Position numbers and translations under genes: made by a program. The notes beneath the pieces were generated by a model. The model ran no database searches, had not been told where the DNA came from, and saw only the letters and a program-made list of their open reading frames with translations. A stretch of 64,000 nt of DNA from Utricularia gibba (Eukaryota; Streptophyta; Magnoliopsida; Lamiales; Lentibulariaceae), in the NCBI GenBank assembly GCA_002189035.1, contig NEEC01000014.1, forward strand, positions 1,118,501 to 1,182,500, given 5' to 3'. Positions 1 to 64,000 of this stretch are shown in pieces (the stretch's first letter is position 1; every line of letters begins with the position of its first letter).

Positions 1-1517
1 GCCTTCATCACCACATAAAAAATTAGAGCTGGGCATGAGTTCGACCCGTTAGATTACGGGTTGAACCGGCCTAGTCGAAAATCAATCAATTTTGTGACTA
101 CGGGTACGGGTTGATGGGTCAAAATGGTCAATGCGTCCCATGTCATGGGTTGACTCTGGTCATTATAATATTAATTTTTGTATTTTAGGTAACCCAAACA
201 TAGAATTGTAGTGTGTCGACGCCAAATAAGTATATTGTTTATCTTAGGCACCACAATCATAACATTGCGGTACCTCAACATTATTTTTAGATAATCATAA
301 ACCTACCTTTTTGACGGTTACCAAACATTGCAAATAACATGATATTTATGAATGAAGCTTCAATGGTGGTTCCAAAAACGCAGCTAACTCACAATTTCTC
401 TCCAAATGCATGATGAAGAGTAGCGACGAACTTCTTAAACAATGGAAGAGTAATAAAATTCAAACACATTTGCAAACCATGTATTTATACTCACACGAAT
501 TGGGCTTAATTGGATTGTGCTAAGCCCAACGATAGTGCTGTCCAACCCATTTTTTATTGGGCTACGTGTCAGGCCCAATCCCACTAGCCCACCAAGTCGA
601 CCCGTACCCATGTATCATGAACTAATACCATACCCATTTTTTATGTTGATGGGTCACATGTCTCACCCGTACCGTACCCTACTTTTAATAAATTACCTTA
701 CTTTTGTTATTTGGTTTGCATTTTATCATACTATTGAATAAAAATTTTAATTAAAATGAAAAAAGTAAGTAAATTTTTTATATCATATTTTCTTTTGAAT
801 TATGCATTTCTTTTATTCAAAATTTTTGAAAATACAATTTATTATAATATTTTATAATACATATATTATACATTTGTATTGTTTTGATTTATATTTCTTT
901 ATAAGTAATTTATTTATTTCAATCATATGTAATATTATGAAAAAAGTATTAAAATCTATTTTCACTTTTCGATAAATAAAATAGTTTAATTTACATTTGT
1001 ATTGTTTGATATTTTTCATGAAATCTATTTTATTTTTTTATCATTAATATAGTATTAAAAAATTTTAACAAAAATAATGTACCATATTTTATTATTTTGA
1101 TAATTAGATTTTGTAATCTTTTAAAAAAGTGAAATGAATATACTATTGATGAAATTATAAAGTTATTTTTTTTATTTTTAATACAGATAAATTGCAAATA
1201 AATGTTATTAGTAAGATAAAATGCAAATAAACTATATTAGTAGGGTAAAATGCAAATAGCAGACGTCTGACAGCGGTTAGGTTAAAGGTCGACAGAGACG
1301 GCAGCAGCGGTTCATTCTGAAAATTACCCATTGTCCATTTCTCTCTCACACACCACGTACAAAAAATTGCACAGGGTGGTAGGTATATTTCTAACAAACA
1401 CAAAACATAATGAGTATTTTTCAAAAAAACCCCGGCAGCACCTCCGACATAAATGCTACTGCTTTAACTAGACCAAAGGAATACAGTCTGATGGTGAGAC
1501 TCAAGTAAATACTGAGT
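1..1517. other. AT-rich intergenic spacer
   Basis: No supportable gene. Bases 40-160 and 540-690 carry GGGTACGGGT/ACCCGTACCC-type motifs in opposite orientation, bounding about 400 bases of ordinary AT-rich sequence. This may be the remains of a small non-autonomous DNA transposon, but I could not define termini or a target-site duplication. Bases 700-1250 are very AT-rich. Bases 1180-1260 hold a short imperfect tandem repeat of a motif like AAATGCAAATAAA. Open frames here are short and look like chance. Confidence 0.6.
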
Positions 1518-2333
1518 TTATGGAAACTGACCGCCGACGAAGGTGCCTCCGAAGGACCAGCCTTCCGGCGTAACATTCTCTGAGAGGATGCTACGACCGT
1601 CGCTGGTGGTGATGTTGAAAGAGAGGCGCTGGCCATCAAGGAATGAGTTGCTTTTCCAAAGCTGACCGAACTCTTTGGACATCGACTTCCAGCCCGTCTT
1701 GGTTCCCTTTACAGATACTGCGACCACGTCACCGGCGCCACCCACGTTGGAAATGAGTACAAGATTGAAGTAGGAGCGGCCCTTGATTGTGAATCTTATG
1801 CCACCAGAGACCTTACAGGAAACCCTCCGGTAATTGACAGGAAAGGTGCTTCCCCACAGAGCACTGGCATCGTATTCTGGTGGTTCCAAGACGATATGCC
1901 GCAATGGAGGGTTGGCATCCGTCAAAAAGCCGGAAATCTTAACAGAGATGGGAGCAGGGAGGAAACAATGCTCATAGGTAGCACATCTTATCTCCAAACA
2001 AACACCGCAGGTTGCATAGTTTGAAGCTGTGTGAACAGCACCAGTGTATTCTGTGTTCTGTTGGATCTCTCCATCGCCACAGGCACCTGCCAAATTGTGA
2101 AAACATATCAAACCTGCACCGGGCTCAAATGTGAAATGTAATTTGAATGATTCCAAAGAAGCAATACCCATAGTTTGATGAGAGGTGCTACTGCGGTTAG
2201 AAATGGAAGCATTTCCAAAATTCCAATCGAATGATTTAGAATTGTGTTGATCCTCACAATACGCAGCCATAGGGAGGATGAGAAGTATGAAGCCCACAAT
2301 ACAGGCTGAAAATTTCATTTGCGGCCACCACAT
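1518..2333 (-). CDS. divergent alpha-expansin-like protein, intronless
   Basis: Encodes 271 aa from the ATG at 2333; an in-frame ATG at 2318 gives 266 aa and starts directly at a signal peptide (MKFSACIVGF, hydrophobic to about residue 28), so it may be the real start. Alpha-expansins loosen cell walls without hydrolysis after secretion. The C-terminal half is clearly family-like: YRRVSC, GGIRFTIKG, SYFNLVLISNVGGAGD, then a carbohydrate-binding-like domain ending SFGGTFVGGQF. The N-terminal double-psi barrel is eroded. GACGDGEI is recognisable, but the segment with two cysteines before the catalytic region is shortened and the diagnostic HFD is replaced by HIV (RHIVLEPPEYD). Expansin genes normally have introns; this frame has none. 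It could be a neofunctionalised or decaying retrocopy. Family sure; activity doubtful. Confidence 0.75.
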   Translation of the reverse strand: MWWPQMKFSACIVGFILLILPMAAYCEDQHNSKSFDWNFGNASISNRSSTSHQTMGIASLESFKLHFTFEPGAGLICFHNLAGACGDGEIQQNTEYTGAVHTASNYATCGVCLEIRCATYEHCFLPAPISVKISGFLTDANPPLRHIVLEPPEYDASALWGSTFPVNYRRVSCKVSGGIRFTIKGRSYFNLVLISNVGGAGDVVAVSVKGTKTGWKSMSKEFGQLWKSNSFLDGQRLSFNITTSDGRSILSENVTPEGWSFGGTFVGGQFP

Positions 2334-3557
2334 GGAAAAACTGCAATTGCAATTTCAAGAAATTCTCCATCATGTATGCACTAAAACGCTCATATAGAAT
2401 GCAGTAACTTTACGCGTTGGAAAAGGATAAACCTTGTCATTATAAGTATGATGCATGCGCCACACAAGCAATCAGAAGAAAAATTTCGCGTACCTGTTTT
2501 CATTGTTTTTCCTTGGAAGCATTTCGTCAAACATATGGTGATTTGATCACTGATCTCTGATGTGATTCTTACACGGCCAACCCCATCCTGAAAATCCAGA
2601 GATATAAAACAAGGTTCAGCACCGGTAAAACAGAAATTCCTCCAAAATCTTCTAGATTGTCACGTTTCCAAAGGTATAGACGAATTCCCTGGTATAAGCA
2701 CTCTCCTCGTAATCCTCAAATTCAACACATTAAATTGGGGAAAAAACCACAACGATTCGTTCGACAAAGCAAAAAAGAGGAAAAGTTCAAAACGGAAGAA
2801 CGCTACAGAGTTGAAGATCTCGGAAACTGGGTGTCTTCTTTGTTAGAAAGCAAAGCGACAGCAAAAAGAAAAAAAAAACAGCAAGTACACCAATGTTAGA
2901 AATCTCGGAAACTGGGTGTCTTCTTTGAAGATCTGGGAAACTGGGTGTCGATTCGTTCGACAAAGCACAGCGACAGCCAAAAAAAACAAGTAACCTTCCA
3001 AAAGGGGTACGGGTGTCTTCTTTGTTAGAAGCTTGTGAGTATGTGGTAACAAGAGAATATTGGAGGTTGAAGCATGCGAACCTTTCAGTTGTAAACTTTT
3101 GGTTGCAGAAAACAGAATGCATTTTTCAACAACTCACTATAAATATTTCCATGTTTTGACCTTGGAATGTGACAGTTGCGATGGTTTGAACCAAAGTGTC
3201 CTTTAGTAGCTGTCTTGTTTACTGACGCAATCTCTACATTTCCACCATTAACACACTTGGGCCCAGCACCAGCAAACTATAGTAAATTTCGTTTCTTCCT
3301 CAATAAAGGAAACCACATGGAAACTCAATAAGGAAACCACATGGAAATTCAAAAAAGGAAACCACCTCGTTATTTCCGGAAATCAGTAAGTAAATATGCT
3401 CTCAGAATCTCGCGACTTCCTCTTCTGATCTTCATCTTATCGCGATTCTTCTTCCTGTTTATCTGAAACTGAGTCAATTCATCACCCACAAACATTCTTT
3501 TTATAAAAATGAAATTGAAGTAAAAACCAACAACCGGGTAAATTTGGGAGTACGGAT
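2334..3557. repeat. spacer with shuffled short repeats
   Basis: Contains reiterated blocks. GGAAACTGGGTGTC occurs near 2822, 2911 and 2938. GGGTGTCTTCTTTGTTAGAA occurs near 2829 and 3010. GATTCGTTCGACAAAGCA occurs near 2754 and 2950. Near 3308-3365 GGAAACCACATGGAAA is repeated in tandem with a third truncated copy. Open frames on both strands (for example 2787-3122 minus) are simply these repeats translated and have no recognisable domain. I see no gene. The 5' end of the expansin transcript probably lies in the lowest part. Confidence 0.6.
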
Positions 3558-3910
3558 CTAACCTGAGAAGCTGGAGGTATACTTATCGAGAATCGTGCCG
3601 ATTGCGGCGGCGGCGTCGAGGCCCATGGAAGAGAGTGATTGAGCGACTGAATCGATGGTGGAGATGGGAGCGGAACGGAGGTTCGGGTTTAGCTGGAGGG
3701 CTTTCGTGGTCAAGGATTGTAGGTAGACAATTTTTGCCTGAATTTCACGCCGGCGTCCTTGACCACCGCCGCCGGACCTTGCGAAGGGCCGAGATGAGCA
3801 TTTACGGCGGTGCGGTTTGCGTTCAGCCACAGGCTTTTCGCGTGGAAAATCCGCTGACGGGCTCCGAAGATAACGCCCACCGAACGACCTATGGGCCTGG
3901 CCTTATTCAC
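3558..3910 (-). pseudogene. mTERF-like N-terminal fragment
   Basis: On the minus strand a frame reads AKIVYLQSL, then ALQLNPNLRSAPIS, then QSLSSMGLDAAAAIGTILDKY, resembling the helical repeats of plant mitochondrial transcription termination factor (mTERF) proteins, which act in organelle gene expression. The segment before it (AAVVKDAGVKFRQK) fits the same protein but is in another frame, with the switch at a five-base A/T run (3731-3735). The frame ends at a stop overlapping a possible donor (CAG then GTTAGA at 3558-3563), and I found none of the remaining mTERF repeats down to 2400. The simplest reading is a truncated gene relic; a real first exon of an unusual gene cannot be excluded. Family assignment is tentative because only about 60 residues are informative. 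Confidence 0.45.
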
Positions 3911-4034
3911 CCTTTGCTTAGACCGAAGGAAAAGAAAAAAGGGATAATTACGTCATCGATGACGACAAACAGGATCGGTCCATTCGCGGGAAAATTGCAC
4001 AAATACGTTCGTTATTCCCAGGTGATGACAACTC

Positions 4035-7644
<3,610 letters not shown>

Positions 7645-8506
7645 TTAGCTGCTACGACCCCTCATTGAGGGAAGCCATCTTTCTCCTCTCACTCTCTTAA
7701 GCTCAGCAACGCGCTCCTCCTCTCTTCTTGCTCTGGCTTTGGCAGCTGATTCTGCAGCTTCAAGTTTACTTAAAGACTTCTCCATTGCAGCCTTTGAAGC
7801 GGTGATTATGGCATCCCCATCAATGGCAACTGATGAAAGCTGCTTCTGGAACTACAAAGACATGATCTTGAGTATGAAAACTAAGCCACATGATTACATG
7901 TATGTGGATAGAGCTTTACTTAAGAAGAATATGCTCACCTTTTTGGACGTTTCACGAATCTCTGCTCCAGGAATAATCCTCGGTCTCTTTGTTGGCCCTG
8001 ATCACAAAAGGAAAACTAGTGTAAAGGTCAATGAATCACCAAAAAGCAATGGGGAAGATGCGATCAGGAGTCTTGTGGGGATGCCTTTTGCGTAAGCCTT
8101 GTTAGAGGGTGCAGCAGGAGGAGGATTTCTCAAAAGCCTAAACCCTGAAACCCCATTCGTCTGCGGTTCTTCAGGAAGATCCAGGTCCTTACCAGTCACA
8201 AATTCGAAACTTTTCTCCAGTTGTTCATGCAAAAAATTCTGCGCCTGTCAATGATTTCCTTCAAAATTCGTATATGCTGTAAATTGAAATGCGGAGGGAG
8301 GAAAAAATGTGTATGAATTTGATTCTTCAGAGAAGGCAGAAAGGGAAAACCTTGATTTGCCATAACTTGTCCTTAGGCGAGGAGCGCTGTTCAGCAAGGG
8401 CTTCTTTCGAGGACTGAGGACCAACGGCGACGGCGGCTACGACGGAACGTATGCCGGCCCTCCACTCCTCATCGCCGTCGTCCTCGTCGCTGCTACTCCG
8501 GCCCAT
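7645..8506 (-). CDS. conserved plant protein of unknown function (208 aa)
   Basis: Four exons (minus): 8506-8351, 8244-8040, 7997-7939, 7851-7645; 627 nt, 208 aa, all phases consistent. The N-terminus is acidic (MGRSSSDEDDGDEEWRAG). The middle has FLHEQLEKSFEFVTGKDLDL and a proline-rich stretch, followed by GPTKRPRIIPGAEI. The C-terminal third is a charged alanine-rich helix that looks like a coiled coil (KAAMEKSLSKLEAAESAAKA), ending in REEERVAELKRVRGERWLPS. From memory the blocks GPTKRPRIIPG and RGERWLPS recur in uncharacterised proteins of other plants, so this is a real gene. There is no signal peptide or membrane segment, and the composition suggests a soluble, perhaps nuclear, protein. 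I do not know its function. Confidence 0.8.
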
Positions 8507-8779
8507 CACAATTCCCTCTTCCTCAATGATTGGGCCGCAATCTCTTCAATTACCCGGATCCGACCCACAAATACGAAATTGGGCCGTTATAACGGGGAAG
8601 AAAAATGATGGCATTCAAAGCAGTTGCCGATACAAACGGAAACGCGATCGTGATGAAGATACAGGATGACGAAATCTGTACGAACCTCATCTTCATCTCT
8701 TCATTTCCTTCTCTATATATAACCATATGCATGTTCTCTTCTTCACTGGAATTCCAGATCCCTAGAGCACTCCACGACG
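8507..8779. promoter_or_regulatory. divergent promoter between 208-aa gene and LTP
   Basis: TGGGCC-type site II motifs occur near 8498, 8528 and 8580, closest to the minus-strand gene. A clear TATA element (TATATATAA at 8714-8722) lies about 60 bases before the LTP start codon and fits plus-strand transcription. Confidence 0.6.
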
Positions 8780-9342
8780 ATGCCCAACTCCATCCTCTTC
8801 CTCCTCCTCGCTCTGGCATGTCTCTCCACCGGTTCCGCCGCGAGTAATTCCTCTTTGCCGTGCATCCCGCAATTGCTCCCATGCCAGCCGTACTTGAAAA
8901 ACCCCTCGAATCCGCCGATGTCGTGCTGCATGCCCATGAATCAAGTGGTTGACACAGAGCTCCCCTGTCTCTGCGCCGTCTTCAACGATACCTCGATCAT
9001 GAGGAGCTTCAACGTCACCAGATCGGACGCCATCCTTCTCGCCACCAATTGCGGCGTCCGATCCGCTGGAAATCTGTGCCCTAGCGATCGTAATCTCGTT
9101 AAATTTCTGCGCGACTTTCTCTCAATTGTGTAAATTTCGATTCATGTGTTCCTTTTTTTGGTCTAGAATCGGAAGCACCGGATGCCTCACCCACCATACC
9201 ACCACCGACTCAACCCGCCGCCGCGGCGCCTCCTCATCCCGCTAATCCAGGTGTTGCACTGTCTCCACGCATCGGATTTGGGTGCATCGTCACGGCGCTT
9301 GGCGTTGCCCTTCATGCGCATGTACAGGAGTTCTGGGTTTAA
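8780..9342 (+). CDS. GPI-anchored non-specific lipid-transfer protein
   Basis: Binds lipids at the cell surface; family members help build cuticle and suberin. Two exons: 8780-9089 and 9167-9342 (486 nt, 161 aa). Exon 1 encodes a signal peptide (MPNSILFLLLALACL, cleavage near residue 21-23) and the eight-cysteine module, with the CC pair in MSCCMPMN, CLC in LPCLCAVF and the last cysteine in NLCPS. Read without splicing, the frame would stop at 9133. Splicing at GATC/GTAATC to GTCTAG/AATCGG joins a proline-rich linker (SPTIPPPTQPAAAAPP) and a hydrophobic C-terminus ending HVQEFWV, the usual layout of a GPI-anchor signal. Phase matches exactly. The TATA box at 8714 supports the start. Confidence 0.85.
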
Positions 9343-9941
9343 AGCTCCATATCCCCCATTTTTTTATAGACCGAATTGACTAAATTTTTATGTGCTATGC
9401 TCGTCATACATATAACATATTCCAAGACATGCAAATGAATAACAAAGATCATTGCAACGAGAAATTATCATAAAATATTACATAAAGGATTTTCTTGTCT
9501 CAAAATAACGTAGATTTATTTAATCAAATTCGACTATCAGTTTCGGTATCAATTAAATATAAAATGTGATTTGATTCGTTATATTAAAATTGTGAATCAC
9601 GTATTTCCAAATCTGAAATAATTTTTTATTTGGAATAATTTTATTTATGAAGATATTATAGAATTTTAATTTTTAATTTATTACAGTATTTTTTGATAAA
9701 TTATATCAAATATAGTTTAATAATTTCGACGTATTGAGGAAACATAATTGATAATTTATAAATAAAATAAAAAAATTGACAAAAATGTTTGTTCGTTAAA
9801 TATGAATATATTATATATATGTCTTGCTGGGTGGGCTCAAGGTGGACGGTTGCAACTTACGGTTCACGCTCGGCAGCCCAACGTTGGGGGAACAAAAAAA
9901 GCCCTAATTCCAGAGGTGTGGAGTGAAGGCGCAAGGCAGCC
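9343..9941. other. AT-rich spacer and mS35 promoter
   Basis: Bases 9380-9820 are AT-rich without a gene. Bases 9828-9905 are GC-richer and contain TGGGCTC, CAGCCCAACG and a telo-box-like AGCCCTAATT just before the mS35 start, consistent with a housekeeping promoter. Confidence 0.5.
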
Positions 9942-11690
9942 ATGAGAAGAGCCTTGCTCCGTTGTACCTCTTTGCGCTCTAGGAGCCTCATTCCTGCGCT
10001 GCCTGATGGTATCGGTTCGCATCGCATCTTGTGCGCACCTCTGCCGGCGGTGGGCCGTATTCCTCCGGAATTCAGATGTTTCTGTTCCGATAATGGTACC
10101 TCCGATCAGAAACTGCAGACAAGTAGCTCGGATGCCGAGGAGAAGAATTTGGCTTCCGTTGATGTGAGCGATGTAAGCAATAGAGGTATTTCTTCAATTA
10201 CACACCTTGACTTTTACTCCTTCCTTTTATGAATGCTGGCATTTCTTCAATTGTGATGTGTAAGCAGATTGCTTTCTTGCTCGTCTTTATGTTTACTTAA
10301 CGAAAACTATTTGCTTCTCTGACTGTTTGCAGAGTTCAAGGCTCAGTTGGAGAAGTATCTTCACCATTTTGACGAGGATGCACTGCCGGAAATTTTCGCG
10401 TCTGTGCTCAAAAGGAAGCTTTCTGAAAAGCACGAATATACAGATGATGAAATAACGGAAGAGTTTCGGTTAAAACCATTAGACAATGTAGATGACAAGG
10501 AATTTGACTCAGATCTTGACGCCGCCCTTGAAACTGATGAAGAAATCGATGATCTATACAATGCAGGGGACATAGTTATAAAGAGAATGGCATCAGATCC
10601 GTACTTCAATATGACTCATGAGAAATTCACTGACTTGATTAAAGGCGCCATCAAGCATGGCAATCTCCAGGATACAAGGGAGCTCGAGGAAACCATTGAA
10701 GACATGCAGCACTGGGACAAGCTTTTGCCCGGTATTGTTCACGATCCCTGTCCGGTGTTATTTCATTTTGCTAACGCGTTAGTCCCCTTCATCGGTTTTA
10801 AAGCCAAAATGCCCTTTTCGGATTACCAGTTCTCCTTTTGTTATTCCAGTTCTGTGTTCCTTACTGATAGCAGGGGTCCGGCCTTGTTCTTCCATTTACG
10901 TATGTTTGCAGCTAGGCGAATGAGAATTATTTGATTCTTACATTTGTTCAGATGACGCCAAGAAGCGGATTGAAAAGAAGTTCCATGAGATTGGGGACAT
11001 GGTCGAGAGAGGAGAACTGGATGTCGAAGAAAGCTACCCAATGTTCAAGGAGTTCGAGGATCAGATTGTTAGTGAACTGATAGAGCGAGAGGAACAGGAA
11101 CAGGGGCCTCCCCAGTTTAGCGAGCATGATAATCAGGAACTGGATGATCCACCAGGTGAGGGTCCGGTCCTGCGTTGGACGACGCGAGTTGTTTTTTCTC
11201 CAGGCGATGAGCAATGGCACCCCAAGAATAGAAAAGTGAAGTTGGCTGTCACAGTGAAAGGGCTAGGCCTCTCCAAGCATCAGTTTGTAAGGCTCAGAGA
11301 GTTGGCTGGGAAGCGATACAATCCTGGGAAAGATGAGCTCACCATTACCAGTGAGAGGTATGATCCTTCATTTTCTGTAATGCCACGCCACATTCACACT
11401 GCCTATCTTATGTTGAAAATTCATCTCCACTGTTCGTCTTGCTTGAATGTTATTGCCATGAACATATGTCTATGGTTCTTTATCCTCGCCTCAGGTTTGA
11501 GCATCGGGAAGAGAACAGAAAGGACTGCCTGAGAACTTTATTTGCTTTGATTGAGGAAGCTGGGAAAGCAAGGATACTTGTGGAGGAAGCACGAAAGTCG
11601 GAAGTAAAAAACCGACTCTTGGCTAATCCAGCCTTTCTGGAGCGATTGCAGAATGCAAAACAAGTTGCAGGAGAGCAAACCATGAATTAG
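9942..11690 (+). CDS. mitochondrial small ribosomal subunit protein mS35
   Basis: Component of the mitoribosomal small subunit. Four exons: 9942-10185, 10333-10731, 10952-11357, 11495-11690 (1245 nt, 414 aa). The N-terminus is an arginine/serine-rich mitochondrial presequence (MRRALLRCTSLRSRSL). The middle is acidic and helical (LEKYLHHFDEDALPEIFASV, DMQHWDKLLP). The conserved S24/S35 core lies in exons 3-4: KVKLAVTVKGLGLSKHQ, RLRELAGKRYNPGKDELTI, then FEHREENRKDCLRTLFALIE. Splice sites are canonical and phases agree. It ends 247 bases from the convergent BUB1 stop codon, so the two 3' UTRs probably meet or overlap. Confidence 0.9.
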
Positions 11691-11937
11691 GAGGCTTAAG
11701 GTGTTGCTGTGGTTCAGACAACTCCATTTTGACATGTGCTGCCCATAAGCTTTTGACTTCTCCGTTCAGCTGGAAGCATACCATGGAATAACAAACAGGC
11801 TTTATGCTTGATGTGAAACACCGAACTACGTTTACATGCAGGCAATTAACTCCCTCATCTTCTAGATTGAAGATATTCAACATAAGTTCAGCATCCCCAG
11901 TGCATAGCTTTGTATCCTACAGTTCTAGATGTTAGAA

Positions 11938-14900
11938 CTAAGCTGAACACAAGGATGCTCTTTGCTTTACCAGTAATTGCTTTAGCTTTTTTATCAACTT
12001 TGGATCAGAACAGATATGGTCCTGAAATGAACACCTTAATGACTGCAGCAATTTCTTGTGATCTGTAACCGGATCGATGTTGAGTAGATTTGCAAATAAG
12101 TTCTCCCAAAGATCCACTTTCCAATACCTGTAACATGGTGCAGTGTTTGAAAATCAGATACATGCCGGTGAAGATGGTGAGATACAGATTTGAAGATGAT
12201 GAAGACGAACCGCTTAAGACGTGATTTTGGGTGGTAGGTATGAGTTCCACCAGGAGACGGTCTCTTTTCAAGATCCACGTATGTATTGTGAAGCATCATA
12301 TGCACTATGACGCACAGTCCATACAGGTCCACCTGCATCAATGGAACGTTATGTGACAGCTGGACTAAGGTCAAGATCCTGCTCTGTGTAGACCTTCTGA
12401 ACATTGTTACTAATGTTGTTGGCTACTAAACCAACAACTGTTGGTAAATAAAAGAAGTATGCGGTTACCTGAAATGTCCATGGCTTACTCTCTTGCATCT
12501 CGATGCAACGAAAGCCAGAAGTCCTACAATCTCCATTAAATTGCGTGTTATTGGGAAAGAGGCCGAGATCTATTCCTCGTCCCCAGTCGACAAGACATAG
12601 TCCCTGACTTAGTGAGCAATATCAACATGATAAAATGCGAAGACACAGTACAAAATGCTTATTTTCACGTGTACAGAAGAAGTGGTTCCTTACCTGATCG
12701 CCCCATGGTCCAATACGATGACGGAATTCGTTCTCATTTTCTGTTGGGTCATCCCTACATGCGAACATGGTTATGGCTGTTGTATCCAACCAAGGCCGAG
12801 AATAATCAGGATGTGACTTAAAAGAGATGCACCATGGACCCAACACAGTTTCTGGTTTTACATATCACAGTTGGTATCAACAGCTTTTGAAGATATTTAC
12901 CTTGAATACCGAATGAGCAAATTATCAGGCTTGAAATCCCCATGGATAATACCAGCATCATGAAGTGTCTCAAGGATTTGGAGCATTTCTATGGTGTAAT
13001 ACATACATAATACTTCATCCATAAACCCACCTTTAACCACATGTGAGTTTATTGCATCCTGTGATAAGAAGTTTTCAATTCAGTAATGACTCATTCTTAA
13101 AGCTATCGCAGAAAAAAAAAAAGAAAAGAAAAAGGAGAACTCGGATGCATGAGGAAACCAAGAGCATTAAACGTGAACCTGAAGTGTCCCATGGGCAAAA
13201 TAATCAGAGACCAGGACACTGTAATCTGAGTATAGGTGCACTCTGTGAGCAACGCCAAAGCTCCTTCTCTAAAATCGTGATGATAATGATGAGAATAACA
13301 ATATGATTTCAGTATTTAAGAGAAGCGAAGTTGAGTTGTGAATCATGAGTTTGTACTGGCATACTTCTTTTTGTGGTATCCGCACATCAAGCTGACGGTA
13401 CATGTAAAATTCCCAGGGAAAAGGTGGTTTTTGGATCTGCAGAAAGAAGGATAGAAATTGACAGAAAATACAATTAGGAGCACAGTACTGGATCTAAATA
13501 AGAACATTTTCTGGGATATGATAATGCCTTGAGTGCAACAATATCATCCGGGTTGCTGTTGATGTATGCTTTGAACACTTGAGCGAAGCCCCCCTGACCA
13601 GCACAACCTTTAATCTGATATTTCTGTCCACCTTTTAAAAATCAAACGACAACCACTTAAGGAAAAAAGAAGGAGAAAAACAAGCAAATGTAAATTATTA
13701 TGGCTTCAAATGTGCACTGAAAATACCTATGTCCACTATTTTATTTCGTGCTGTTTTCAGCAAGGATGATAATGAAACCTTTGCGGGGTATGCCTTGTTT
13801 GTCGAATGGTATCCCTGAAGAAATCAGATGTATTTTCTCATTTTTTCCAAAAAAAAATATGTTGTAATACGAAATAGAATGGATTTCCCTCCTGACATGA
13901 TCTCTCACCTCGTAATTTACAACCTGAGCATTCATCTTCAATAATAGATTTTTTATTGTTAAAGGAGACCATGGATTAACCAAGTCCTCACAATTCTGCA
14001 TATGGAGAACGGCCGTTATGTTTAGCAAAGTTGAAAAATGCAAGCGAACATGAATGTATCATAAGATAAAGGATTACCACGGTGACACATAACGAATACA
14101 AAACCATAATTCTTACAAAGTCGTTACATGAAAAAAATGATAGAGATGAGATTAAGGTATACCTTCTGAACAGATCCTCTACTAACTTTCTCAGACATTC
14201 TCTCGAGAAACAGCACTTGTGCTTTTTTCAGTCGCCCCAGAGGCTGAGCATTTCTGGACAGACGTCTCAAGTTCTCATTTAACGTTTCAATAGAAGGACT
14301 TATTCTGCCTTGTTCAAACTAAACAAATAATAAAACTTGAGCTAATGAACCTGGAGATGCCAAGGTTGTACATGCCACATGCATCAATAAGCCTGCCTTT
14401 TGCTTCAAGGAACAAGGCTACAGATTCATAAAACTGCGCTTTTTGGTGGCAAATATGAAGCTCTTCCATCTCCCTGAAGACCGTTTCATAGTCAGGGCTG
14501 CCATCCATCTATCAATAGTAGGGAAAAAAGTAAAAGATCTTATCAAAAGACGAATACATTCAAAACCCGTTTAACTTAGTGAGAATCCACTACGTCTAGT
14601 AAAAGATAAATCATCATTACACTTACGTAAAGTATCCAAACTTTAAGAAATCTGACGTCGTCTCGATACCTTGAATCGAACTTGAAGGCATCGATACATT
14701 TCGATAACAACTCATAGAAATCAGAATATCCATTACCAAACTGAGTTTCAGTGTGAATCAGAAGCGATTCATGAATGGATCTGCATAAATTTCGCAATTC
14801 ATGAACCTAGCGCAAATACAAAGGAATCATACAACAACAAAAATGAAAAATCGCGCATCATTCATACATTAGCCAAGGCAACAGAGGATCAGCTTCAGCA

Positions 14901-14941
14901 TCTTCAACTATAGCGTTGACATTTGTTGGAGCGATGGCCAT
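11938..14941 (-). CDS. spindle-checkpoint kinase BUB1 (BUB1/MAD3 family)
   Basis: Kinetochore kinase that delays anaphase until chromosomes attach. Fourteen exons (minus): 14941-14868, 14806-14627, 14508-14351, 14253-14163, 13995-13909, 13814-13727, 13631-13528, 13436-13365, 13268-13179, 13058-12901, 12754-12694, 12603-12469, 12332-12211, 12127-11938. Exons 1-4 carry the TPR-like Mad3/BUB1 region (DPLLPWL, FYELLSKCIDAF, YESVALFLEAKGRLIDACGM). The kinase domain has glycine loop GCAGQGGFAQVF, lysine in VALK, catalytic loop HGDFKPDN and DWG in place of DFG (VDWGRGID). The total is 1610 nt, one short of a multiple of three: exon 1 ends in phase 2 but exon 2 needs phase 0, so a base is missing near the first junction or the model is wrong there. 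Intron 7 starts with GC (AAG/GCATTA). About 536 aa if mended. Confidence 0.9.
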
Positions 14942-15289
14942 TGAATTGTAGCACTGGATCTTCACTGTACGAGAGCGCGAAAGCTCGTGCAGAACCCAGC
15001 GCCTTGGTCTTACGAATTTTGAAACGTCTAGCTTTTCAAAAAATGGGCGGATAATTTACCGAAGAAAATATCTTGCTGCAAAAGCCCATAATGAATATAC
15101 GGAGAAGATAATGGGCCGGCCCAACATGGAAATGCCTTTTTTGGATTTCTTTGTTGAAGAAATTTATTTGGACATTTTAATGTGGCAAATTATGTAGTTG
15201 ATGTGAAGAAGCGAAAGAGCAGCCATTTTTCCGACGTCACGGCATTGGGGAGAAGCGGAGCGAAGGCAAAAACCCTCGAATCGGGGGAG
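14942..15289. promoter_or_regulatory. BUB1/AMSH divergent promoter with palindromic site II
   Basis: A perfect 12-base palindrome, TGGGCCGGCCCA, lies at 15112-15123, made of two back-to-back TGGGCC elements. A further GCCCATAATG lies at 15083. It sits about 170 bases from each start codon and could serve both directions. A plus-strand frame opens at 15182, but I take the AMSH start at 15290, which matches the family N-terminus. Confidence 0.55.
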
Positions 15290-18200
15290 ATGGCTCCATC
15301 CTCCGAAGGAACAATTGATATCTCTTTATCCACCAGGAAGATTGATGTCGATAACAAGATTTCTTTGCGAACTTACTCCCGTATCGCTGATAATCTTCTC
15401 AGGCTGGTTTGTTCTTTTTTTTTTTTCTTTTTGAGTATTCTGTAGTTTATTGTGTTAATCAGCTCCATTTTGGCTTATAGAGTCCTAGTTATTGTGGGAT
15501 GTAGCGGGATTTTGTAGGGTAAATCAACCTTTTGACGCGTCCGAGTGTCTGGGTTTGTAAATTTGATCACCTGGGCTGGCTCTAAGGTTTTTTTCTGATA
15601 TAATTATTCCCAGTATTTTGTGATCAGTCGAAGAATTAGAGATGACGCTTTTAAAAACAACTGGTTAGGGTGTCTTTACGATTACCTGGAATTTTGGAGT
15701 CATATCCCTTCTTAGTCTCTTGTAAGAGTCCACATTATTGGTTTCTAAATGATTAGCTTGCTATTCCAGGCTGTGTTTATTCCCGTGACATTGCTTGTTT
15801 TCTATTTCCCTTTTCCAATAAAGTTGGTGTGTTCCATCTGTTCTATGTGTCGATATTTTTTCTTGTAGGCTGACATTTTTCGTCTAGAAGATAACACTAT
15901 TGACTTGTATGTTATGCTCCTTCGATTCTCAAGGTGAGGGGTATTGGACTGCTTATGTATTCTATTTAACTACATTCTCGCCCTATAGGATGCCAATTGC
16001 CAGTAAGTTTTATTGACTTGAGATGTATGGTCTCTAGTTTGGCTACAGAAACTATTCCCTCTCATAGAGACTACAAAACATTTCCCCAAGGAAGCAAACT
16101 TTATCTCAAAAAGGTAAAAAAAACCTGTTTCTTTCGTGTCAATGTTTTTTAGTTCATGGTTTCCATTCCAAAATTTTGCATGCATCTGATACAGAAACTG
16201 ATAACATCATTGGGAGAACTTGAAGAACTGAAACCAGTTGTTCAAGCTAAAATTCAAGCATTGAAAACTAGGAAAAATTTTCATCAAACCAGCCAGCAAG
16301 ATTCTTTGCAAATTCGTGATAAGCAGTATTCGTTTGATTGGCCTGCGAATGAGAGGCATTATAATACGGATAAGGTGATGTTGCTTTGTGTTTTCTTCTC
16401 TATATTGTATAACTGTTTTGAAGATATTTACCTTTGAAGTATCACGGCTTTCATTCAGCCAGTCTTGACATTTTATCTTCTAGAAATGTCATAAAGGAAT
16501 CGCTGTTGTCATGTGATCTGAATATAACAGAAACTACTTCAATTCACCGGACAAGATGGATACCCACGGCAAAATGGTGTCTCAGTTTCAGAACCCACCA
16601 ACAGGCATTTCCAATTGATGTAAGATAGCTGCATCTTTAGAAATGCCATCGTGGCTCCTATTACAGTTGGATCACTCTAGTACGCCTCTTTCATTTGAGG
16701 TCGTCGGCAGTCCTTTTTTAAAAAATTTTTAGCTGTAATTCGAAATTTTTTTGTATTTTACGTGTCAAATTAACTTCTTTCCTCACTTGGTACACAAAAA
16801 GATGCTGAAATGGTTTCTTTTAGTTTAGCTAGCCATCGTCATGCCAATATCATATACTATTCTAGTAACGACAGCTGCTTTGTTCAGATCCCAGGGTCTA
16901 CTCCGGCCAAAGGAGGAGACTCTTTCTAAACACTCTATTTTGGGCCCAACTGGGCTTTCTGGACAGTGGAAGCCTCCTAGTACCTATAAGGTGGAGTAAG
17001 TTCTAGTTGATATTGCCTTTTTTCCCCTTAAGAGTGGTTTTATAGTTTCTTTTTAATTTCAGATTCAGTATCCAAGCAATGCACAATTCACATCACTGGC
17101 GGTCACATGGTAAAGCATATATTAGAATTTCGCATATTTTCAATTTTTGTGTGGATGCTTTTTACATGTTTCCGAGCACAATTTTCTGTGTAATTTCTTT
17201 TTTCTGTGAATTTTCATTAACTTACATATTTTGGTTCGTTTATTGATTACTATGGGTATCGTTTTTTATTCCTTTAAGGAATAACCTTACTCAGCAATCC
17301 ACCAAAGAAGAGACTACTTCCAGAGAGAACGTGCAAAGCTCAGAACCAGAAGCTTTAGAGTTGGGATCATCGGCTGAAATGAGATATGATAAAAACCTGA
17401 CCGCAGAATCAGATTCCCTAATTTCTTTTGATGTCATTGAGAGTCCCCCGCAACCTGAAGTTATTAGACAACCTTCACCACCCCCTGTTCTAGCAGATGT
17501 GCAGGAATTGATGGCAGTATCAACTGTAGATACTCACCCCAATCCTTCACTACAAAATACCTCCAGTGATGTTTTAGCATGCTGTGAAGATCCTTTGGAG
17601 TTGCACATAGTAAGCGCATATAAGCTGTTTTAAATTTTGTCTTATTTTTTATTGGTTTTTTTCAACATTATATATTTTTATTTGCAACTTTCCTTGGAGG
17701 TTGAATAAGTTTTATTTCGTATTTCAGTCAACCACCCTTATGGACAGTTTCATGAGGCTCGCCAAGTCAAACACAAAAAGAAACTTAGAAACATGTGGTG
17801 TACTTGCTGGTTCTCTCGTAAGTGTTTGATGTATATTGATTTTGAATCTCCCAGTCACGTGTTTGCCATGTTTGTAATTTTGATGATCATGGTAGAAGCA
17901 ACCGTAGTAAATAAATAACTTATGTGCTTTTGCTAAAGGATTCTGCTCTTAGACTTGTTCAGTGAATCCATATCCCGTTAAGGACTCAACGCTTGCAATG
18001 TTTTTCATGTGTTGTTATTGTATATATACTTTCTTGACAAGGATGGTCTTCAATTTGCATCAGAAAAACCGCAGATTTTATATTACGGCCTTGATTATCC
18101 CAAAGCAGGAATCTACAGAAAACTCAGTAAGACTTGGTCATTTTGTTTTGAAAAGAACTGCATTTGTATGTTGCAATTCTCATTAATAACTGCTAATTTG

Positions 18201-19009
18201 ATGCTATTTATTTTGTATGTTCAGTGCCAGGCGACAAATGAGGAAGAAATATTTGAAGTACAGGACAAGCAGAGCCTTTTCCCTCTCGGGTGGATTCATG
18301 TAAGCTTATGCACTAGATTTATGCATTTGATGTTGGTTACTGTATTCCTTTCATGTGCGTTATTCACACCCTAATCACATGAATTCTAAGCTATCCTATT
18401 TTATTTACAAGCGAGGTCAGAGAATCTGGGGCATCATTTTCATCAAGTACAAAGTTTTTGTTTCCTACTGTTTTATACTCACTCGCTGCGTTCTTTTCCA
18501 ACTTTTTTTGGCAGACACATCCTACACAATCGTGCTTTATGTCATCAATTGATGTTCATACACACTATTCTTATCAGGTATATTTCTGTATTACTGAGTG
18601 TTGCTTCTCGATTTTCTCATTACACTAAAAAAGAACGAAACTTTATGGTCAACCGCCACTTCCCATCCATTAGTTTCTCACATGGATAATGTGCAGATAA
18701 TGCTGCCAGAAGCGATTGCAATTGTAATGGCTCCGACAGACAGTTCTAGGTAATTTTACTGTCTCATCATCTCACCCTTCTTGTATGAGACTTTGAACAT
18801 GTGACTGATTCACTCATCTTCCTGTTTGCTTATCCAGAACCCATGGCATTTTTCGGCTCACTTCGGGGGGGTTGTCAGTCATCAGACAATGCCCAAGACG
18901 TGGTTTTCATAGCCATGATCCCCCATCTGATGGTATGCCCATATATTCACAATGTACAGATGTTTACATGAATTCCAGTTTGCAATTCGATGTCATTGAT
19001 CTGCGTTGA
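15290..19009 (+). CDS. AMSH-type deubiquitinating metalloprotease
   Basis: JAMM isopeptidase that cuts K63/K48-linked ubiquitin on endosomal and autophagic cargo with ESCRT-III. Fourteen exons: 15290-15406, 15869-15933, 16038-16113, 16195-16374, 16531-16619, 16888-16990, 17063-17109, 17279-17609, 17728-17817, 18064-18126, 18225-18299, 18515-18577, 18697-18749, 18838-19009 (1524 nt, 507 aa, the Arabidopsis AMSH1/3 size). The N-terminal MIT-like part has RKIDVDNKISLRTYSRIADN and RFSSLATETIPSHRDY. The linker includes LSKHSILGPTGLSGQW. The MPN+ domain has TCGVLAG and the zinc motif HTHPTQSCFMSSID. It ends YMNSSLQFDVIDLR. The donor of exon 6 (AAG/GTGGAG) was chosen by phase over a nearby GTAAGT. 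I cannot separate AMSH1 from AMSH3. Confidence 0.92.
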
Positions 19010-20145
19010 GCCAAGAGACTACTGCACCTCCATGCCTAAACTGCTGATTGTTTTGTGTATACACGATGCAGACTACAGTGTATAGTAACATGTATTTTGA
19101 TTTCTGCCCCCTGGCTTGATCACAAGTCAGGTTGGAATTCCTACACTTTGGTTTTTTGTAAGAAATCTACTGACTCTGTAAAATTTACCGGTCGCCAAAG
19201 CATTTGTAAGGCACTGTATCATATCCCGGCGGATCTCGTCAAGGGATTTGGCCGCCAATGGCGCATACTTCCGATCAGCCCATCGGCGAGATTCCGACCT
19301 TTCTTCTTCTACTACTGTAGTTCCTCTTCTTATGTGTTGCAGGATCCTTTTAACTGCGTATGCTTCTTTTCTGTATCTGGATTCGACTGAATGCAGCCCA
19401 GAACATGGAGTAGCAGGCGGCCGATGGCCTCGGGAAGGAGACCACTGAAACGACGTCGTATCCTTCCAAATCCACGAATTGAATGCTGCTAATTACATCC
19501 GCATGCTTCCTCTGTATTTTTAAATTAGATAACAGAACCGCGAGCGAGAAATTGTTGCAATACAGCGAATCAGCAGCTTCTGCCATGTCAGTCAGCCGTA
19601 GCTTTACCTGTTCTTCGTGTCGTTTCGCTTAATTTCATCTTGCGTGATACTTTCTTCTTCGTGTCCTTGATCATTGTATTCGCGTTTGGGTAAGCGGATG
19701 CAGCTTTGGTTTTGTAAGAAATCACTGTTCGATGCATCTGGTGCTGGATTGGTGCCGTTTCGGTCTCGTAGTTGCTTGGATTTGATTGATTTTTGTTTGA
19801 AACCTAATGAATTACGCGCCTCCGCGCCGACTTTTCGTGCTCAAGTGATCGCCTTTACTTGTAACCCTGCGTAGGCACCACGGAAGATGATTCACAGCAC
19901 CTAGAGTGCACTTTTGTGATGTTTTATATGAGTTCACCGCCAGTTATCATGTTTTTACTGCTGTAACAATGTTTTTGGCGTCTGTACTATATATATGGGT
20001 TACATTTTTTAAATCTCGCACTGTTGCGTTCACGTTTGGTCCAGTTTTTTCTCAGGCCTCTGGTAAGCAACACCAAATTTACTCGTTTCTTTTTCCTTAT
20101 TTGCAGATCTTTCTTATCTTTAATCATCAGTCTTGCGTGAGAGGA
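19010..20145. other. AMSH 3' flank and DR1 5' leader
   Basis: No coding gene. Frames at 19055-19390 and 19906-20289 lack recognisable domains. The part nearest 20146 looks like DR1 5' UTR, with a possible leader intron ending near TATTTGCAG at 20098-20106. CT-rich segments around 19620-19700 fit a transcription start region. Confidence 0.5.
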
Positions 20146-21503
20146 ATGGAGCCTTCAGATATTGTTGGTAGAACAAAAGAGGATGCTTCGCTACCCAAGG
20201 GTATGAAGTTTTTATTGTCCCATCCTCGTATCTGTTGTTTGCCCTTCATTTACGCATGTGGTGTATGGAGTTTTTTTTTCTTTGTGTGAACTTATCGTTT
20301 TGCCTTTTTTTATTGAAACAATGACTGTTTGTCTGCTCAACTGAATTTCATGAGATGGGTTGAGTTCTCATCTAGCTATTTTAATGGTTTCTTCTATGAT
20401 TTGTCTTGGGTTGGATATGACCAATTTTTAGTCGTTGCCTTTCATTGCAGCAACTATGACCAAAATCATAAAGGAGATGCTCCCTCCTGATGTTCGTGTT
20501 GCACGAGATACTCAAGATCTTTTAATTGAATGTTGCGTAGGTGTGTGATCACGTTTTGATTATTTCTACATTTTCTTTTTCCAGTTATATAATAATCAGT
20601 CTCAAATGCATTCTTCTTTTTCCTTACTTTAACTCACCTCCATACTCCAGTGATTTGTCTTTCTTCAAACAACCCAAATTTGATGTTCATTTTGCACCTT
20701 TAAAATTTGCATCGGGATTTTTGTAGAATGAATAGAATACTCTAGCAAGCATTTTATTATTGGAATAGTGGAGTTTCCTAGTCCTCTTGTTGTCTAGATT
20801 AGGCTTCCCTTTCAACATATATGCTGATGAAGTGAGGGATTTACTGCACTGATTTTTGCCTTTGTATTTCATTGCTGTTTATCTTAATCTGATTTTCGCT
20901 TCCCTTGGTGCAAAGCTTTATTCAGTTCTAACATGTTCCATGTCATTCCAGAATTCATCAATCTCATTTCATCAGAATCGAATGAAGTATGCAACAGGGA
21001 AGATAAAAGAACGATTGCGCCGGAGCATGTACTCAAGGCCTTGGAGGTATTGAATCTATTTACAGTCTCCTTTCAGGGTCTTGTCCAGAAGAGAAAAATC
21101 TCTTCCCATGTAAATGTTAATAAGCTTAAGTTATCTTCAATGAACGGGAGGCGTCTGTGCATACTGTTGATCTACAGGTACTTGGATTCGGGGAATATGT
21201 CGAAGAAGTTTACACTGCATATGAACAGCACAGAATGGAGACCATGGTATGCTGTTTTTCACTCGTCATTGGTAGCTTAGAATTTCTGGGAATTTCTGGG
21301 AATTGACTGTTCGAAATGGCTTCAACTTGAAGCAGGACAGTATGAAGAGTGGGAAATGGAGTAATGGGGCTGAGATGACTGAAGAAGAAGCAGCAGCACA
21401 GCAGCAAAGGATGTTCGACGAAGCACGTGCCCGGATGAATGGAGGTGCTTCGGCTGTAAATCCACCACCAGGTTCCGACACACATCCAAATGTAGAGGGA
21501 TAA
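20146..21503 (+). CDS. DR1 / NC2-beta transcriptional repressor
   Basis: Histone-fold subunit of negative cofactor 2, which binds TBP on DNA and blocks TFIIA/TFIIB entry. Five exons: 20146-20200, 20451-20540, 20952-21046, 21178-21246, 21333-21503 (480 nt, 159 aa). Motifs: MEPSDIVGRTKEDASLPKAT at the N-terminus, then the histone fold MTKIIKEMLPPDVRVARD, CCVEFINLISSESNE and REDKRTIAPEHVLKALEVLG. The acidic tail EMTEEEAAAQQQRMFDEARA matches plant DR1 proteins. The last acceptor could be 21333 or 21336; I chose 21333 because it keeps the conserved METMQDS. It faces CLPS1 with 283 bases between stop codons. Confidence 0.95.
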
Positions 21504-21786
21504 AGAGTTCAGTTCATTCCCCTGGCAGTGAATCCTTTAACTTCCTTTCTCCGGAATAGATTCCGGCCTGGAGTTTAAGCACCGGAATAGATTCCGGTCA
21601 GGGGTCAGGGGCTTGACATCCTAGGGACGCATGTGGCAAACTTGCCTAATATGAAAATGAGGAGTCACCTAATTATGCAGTGCAGATATCACAGAGACAG
21701 AGACCACTTTGAAATCTACATACACATATATCCAGTTAGTCAGTACATTGACTGTGAAAGGGATCCTACCTAGGTGCTGATTGTGA
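21504..21786. other. DR1/CLPS1 convergent 3' region with twin inverted repeats
   Basis: The 16-base motif CCGGAATAGATTCCGG occurs twice, at 21551-21566 and 21582-21597. Each copy is an inverted repeat (CCGGAAT / ATTCCGG with two-base spacer AG). They lie 48 bases after the DR1 stop codon, so they are probably in its 3' UTR and could form two small hairpins. Otherwise no gene. Confidence 0.6.
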
Positions 21787-22929
21787 TCAGCAACCACCAC
21801 CGCTTGCTGGCTCAATTGAGCTCAAAAGACCATTGCCTCTGAGCTGCATACAATGCTCCTCCGCATCAGCTTGTGCACAGATGATCACAACTGACATGCC
21901 GTTGTGGTGTGCTTCTTGCATGATATTCACAGCATTGTCAAGTGTCATCCCTGGTATAACCTTCATCAATACTTGCACCACATACTCCCTTTTATTATAG
22001 TTGTCATTATGCAGAAGCACACGGTACGGCGGTGATGTCTTCCTTGACTTCCTGCATCACAGAAAACTATCCTGTTAAAGAGTCTGCGGTGATCAAGCAG
22101 AGCTAATTTTGTATTGAACCAAAGGCTGATGGACACAATGCATGACAGAATACACTTGCAATAGGTGTTCTCAGACAGTTAATACAAAGGGTAGGCTTGC
22201 GATGCTGGAGATTAAAACAGGCACAGCATACCACAGATTACATAGAATGTTCCAACTGATGCAAGGGAAGGTAGAAAAAGGCCCAATACGCATACCTCAA
22301 ATCGAATTCGGATTCACGACCCGGGGTTGGTTTCTCTATTGCAGGTTTCTCCAGAAGGCCTCCTCCTTTCCCAGAACCGGCAACTATCTTTGCTATCAAA
22401 GCACTGCGATTCGAAAACCGTGTATGAAGAGGATATCTCTCCCTGAACACACACAAAGTGTCTATCATAAGAGAGCAAGATTCTGTCATACTGAAACCAA
22501 TGCGTAGAGCTACATCTGCCACAGAAAATTCTCAATGACAGCACTTAACACTTACAACCCAGGCTTAGAGTTGAGGAACCTTGGATTGCTCATAGATAGG
22601 TTAGAATGAACAGGTTCTGTTGCAAGCTATCTAATATTCTAACGAAAAACTGAAGTTCAACAATTCAACATCCATGAACAACAGAGACATGTTTGCACCC
22701 GAAAAAACGCCTCAATCAACCGGAAACTCCTAATTCTGCAACAACGAGTCTCAATCGGAATACTGAAGAAAGAGTAAGATCAACAATTCGAATAAAACCC
22801 AGGCACTACACCGCAATCCTCCCAACAACAATCAAACTCTAACAACCAAACACGCAGGTTACCAGACGGCGGGTTCAAAACATGATTCGGAGAGAGCGCC
22901 ACTCTTCCGCAGCCGATGACCGTCTCCAT
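21787..22929 (-). CDS. CLPS1, chloroplast Clp protease adaptor
   Basis: N-recognin that hands substrates to the stromal ClpC/ClpP protease. Three exons (minus): 22929-22863, 22515-22296, 22051-21787 (552 nt, 183 aa). The start METVIGCGRVALSP matches the CLPS1 transit peptide. The pre-core GKGGGLLEKPAIEK and TPGRESEFDLRKSRK are family-typical. The ClpS core reads YRVLLHNDNYNKREYVVQVL, then MTLDNAVNIMQEAHHNG, VVIICAQADAEEHCMQL, and ends PASGGGC. Exon 2 could begin later at TGTTCAG, but only the acceptor at 22516 keeps phase; it adds about 25 residues to the transit peptide. Confidence 0.93.
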
Positions 22930-23557
22930 TCGCCGGAGCACACGATCGCCACAAACCACGCGCAGATTATTATATTATTTAGTATTAATTAACATTTTTG
23001 TTAAAAAATCAGATCTCGACACGTATCCTTCAATTTATCACAAAAACTAGGATACGAAATTCCACGTGTATAAATCAGAAAAACCTGAAAACTATAAATA
23101 TTGGCATTAATTATGGGATTTGGACTCATTTGGGCATTAATATGTGTATTAAGCAGTAATTAATTTTAAATTTTAATGAAACATTTTCGACACGATTAAT
23201 AAATACTTAATTAATAATTTGATTAACTTACCAAATGTAAGACGTAATTAAAATAGAAAGTCTCTCTTTCTCTGACGAGTTAACAACGAATATTAATAAA
23301 AAAATTAAAAAAACATATTTTTGCAGGAGTCTCCGGATCCAGGAGGAGGAAACCCTACTGAGACACAAAATCCAAGGGCCAAGATTCTCCGACAACTTGA
23401 TCAGATCTTTCTCCCCAGTAAGGACAACCAGCAACCCATTTCCTGCTGCAAATCCAGATCCACACCCCGCAGAGAAGCTCATCCTCTGCAACCAAAACAA
23501 GCCACTCCGCAAAAAAGTCAATCCCATGGTTAAAAAAAGGAACACTGAGGGTGAGAA
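22930..23557. other. CLPS1 upstream spacer and MIR159 transcript tail
   Basis: AT-rich to about 23320. A G-box core (CACGTG, 23063) is followed by TATAAAT at 23070, but no plus-strand gene follows. From about 23320 up, base composition becomes balanced; this is probably the 3' part of the pri-miR159 transcript, which runs on the minus strand. Frames here are not recognisable proteins. Confidence 0.45.
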
Positions 23558-23675
23558 GAGTAGAGCTCCCTTCAATCCAAAGAAGGTTCAAACAAGAGGA
23601 ATCCATCCGTACAGCCACCATCTCCTTTCCTTCTGCTCTGCAAGAACCTCTTTTGGACTTTAAGGAGCTCCACTC
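23558..23675 (-). ncRNA. MIR159 precursor hairpin
   Basis: The mature 21-nt strand is at 23561-23581 (minus), beginning TTTGGATTGAAGG and ending GAGCTCTA; as I recall it equals canonical plant miR159a. The star strand lies at about 23651-23670 (minus), GAGCTCCTTAAAGTCCAAAA. Aligned by eye, the arms form a stem of about 32 positions with three mismatches, extending beyond the duplex on both sides. miR159 directs cleavage of GAMYB-type MYB mRNAs, controlling anther and seed development. The sequence between duplex arms is 69 nt, shorter than I remember for the classic long MIR159 loop. I could not compute a fold. Confidence 0.93.
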
Positions 23676-23894
23676 TCAAACCCCAGAAAGAAACACAATT
23701 CCTTTCTTCCTACACGTTCTAACAAAGCGCTTCATTTCATTCTACAAACTGGAGTAAATTAAACAATCACAGCAGCAAACAGTAAAGCCACAGATCTAAG
23801 AAAGGGAAACCCTAGGAGATGAACCAGTCATGGAAAGGAAGCAGCAGGTCAGGGCTTGCCGAGAAGAGTAAAAACCCTAGAAAAAAAAACATGA

Positions 23895-23940
23895 GAACGA
23901 GGGAAGAGGGGGGCAACGAGAGGCCCATATATAGAAGAAG
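23895..23940 (-). promoter_or_regulatory. probable pri-miR159 core promoter
   Basis: On the minus strand a TATA box (CTATATATGG, core 23927-23934) precedes a GA/CT-rich start region and an AACCCTAG telo-box-like motif (AAAACCCTAG at about 23872). The distance to the hairpin, roughly 220-250 bases, suits a pri-miRNA leader. No protein gene is seen downstream on this strand before CLPS1. Confidence 0.6.
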
Positions 23941-25459
23941 AAGATGAAGAAGACGACGATGACGACGAATAATAAATAATAAATTAATTCATTTCGGTTA
24001 TTATTACAATTTACTGCACTCTGTGAGGGTTCTCGGGAAACGTCGTCCTTTTTTTTATTTCTATTTAATTGATTAGATTCCCTTTTCACATGCGCGTGTC
24101 CATTGACTACCAAATATCACAATTCTTATTTTTAAATAAATAATAATTTTTCTTCACCATTTAACCATATTTTTAATTAAAATAATATACATGAAAATAA
24201 TTAATATTAATTCCTTCATTAATAGTGATCCATCATGATATCAAATGCAACAAAACTAAATATCATAACTATTACACAAATGGTGATATTTAACATTAAA
24301 TACATATGATGAAAGAGATGTGTTTAAATAGTAAAATCCTTATGATCTTGTATAAGATATTTTCTTCGAAAAAAGATAGCATAAAACTATATTATTTGGT
24401 AATTGAATTAATTTAAAAAAATGAGGAAAGATAAGAGCCATAAGTGATTAAACATTAATTATAAATGATTTTAAATTTTAAAATGAAGAAAAGTGATTTT
24501 AATATATTAATTTACATTGTAATCAAATAACGTAATTTATTATATACTTTTATTTTATAATTGTTTCAATTTAATACATAATTTTAAAATCCTGAATTTC
24601 ATTTTTAAATGAATCAATATTTAAAATAAGGATAGAAAAGATGAAAAACATAAAAACATAAAATGTAATTATATTACTTTATTTAACTCTTTGATGCCGT
24701 ACTACCCGTAAAAAGCGGGGACAGGAGAAATTGGTGCCCTAATGATATCATAGGGCCGTACGTTGTAAAACCTCAAAGAAATTGTAACAAAATAAATAAA
24801 TAAAATTAATTTTCATACTATTTTTAATAATTTGAATGGTAACTATCATTATTTAGATCTTGTTTGGTTCGTGGATCTAGAAGGCTACTTACCGACCTAA
24901 GATTTTAAGATCTTGATCGGAATGAAATAGTTGAATACTATGATAAAACAATATGATAACGATTATCAAATATTTTTATATTAAACACAAAAAACATAAT
25001 ATTATTTTGACTAACCAAACAAGTTTCATCTCAAATCATAAATCGAATAACTCACACCTTAATAATTCAATTTTGGATTTAACTCGTCACTTTAGATTTC
25101 TTGAGGATGATTTGCACAAGAGCATTTTTACTCGTTTTCGGAAATGCTGACATGGCATTTCTGATAATTGAGTTATTAGGTTTACTTTATTAAGTTTTCG
25201 TTACGTTTGTATTCATTTTCGAAAATCGTAATATTAAAATAAATATTATAAATTACATTTTAAATAAGAAACCCGATTTCCTCATTTCCGTTTCCGAAAA
25301 AAATAAAAATCAAGATTACTCATTTAAGTAACATTTAACTCATTTCTGGAAATGCCACATTAATATTTTTGGGAACGAATAAAGATGATCTAAATGTAAT
25401 TTTGAAAAAATGGGTTTATGATTTATCCGGCGTGACAAGGTGTACGTCGAGTGGCAGCT
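23941..25459. other. AT-rich spacer
   Basis: No gene. A GC-richer island at 24690-24770 contains the near-palindrome CCCTAATGATATCATAGGG (24737-24755), centred on ATGATATCAT. The rest is low-complexity A/T sequence. The PAP-like gene's promoter is presumably in the last 200 bases; I see no strong TATA box. Confidence 0.5.
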
Positions 25460-26761
25460 ATGGCTTCCTCCTTCCCTTATCTCTGTTTTACGCCTCTCAC
25501 GGATTCTGTTTCCAAGCGCACTCTGATCGAGTCCGTACATCGCAGATCTTTGGGCAGTTCTCAGATTTCTCCCAAGCTCGTCTCCTCACGAGCTGGAGCC
25601 ACTCTCGATGACAAGGGCTTCTACGGGGACTCTGCACCGGTTCCTTTGCAAGAGGAAGCACTGCCCTATAAGGTATTCAGAAGATCCTAATTTATGCGTT
25701 GTCCGGAATTGGGTATGCTTTACCTCTTTTGATTTCTTCCATTGGGCCCCTTCCCTTGTTCGTTTCTTTAAAATGCGTGTTTACCTTGTAATGTAGGCTA
25801 GGTGTATGATGAAATGATTGAAGCTGACACGGGTTTAATGTATGCGTAAATTATGTTAAGGAAGTGGAGGAGGCCATACGTGTACTCAAAACCGCTGCGA
25901 AGACTAGGAAAGTTGAGGCGAAGGAGATTCTTGGAGCTTTTTCTGTGATTGAGAAGGCAAAGCTTGATTCTGTTGGCTTTCTTGAGACACTTGGAGGAAC
26001 ACAGTCCCCTGGACGAACATGGATGCTTGTTTTTACTGCAGAGGTCAGGTTTCTCCGCTGTTCTCTATCCTCTATGTTCCATTCGATAATTCTTCTACTC
26101 CCACTTTTGATCAACAGAAAAAAATGGACAGTGGAAAATACTTCCCAATCACCGCTGTTCAGAGATTCGATGCTGCTGTAAGCTTCTTCTTGTAAATCCA
26201 GTTCCTGTTCTTATCTCCAGTTCTCCTAGAGATCGCCTCAATTCCAATATATATTCAACCGAAATTTGTGCTTGTGAAAATGAAATGTCCATTGTGTTTC
26301 TGTTTTGGGCCACTTCTGTTATTACTAATTGTCTCTACCCCTTATCATATTTACTGATTCTGACATCATAAGCAGCTTATTTCAACTTCTCCTAGACAAT
26401 CAAACTCATCAGTAGTTCTCTGCCTGACATATCCCTGGAAGTGTGTAACACTTTTTGAAGTTTCGGTTTTCATGGTGCAGGGAAGAGAATTGAGAATGGT
26501 GTGTACCTAGGTGCTCTTGGGAGCCTAACCTTTGAGGGGCGATTTGCATGGAAGAAGAGAATCCTCGCATTCGTATTCGAAGAGATTCGAGTAAAACTGG
26601 GACCATTTGATCCCTTAAAAGTGCGCTTCAACAGCAAAGATACTGAAAGGGAGCCAGGGAACAAGGATCCATTCTTCATCTGGTTCTATGTTGATGAGGA
26701 GATTGCTGTTGCTCGTGGCCGCAGCGGGGAACTGCTTTCTGGGTTCGTTGCCAACGTATAG
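25460..26761 (+). CDS. plastid-lipid-associated protein (fibrillin), PAP13-like
   Basis: Fibrillins are plastoglobule and thylakoid lipid-associated proteins. Four exons: 25460-25672, 25861-26043, 26118-26177, 26486-26761 (732 nt, 243 aa as read). Residues 1-60 look like a transit peptide (MASSFPYLCFTPLTDSVSKR). Conserved blocks: ILGAFSVIEKAKLDSVGFLE, GRTWMLVFTAE, ENGVYLGALGSLTFEGRF, LGPFDPLKVRF, DPFFIWFYVDEEIAVARGRS. The C-terminus diverges abruptly after GRSG. Adding one G to the GGGG run at 26726-26729 restores the family-typical GGTAFWVRC and moves the stop to 26769. The acceptor at 26486 was chosen by phase over the stronger-looking one at 26481. Subfamily label from memory. Confidence 0.85.
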
Positions 26762-26769
26762 GAGACTGA

Positions 26770-27022
26770 AGATAGCTAAAGTTTTTTTTTTTTGGGACAA
26801 ATGCAATGGTACAGAACTGCAGATATGTTCAATGTGTTGTGTATATTTGTGTTTTAATTTTCTAAATTTAAATATGATTGAAATTAATTATCTTAATTTT
26901 TATAATATAAAAATGATGAAATATTTAATTTGAAGATTTTAATAATATTCATGAATAGGGAGGGAGGGAGTGGCGTTGATAGCTGGCGGTAAACTCTGGA
27001 ACCCTAGTATCGGTGGCCGGAG
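26770..27022. other. short spacer
   Basis: AT-rich 3' flank of the PAP-like gene, then the promoter of the CCDC12 gene. GAACCCTAG near 26999 is a telo-box-like motif. No gene. Confidence 0.4.
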
Positions 27023-28030
27023 ATGACGATTGAAGAAGAGGCGTCTGTTGAAGCGGCGGCGGAGGAGCGGCGGGAGAGGCTGAGAGCGCTCAGAGCTGCA
27101 AGGGAACTCCTCAACGCCCCTGAAGAGGACAATTCGGGAAACGATAACGATCTGCGCAATGGAGAAGGAGATGGTGCTCAAGATCAAGATGAAGAGGAAA
27201 CGTAACTCCCGTTCCCTTGGTATTCGAGATCAAGATGACGTGCTTTTGGTTGCGTTTTTTTCCCTGAAATTTGGTTGGAAAGTTTTTGATCCTCCAAGCC
27301 CTAATTTCTTGTGTTTTACAATCTTTTGGGCGATTTCTTACTCTATAACAAACGTTTTTGGTGTGTGGATTCTCTGAGCCTTTCTCTAGCTCTATACGTT
27401 CACTTGTGTGGAAGCTGTACTGAAGTAGCAGCTGCAATTCGATTTTGCAGTGATGTTAATGTGAAATTTCGGAATTACCTTCCTAATGACAAGCGGCTTC
27501 AACAAGGCAAACTAGCACCGCCAGTGTTACCAAAATTTGAGGAACCATCTCAAATTGCGGCTCCAATCCCAGAGGAGAAGAAAGAGGTGATTGATCTCAG
27601 GGGCTAACTAACTCCCTTTCAACTCACATTGCTTACATTACTTAGCTGAATAACCTGCAGGATCCATTTCTGCGCATTGCACCGAAGAAGCCAAACTGGG
27701 ATCTCAGAAGGGATGTGCAAAAGAAACTTGATAAGCTAGAAAGACGCACTCAGAAGGCTTTGCTGACACTCATGGGTATGTTTACTTCCTCACCTTGCGG
27801 TTAGCTTTATCTAGTTTTTGGCCATTAGCTTTATACAACACACACAAGCATCTCCAATTAGTGTCGCGGGAATTCAATGTACCATTGGATCAATCCCATA
27901 AGGCTTAGGCTACTTGCACTTGAGTTGGTAGCTTGTTTCGTTCATTCTAAGCCCATTATACATCTCATGTGCAGAAAGGGAGGAAGCGAAAAGAAAGTCA
28001 CCAGGAGAAGGCGAAGATGAACAAGGCTGA
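27023..28030 (+). CDS. CCDC12 / Cwf18 pre-mRNA splicing factor
   Basis: Small spliceosome-associated protein found in activated (NTC-related) spliceosomes. Four exons: 27023-27201, 27451-27586, 27661-27775, 27975-28030 (486 nt, 161 aa). The N-terminus is acidic and helical (EEEASVEAAAEERRERLRAL). The conserved part has FRNYLPNDKRL, LRIAPKKPNWDLRRDVQKKL and DKLERRTQKALLTLMERE, the hallmark of the cwf18 family. The tail is charged (KRKSPGEGEDEQG). All junctions canonical and in phase. It ends only 166 bases from the HBS1 stop codon on the other strand. Confidence 0.92.
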
Positions 28031-28196
28031 AAGTTTTTGTTCATCTCATCATTTTCATGTTAAGTTCATTCAGCTGCACTTGACTTTTTCTATTTAGATT
28101 TAGAAGTTTAAAAGTGAGTATTGAAAAAGAGTACTCCAAAACTTCAGATTTACAACCAACCGGATATGCTGAATGTCCCCTTGTCAGTTGCGAAAG

Positions 28197-31100
28197 TTAC
28201 CATTCACTCTCAGTTACCTGAGTTACAATACCCATGGCAATGGTTCTCCCGGAAGCTCTGAGAAACACCCTTCCCAGAGCCCTACACTTGCTATACTCTT
28301 CGACACAGACGGCTTCATCCAGAATCACCTGAGAAAAGGAAATGTAATTGAATCAAGAAGTAAATGCTACTGGATTGAATATTTCAATTCTTGAAGATGA
28401 ACCTCAATGATGGCGTTCTGCTTGGATACTAAACACCTTGGAGACTTTTTTGTCACTGCACCTGTCTTGGGATCAAGCACAGACAGTATCCTTGAAACTC
28501 TTGCAGCAGTTTTTGCGTGGTGTATATGAAACTCTACCTGCAACCAACCAATCAAAATGCAGGTTATGCAACAAAAATGCACAATAGCTCTTGCACTTAT
28601 GTGTTTTTTTTTTTTTTCCTGAAATACTTTTACCTGAGAACCCATGAGTATCGGTGTTGAGATATCAAGCACAAGGATCTTGAGTTCCAAACAGCTCGAG
28701 ACCTTGACTGGAAAATCGGGGTGGCATATAACGCCTCCGCCTGCCACATGATTCATGTCGATGCCTTGCAAAATAACTGTGACATTGTCTCCAGCCCGAG
28801 CGACGTCACACGGATGAGAATCGCGGCTCAAGGATTGAACTTTGGCTCTTTCTTTAGATGGCAAAACAAGAACCTGCAACGAAGAGGTGAGTGCTCAAAA
28901 CAAATAATCTTATTGTTTTGTTTCTACACTTGTACCTTATCTCCTGCACTGATAGTACCACTTTCCAGTTTCCCACATGCTGAGACCTGGTTTTGGGATT
29001 CTAGCTTGATCACATCACAGACCGGCATCAACAATGACTTGGAGTAATCTCTTACAGGAAGTTGAATAGAATCTATGGCTTCCAACAGGGAAGGTCCTTC
29101 AAACCTGCAGGAGTGGAGATTTTCGAGCAGGTCAACACATCAACGTCAAAAAGTGTACAGAGATGAAGCTGCCTAAAACCAACTAGCAACACATCACTAA
29201 GTCATCAAAAGGAGCGCAAGGGCTGGTGTGGAACTTAACCATGACAGCCTCGCATCTGAAGGCTTTTCTATCAAATTTTGGTTTTCCATTGCACTTGCAG
29301 GAATATATGTAACAGAAGAATCCTTGTATCCGCAAGAACGGAGAAACGTCCCTAGTTTCTGGGTAATGGCATTGTATCGTTCCTTGGAGTATTCAACCAC
29401 ATCCATTTTGTTCACAACAACAATGACTTGATCCACTCCAAAACTTCGAATGAGCTGCGCATGTTCCCTTGTTTGACCCCGGGATGCATCCATGCCTCCC
29501 TCGAAGGAACCCATGGAACCATCAACTACTAAGATTGCAGCATCCGCTTGAGTTGCTCCTGAGATCATGTTCGGAACAAGATCTCTATGCCCTGGAGAGT
29601 CCAGCAGAACCACATCATATTTTCTGGATTTCAAAAAAGCAACACCTACTGTCATAGTTATGCCCCTGTCTCTTTCTTCAGGGCTTTCATCCATGGCCCA
29701 TGCATAAGCAAACGAACCCTTGCCCTGGTGCAAGCATGGCAGAATAAAGTACTGCAATATTAAGGCAGAGGCACCTGAAGATTAAAAAAAAAAGAGTTAC
29801 ATGCTGTTTAGCTTCTTCAGCATATTTGTGCATCTCCTTCTGGGATATTCGTCCCAGCAAGTGCAACAGCCTTCCTGAAAGCGTTGATTTTCCAGAATCA
29901 ACATGGCCAACCTAGTTATACAGAAAGACATTATCAAAGTCTTGAGGATGTTATTATAGTGAAGGGCAACTGCAAAGCAGTAAGGGGTAACTTACTACTG
30001 CAAGATTAAGCTGATTTGACACGCCTTCTCGTTTCTCGGCAGTCTTCTGTTTGTTCAGGTTAGCTGAAGTCGATTTTTTCTCAAGATCAGTTTTTGCTTT
30101 CCCACGACCCGAATGTGAAGGCTTTGGTTTTCCACCGTTGGAAGCAGAAAAAGTTTTTCTTCCACTGACCAATTCTGAATCATCCTCAGCCAGTCCACTG
30201 TGATGATCCTTGGCAGCTAATTTTGACTCCATTGGAGCAATTCTCTCTCTTTTAGTGGACAAATTATCTACATTAAATATTGAGCAATTAGCAATAGCCA
30301 TCACATTTTGAGTAAAAAAACAAAATGAAAGCTCATATATGCATGCTAAACCAGAAAATCACATACCACTGGATTTCAATCTAACTCCTTTTAATCCATT
30401 TGATACCAAGTCATCAGGTGATGGAACATCAAACTTGAAAGGATCTGCTAAAACCATTTGCATTTTAGAACAGACACGGTAGGAATTGCATACAAAAAAC
30501 AAATACGTAAATGTCAATTTGGATGAATAAAAAGCGTTTTTTTCAGGTGACCAACAACACGATTTACAACCTATATGAACTTTTTGTTTGTTTTGAGAGC
30601 TAAATGCCTTGTGAATTTCTCGAAAACTGCCATTAGAAATTCCAAGTTTATGGAAAATAGCAGTGTCATCTTTCGAAGAAGAATCTTGCTGCACGGCAAA
30701 AAAAGACTTTTTGGCAGGCTGTGGCAAACATGATGCAAAGAGGGACTTGGCCATCAATGATGCTCTAGCATCTTTCCACATGCCATCCAATGCATGAGGA
30801 TCATCTAAGAGATAACAGAAATATGAAAATAACAGTGAAGCTTTTGGAGAAAAAATAAACACGAGAAAAAGTCCAGCCTTATAAACTTTCGCAATATATA
30901 ACTTGTACAAAAAAGAAATACAGGCAGTGCGACCATTTACTAAGTAAACACTAGACCCAGACGACGAATAATGCTTAAACATGGAGAGATAGAATAGACC
31001 AGAAACCCCAGAATCAGCAGAGTCATTAGAATGATTGTATAAAAGCAGATACATCCAAGCAATTAAATTCACACACAAAGTCCATTAGGCTCACCTTCAG

Positions 31101-31590
31101 AAGAATCACTTCTACTACTAGGTTTCACCAAAGGATTCCTCAGAACACCACATATGTCGCATGCAGTAAAGCTATCTTCATTATAATACGTACAAATTGG
31201 ACAAGACCAGCCTATAACGGCCACTTCCTGCCTTGACATCGCATTTGCATCTGTTCCTAACTCAAAAAAACCAACAAAGACTGAAATTCAGGCATGCGAA
31301 TAATCAAGGAAATTTAATCCTAAAACGTGTTGCCTACAGCTCCAAGATTAAACAATATCAACCATGCTCAGTTTCAATTATATTGAGTTATCTACAAAAG
31401 AGGTACCGTGGAATGTTCTGTAACCAAGATCGATTTTAACATGAACGGCCCAAGTTCACACCGGGTTAGGAAAGCTAACCTTGCAAAGTCCTACCACTTT
31501 CGGGAAGTTCATCGGCAGAATCGTAACCATAATCATCAAATTCATCATACTCATCTTCAAAATGTGCTCGATACCCCCCTTGTGAGGCAT
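28197..31590 (-). CDS. HBS1-like translational GTPase (HBS1/SKI7 locus)
   Basis: With Pelota, HBS1 rescues stalled ribosomes; the SKI7 isoform links the exosome to the SKI complex. Eleven exons (minus): 31590-31480, 31256-31095, 30804-30571, 30444-30367, 30267-29996, 29911-29801, 29724-29240, 29104-28936, 28873-28634, 28537-28403, 28328-28197. Exon 2 encodes a RanBP2-type zinc finger (WSCPICTYYNEDSFTACDIC). Exons 3-4 hold the region used in SKI7 isoforms (DPFKFDVPSPDDLVSNGL). GTPase motifs: GHVDSGKST, RGITMTV, DSPGHRD, NKMD. The EF1A-like beta barrels follow, ending GIVTQVTESEW. The total is 2129 nt; one extra base in the six-base G run just after the ATG (31574-31579) is needed for 709 aa. 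Exon 1 has two donors 15 bases apart. A 5' UTR intron and a short upstream ORF are likely. Confidence 0.93.
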
Positions 31591-32032
31591 GTTCACCAGT
31601 TCTGCAACACGCAATCAACCAAAACAATTACTCATGGAAAGAGCACGTCCCAGAAGCAAACATTCCATTAAATACTACGAAAACTCACCACCTGAAGCCT
31701 AAACAATTCAATCAGAAATGTAATCCCTCTGGGCAAACTTCCAGTTCTAATTAAACACCATTTTCGCTGAATCGGAAAAAAAACGCCTACGCATTCGCGC
31801 CAATTTGCCGCGGCTTCCGCGTGCCCAATTTCTGAAATTGATTCCTAGTTACGGAGGTTTATGGCAAAACTCCATTTCCGCAGTTCAGGCGAGATATTAC
31901 CTAGGGGTATTTTAGGGAATCATCATTTGATCAAATTCTATTCCTAAGGGGTAGTTTAGGGAATTACCTTTTGATCAAAACCACGCCGTTGTACCGGTTT
32001 CCGCCATTTCTCTCCTACGGCGGAAGTTGAAG
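31591..32032. promoter_or_regulatory. HBS1 / F-box divergent promoter
   Basis: Contains the HBS1 5' UTR exon (donor near 31690, acceptor CAG just upstream of 31605, on minus) with a four-codon upstream ORF (MVFN), and the F-box gene leader. No separate gene is visible. Confidence 0.45.
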
Positions 32033-33608
32033 ATGGATGCTTCTGGAATGAGCCTTGACGTTGAGGAAGGAGAAGGAGACGTGGATCGGTTCAGTGCCTT
32101 GCCTGATTCTGTAATATGTCGCATTCTCTCTTTGGTAACAACTAAGGAAGCTGTGGCTACGAGCATCTTGGGGAAGAGATGGAGGTTTGTGTGGACGAAC
32201 CTTCAGAATTTGGTTTTTGATTTCAGAAAGCATAGGTTGGAAAATTTCATTGAGCGCGGATATTATACTCCGGGTAGCGGGCGAACGCCTTCTGAGACTG
32301 AACTGGAGAAACTTAATGATCGAGTTGATCAAGTTCAGGGTCCTTATAAAGAGATCGTCCATTCCAGTGATTTGGGCCTTGGTGCCATTCTTCGCAGGGT
32401 TTTTTCTTTGCATAATGCTGTGGATTTGGATATTTTCCAGCTTACTTATCGTCTTTTCGACTTGAAGGACGTTGATTTTTGTGAATGTATTGAGAAAGTG
32501 GTTGCTCGAGGGGTGAAAAATATTGAGATAGCATGTGTTTATGTATCTCCATTCTTTTATGGGAACAGGGTGCCAGTTTCTTTGCTTAACAGCAAGAATC
32601 TTGTTAGTATGAGGCTTAGTAGGTGTTATATCTGCATCCGGTCTGGTAAAACAGTTTGTTTGGTGAATTTGAAAAGGCTTTACCTGGATGATGTGAAGTC
32701 TCAGAAGACGACGACTCTGAGTCATTTGATTGCCGGTTGTCCAGTTCTTGAAGAGCTGACTGTGAAGCAGCTTCGTGTAGCAGACTTTCCTACATTCAAG
32801 ATAAAATCGCAGACACTAAGGGTCTTGAATGCTGTATTCACTGGGTTCGGTATGATTGACATTGATGGAATGAAATGGGACGTAGTAGCCCCTAATGTCA
32901 CCACATTCCGTTTGTCTTTTGGGAAGCTCCCGTATTCACTTGTTCCTCTTCCCTTCAAGGCTCTTCGTAAATTCTCTAATCTTAAGTGGCTTGGACTGCG
33001 CTACAATTTCTTCTCTGTATGTAATGCATGTTGGTTTTGTCCCTAGTTGTTTAGTTTTTTTTTTGTAAATCTAATGGAACTTTCCTGAGTGAAGCTTCTT
33101 GATGATCCTGTACCACGTATGGGATCAGCCCCAAAGCTACCCAACTTGGAAGGTCTTGAATTAGGCACTGATGTAGTTGGTCTCTTTCGGTTGCTTCAGA
33201 ATGCTGTTAATCTGAAACACCTCAAGGTTATTTTAAGGTGTAACATACACAGCCTTTTTCTTAACTCTACATCGAGATCTGAATGCCCCTTTTGCTTTTC
33301 AGGTCGAATATTACCTACTGGAATGGGAGTATCCCCCAAAAGCTCCTCGATGTTTGAAGCACAGTATTGAAACCATCTCGATTGTCGGGTTCTCTGGTGG
33401 TGAAGAACAGCTTCAGATCATCAATTACTTCATAGAGAATGCCACAGCCTTGAAGAGCATATCTGTTTGCTGCGATCCGCTTAGCTGCACTTCTGCGGAG
33501 GCAAAGCACCTTGAAGCCATTAAAAGGACTTTTAACTCGCTCGAATACCATGTCCATGAAGAGAGTGACGATCTTTGGAAGAGCGGCTGCTACGTTAACT
33601 CAGTCTAA
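32033..33608 (+). CDS. F-box/LRR/FBD protein
   Basis: Likely substrate receptor of an SCF ubiquitin ligase. Three exons: 32033-33016, 33095-33226, 33303-33608 (1422 nt, 473 aa). The F-box is at about residues 18-60 (FSALPDSVICRILSLVTTKE, SILGKRWRFVW). Leucine-rich segments follow (LKRLYLDDVKSQ, LIAGCPVLEELTVKQL). The FBD-like C-terminus has YFIENATALKSISVCCDP. The acceptor at 33095 is the one that keeps phase. Such genes form large, fast-evolving plant families, so orthology and substrate cannot be inferred. Confidence 0.88.
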
Positions 33609-33809
33609 AGAGCTGGGGTGATGGATGATCTTCCAACCAGCTTTCCCCCTTTAATCCTTTTGAGATGGTTTTTAGCCAGAAAAACCACTTGTTTTGCGAT
33701 CTGCAGCACTTGGGAACACATTTTGCAAATATGAAGTTGCTGTTGCTCAGTTGTTTGTCTGTCTCCCTCACAACTCAACAATACAGAAAAGGTATGTAAA
33801 TTTGATCTA

Positions 33810-36800
33810 CTACACCATGGCAGGCCTTTGAGGAAGCAGAATATTGTAAAACTTGTCTTCCAAGAAGAAATGCTTTCCCATACTGTCCACAGCTTTCTTC
33901 CAGCCACACCAGCCACCGTTGATTATTTTCTTCAGATCTTCACCGCCGGTATAGTGGGGGTCGAGGATCAGGAACGCACAGTCGCCACTCTGTTCATCAT
34001 AATCAACTCCGAGGAGAGTGTAAGCAAGAACCCCTCCACCTGTATGTGACCAAAAACTATTAGTTATTCAACATGAAACTGGTAAACTGAGTGTAGGAGG
34101 AGGATGCAGATGCTTCTTCGCACCAATCATGACCGGAGTTCCTTGAGTCTCAAAATGCAATGCAAGCTCTCGGCATTTCTCCGGCAGCTCAGCTCCTGAT
34201 CTGACGTTGATGATCTTACAGCTTACCTGTTAGGAAGGATGGATAACCAGGTAATGAAGTGTGATCCAGACGAACAGATGGAAATGGCAGGAGGTTCAGA
34301 AATCACCCCAAGTAGCTTGTCCAAGACGAAGCTCAACTCGATCGCGCCGATCCAATCTCGAGATCCAACAAATGAGGGATCCTTATCTCCGATATCTACT
34401 AATGACTGCTGTATTTCACTGAGTTCATCAGAAGTCACAATGGAACCAAATCAGCACTAATTTCTAAACCAGTATTTGTTGATTCGAATCTCCATACAAG
34501 AGTTGCCAGGCAGAGAAGACAGTCGGAGAGGATGGCTACCTGTGCGTTGGAACATCAATGGAGGAGTAGTGCTGCAACCTGAACCATGATATGATTGTCT
34601 GTAGAGAACGATAAGCACATCCCCAGCCCTGCGCCATGAAATGTTAACCATCAACTTTACATGGAGTCCTAAACGATGTAATGGCATTTTAGATGCCTCC
34701 ATCATGAAAGCTGCACATGTTGCAGCTCCATTAAGATCCCCACAAGCCTGGAAAACTCTAACAAGAAACCAGAAGGACCTTGAAAAGATGTACAGGAGAG
34801 ATGAAGAAACTTTGTTACCGAATCATCAAATCCATCTTGGAGGTAATGATAGTATTCATAAGAACCTTGGATAAGAGAGACATTGCCATTGGAAACTGCA
34901 CCAGAAGAAAGGAAGGAAAATCAGCTGAGCAGGAAATTGCAGTCCAGAAGGCTTGAGATGACAATTACCTCCACTGGCTGGAATGCCATGATGAACATCT
35001 TTTAGCAAAAATGGTCCTACAGCAGGCGATGAACCATTCAGTCATAAGCAGTAAACTCTGACACATTGAACTATATGAAGATGCAAATACCCTTTGACTT
35101 CGGTTTCCCCTTGGAGTTGTCCTTTACTGGAGAAAAATTTATGGCATTGGCAATCCTCAGAAGAGGACGATCAAATGGCAAGCCCAATCTCTGGTGCAGT
35201 GACTTTCGGTACTCAACTACACATCATGAGCAAATTAAACTACCATTATCAAGTAGAATTCCAGACAGAGCTTCATACATTGTCAATAAACAACATTTCA
35301 GAAGCTAGAGTACTTCAAATAAAATCACCTTGCTTTATTTCTGTCTCCCCATAGCTGGTTTCGTATAATACTGTGATTGGATGAAGAATTCCGACAGGAA
35401 TAAAGTGGTATGGTTGCAGCTGTGAACGGATTAGAAGATGTTAGCAGCCATAAACTGGAGAAAAGAAGCTTCACTGAACATGGAAATTGTCTTTGCAGAA
35501 GACTACCCCTGGGAGCATGTTATACAGTTGCACTATATAAGCATTCAGATATACATCTCCCCGAGAAAACATTGATATTGACATACAATACGATATTGCC
35601 TCACCACTACTTGCCGGTTTTCAAGGTCTGGAAAAATCTTGCTTTTCATTGCTCTTAATTGATCCATTATCCCAGGGATGATTAACTTGGATATCACATG
35701 AATTAGCTGAACATCCCTTGAGGCATAAGAGAGAACTTCCAGCTTTTGGTTTACAACCCAAAACTTAGCCTCGCCATTAGCTGAAAACATTGTTCAGAAA
35801 AAATCTCAGCAAGCATAAGACATACATCAACGCAGATAGGCAGTAAGACAAGGTCTAGCAACAATGAGCCATTTCAGTATAAAAGGTGCAAGACAGTTAT
35901 ACCTTGGCAATATTCAGCAAAAGGTGCAGCAGGATTGTGGTTACTCCTCGACCTATTAAACATGATGCTGACTAGAATTACATCTGCATCCTAGTCCGAT
36001 GAAAGAATAGATAGGCTGAATATTACCAACATACTAGATTTTGATTACATTTCATTGAGATGGAAAGTGTACCTTCTCAATGAATGTAACCTGCCTTGTA
36101 GTTTCAGCTTGGGGTAAACGTGGGAACATGTGAGAGACTGTGCAAGAAACTCCTCGGAAGGACCATATGAGAAAACATTCTCAGGAAGCTCTTCAGGCAG
36201 CTCTAAGTCTGTTCCATGGAGAATGATGGGTGCAGATCCACATGAAGTGCTATTTTTCCCTTCTACGATGAATGCAGTTTCTGGACCCCTGAGTGTCTGT
36301 TCCACAAGATGGATAGCTTGTTCATATGCACCTTCCACATCTAGAAATGGAAGAATACTGAGCGATCAAAAACAGTTCAAGATGCCCTTCTGCATAAAAG
36401 CTAGAATATGGTTTGCAGTTCAACATGAAATAAACAATTCGGATTTGATCATTTCGCTCAACCAGACAAGGGAAGCAAAAGGTGTAGGATTGATGAAATA
36501 TTGTGGCTGTCAGGTATAAGATTTTCCATCTGCCACATTGTTATGAAGTCATAAAATCATTCCCCTGACACACACAGACAGATGAGATTCAGCAGCACAG
36601 ATTAATACTGCACCTTTGGGGTTGTTTGAGGAGCAATATATGGGTAACTTCAGCGGAAGTTCACAGCGAACAATGCAACTATTTTTCCAAACTTCCATCT
36701 CAGGCTGATCAACATAACCATCAGAAGCATTCACTTTCGTAAGATTATCAATCTTGCCCGCCCTTGATAAGTAGAAGTGCACATCTCCATCACCACTTGC

Positions 36801-37403
36801 ATTTTTCAGATCCAAGACACCACCAATCAGCATCATATCTTCATTAAAACTTCCAGCAAGGATCTTCCTTAAGTTCTTGGCTGCTGAAATAGCGAGAGCT
36901 GCAATTTTTTCTTCTTTCAAATTATCTTTCTCATGAGCAATAAGAGCCCCAATTACTTCAAACCCCCTTGGGAGGAGACCTCGCATTTCACCTGTCCATT
37001 ATCATGACATACGCAGTAGTATTATGGCTTATAATCTCATGAAGATATGCACATTCATCAAAAAAAAAAAAAAAAAAAAAAACAAGTCTTTAGCATGAAC
37101 TTCGAGAAACTGAATTTCAGCACAATATGAAAATTTGACATCAAAACCAAGGACCGTGTACATCAATTCCGCCAATGCCCAACCATCAAACTTCAACCTT
37201 GTGCACAAGTCGGGGGAACGCGAACCTGATTCCATTCGAAAATCGGGAGACAGGGGATCGCCTGGGAGAGAGTGGAGGCACTGAATCGTAGAGATGACGC
37301 TCACCGGAGGCAAAAACGGCGACCCAATCAGCCATTCCACTCCGACTCCCTTATTCGGTACCCCGAGATTCTTACATAGGATGCGTATTTGGACGTCACC
37401 CAT
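33810..37403 (-). CDS. UFSP2-type UFM1-specific protease
   Basis: Cysteine protease that matures UFM1 and removes it from targets at the ER. Thirteen exons (minus): 37403-37226, 36991-36614, 36340-36073, 35952-35903, 35780-35611, 35419-35329, 35216-35091, 35016-34969, 34895-34819, 34628-34540, 34418-34307, 34226-34124, 34039-33810 (1920 nt, 639 aa, close to the Arabidopsis length I recall). The catalytic Cys is in [12 protein letters not shown]; the Asp and His are in LDPHYTG. Other conserved stretches: [44 protein letters not shown]. The long N-terminal half ([16 protein letters not shown] onward) is typical of the plant/animal UFSP2 type. Intron 1 contains a run of about 22 A at 37060-37083. 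Confidence 0.95.
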
Positions 37404-37974
37404 GTCGGAAAATTTGTTACTCCGGCAAGAAAAATGGCAGAGTCCCAGTAAACCCTGGTGCCAGACAATAGTCAATGCCTGGGCTTTGGAGATACTGATT
37501 TATTGAACACGAGCGATGCTGATCCAAAAAAGTTCACTCTAAAATTTGCCATTTTATAGTATATTGAAGCTCATTCACTGGCAAGCAACAAGAACCATTC
37601 TTGAACCCGTTGAATTTCAATCATTTTCTTTTTCAGATTTTCGCTTCTCCGGAAAAAAAGCTGTTTAAACAAACTTAAATCCAATAAAGTGATTTCACAA
37701 ACTTGTCGACTAACATGCATCAAGAGAAATTCAGCATTTACAGAGACAATGGAAGAAATGATATACTATACAGATAAACTCTGCAGCATCCGTGCATGAG
37801 CCATAGAACCATCTAGACTGCTGATGTCTGTGAACTGAAGTGTATTTACACTCTTGGTAAAAAACCAGGGGTTGCTCCAAGATGTCATCTTGATGTGATC
37901 ATGGTGTCCTATCTTGGAGAAGCAGTCCATAATTTGGATGGAAGATCATTTTGGTAATCAGATTAAACTATGAA
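37404..37974. other. UFSP2 promoter and ATG16 3' flank
   Basis: No gene. The upper part is the ATG16 3' UTR; the part next to 37404 is the presumed UFSP2 promoter, without a recognisable TATA box. Confidence 0.4.
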
Positions 37975-40203
37975 TCATGTCCAGATACGTATGCTCCCAT
38001 TCTTGTCTGAGGTAGCCAAAGGTTTCCCAAGATCACTCCAAGAACAGCATAATACAGGAGATGTATGTTCCTTCAGGCAGCTCACGATTTTCGAATTTGA
38101 CACTGACCAGATGTGTACACTCCCATCCGCAGATCCAGCAGCAACGTAGGCGTTATCAGGGCTCATGCAGGACCTGCTCCAGTTTGAAGCAATCCTACCT
38201 CCATTTCCTCTCAAGGTTGCACATATTTCAAGAGTCCGCATATCGAACAAGTTATGCACGTTGTCTCTCCCACTAGACAAAATCACGTTCCCATTTCTGG
38301 ACAACGAGACGGATGTCACAGCAACAGAGTGTGCTGCAACTTCACTCAGAAGTTTTCCAGTTTGAATATCCCATAAACGGAGATTTCCATCAACATGACC
38401 TGAGCAAATGGTATGGCCATCCATACTAAAAGAAAGAGCATTACAGTTGCTGTGGAACAGAAGAGTGTTAACACAGTATCCTTTATGAAGGTCCCAAATT
38501 TTAATGGTGCGATCATAGGCAGCACTTACGACATTTCGACTGGATACTCTGCTAGCATCAACAGCACATACCTTGTCCATATGTCCTGTGAGAGTATGTC
38601 GAACCCTGCCAGAACTAATATCCCATACATACAAGTTATTTTCACTGCTAGCTGCAAGAACTGTCTTGTTATCGTGAGTAATGCATATATCAAGTACTGA
38701 ACCCAGGCAACCATAGAGAGTACGAATTAGTGATCCACTGAACGTATCCCAGATTTTCACAGCTTTGTCTTGTCCCCACTAACCAATTTACTGGAATTAT
38801 GCTCGAATAAAATTGCCGAAGAACCACCCTCATGGGCAGGAATCCTAAAATTGGGCGTGGTGGGAATCTTAGACTCAACATAGTATTCTGCACCTTCTTC
38901 AAACTGGCGAACTATGCCATCAACTTGTTGATGGGCAAGCGCTTGGATGCTACTCCCCTGAAGGCTCTTCGCCTCGCCTTCAAAAATTGCATTTGCCTTC
39001 AATTGAAAGTGATTATGTTTAGCAGACTGACGATTAATAATGTGGAAACCAAAACTAGGATTGCTGACATAGTATGTGCATTCAGAAGCATTCAAAATCT
39101 GTGGTGCAGAAAATAAAACACACATGGATACCTCATTAAGGCGTTCAGCCTCTTTCATTTTTTCTAGCATCCAACGATCAATTAACATCTTATTTTCTGC
39201 CTCTAACTTGTCCGCCCTGGCAGTGGCTGCTTCAAGAGCGGCTTTTAGATCCTTATGCTCAGTCAGCAATAGCTCCAGAGCTTTGGTTTTTTCATCCAAA
39301 GTTTGGGTCAAAACAGAGCATTGCTCTCTGGGAACAAAGTGACCGTGAAACAAAGTCAAAAAAAAAAGTTGGTTCTTTACAAAATGATGGCATGAGAAAA
39401 AAACAATCTCAGGGAAGTATAGAAGCCTTGTACAAGTTACTGTGCAAGTCATATCAAGCCAAAAAAAAATCTCCGAAAAAAGAAAAAACCTTGATTGGCT
39501 TAGCTCATCTTGCAACTTAGAAACAAATGATTCTTTCTCTTGGACCAAAGCTTTTGCAGCCCTGGATTCAGAAACTTCAACCACAAGTTGCTCAGACAGC
39601 CGAGATTGAGCTTTGTAGCAATGTTGGATTTCGACCTCAAGATTTTCAACTTTCTCCTTCCATTCTGACCCTTGACTCAAGCCAAAAACATATGAAGGAT
39701 AATGTTCAGCGACTACAGAAATAGCATACAATGCTTACTCAGCACAAAAGGCTGGACAGAGGGTTTGTGAGGGGAAATCCAAGCCAAGTTAAACGGGTAG
39801 GAATGAATTTAAAACATTTCGCCTATCAAGAAGGTGATATGAAAAATATGTGGCATTGAATATCGACAAAGAAACGCCAACACAGAAATCATTACGCTAG
39901 AATCGGAAAAGCTAAATCATCTGAGAACGAAAAAAATAAATCTAGAAACACTACACGTACATGAGATAAAATCGGCCGAGAAAGAGCAACAAAGGCAGGT
40001 GAATGAGCACCCTCCTCGAGTAAATGACGCTTCTTGAGTGCCTTCATAGCATGCTGTATGGCTCTGGCAAATGCGTCATCTTGCGACCTAAAATGCAGAG
40101 AGCAAACCCATAAACCCACAAACAAAAGATCGCCATCATTGACTAGAAAAACCCAGATAAAGCAAACAAAACAATCAATTCATCAAAAAGGAAAAAATTA
40201 CAT
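37975..40203 (-). CDS. autophagy protein ATG16 (coiled coil + WD40)
   Basis: Scaffold of the ATG12-ATG5 conjugate that directs ATG8 lipidation. Exons (minus): 40203-40202, 40087-39957, 39670-39490, 39327-39132, 38996-37975. The ATG start codon is split: AT ends the first coding exon and G begins the second (then SQDDAFARAIQHAMKAL). A coiled coil follows (SEWKEKVENLEVEIQHCYKA, QSRLSEQLVVEVSESRAA, ENKMLIDRWMLEKMKEAERL), then seven WD repeats in one long exon (DKVCAVDASRVSSRNVVSAA, YDRTIKIWD, GHVDGNLRLWD, GSADGSVHIWS). The coiled-coil frame stops at SGDKTKL; one extra base in the CCCC run at 38774-38777 restores SGGQDKAVKIWD and joins both halves (510 aa). The exon 2/3 junction is also ambiguous. 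Confidence 0.9.
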
Positions 40204-41933
40204 GATTTTTCTGAGTTTTGTGTCCGGTAGCGCGGTGATCTTGTTGGTATTGATGTAAGGAGAGTGAACAAAGGATCAAACTTTTTGAACACTGGAATGC
40301 AGATACGAAAAGGGGTGAACGCACTCAAGAGTTGTTCTACAAATTAATCACACCGAATCGCAACACACGATCAGGAATCGGAAAGTCTTTCAAGAAAATC
40401 CAAACGTCTAGTTTTCCCTACCGAGGGGATAATCATTCAATACATTACGTGCATGGAACAACCACTCAAACAATCCCTGTAATCGAAGGTTGTATGCCAG
40501 ATCAATGGCGTATGGGAGTCACATCACTGGATATGAAAACTGGCATACCAAATGGAAATTGGGATTCGGAACTGGGAAGCAACAGCCCTCCTTGTAGTGT
40601 GTAAACCCCAGTTCCAAGTTCTGTTCTTTTTCTTTATTCTTTTCAATTTGTAGGTGAGATCCCTGTAATTAGTGCAGGACTCCGGGTTCGGTTGGCAGTC
40701 GGGTTTTGGAGGTAAAATTTTTAGGAAGGGGGCTAGGGTTTTTATTGCTATGCGACGTCTTCTTAATTTCATTTTGTCGACCAAATTTTCTCTTCATCTT
40801 GCCACAATTCGAGGGTTGGATTTCGGGATTCAAAGGCTTCATCAGTTGTTAGCATATTCTGGAACCAGCTAAAGAGCCTGGGTGAGATCACAGCGACTGG
40901 GATCGGGGTCTTCCAGAAAGGGAAAAACGGAGAGAGCTTTTATTGGAAGACGGAAATCGGGTGCCGAGCGAATCCCTCTACTCGCTTCAGGAATCGACAT
41001 CTTATTCCATTTATCTCGAAACGAGCTGAAGCCTCATCGGGAACTTGCCCAGAAAAAAATGATAATAACCCGTGATCTCAAGAGCTATATCTAAACTGTT
41101 CATCGGTTTTTGGGCGGGTACTTATCTTCTACTAGGAAATCTCTCTTTTTTGTGTCCTTTCAAGTTGTCTTTATATTTGTCTACCGCCTCTGCATTTTCT
41201 TTTCCCTGAAAGTTGCTTAGTTTTACCGTCAAGTGATTATGATTTTTAAGTTTTTGTAATTCTGATGTTCAGTAAAGTAGTGAAGTTTTTTTTTTTTTTT
41301 TGTTTTCTTCTCAACAGATTAGCTATTCTTCTTCTTGGCGATGTTGCCATCTCCATTCAAACGCTTGAAAAGATGATGTTGGCGAGCTGCTTTGAAAAAC
41401 ATCACTTGGTAATGATCCATTGGCTTTTGATGGTTTCAATAAAAAAAATAGCAATGTTTGTTGGGTATCAGTATTGCAATAAAGCGAAGTGTGCCAGTGT
41501 GTGCAATACGATTTATAAGAGAATTATCCGGTGCTGAGGCTTGGTGAATCTTTGGCTGCGCTCATATCTGTAAGTTATTTTAGCGTTGAAGTGTACACAA
41601 TATGGAAATTGTTTACTGAATGGATAAGAAGGCTTTTGCAGAATGGATTCATGATGCTTTGAGATTGTTATCCTTCATATATTTCGGCTGGAATCGTGGT
41701 GAGTGTAATTGTGCCTGGTTTCTGCAAGTGCTTTTTTGGCTTTGGTTATTTGGTACGTTACTCTCCTTTGAATAATTTCATATAACGAATGTTTGAGGAA
41801 CCTTGAAGATGATGATTCTACATCATTTGTTTTTCCTTCTAATAAAAAATCTATTCTAAGTCGTTTTAGTAATCATCTTCTTTGATCCTTTCATAGATTC
41901 GGGCTAGGAGATCATCATTTGATACCCATTGTT
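40204..41933. promoter_or_regulatory. ATG16/RING divergent spacer with long RING leader
   Basis: About 1.7 kb without a supportable protein. AGGGTTT near 40734 is a telo-box. CT-rich and T-rich tracts with many GT/AG choices suggest a spliced RING 5' UTR from about 40650 on, including a T run at 41286-41301. The frames at 40882-41094 and 41265-41537 are not recognisable. Confidence 0.45.
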
Positions 41934-43213
41934 ATGGCGGAAGACAACAACTTTATGAACCTTGATCTCAATCTGGGACCTGTTGAGATTTCGAGTAATG
42001 ATGATGGTGAGGGTGTGCATGGGTCATATCCTCATATTACTATGAGGGTGGAGGATTTGTTTGATACTGCTGCAGCTCAGTTAAGGGGAGTTGCACAACT
42101 CAGAAGCCGTCGGTGGCGAACACTACGGAGGCATCTGCCAGTTTCTCCTGAGACACAAAGTCTTTCACTAGAACTAATCACCAGAAATGACCTTCAGATT
42201 GGTGAGGGTAGTGTCGCACCTGATGGACAGGCTATTGAGGCTGCTAAAATATGTGAGAATTGCACCAGCTATGCAGAAGATAAAGATTTAGTTACAAAGA
42301 AAGACTGTGAGAAAAATAATGGCGTTGAAGGCAGTTTCTTTGACTGCAACATATGCTTTGATTTGGCTATGGACCCTGTGGTTACTTGCTGTGGCCATTT
42401 GTTCTGCTGGCCCTGTATTTACCGATGGTTGTATCATCATTCTGATGTCAAGAAATGTCCCATTTGCAAGGGAGGAGTAACCATGAAAGATGTGACCCCA
42501 ATTTATGGTCGTGGTAGTGATAAACGGGAGACGAAGTTCGATTCCAGTCTGAAGATTCCCCGAGGCCTCAAGCTTGCAGCATTCAAGGTAGGAGGCACAT
42601 TTCCAGACCCACGTTTCCAATGGATGAAGTGATTCGGCACCTGGAAGATACGTATGATGTGAATAGACAGATTGCTGAAATACATGCCAGGAGTTCTGAT
42701 GGGATTTGGGATTCACAAGAGAGGTCTCCATATCCCCGGGTTTCTATAGTTAGAGGAATACATAGAGAGCAGCCTCCAGGCATGCAAAATGGTGATTTAA
42801 GTGACGCTGGAGGTCTGTACAGAGGAGCAGAACCAGCCCATTCTGTGACACCTGATGTTGCACTCAACTTGGTGGGAAGCAACCATCTTGCTCATGGTGC
42901 AAGAGAAATTCGTCGTCCGCGGTCTGTCGGGATTCGCAGGGCGCATGCTCAGCAAAGTGCTTTGTCAAGTCTCCTTGTGGACTCATACATTAACCTTAAT
43001 CCTCCGGAAAGAAACCAAGAACCAGACAGGGATTCAGTATCTAGCATAGTAGCCGCCATACATTCAGAGAGCCAAACAGTTGACAATGCAGTGGAAATTG
43101 ATTCCACAGTGGCCCGTTCGACTTCATCTTCCAGAAGAAGAGCTGATGCTTCGAGGATCTCAGACGTTGACAGTGGAGACTCACCAGCATCACGGCGTAG
43201 GAGACTCAATTGA
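41934..43213 (+). CDS. RING-type E3 ubiquitin ligase (MUSE1/2-like)
   Basis: Single-exon gene. The first half (MAEDNNFMNLDLNLGPVEIS) contains a C3HC4 RING: FDCNICFDLAMDPVVTCCGH, then LFCWPCIYRWL and KKCPICKGGVTMKDVTPIYG, as in the plant RMA/RNF185-like group. The second half (MDEVIRHLEDTYDVNRQIAE, a Ser/Arg-rich tail ending SPASRRRRLN) is in another frame. Adding one C to the CCCC at 42558-42561 merges both into 426 aa with the family-typical KIPPRPQ linker. Similar long RING proteins in Arabidopsis (MUSE1, MUSE2) control NLR immune-receptor levels; the similarity is from memory. As assembled, the frame stops at 42632. There is no C-terminal membrane anchor of the kind seen in short RMA proteins. 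Confidence 0.85.
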
Positions 43214-44407
43214 TCCTTCTTCAGAATAAGCCACCGCAGCACCGGCAGGATATTCATTCATTCCTGCCAATAGAGACCACCTCCTTGTTTATATGATGGC
43301 ATGCAACATATCAGGTTTTGTACCTATTGTTTCTATTGTACTGCTTACTATCTGAGAGCCCTGAGTTCATCAACATTTGTTCTCTTCCTGTTGTCTCCAA
43401 TGTCCATTGATATCTGATGTGCTCAATGCCAATGGCTTCCATTATAATATGTCCGCTTTCCATCTCCATCTCATTTTTGTGAAAATCTCCATGTTTTGCT
43501 CACATGAACCCCATCCCCACAACCTGCATTCATCATTGAAATCCATGCAGAACAAAGCAAGTGATGCATATGTCCACTTTGTATCCAATCCATGGTCTGA
43601 TTTTACATTGTGAGCATTTCCTTTTTCTCCCATTGCATGTATGCACCACCAGGTTCAACCCAAAACTACAGGCATCCTACAAATCTTCCTTGTTTGCAGA
43701 GCAGTTCTGTGTCATCTTCTTCGAATTTCCAGGTTTTAGCACGGGAGCAGTCATGGAATGACAGTTTGGGTCTGTTCGGTTTTAGTTTGAATAAAAATAT
43801 TTTTAAAAGTGATTTTTGAATAAAATATATATTAATTCTGTTTAACGTGGAGTTGAAACAGTGGAATATGTCAATTTTTTTAAAAGTTTAAATAATTTGT
43901 TTTAATAAAAACTAAAGTATCTTAAAATCATTTTTCTAAAGTTATTTTTTGGAATTATATCAAATGGATTTTTTGTTTATTATACAAATTTTGTATAATT
44001 TATTTAATTATAATTATAATTATTTGTTTTAAAAAATAATTTAAAATTATACCATTTCTTTTGGGGAAAATTAAGTTTATTTATTAATTTATTTCTTTTG
44101 GGGAAATTAAGTTTAAACTGTATTACCAAATATGTGTCGGTGGGTCACAGCATTTCTCCCGTTGGAAGAGATGAGCAGATCCAGTAGTCCAATTCAGTTC
44201 AGGGAGGCGTCTTGGATTACCTTCTTTCTTATCTGGACGGCGATCGGAAAATCAACTCCTTGAGATCCCCGTTTTTCTTCCTTCTTCTTCACAAGTTGCA
44301 GGCGTTCTGTGGCCCGGAGAGTTGTCACTGGTATGCACCTGGTTTCGTGAAGCGTGGTTTGTTGGTTCATTTGATTGCGAGCTTTTTGATCTGGGTTTGC
44401 TGCCGGG
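43214..44407. other. spacer and O-fucosyltransferase leader
   Basis: The RING 3' UTR occupies the first few hundred bases; 43780-44130 is AT-rich; the O-fucosyltransferase 5' UTR probably starts near 44150-44200. AATTAAGTTTATTTATT/AAATTAAGTTTAAACTG around 44070-44115 is a short direct repeat. No gene. Confidence 0.45.
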
Positions 44408-46042
44408 ATGAGGGAATTGAGTGTAACAGATCCAATTGGGCAAAACATCATCAAGCTGGTGAGCAATGTGTGTTTCTCTGCGTTTGTGTTGTCTGTACTT
44501 ATAATTACTGCCATTGCCATCACGTACCAACCGCCGGATCCATGGGAGTCTTCTAGGGCTCTCACCAAGGTTTTCACTCAAGTTCATAATGCCACATTCC
44601 AAACCGACACTTCTGTTCTCAGAACCGGGGAGGACATTTCTCAAGCTCTTGATGATCCACCGACAATAGCCATGCCTTTGAGCGAGAATCCCGATACGGG
44701 AAACATAACCCTGAAAACGGGTTGTGAAGATCAACCTGTGGTGAATTGTTCTGATCCTGGAGTTCTCATCACTATCAAGAGGTTTAACTCGAGGACTTTC
44801 AAATCTATTGTGTTTTTAGATTATCAGATTCCAGTCAATGGGTCTAAACCTGATGAGTGTGATGTAGCCTGGAGGTTTAGGAATAGAAAGGAGAAATCCT
44901 GGAGAAAGTATAGGGATTTTAGGAGATTTAGAATTGGGTATAAGGATGATTGTAGCTATAAGGTGATTCGCCCCGGGCGTTGGCACTCAGGTCTGAATGC
45001 TCGTCGTCCAAGCAGTCAAGTTGCCCCTAGAAGCGGCCAACAACCAAAGAGTGTTCCTCAATTTCGAGATGATGAGATTAATGATACAATTCCTGTGCTG
45101 GGATCTGATCAAGCTTTTAGGAATGGTAGGTACTTGTACTATTCAAGGGGAGGAGATTATTGCAAGGGGATGAATCACTACATGTGGAGCTTTCTGTGTG
45201 CTCTAGGTGAGGCACACTACTTGAACAGAACCTTCGTGATGGATTTGAGTATCTGTTTGGCTTCCTCCTACACGCAGAGCAACAAGGATGAGGAGGGAAA
45301 GGATTTTAGGTTCTACTTTGATTTTGAGCATTTAAAAGAAGCTTCTTCCATTGTTGAGGAAGGTGAGTTTCTGAAGGATTGGAAGACATGGGAGAAGAAT
45401 CATAAATCGAAGATAGCAGTCCGGAAAGTCCCAAGCTACAAAACCACACCAATGCAGCTGAAGAGAGACAAGAGCACAATCATATGGAGGCAGTTCGATG
45501 CTCCAGAGCCAGAAAATTATTGGTACAGAGTGTGTGAAGGCCCTGCTGCTAAATATATTGAAAGACCATGGCATATGCTTTGGAAATCTAAGAGACTAAC
45601 GAACATAGTTTCTGCCATAAGTGGGAGCATGGACTGGGATTTCGATGCTGTTCATGTTGTTCGAGGGGACAAGGCAAGAAACAAGGAGCTGTGGCCAAAC
45701 TTGGATTCTGACACTTCCCCTGATGCTCTGGTCGCCAAACTCCAAGAGACAATCACACCCTGGAGAAACTTATACATCGCCACCAATGAGCCCTTCTACA
45801 ATTACTTCGATAAGCTGAGATCCCATTACAAAGTTCATCTGCTGGACGACTACAGTCACCTCTGGGGCAATACAAGTGAGTGGTATAACGAAACTTCAAT
45901 CTTAAACGGCGGCCGCCCCGTCGTGTTCGATGGCTATATGAGAGTAGAAGTCGATACAGAGGTCCTCTACCGATCAAAGACGAGAGTGGAGACATTCTAC
46001 AACCTGACCAAGGATTGCAAAGATGGGATCAACACATGCTGA
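44408..46042 (+). CDS. O-fucosyltransferase-like (GT65/POFUT-fold) membrane protein
   Basis: Intronless, 544 aa. It looks like a type II Golgi protein: short N-terminus, membrane anchor at about residues 16-40 (FSAFVLSVLIITAIAITY), then a lumenal domain with several N-glycosylation sites. The nucleotide-sugar fold shows YYSRGGDYCKGMNHYMWSF, CALGEAHYLNRTFVMDLSIC, and the GDP-binding type motif HVVRGDKARNKELWPN followed by LYIATNEP and YKVHLLDDYSHLW. This matches plant proteins annotated as O-fucosyltransferase family. Acceptor substrate unknown. The start is the only ATG that leaves an intact anchor. The final residues KDGINTC are unusual but in frame. Confidence 0.85.
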   Translation: MRELSVTDPIGQNIIKLVSNVCFSAFVLSVLIITAIAITYQPPDPWESSRALTKVFTQVHNATFQTDTSVLRTGEDISQALDDPPTIAMPLSENPDTGNITLKTGCEDQPVVNCSDPGVLITIKRFNSRTFKSIVFLDYQIPVNGSKPDECDVAWRFRNRKEKSWRKYRDFRRFRIGYKDDCSYKVIRPGRWHSGLNARRPSSQVAPRSGQQPKSVPQFRDDEINDTIPVLGSDQAFRNGRYLYYSRGGDYCKGMNHYMWSFLCALGEAHYLNRTFVMDLSICLASSYTQSNKDEEGKDFRFYFDFEHLKEASSIVEEGEFLKDWKTWEKNHKSKIAVRKVPSYKTTPMQLKRDKSTIIWRQFDAPEPENYWYRVCEGPAAKYIERPWHMLWKSKRLTNIVSAISGSMDWDFDAVHVVRGDKARNKELWPNLDSDTSPDALVAKLQETITPWRNLYIATNEPFYNYFDKLRSHYKVHLLDDYSHLWGNTSEWYNETSILNGGRPVVFDGYMRVEVDTEVLYRSKTRVETFYNLTKDCKDGINTC

Positions 46043-46732
46043 GGTACTTCATCAAGTTGTTTCCCCCATCAACCTGGTGGTGCCATTGATGTTGCCATAC
46101 TTGCTTTCCTTCTTTTTCTCTCATGCGTCCGCCGTTTCATTTTCTGTATACCTGTTTCTTATGCAATATCTTGTCTCTGCTTCTGAGAGTGCTGCCTTAA
46201 CATTACAACCGCATGTTCTTCCCTTCTTTGGTAGACGCAAATATTATTATCTTAATAGGAATACCATTTGATTCATCAAATTTTAATCCTAATACCATCA
46301 TAATAACGATGTATTATACGAGATACGATATAATTATTGTATCATTCAAGATATGAATGCAACATAAACTTAATAGAAATATCATTTGATTTGTCAAATT
46401 TCAAATGTAAATATGATAAACCTAATATAAAATTTTGTTAAATTTAAAATTATAGAGAATTCATAATATTATGAATTAATACATTTTTAAAAATTTTAAA
46501 AAATATTTGAATCTTCATTATATAATTTTGATAACTTAAAGTTTTTTATTACAATTTCAAATTTGAATTATTTTTATTACAATTTGCTAAATTTTTAATA
46601 TTTAAATATTTAAAAATATAAATACGTTTTTATGTATTTTAAATAAGTTTTTTTTATTTAAGTTTTCTTTTTCGCCAAAATTTTCCAACGGTCAGTCAAT
46701 CTTATTAAAATCTGGAATTTCCAAGCGACAGA
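46043..46732. other. AT-rich spacer with diverged direct repeat
   Basis: A block near 46253-46285 (AATAGGAATACCATTTGATT...) recurs near 46371-46403 (AATAGAAATATCATTTGATT...), about 118 bases apart, with several substitutions. The rest is A/T-rich and without a gene. The O-fucosyltransferase 3' UTR and the IGPS 3' UTR share this stretch. Confidence 0.5.
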
Positions 46733-49140
46733 TCAAGAAATACGTTTGCCGAAGAGCTGAGCGATTCCCTCCGCCGGATCCTGGTGCTTGACAATGGATT
46801 CCCCCACCAGAACCTGATCCATCTCACGAAACACTAATCAGTCGCAGCACGAAATGGCTTCCCTTTGCCACATCAAAACACACAGAGGAACGGAGACTGT
46901 TCCCTGCTTACCGCTTTTACGCCTGCCTCCTGGACATATGCAATATCTGCGGGAGTGAAGAGCCCGGACTCGCCAACAACCTGGAGGCGCATTCGGATAC
47001 AGCTTAGTAAAGGAACAAGATACTTCCATGGATGGTTGTTAGGTACCGTAATGCCGCGTCGACGGATGCATTCGCCGCGCTCGCCTTCAAGAAGTTTTCT
47101 TGTGTTCTTGATATCAACCTCGAATGTTCCTGCATTGAGGCAGCAGCATGAGGGTGAAAATGAGCAAGCAAGCCATATTTTCTTTGGCATGAAGGGAATA
47201 TACCAAGGTCACGGTTGTTGATGCCGACAAGTTCGACGCCGTCGATGGCTAGAACTCGATCCATCTCCCTCTCATCATGCACCTGAAGAAGGATCAATAG
47301 AGTAGATGTTCATATGGGCAGATAGGAGGTTGCTGAGTAGGAGATCAACAGCCTCACCTCAACAAGTGCTGCTAGTCCCAGCAGCTTGCAGATTTTGATC
47401 ATGTACTTGATATCCAGATCAGGTAGGATGGCTGCAATCAGCAAGATGGCATCTGCGCCCTTGACTCGGGCGTAGTAGATTTGCCAGGCATCTATCACGA
47501 ATTCTTTACAGAGGAGTGGGCACTAGGCTCAAAGAATTTCAAACTTCAGTTTGAAAGTAAAATGTAAAATGCCACACCTGCACTATATTGAATAATAGAA
47601 TACCTGCACTCCCGAGCCTCTTATGCGTTCCAAATTTTCAAAGCTTCCCTGATGATATCCAATATAAGCAGGGAGTTGAAAATAAGTTATCCTGAACTGA
47701 TCTTCGGGGAATGATTTTCCACTTTTACCTGAAAATACTTCTCATCGGTCAACACACTAAGACATGCTGCACCTCCTCTTTCATAAGCCTTAGCAATCTG
47801 AACCTGTGAAAACAACCAAAAGCTGATATAGGGGTCAAGAATTTGAAATCTTGGGAACATGTGAATTTGGACCATACTCAACACACTAAGAATATGGAAT
47901 TTGGACTATACTCAAAGAGCAAGAGATACAACGAACTACAGGAAAACATGCATGGCATTCCTACGCCATACGCCCCACTTGTCAAAACTCTGATGTGTTA
48001 AACGAAATATACTAGATAAAAGAGACTAATGCTACTCTAGAAATTTTAGATAGGATATGGTGAATGAAATACATTAAATAAGAGAGATTCAGGGTCACTC
48101 AACATGACAGGAGTCTGATATGTTACATGAGATATAATGAATTGGACTTACAGGATCGAAATCTTCTCTGATAACTCCTCTGCTAGGAGAAGCCTTTTTA
48201 ACTTCAGCAATTAAACCAGGTAACCCAGTCCGGGAATTGGCTTCTTTAAGAGCCCAATGAAATTTCTAGCTGGAGGTTTATTTTCAAGCATCTTTTTGAG
48301 CAGGGCCAGTGGTTTTCTCTCCTTGAACTTACAATACCAAAGATCATTTATCATCTACTCATGCATCTTTTAGGAATCACATAAGATGAAAGCATGCTGT
48401 TTACCCAAATGTATAACTACCTGAGCCACTTCCTTGTCCTTGTTCCAAACAATCTCTTCGAGAATGCTACGAGGCGTGTTGCCCTCATTCTGTAGGCGGA
48501 ATTCAAAAGGACCAACGTAATGAAGAGGTGGACCCGTTAGTGGTCGTCTCCTAATTTTAATACCTTGTGTTGAGGCAACTTCATCTTGAAACATCCCTAT
48601 CTCCCAATCCTTTGCTTTGAGTGCATCTCCTTCAGAGATTTTATCATCCGAAACAGCCGATCCATCTTTCATTTCCATCTGACAGTGCATAAAAAAACAT
48701 CCATCAGATCCCAGATCATGCACTTCCACTTCAGTGCACTAATAAAAAAAAAAAAAGGTGGAACCTTTTTGGTTTCTAGCATGGCTCAGTTGGAAAAAAT
48801 GGAAGGTGGGATTCATGAAAATAAACCCATTTGTAAAAGAACAAAACTTAAGCCAATCCATTGAAACCAATCAATTAATATCAACGAAAGCGCCCAGAAA
48901 ACATTGTAACAGTTCTAGACGGGGGCACCGATCACCACATTAAGAAATCATACAGAAATCCAAAACGCACGCTTCACTTGCCTCCCGGGCCTGAACAGAA
49001 AATGAAAGCTTCTTCACATGAGTGTCAGTCTGCGGAGGCCTACAAGAAACCGGCTTGGAAGACGCGTATCTGAGCGATTTCTCGCTAGAGATTTTGTGGG
49101 CGCAAAGGGTCGAAGCTGATGATGCTCTTATCGCCATCAT
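46733..49140 (-). CDS. indole-3-glycerol-phosphate synthase, chloroplastic
   Basis: Makes indole-3-glycerol phosphate in plastid tryptophan synthesis, upstream of auxin and indole products. Ten exons (minus): 49140-48982, 48678-48421, 48327-48152, 47803-47729, 47648-47604, 47522-47358, 47282-47204, 47129-47047, 46980-46912, 46813-46733. Residues 1-50 are a transit peptide. Conserved motifs: [112 protein letters not shown]. The total is 1190 nt; exon 3 breaks frame after ARNFIG and is restored by one extra base in the GGG run (CCC at 48253-48255), giving 396 aa. Intron 1 is GC-AG (GAG/GCAAGT). The start could also be the next ATG at 49137. Confidence 0.93.
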
Positions 49141-49833
49141 TTTTCACACCAGTGATGGCGTTGCACTTCCTAAGTCCGCGATTATGAAGCAGATCAAGGA
49201 TGGGGATCCCGAACGGATTTCGCATAAATTCCTCGTCCAGAACAAATAAATCCCCAGAAATACAAGAAAAGGGAAAAAACAATAATAAAAAAACAAAATA
49301 TTTATGTAATTTCTGATAAAAAAAAATATGATTTTTTAAAAAAATACAAAAATGGAAATTGAAGGGCTTTTGGGCGGTTGATTTCGATCCAATCTCGTGA
49401 TTTAGGGCCGAAATTAACATAAAAAATCGTGATTTAGGGAAAATAAAACAAAATAATGCTACTGGAGAAAAGGAAGAGCCGGGGATCAGCTTAGCGGGTG
49501 GGGGAGGCGGAGCGGGGAAGCGCATTGCTTCGTCTTCTCATCGGAAAGGCTTAATCTTGTTAACGTTTCTTCATTTCGCCGTACAGAAATTGTGATTGCT
49601 GTATTCGTGCCGTAAATTCTCTGTGTTTGGAGGTCCGTTGATGTTTATATTTCTGTAATTCCGGCCGTTGAATCTGTAGTTGCTAGCGCATTGGGTTTCA
49701 CCTTGAATTGGGAAGAAGTTTTCAATCATCAGCGAGTGATGTAACTATTCGGAACTTTCAGCGTTAGATTCGAATCCTAGTGGGTTTTCGTTTTCTATAG
49801 ACTTTTTTTTCTTTCGTTGAATTCAGTTGGAGA
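49141..49833. promoter_or_regulatory. IGPS/WNK divergent promoter and WNK leader
   Basis: An A/T-rich segment (49250-49350) lies next to IGPS. From about 49500 GC-richer sequence and T/C tracts look like the WNK 5' UTR. No gene. Confidence 0.4.
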
Positions 49834-52445
49834 ATGCCACCGGACTCTGCTTACGAGCCCGACCCGGACGATCCCGATGCTGAACCTGAGTTTGTTGAGG
49901 TTGACCCCTCCGGTCGGTACGGTCGGGTTCGTCCAATTTCTTGTTCTATACCTCATTTCTCTTTTTCTTTTTTTTTTTTAAATGATAATGTGTTGGCTTT
50001 TATTCAGTTTTGGAAGTTTAGCTTTGTGGCTGGTCTTTTTGTTGTTGAAGTACTAAGTTGTGTTTATTGCATTTTGGCAGTATAAGGAAGTTCTAGGCAA
50101 GGGAGCTTGCAAGAAAGTGTATCCTTTCTGTATTTATGAGTACTTCTTCTTTTTTATTATTTGTATTTATTCATTTATGTATATATTTTTTTTTTGTATC
50201 CTTTGTGTTTCTATTGGTTTTTGTGTACTACTTAACTATGTTATACAAGATATCGAGCTTTTGATGAATGGGAAGGGATAGAGGTAGCATGGAATCAGGT
50301 TAAAGTTGCTGATCTTTTACGGAATTCAGTTGATTTGGAGCGCCTATATTCGGAAGTTCACTTGCTGAAAACCCTCAAGCACAAAAATATCATCAAATTT
50401 TATAATTCTTGGGTTGATTCAAAGAACGAGCATATCAACTTCATCACTGAAATTTTTACTTCTGGAACCTTGCGACAGTACGTTATTTTGCTCTATCTTC
50501 TATTTTGGCTTTCCAGCTGGTGAGATGTCATTCTAACTTTTGTTCTGCATTATGCAGATATAGAAAGAAACACAAGCATGTTGATGTCCGGGCACTCAAG
50601 AAATGGTCTCGGCAAATCCTCGAGGGACTTTCATATCTTCACAGTCATGATCCGCCAGTTATTCACAGGGACTTGAAATGTGATAATTTATTTGTAAATG
50701 GGAATCAGGGGAGGTAAAAATTGGTGACTTGGGACTTGCCGCCATTCTTCAGCAAGCTCGTGCAGCTCATAGTGTCATAGGTGAGATGGCAGTGGATTAT
50801 GGCTTCTGTATTTTTACTTTTCTGGTTCATCGTCTAATTATGAAGAAGAAAGTTGATTTTTCATTCAGGCACCCCAGAATTTATGGCTCCAGAACTTTAT
50901 GAGGAGGAATACAATGAACTTGTTGATATATATGCATTCGGGATGTGTTTGTTGGAGCTGGTGACACTAGAGTATCCGTATGTGGAATGTTCTAATGCAG
51001 CTCAAATATTCAAAAAGGTTACTGCGGTGAGTTACCTTTCCATATGCCTAGGTGCTGTTGCAGAATTTAATGTGTGCCAATTTTTTTTCCTGCTCTCTTA
51101 ATTCCCTGGCGAAAAAAGAGATTTCATGTTATAATTTTCTGATCTTGATGCTATTTTTTTTGAATTATATTAAAGGGAATCAAGCCAGCATCTTTAGGGA
51201 AAGTGAAGGACGCTGCTGTTCGTGCATTTATAGAAAAATGTATTGCAAAAGTATCTGATCGGCTGTCAGCCAAAGAATTATTGATGGACCCATTTCTCCA
51301 ATCCAGCGAGGATTCCAAACGAAGCCAACCACTTGACGAGCCCCAGTCAAGTTCAGGTATATTTTGTTAGCTTTCTGTACTTGTAGAGTTTCTATTTCAT
51401 CATAATAATCGACTTTGATTTTCCCAGATCATAATGACAAAACTAATGAAGACCCTGTTCCGGAGGGCAGTCGTGACTTCACGGTGCAAGGTCAAAGAAA
51501 AGATAATAACACAATATTTTTGAAGCTCCGTATAGAAGATATTTCTGGTAACGTGTATATCCTATACTGTTGTGTCTTCGTCTTCAGTAAATCTTTTGCT
51601 CCATGAGTCTTTTCTCGTTTATACGAGCATCTGTTTCCTCTTTGACTGCAGGTAATGTCCAAAACATTCACTTCCCATTTGATATTGAAGCTGATACTTC
51701 TACAGCGGTTGCGAGTGAAATGGTTGAAGAGCTGAAACTGACAGATCATGATGTCACAGTGATTGCTGCAATGATTGATTCTGAGATCCAATCTCATATT
51801 CCTGACTGGGCACCTAAAGAAGAATTGAGCGTGAATAGCGCTGTTGGTGATGAAGCAGTTTCAGGGAGCTGTTTGGAAGACATTTCCATATTGCCAAATG
51901 ATGTGGACCAACCTAGTCCTCATCTTGTGGAGAGACTACCGTCCGGTCGCCAGTACTGGAAAGACTCACCCATTGCTAGCGCCGGAAACTCTCCGCACAT
52001 ACCTGGGCCATCTCGCCATTCAGTTGACTCAGGGGATAGCTGGTTTGAAGACGTTACACAGTCACCAAATAGCCATAGGGACTCGAGCTTTTCCTACACT
52101 GCTTCTCCTCTGAGGCATGTGGAGTTTGACTATCAGCATGCCAGTTATGAAAAAGATACAAAATGTGATGAATCTGGAAATCATCTGGAACTGTCTGATG
52201 AAGCACAATCCGAGGCCCGCCCAAGTGAGGTTGAAGGCATAGTGATGAAGCTCGAGCATATGTTGGAGGAGCAGATGAAGGAGTTGGAGGAATTGAAGCA
52301 AAAGCACAACAAAGCCATAGCAACCGTGTTGAAGGAACTTCCACCAGAGACAAGCCAGCTGGTTCTTGAAACCTGCAGCAAAAGGTTTCTCGGGGAGGAG
52401 AAAAGTAGCTACACGGTATCTGGCTCCATGGATGTGGTGGATTAA
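49834..52445 (+). CDS. WNK (with-no-lysine) protein kinase
   Basis: Eight exons: 49834-49926, 50081-50118, 50250-50477, 50558-50780, 50869-51026, 51176-51356, 51428-51547, 51652-52445. The kinase begins near residue 25 ([20 protein letters not shown]). Subdomain II has AWNQVK in place of the usual catalytic lysine, the WNK hallmark. Catalytic loop [11 protein letters not shown] for DFG, then [20 protein letters not shown]. After the kinase comes an OSR1-C/PF2-like domain ([37 protein letters not shown]) and a C-terminal coiled coil ([20 protein letters not shown]). WNKs act in ion homeostasis, flowering time and osmotic signalling. The total is 1835 nt; one extra base in the GGGG at 50708-50711 restores [14 protein letters not shown] and 611 aa. 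Confidence 0.92.
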
Positions 52446-52901
52446 GCAATGCTGCTTGCTCGAATTGAAGTTCAGTGCTGGTTATATATACTCCAAAACA
52501 AACAACACAGGCTGCTTTTTTGGGGAGCTGATGTTTTTACAGGAACCATTGTTTCTTCCCTTTTCTGCAATGGAGAGAAGAAAAAGAAGAAACAAGGGGT
52601 GGTGGGATCAAGGACTACATAGTACAAGGGGTGACTGCTATTTTGTTGTCGCACTTTCTTGTTGCTTTATTTTATTGCAAAAAATTCATAAAATCATAGT
52701 ATTTTACAACCAATATATGAAACATACGAGGATTTCAGAACAGGCACAATTATCCAAGAGCATTCAAACCTTCGATACTGATCACTTTTGAGTTACAAGC
52801 AAAGGGAAATGATACTGTAGGGATACGAATAAGGGAGGAAGAAGCTATTCTAACACAAAGCAAAAGGATGACACAGAGATCAGTGTCTTTGTTGCAGCAT
52901 T
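52446..52901. other. WNK/ROP convergent 3' region
   Basis: Shared 3' UTR space between the WNK stop codon and the last ROP exon. The frame 52366-52791 is a continuation in another frame, not a gene. Confidence 0.45.
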
Positions 52902-54404
52902 TCATTCATCGTTAGAAGTACTTCCACACAAGAGGCTCCTGCAAAAACAAAATCTCGGGCTGGCTGAGTTTCATTTATGACAATGCAGAGCAGGAATTGA
53001 AAACCATGTAAGCAATGATAAGATGCAAGCTTTTATAGATGCTCACAGTATGTATCCACGGCGGCTCTTCTTCTTCTTTATCTTCTCACGTTGCTTCTGT
53101 GGAGGTTTGATAACTACCTTGATGGCTGCATCAAAAACGGCTTTCACATTCTGATAATGGGAAGCATGGAGCCAGAAGTTAGGAATTGGAAGAAGATGAA
53201 GAAAAAGAAACTGCAAGCCTGTGATCCCCAAGTCTGCAGTATGACTAAAGCATGACCTTTACATGACTAAGTACCTGCTGAGTCTTGGAGCTACATTCAA
53301 TGTAATAAGTTGCACCGATTTGTTTGCGCAGTTCTTCCCCCTGCAGATAAAAGCAGACGAAAATTTTCACATACAGGATGTGCACAAATAAGAGCACATG
53401 GGAAGCACACCTGTGCAGTAGTAACAGGAACCAATCCAGGGTGATCAGCCAAGTAATGCCGATCTTCGCGAAGATCTATCAATGAGATGTAACATTGTAA
53501 TAATCCCTTTACCATAAGCTTCTGAGTAACTAAAAAGAGCTAGTAGAATATCACACCAAGTTTGGTCCCAACCAGTACTATTGGAATTCCAGGAGCAAAA
53601 TGTTGAAGTTCAGGGATCCACTGCAAGTCAAAATGCTTTGGGTATCAGCACCGGATGTGCTAAAACCATCACTTTACAGTATGGAAGAAGTTGAAAAATG
53701 ATGCTGCCATAACATGATTTTCACCTTTTTGAGTACGTTCTCGTAGCTCGCCCGACTTACTAATGAAAATGCTAATACAAAGACATCTGCACCTCTGTAA
53801 CTCAAGGGTCTTAGTCTATTGTAATCTTCTTGTCCTGATGATTTGATTAGACTCAGCTTTCTTAGCTCAATGGAAATTGAACCTATTGCAAACTTATGAG
53901 AAACAGGACTTACCTGCAGTATCCCAAAGTCCTAAGTTCACTGTTGTTCCATCAAGTGATACATTTGCGCTGAAGTTATCAAACACAGTAGGCACATAGT
54001 CCTGATTTCAAAGCACACCACAAAACCCTAAGACCAGTAAAATCCAGAAATTGAACTGCAATTTCCAACACCCCAATCACAAAGTTGAAGATAAATGCCG
54101 AACTACAAAATCCCGGAAACAGAAAAAGGCACCCTCTTTACATAGAGAAACACGACCCCAGTCCAAGGGACTCCACAGACATCATATCAACAGAATTCCT
54201 ACAAATCCCCATCAAGCACGTCGCACAATTAAAAAAAGCGACGTTTTGCAAATCCCCATCCCCTACGCCAAAAATGCGGACGTCAAAGAACTCACTCACA
54301 GTTGGGAACTTGTTACTGGTGTAGCAAATGAGCATACAGGTCTTGCCCACGGCCCCATCACCTACGGTTACACATTTGATGAACCTTGAAACACTGGCCG
54401 ACAT
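52902..54404 (-). CDS. ROP/RAC small GTPase, type II
   Basis: Plant Rho GTPase acting in polarity and hormone signalling at the plasma membrane. Eight exons (minus): 54404-54300, 54001-53914, 53834-53725, 53620-53557, 53475-53411, 53340-53275, 53150-53047, 52938-52902 (639 nt, 212 aa). G1 GDGAVGKT, switch [12 protein letters not shown]3 [21 protein letters not shown]4 GTKLD, G5 ECSSKTQQ. A polybasic stretch [14 protein letters not shown] precedes the C-terminus. The eighth exon, typical of type II ROPs, adds [11 protein letters not shown]. Type II ROPs carry a GC-CG box that is S-acylated; here the first GC is GY (SRRGYILSLLCG), while the second cysteine remains. Without splicing the frame would end GYIL. 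Confidence 0.93.
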
Positions 54405-55269
54405 ACTCGCATCACAGCCCACTAGGCTCCCAAATCAAGAAAATACCCGCAATTGAAAACCCTGAAAGCAGCCAAAAAGAAGGAAGCTTCAGAGATCCCA
54501 GTTGCTCTGAAAGCAGGTTAACAGGGGAACGACATGTGAGCCAGCCTAACGAGGTTCCTTCCTCTCTTTTATAACAGCACACACCTCCCCTCAAATCCCC
54601 CTGTAAATACTGTCGGGCCTAGCGCGTTGGAAATTACCAATAAAAAGGGAACAAATATACGCTTTCTTTTCAATATTAATTAGAAAGTAGATTTTAATAA
54701 TGCGAATAAAAATTCAATTTTCACATTTAATGAAAAAAAAATTTGGTAAAATCGTAATAAAATATATTTTTTATATTTTAAATCTATGTTTGAGCAATAT
54801 TTCTATTTTTTATTACAAGGGTCCAAAAATAAATTGAAAAGGCAATCTCTTTTCCAACTGTGATGCACCACACTATTGGGTATTTTTGTAATTTCACCCC
54901 GGGTAAGCGACTAGTCATGCATCATGCAACTCTGTGCTGTTCTAAGTGGCGACATGGTCCGCAAACAAGAAAAACACACCACGGAGAACAACATGGAATG
55001 GATGCCGGGAGATGTATTGAATCCTTGAGCTCAACAACTTCTTTGCAGATTCTAACGTACCTCATATCTGGAGCAATCAGGGTGGGGATCGGATGTCGAA
55101 CCGAGGCGGTGGCCGGAGCATCCGGTGCAGTCTGATGGCTGGCTGCCTTCTCCATTACCTCCCTCACCCTCATTTCCGGTTATCGCCTCTGCAACAGCCG
55201 TTCATGAGGGAACAACCGCAGGTTTATAAGTTGATGTGTATTCATGTTGTACTGCTGATAGGTTTGTAC
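54405..55269. other. ROP promoter and TFB4 3' flank
   Basis: Bases 54650-54850 are AT-rich. The frame 54922-55173 (minus) has no recognisable domain and is probably TFB4 3' UTR. No gene. Confidence 0.45.
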
Positions 55270-57326
55270 TTACATGTTTCGGAGAGAAGAGTCCTGTCCT
55301 GGGGCCTGACCGAAAATTGAACTACATCCAAAAAAAAATAGTGACAAATCATGTGACTTGCTAGAAGGCTAAGTTCAGGTTGACTTGAATTGTTCAATAT
55401 GGAGAGACTTACCCACAGGTGGAGCATTTTTTCTGACTTTTGCAGAAGATGGACAAACAAACGGAGCATATGTAGCCCATGTCAATGGTGTTCTTGTGAC
55501 AAAAGCACCTGCAGATCCGTAAAAGAGAACATTGTGATACGCAGGTCACCAATGAACGGAACAGTATTTTGAAATATTCGAAGCTTAGAACAGTTTCCAG
55601 TGGCGTTTAATACTAAAAAGATTGAAATACAGATGATGAAGTTCAGCTTGAAATCCATTCACAGAGGAAATACAGTAGAACTCACTTACGAGGCACGAAA
55701 GTCCACTCCAGCAGGCCGAGGAAGCTGCAAGAAGCCACGAGAATGCAAGTCTGTAGCAAAAACTGTCTGCATACGATATCGACATCAGATTAATTGTGTA
55801 AAGCTTAAAAATTTAGGGAAGGTTATTCATACTCGTTAAGGGACAATCTGCTCAGTACAAATGCAACTCTAAAACCAAGGTATAGTTCCTACCGCAAGAT
55901 ATTGAAAGAGTCCATCCAATATTTGGGGTTTCAGATATACACCACCCGTTATGTAAGAAGCCTGTGTTATAGGAACTGCAATCAAAACCAAACCAACAAG
56001 GGATTTAAAAGCATCTGCACTCAAACAAGAATCTGCACCTGCTGCAGAAAAGCAGAATGTTGAGCTCCTACTATGCATGAATCAATGGGCACCTAGAAGT
56101 AAAGGACAATCGTACATGTAAAATTAGAGGGAAGGATAACGTTAAATCTAAAAACTACCGAATTACATATGAGAAAACAAGCCATTCAAAAACTGATATT
56201 TACCATCAAACGTTGGGCTGAAAAGATCGAATTCATGATAGCAACATACCTGCAAAAAAAAAAAAAAAAAAACAATTAGCGAACACATATGGTGATGGCT
56301 CTACAAAGACGTTTTTAAATAATTACGATACATACTGCCCTGGTCCATCTGGCGAACCGTGTAAGCATAATATCTGTGAGTTCAAGATGCGCACTTAATT
56401 AGCTTGCAGACCATTACCAAAGAACTATATTGTATACAAGGTACAGTAAAAATGGAAAACAAATTTTCAGATCCCAGTTGAAAATTGTGGAAATTTCAAA
56501 ACTTCCGCGTTTTGGAAGTACCACTGAAGTTATCCACAGACCTATCATGTGTAGTCCCCAGATTGAAGAAGTTAAATTTCAGGATTAAACTCACCCTAGG
56601 CTGAGGATGAAGCGGCCCTGATTGAAAGATCCGCTGAATATCTAATTCAGCCATCAGAAATCACAAACAATAATAATCTTTCCAATAATCAAACAAACCA
56701 CAAACTTTAGAAACAAAAGCACAACCTCAAGTTTCATCACATAAAGGATACAGCAGAGAGCCTTTGACAAGGATCCAGAGAGAAGAGAGTAATCAGGGCC
56801 ATCTACATACTCTTCATTACACAGTGACTCGTCCTTATCCACAAATTCCTCAAATTTCTGCAGTATATCTTCCGCACGCTTGGTCTGGCTCTGGCAGTTG
56901 GAGGAATCAAAGATATACTCACAGTAACTGTGACCAGTTGCTATAACAACAACATGATTCAGTTGGTTCAGCAAAAGTATAGAATTCAAGAACGCCAAAA
57001 CCTAAAACGAGATAAGAAAAAATTAACGTTTAAGTATTCCAATTTATAAAAGAACTCAATAATAAAGAGATAAATGCAACTTACATGCGACAGGAACTTG
57101 GAGAAAGGAAAACTCGATTTCATTGAATTCCAAAAGAAGGGATTAGTGTCCATCACTACCATCAACAAACTCACATCATCTGAGAAAACACACAGACCCA
57201 CAAAAGACAAATCCTTCAACCTTTATGCGGAACAACACTCAACAATCCTCATTCGACACAAAAAAAAAAAACAAAATGTCGAAAAAAATACGAACCTGTA
57301 AAAATTTTCGAACTTAAAGAACTCAT
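55270..57326 (-). CDS. TFB4 subunit of TFIIH (GTF2H3/p34 family)
   Basis: Core subunit of general transcription and repair factor TFIIH, partner of p44. Eleven exons (minus): 57326-57296, 57179-57085, 57001-56752, 56641-56595, 56373-56336, 56249-56204, 56092-56039, 55961-55893, 55766-55690, 55508-55413, 55321-55270 (855 nt, 284 aa). The vWA-like fold shows SDDV-type start ([20 protein letters not shown]), [59 protein letters not shown]. The C-terminal C4 zinc finger reads [20 protein letters not shown], then [16 protein letters not shown]. The tail is shorter than in some relatives; the stop codon (ATG TAA GTAC) overlaps a potential donor, so a longer splice form is possible. Confidence 0.92.
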
Positions 57327-57858
57327 CCTGCTTCCGTCTTAGAAGTAACTGAAATCAGCAGCTACAATACCTTACCGATTAATTAATAACATAAATCGGC
57401 AATCCCAAGCTTTTCTAGTCGCCGACGACGGAGGGCTCGCAAAGCGCCAACGGAAAAAAATCCAAAAATCACTGAACACAATTTGCGTGATAGAGAAACC
57501 TTAGAAAACCTGAATGAAATCCGTTTGCAGAAACTGATGAACAACGAGGAAAACGCTAACGCGACAGAACTCATGCAGCCAAACAGGCCTTCCTTATTGA
57601 GCCTTTAAACGGGCCGGCCCAACTCCACAAGGGAAAAGGAATAAAAACCATTATGAATAATTAATCGCATTTATCTGACTAAATTATCCATCAAACGTAA
57701 TTAATTTGATTGGCTATCGTCACTATCCTGGGCTTCGACTGTAAACCGGCGACCGGAGCAAATTAGGGCTTTTTTCCGGTACCAGTGAAATGAGAGATGT
57801 TTAGGGAGTCTCGTTGAACTTGCGACTTGCATCGAGATCCTCGACAAAAAGCTCAGCT
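57327..57858. promoter_or_regulatory. TFB4 promoter with palindromic site II; 3' flank of next gene
   Basis: GGGCCGGCCC at 57611-57620, followed by AAC, has the same core palindrome as the BUB1/AMSH promoter at 15112. It lies about 285 bases upstream of the TFB4 start. No gene seen. Confidence 0.5.
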
Positions 57859-58921
57859 TCAGGCGTCAGTGGATGTGGCGGGAGCGGCAGCGGAAGTGAA
57901 GTATCGCATGACGAAGCTTGAGAGTGACCAAATGCAGATGATTCCAAGGAATTGAAGAACACTGAGGAGCGTGGTCAATGAACCGTTTATGGCCAGGTTC
58001 TGCGGCGTCGTCTCGGCTCCTCGAACGGTGAACGACAGAGCCGTCACAAGCTGCGTCGCACGGTTCAACTGGTGCAACCGGTAAACCTGCACAAAGCATC
58101 CTTCTTCAACCACGGAATGTAATGAATGGTGTGAAAGGAGGAGTCAGGAGGGGATCACTTGCTTGAAAGATCACAGGAACGGCATGGAGAGACGGCGAAC
58201 CAGTGCGTCGTGCATACTGCTCGAACGCGAATTGGACGATGATCCCAACAAGGTATGGAGCTAAGGCAGCTGAAGCTGCAGGGCCAGTCCATGGCCAGAC
58301 CAGCCCCATTGTCACAGTTGGGACGACAACACTAAGAGCTAAGACAGCAACGGAGGAGATTCGGTATCCAAGATGAGCATCAAGATGCTTTCTAGCAGAC
58401 GGTATCGGACCGGCGGGTCTCCTCAAACGATCAATCACAAGAAGGAAAGCCGCAACTCCGCAGTAGAAGAGAACTTCAGTGAAGAACAGTATCAAAAAGT
58501 CTGCATCAAAGTGCAAATCAAGACACATATGAGAAGCAGCTGTAGTTTCTAAAGCAATGGCGGACAAGGAAGATCAGAGAACAATACCGGTTAGCAAGGA
58601 ATCCTCGAATACAGTGGAAATGATTCTGCGCAGATAGAGGGATGGGAAGACAAAAGATGCGACGAATAGCGTTGGACCACCAAACCACAGTAGGAAATGC
58701 TCATTTTTCTGAGTGCTTGCTGCTGCTGTAAGGGCATGATGATGGCTCTTGGAGCGGTGGTAAAATGAGGTGAATCCTGGCTTCCCTCCAGCAGCAGCAC
58801 TGTAGGAAATACCGGGCACCTGTTCGACATCAGGAACCGCCAAGCTATCGCATTCAGTGGGACGTTCTGATTCTTGAGCACCAGGTGTGGCAAGAGGAAT
58901 ATGTGATGCCCGTAGTGACAT
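57859..58921 (-). CDS. plant multi-pass membrane protein of unknown function
   Basis: Three exons (minus): 58921-58588, 58500-58163, 58086-57859 (900 nt, 299 aa). The soluble N-terminus (about 75 residues) is low-complexity. Then come at least five hydrophobic segments: LWFGGPTLFVASFVFPSLYL, FLILFFTEVLFYCGVAAFLL, ISSVAVLALSVVVPTVTMGL, SAALAPYLVGIIVQFAFEQY, LLSVLQFLGIICIWSLSSF. VYRLHQLNRATQLVTALSFT sits between the last ones. Similar uncharacterised transmembrane proteins occur widely in plants, as I recall. The donor of intron 2 is GC (CAA/GCAAGT). The start at 58921 is the first ATG in the open frame; the open frame to 58999 suggests a leader exon boundary there (TTATCTCAG acceptor). No function can be assigned. 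Confidence 0.8.
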
Positions 58922-60405
58922 ACCCTTTGTTGTTAGGTTTCCACATATGGGCTGGCATGACTTAGCAGCATGCACTGAGATAAGGGAACACAGAACCAAA
59001 TGATACAGTAAAGGATTGATTACAAAGAGTCATACAACAAAAGCAAAGAGCATGATTCTCACAGGAAGTCACTGAATGCTAAACATATGCACAGTCTCAG
59101 AAAATATTCACAATATGTATAGGTGGGTAAGTACCTTTGAGATTTCCTGAGCATCTACCTCTGCCAAGGTGCCCTCCTGTTCTTGAGCTTAACTACAAAT
59201 GAGCAAGCAATCAGAACAAGCAGGTCTGGGGTTGCTTATTTAACCATATAGATATGCCACTTTAAGCGAGCTATAAAAACTCAAAATCACAGCTTTCTGA
59301 AGAAAAGCTCAACCATCACCTAACAAATCTCTTCTGCATTGTCTCCTGACATAGCACGAAAACTGCTCTCGACAAACACAACATCCCTGAACTAGACTTA
59401 GCTAAAAAAAAGGGATCTTGCTATGAGTGAACTCTCTGCCAACTTTCCAAGACCCAATTTTTCCACGCGATTGCCAGTGAGCATCAATTCATTTCAGAAA
59501 ATAGCATGAGCCAATCCCACCGCACAAAAAGATACTTTCATCCCCATAATTCAAACTAACGCTAAATCCTGATACACAAATGAATGGAACTTATTCCCCA
59601 ACAATAAAACTGGAACATTAGATACTTTCAGAAAGAGCCGTAAATACCGTTTTTGCGTTGTCCCGAAACGATGAAGAAAGATGCAGAGGAACGCATGTTG
59701 GCGAAGGAACCCTTTTCAACTTGAGTTCCATTGTTTTTTTCTCACTGGGCTGGATCCAAAATCAATTAAAACTAAACTCCGAATACTTCGTGTGAAAACG
59801 CCAAGTACAAAAACACAAGGCCACAATTCCCCAAATCATAAAGAACCCGACTTTATCCCTGGGAATTGAGAATAGCCGACAGAAGCTTGCTGCTTTTTAT
59901 TACATCCGTCGCGCCTCCAAAATACATAACACAGAGAGCCCAAAGCTCGGTTCTTCCGGACAAGTTTTTCCCCAGAGGTTCAGAAATCAGAACAACAGAA
60001 CACAGCGCCTTTCTTTGTGTAGTGTCTTGGGTTTTTGTTCTAATGTACATTAAGTAACAATTTTGACAAACTTGCACTTAGCTTACTGTAACATAACTTT
60101 CTGTGTTGGGAATCGCTTATGAATTTGTGTGCTGATAATAAGATTTTATTTCCATGCTGCAACAGTGATGAGTGAGGGCAACTTCTAAAAAGAAAAGCTG
60201 TTTAGAATGTGAGCTGATGGGCCAGTTCCAAACAAACCTTAAAACAAAGGCCAGAAACTTCATCATTGGAACCAAACAAAGGGCAGTTACAAGTAGGCAT
60301 TTTGATACAGGATTCAAATAAGACGTACTTGTATGAATCCAACTCCAAGAAGCACAGAAGAGTTCGGTGCTATAAATAAAATACTAGTTACTGAACGCAA
60401 GCAGA
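58922..60405. other. leader region of membrane-protein gene and PDH 3' flank
   Basis: On the minus strand an acceptor near 59000 (TTATCTCAG) and donors near 59145-59165 (CAAAG/GTACTT, GCAGAG/GTAGAT) suggest a 5' UTR intron; the promoter is probably around 59600-59700. The part above about 60060 is PDH E1-alpha 3' UTR. No coding gene is recognisable. Confidence 0.45.
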
Positions 60406-62180
60406 TTAGACCTGAGCAGTGCCTTCAGTGAATTTAGGATCGTCACATCTGTACTTGCCATCGGGTCCTATGCCAAATCCTCTGGGATCAGCAAAGACGT
60501 TCTCCAGCAGCTGGCTACGATGTGGAACCGGGCTTCCATCTGCGAATTCAACTGCATCTTCCACAATGTCATCGATCTTCTTTGAAATCGACTTCAACTC
60601 TGCTTCACTAGCAAGGTTGCTTTCGATTAGATACTTCTTCAACGCCGTGATGGGGTCTCTCTTGGCATAGTGAGCCTTTTCAGCTGCAATAGTAAGTAAA
60701 TCAACACCGATGTAAGATGATATAATCCAAGGGTTTCTTCAGGAGATGATGATATTCAGTCTCAGTGATGAATATGCACATAACAGGGAATATCTACTAT
60801 ACTTCATGAATGAACCAAGAAAAGTGGAAACTCTATCGGGGACTCAATCTGTATATGCAATGAGGACTGAGAAATAGAAAATCGCACCAGGGTCACGAAG
60901 CTCATCAGGATCAGCCAAAGAGTGCCCTCTGAATCTATAGGTTTCACATTCTACCAGAGTTGGTCCTTCACCCCTTCTGGCCCTGGCGATCGCCTCCTTC
61001 GCAACTTCTCTCACCTTTAATACATCCATACCGTCTACATGAACACCAGGCATCCCAAAGGCCGGACCTTTCTTCCAAATTTCAGGATCCGAGGTGGCCC
61101 TCAAATGGGACATTCCAATGGCCCATAGATTGTTCTCAACAACAAAAATGATAGGAAGTTTCCACAATGCAGCCATGTTCAAACACTCAAAGAACTGGCC
61201 ATTGTTGCAAGTTCCATCTCCAAAAAATGCAACTGTTACATCCTCACAATCCTCCTTCAAAACTTCTCTTCTATATTTGCTCGTGAAGGCAGCACCCGTA
61301 GCAACAGGGATGCCTTCACCAATGAAAGCAAAACCCCCCAGAACGTTATGCTCCTTGGAAAACATGTGCATCGACCCACCCTGGCCTCGGCAACAGCCAG
61401 TCGTTTTGCCAAAAAGCTCACTCATAACCTGGCGTGCAGCAACTCCTTTGCTCAATGCATGAACATGGTCACGGTATGTACTAACCACAGAATCTGTATT
61501 AGTCAAAAGCTTGATGAAGCCGGTAGATACAGCTTCTTGACCATTATACAAATGGACAAATCCAAACATTTTCCCACGGTAATACATCTCAGCACACTTA
61601 TCCTCGAACGCTCTTCCCAAAACCATGTCTTCATACACTTCCAACCCCTCTTCCTTTGTAATTAACTGCATGCAAATGCATTTTACTTACCCCACAAAAT
61701 ATAAAAACTTCATCTAAAAAGTATCACACCTTCAAAAATGATAACTGCGGCATCTGAATCATGCCAACCCGGAGAATTAGAAATAAACCTCCTCAAAAAA
61801 AAAAAAAAAAAGGCAAACAATTCCAAATTTTCTTGGAAAATGATAAAAAGCAGCCTCTCAACAACAACAATAAGAATCAGGACAAAATCGCCTCCAACAG
61901 CTGAAAGGAATAGAAATGCAACAAGTACCAAATTGGAAGTCAAAGGATCGGCAGTGGGCTTCTTCTTCTTCTGGATAACATCCGATGACACGGCAGAAAC
62001 AGGGACGGATCGGCGCCTGCAGAGTGCAGCTGCCTTATTACCGAGGGCATGCGTCTTGTAGAAGGACTTAGACCCCAAGAGAGAACATGGGCTCAATGTC
62101 CCGGAGCAAGAATCCGACTTCTCCCCCGTTCTCGGGGAGCTGATCAACAAAGGAATGACGCTGATTTTGGTGGTTGCCAT
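60406..62180 (-). CDS. pyruvate dehydrogenase E1 alpha subunit, chloroplastic
   Basis: Thiamine-diphosphate-dependent E1 of the plastid PDH complex, supplying acetyl-CoA for fatty-acid synthesis. Three exons (minus): 62180-61929, 61665-60888, 60683-60406 (1308 nt, 435 aa). Residues 1-60 are a transit peptide ([20 protein letters not shown]). Motifs: [46 protein letters not shown], and the ThDP motif [20 protein letters not shown] ending VVENN. The regulatory loop [15 protein letters not shown] lacks the Ser of the mitochondrial form's first phosphorylation site, as expected for the plastid form. It ends [17 protein letters not shown]. Confidence 0.95.
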
Positions 62181-63431
62181 TCTCTCCAGGGATCGAACAC
62201 CCAAATGCGAGTGGGCGATTCAGAGGTTTCCGCGGAACGTCGTGAAATCCGATGACGACGAAGAAGAAGATATGGGAGAATAATGTGACGGAGAAAGTAG
62301 CGGCGGAGTCTACTAGGAAGATGGGAGAGAAAGAACTCACCGCCCTCTGAACAGCTAGCAGCCGCTTCTAATTTCCTTCATCCACTGAACACACATCACC
62401 GAATCCCCAAACCGGCCACGTAGGATGCCGGTTTTCTAAATCCCCTGCCAAACCGGGTACAGTACGGAATGCATGAAAACCTTCTATTTTTTTAAAAAAA
62501 ATTATTATTTAGAAATAATAAAAATTCAAGCCTCACTCTGGGCTTCAACACGCCTCGCACACAGGCCTGGCCCAGCCCGCTCCACATAGGCCCATGGGCT
62601 ATTTCGCAATTTCCCAGATTCCTGTGGTCGAAAAAGAAATTTGAGGACAAAAACGTAAATATCGCCTTGAGGATGATCGTACACAAGAAGACAAACCAAA
62701 TGTCACTTCATGATTAAATGCGACACATCACATATTTTGGAATAAATTAATTCCTGAAATTTAGAAGACGGCAACTGAAAACGACAACTGATGCGTGTGC
62801 TAAAATAAATGCAATTATTTATTTATCTACTTTTTTAGAACAGGGGGCCTTTTCATTAAATACTATCACTAACATGCGCCTGATCTTGAATAAAGTGACA
62901 GGTGAACAAGAACATCAAGCATTGGGGGAATGAACATGACCATGTTCTTTTTTTTATCTTCAGAAACAAAAAAAACTAAAAAATTCCAATAAATTATCTG
63001 TAACACATATTAATTAAGGTCATGTTGCGGTTAGTAATGGGATCAAATTTAAAATTAAAAAAATGATATTAACTTATATATATACACTTTGCCTAATAAA
63101 AAATGCAATAACAAACCCATGGTGGAGTGGTAGTTGCCACGTCATGTGAAGGTGACGTTACTTATGCCTTGTCTCACATTATCCGTATGTCACATCAACA
63201 TGCCGCATGGCATGCCCGATTTTCGTACCACATGGTTGTTGGTCGACATCCATGAATTCACCGCGGTAAAAACAGATTTTTTACTGTAAAGACCAACCCA
63301 GCCCATGAATTGTACGGCGCCGTGCAACTAGAGGGGGGTAATTTAATGAATATTGTTTTTTTAATTGAATAAGACCTAAGAAAAAAATCAATATTGTAAC
63401 TGACTGCACCTATGAGCATTTCCTGGATCGC
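62181..63431. other. PDH promoter and AT-rich spacer
   Basis: Bases 62560-62600 contain several GGCCC/GGGCC motifs (GGCCTGGCCCAGCCC, AGGCCCATGGGCT), possibly part of a promoter for the minus-strand PDH gene. Bases 62700-63420 are AT-rich without a gene and include the receptor kinase 3' UTR. Confidence 0.45.
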
Positions 63432-64000
63432 TTACTCCAGATGATAAACTGTGGAGGAAGAGGACAAATTAGTGAATGAAGAATTAGGGGGCCCTTGGAA
63501 CATGAACGTCGCCGGATTCGATGCCGCGGACGACGAGGAGTTCTGGGCAACTGTCGACGACGGTTTACTTTCGGATCCGGCCGGTGGATCGTGCTTGATT
63601 TCTTTCAGTAGTGCTACTACGTCTTTCATCGTCGGCCGATCTTCCGGACGGTTGCTGGTGCACAGAAGCGCGATTCCTAGGGCTTGCAGCATTTCCTGGA
63701 TTTGCGAATCTGGATTCCCTTGGAGTGTTTGATCGATCACTTCCACTGGATTTTTCTTGATTTTCAGATGATCGCGGATCCATTGGATAATGTGCTGCCC
63801 GTCGGGGAACGATTTGTCGATAGGTTCTTTTCCAGTGATTATCTCCATTAAAACAACGCCGTAGCTGTAGACATCGCTTTTCTCGCTTATCCTCGCCATC
63901 GAAGAATACTCTGGAGAACCAGCATTTTTAAGCAAACTTTTGAAAAAACATCTGCTGCGTATTGTTTGAGAAGAAGACGAACCTGGAGCGAAGTACCCAT
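63432..64000 (-). CDS. LRR receptor-like kinase, C-terminal part (cut by window edge)
   Basis: Only the end of the kinase domain is inside the window: last exon 63910-63432, preceded by an intron (63982-63911) and the tip of the previous exon (64000-63983). Reading across the junction gives GYFAPEYSSMARISEKSDVY, then SYGVVLMEIITGKEPIDKSF, QALGIALLCTSNRPEDRPTM and KDVVALLKEIKHD. This fits LRR-XI type receptor kinases, peptide-hormone receptors at the plasma membrane. The tail is Ser/Asn-rich (NSSSSAASNPATFMFQG) and ends SSSTVYHLE. Which receptor cannot be said from this fragment. Confidence 0.88.
   Translation of the reverse strand, partial: GYFAPGSSSSQTIRSRCFFKSLLKNAGSPEYSSMARISEKSDVYSYGVVLMEIITGKEPIDKSFPDGQHIIQWIRDHLKIKKNPVEVIDQTLQGNPDSQIQEMLQALGIALLCTSNRPEDRPTMKDVVALLKEIKHDPPAGSESKPSSTVAQNSSSSAASNPATFMFQGPPNSSFTNLSSSSTVYHLE

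Follow-up and report, generated by a model that had tools for sequence, protein, structure and literature searches.

Single-Base Losses at G/C Runs Break Conserved Genes in a Utricularia gibba Assembly and Very Probably Reflect Residual Consensus Error

Results

Gene Content of the Window and Its Duplicate Segment

The window analyzed here is a 64,000-nucleotide stretch of plant nuclear DNA from Utricularia gibba (C98:1118501–1182500), taken from an assembly of 100,091,633 bases in 516 contigs. The genes in it are ordinary plant genes, which we named from the sequence and, for some, with the help of family searches: an expansin-like gene, BUB1, a ClpS-like gene, a PAP/fibrillin, HBS1, an F-box gene, ATG16, a RING E3 ligase, a DUF7075 gene, indole-3-glycerol phosphate synthase (IGPS), a WNK kinase, a small GTPase, and the E1-alpha subunit of PDH. 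A duplicate segment of the window is found at C409:1.709–1.744 Mb, from which many genes have since been lost; a second copy of HBS1 or ATG16 was not detected in this segment. The lipid-transfer-protein gene at window positions 8876–9046 has its duplicate at C409:1744370–1744536, which is one base short in CTCCCC(T)GTCTC, either through the same error that is discussed below or through true decay. Two short AT-rich stretches of the window (46323–46577 and 43780–43965) have dozens of genome-wide matches at roughly 67–85% identity and are probably an old dispersed element.

Frame Breaks in the Window

A sequence-only reading of the window had named eight genes with a one-base break; in seven of them it placed the change to the neighboring frame at a run, and for BUB1 it gave no run. 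All run coordinates that it gave proved correct, and five of the eight breaks are firm one-base losses, each at a G/C run: those in HBS1, ATG16, the RING E3 ligase, IGPS, and WNK. The breaks in PAP/fibrillin and BUB1 are plausible, while that in an mTERF-like copy had to be struck off.

In HBS1, which is encoded on the minus strand, the run is a C6 on the plus strand (G6 in the gene) at 31574–31579 within exon 1 (31590–31480), and it is one base short: The frame from exon 1 to exon 2 (31256–31095) closes only with one extra base and, if left unaltered, runs into a stop. Exon 2, downstream of the break, encodes a recognized zinc finger; the N-terminus of HBS1 is without Pfam recognition. The loss in ATG16, likewise on the minus strand, concerns a C4 on the plus strand (G4 in the gene) at 38774–38777, located between the coiled coil and the WD40 propeller (VSG|GQDKAVKIWD), and one added base takes the number of WD40 repeats from six to seven. 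The RING E3 ligase on the plus strand is one base short in the C4 at 42558–42561, after which the frame goes on as PPRPQACSIQ...; its whole-genome-duplicate copy at C409:1727520–1728971 is intact and reads as a single open frame (IPPRPQACSIQSRRHISRS...) where the window shifts frame. IGPS, on the minus strand, lacks one base in the C3 on the plus strand (G3 in the gene) at 48253–48255 (NFIG|ALKEAN). Unaltered, it has no Pfam match, with one base added it scores 41.9 bits, and the alignment of the joined frame with a solved IGPS (PDB) spans the break site. Finally, the plus-strand WNK gene scores 41.9 bits for Pfam Pkinase unaltered and 63.1 bits once one base is restored to the G4 at 50708–50711, and the alignment of the joined frame with human WNK1 is free of gaps at the break site.

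The last exon of the PAP/fibrillin gene (plus strand) has a probable one-base loss in the G4 at 26726–26729, by which the last ~12 residues are altered. The frames as read fit such a loss, but Pfam returns 17.1 bits unaltered and 15.1 bits with the extra base, both under the cut-off. In BUB1 (minus strand), the exon 1/exon 2 junction (14868|14806) is indeed one base out of phase, and the joined frame matches Mad3_BUB1_I with 79 bits. Because this break falls at the splice acceptor, an alternative exon 1 is possible; a G lost at the acceptor would plausibly account for the phase break as well. The mTERF-like site at 3731–3735 (minus strand) was dropped as an example of run loss, as it belongs to a truly decayed tandem duplicate with further gaps of 1, 2, 3, and 9 bases, and comparison with two relatives identified the absent base as a G beside the T5 and not as a T. 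The mTERF-like fragment occupies window positions 3516–3876, with a tandem copy just outside at C98:1118067–1118439 and another copy at C505:700423–700746.

The Same Lesion across the Genome

The type of lesion found in the window recurs throughout the assembly. All 19 homology-verified coding losses are single-base losses of a G or a C, and none of the 19 lesions is an insertion. In 17 of them the restored run is at least four bases long, compared with ~5–6% of bases that lie in G/C runs of at least three as assembled (p ~ 1e-18); some of these loci were picked for being broken, with run content playing no part in the choice. In the HSP70 family, adjoining matches without space for an intron were found to fit one lost base, and the sequences were then read: This gave six breaks, spread over five loci that each lie on a different contig, every break with one G or C lost (C304, G6 to G5; C496, C4 to C3; C451, G4 to G3; C1, G4 to G3; C255, GG to G plus G6 to G5). 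The DUF7075 gene is whole in the window, while its duplicate on C409 is one base short in each of two G runs. Moreover, an exon of a second WNK gene (EFMAPELY) is broken in C413 and whole in C248.

For the P450 genes, the prediction was fixed in advance that most of eight loci with early-ending matches would lack a single base in a G/C run. This was the case for five of the eight; the other three have an ordinary short intron and were rejected as breaks, and no other type of lesion was seen among the eight. One of the five, C412:1909806, could also be a loss from an A run (GGGGAAAG) and was counted as G. A clear break was not seen in ~20 histone genes, which therefore say nothing about the kind of lesion; a rate of about one per 4–7 kb would predict no more than one or two breaks among them. 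PPR matches were too short and too numerous and were left out of the frame-break scoring.

These results narrow two general statements of the sequence-only reading. Genes without runs in their exons are in phase, as it had held, at least among those checked, but G/C runs that are intact are numerous too, for example the C6 in a PDH exon near 61338 and the G5 in the last IGPS exon. The losses are also bound to runs, but almost exclusively to G/C runs and not to homopolymers generally.

Sequences Assembled Twice

Three small contigs (C241, C248, and C376) are near-copies of parts of the large contigs C304 and C413, and such redundant sequence can be used as internal replicates. Between C376:17001–26000 and C413:5400857–5409856, 9,000 aligned bases are free of substitutions and interrupted by three one-base gaps, each of which lies in a G/C run. 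No mutational mechanism is known to us that produces three indels over 9 kb, each in a G/C run, without a single substitution. A consensus artefact does yield such differences, and the pattern is therefore assigned to one. The second pair, C248 and C413 from 438893 onward, gives an alignment of 9.8 kb. It contains 16 substitutions and two longer gaps (11 and 27 bases) in addition to 14 short gaps of 1–3 bases, mostly within G/C runs; it is one of these short gaps that breaks the second WNK exon in C413. With both pairs pooled, the length of runs of at least four bases differs in 9 of 87 G/C runs versus 1 of 283 A/T runs (p = 1.3e-5), and that of runs of at least three bases in 13 of 332 versus 2 of 771 (p = 8e-6). 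The share of discordant G/C runs rises with run length, from 0.02% at a length of one to 1.6% at three, 8.8% at four, 7.7% at five, one of five runs at six, and the one run at seven. In the window, A/T runs of up to 23 bases stand. The duplicate pairs of the lipid-transfer, NF-Y-like, and ClpS-like genes were left out of the gap counting, being too divergent outside the exons.

An HSP70-like gene carries a common one-base break in C241:17700–17900 and C304:2235450–2237560. This pair was set aside as an independent replicate: After ~3.0 kb of complete identity the two contigs diverge, and they may rest on the same reads, so that reads common to both, an error made twice, and a true mutation are indistinguishable here.

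Selection and Expected Number of Losses

The broken genes are constrained over their whole length, and purifying selection is still seen beyond the breaks. Calculated on the joined frame, dN/dS is 0.22 upstream and 0.21 downstream of the break in the RING gene, 0.022 before and 0.026 after the break in the HSP70 gene on C496, and 0.09, 0.04, and 0.05 across the segments around the breaks in the DUF7075 gene. Finite values are thus available from three gene pairs; in the HSP70 pair C451/C409 synonymous sites are saturated and give no ratio. Additionally, we halved the replicate rates and applied them to the 198 G/C runs of at least four bases and the 730 runs of three bases in the window. This yields about 16 expected losses in the 64 kb, coding and non-coding together, which fits the losses seen in conserved exons, of which five are firm and two probable.

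Discussion

The sequence-only reading had proposed systematic deletion from the consensus. This proposal is backed by the discordant replicates, by the single-base losses found genome-wide, and by purifying selection beyond the breaks, and on these grounds the frame breaks are very probably residual long-read consensus errors. The sequences assembled twice are the decisive result for such residual error and not biology. At a G/C run, typically of at least four bases, the assembler would sometimes report one base too few; a base dropped in an exon would then shift the frame and make an intact gene look split or truncated. The longer run would be the true one in every case, and the broken genes of the window are probably intact in the living plant.

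The reading of the genes as real pseudogenes in decay since a whole-genome duplication finds some footing in the duplicate segment on C409 with its many lost genes and in the window copy of the mTERF-like gene, a truly decayed duplicate. The mixture of stops, insertions, and larger indels that marks a pseudogene is, however, found in this mTERF-like copy and not in the broken genes examined, which show one-base G/C loss only and are free of insertions, stops, and larger gaps that break the frame. Relaxed selection is likewise not seen, dN/dS being equal on both sides of the breaks in the three gene pairs, and for HBS1 and ATG16 no second copy able to stand in was detected in the duplicate segment. 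As it is moreover implausible that, among five cytosolic HSP70 genes compared, two should be dead, we regard decay of these genes as very unlikely. A related possibility, small but slightly larger, is that a minority of the shortened G/C runs is real, with slippage at G/C runs being raised and some genes newly dead; the HSP70 gene on C304, with the same break in two contigs, might be such a case. True polymorphisms or alleles could be suspected from C248 and C413, where the 16 substitutions and the two longer gaps (11 and 27 bases) look like real divergence. However, C376 and C413 differ in the length of three runs despite their complete lack of substitutions in 9,000 bases, and short gaps hardly occur outside G/C runs, with A/T runs matching even where they are longer, which leaves allelic variation with a chance even slighter than that of decay.

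Two further explanations place the cause in the gene models or in the expression of the genes. Unrecognized introns or misread gene models did account for the three P450 candidates with a short intron, and the BUB1 break sits at a splice site, but in the five firm genes of the window the two frames abut at the run and leave no space for an intron; as a general cause, introns are extremely improbable. Programmed frameshifting or RNA-level insertion, by which the plant would read through the breaks, agrees with the continuation of the frame after each site. Nevertheless, the sites share no signal beyond the G/C run, exon runs of equal length are mostly in phase, and the contig pairs differ in the same manner along their full length without exons being singled out. 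Furthermore, we know of no mechanism of this kind, neither programmed frameshifting nor RNA insertion, in plant nuclear genes, and consider this explanation next to negligible. Residual consensus error thus stays the strongly preferred reading.

Comparison with known systems helps to specify the presumed error. In nanopore data, long A/T runs are expected to suffer too, in contrast to the present assembly, in which only 1 of 283 A/T runs differs in length from one copy to the other. Otherwise nanopore assemblies are similar in that homopolymer deletions fragment genes and inflate pseudogene counts (PMC12007338, PMC8812927). U. gibba was assembled with HGAP, a pipeline whose polishing step uses Quiver (PMC5793159), and the assembly analyzed here is probably a PacBio-only product of HGAP and Quiver. 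A bacterial HGAP/Quiver assembly of ~3.2 Mb contained 561 one-base homopolymer deletions, which were detected with Illumina reads (PMC4888979). The two cases are alike in that one-base homopolymer losses survived Quiver polishing, at about one per 5.7 kb in the bacterium and roughly one per few kilobases here. They differ in that the losses in U. gibba are almost confined to G/C runs, while no base bias is stated for the bacterium. Pseudogenes from fractionation after duplication also resemble the present breaks by showing apparent frame breaks in one duplicate copy; by contrast, there is here one type of lesion, selection is intact downstream, and the breaks also affect housekeeping genes for which no duplicate was detected.

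Conclusion

Our analysis tells nothing new about the biology of the plant; its relevance is to users of the assembly. The redundant small contigs provide a reference-free measure of consensus error. With one base falsely lost every few kilobases of exon, a sizeable share of the genes would be split or truncated by automatic annotation, and claims of gene loss, truncation, or pseudogenes that are drawn from the U. gibba assembly need to be checked with short reads or cDNA.
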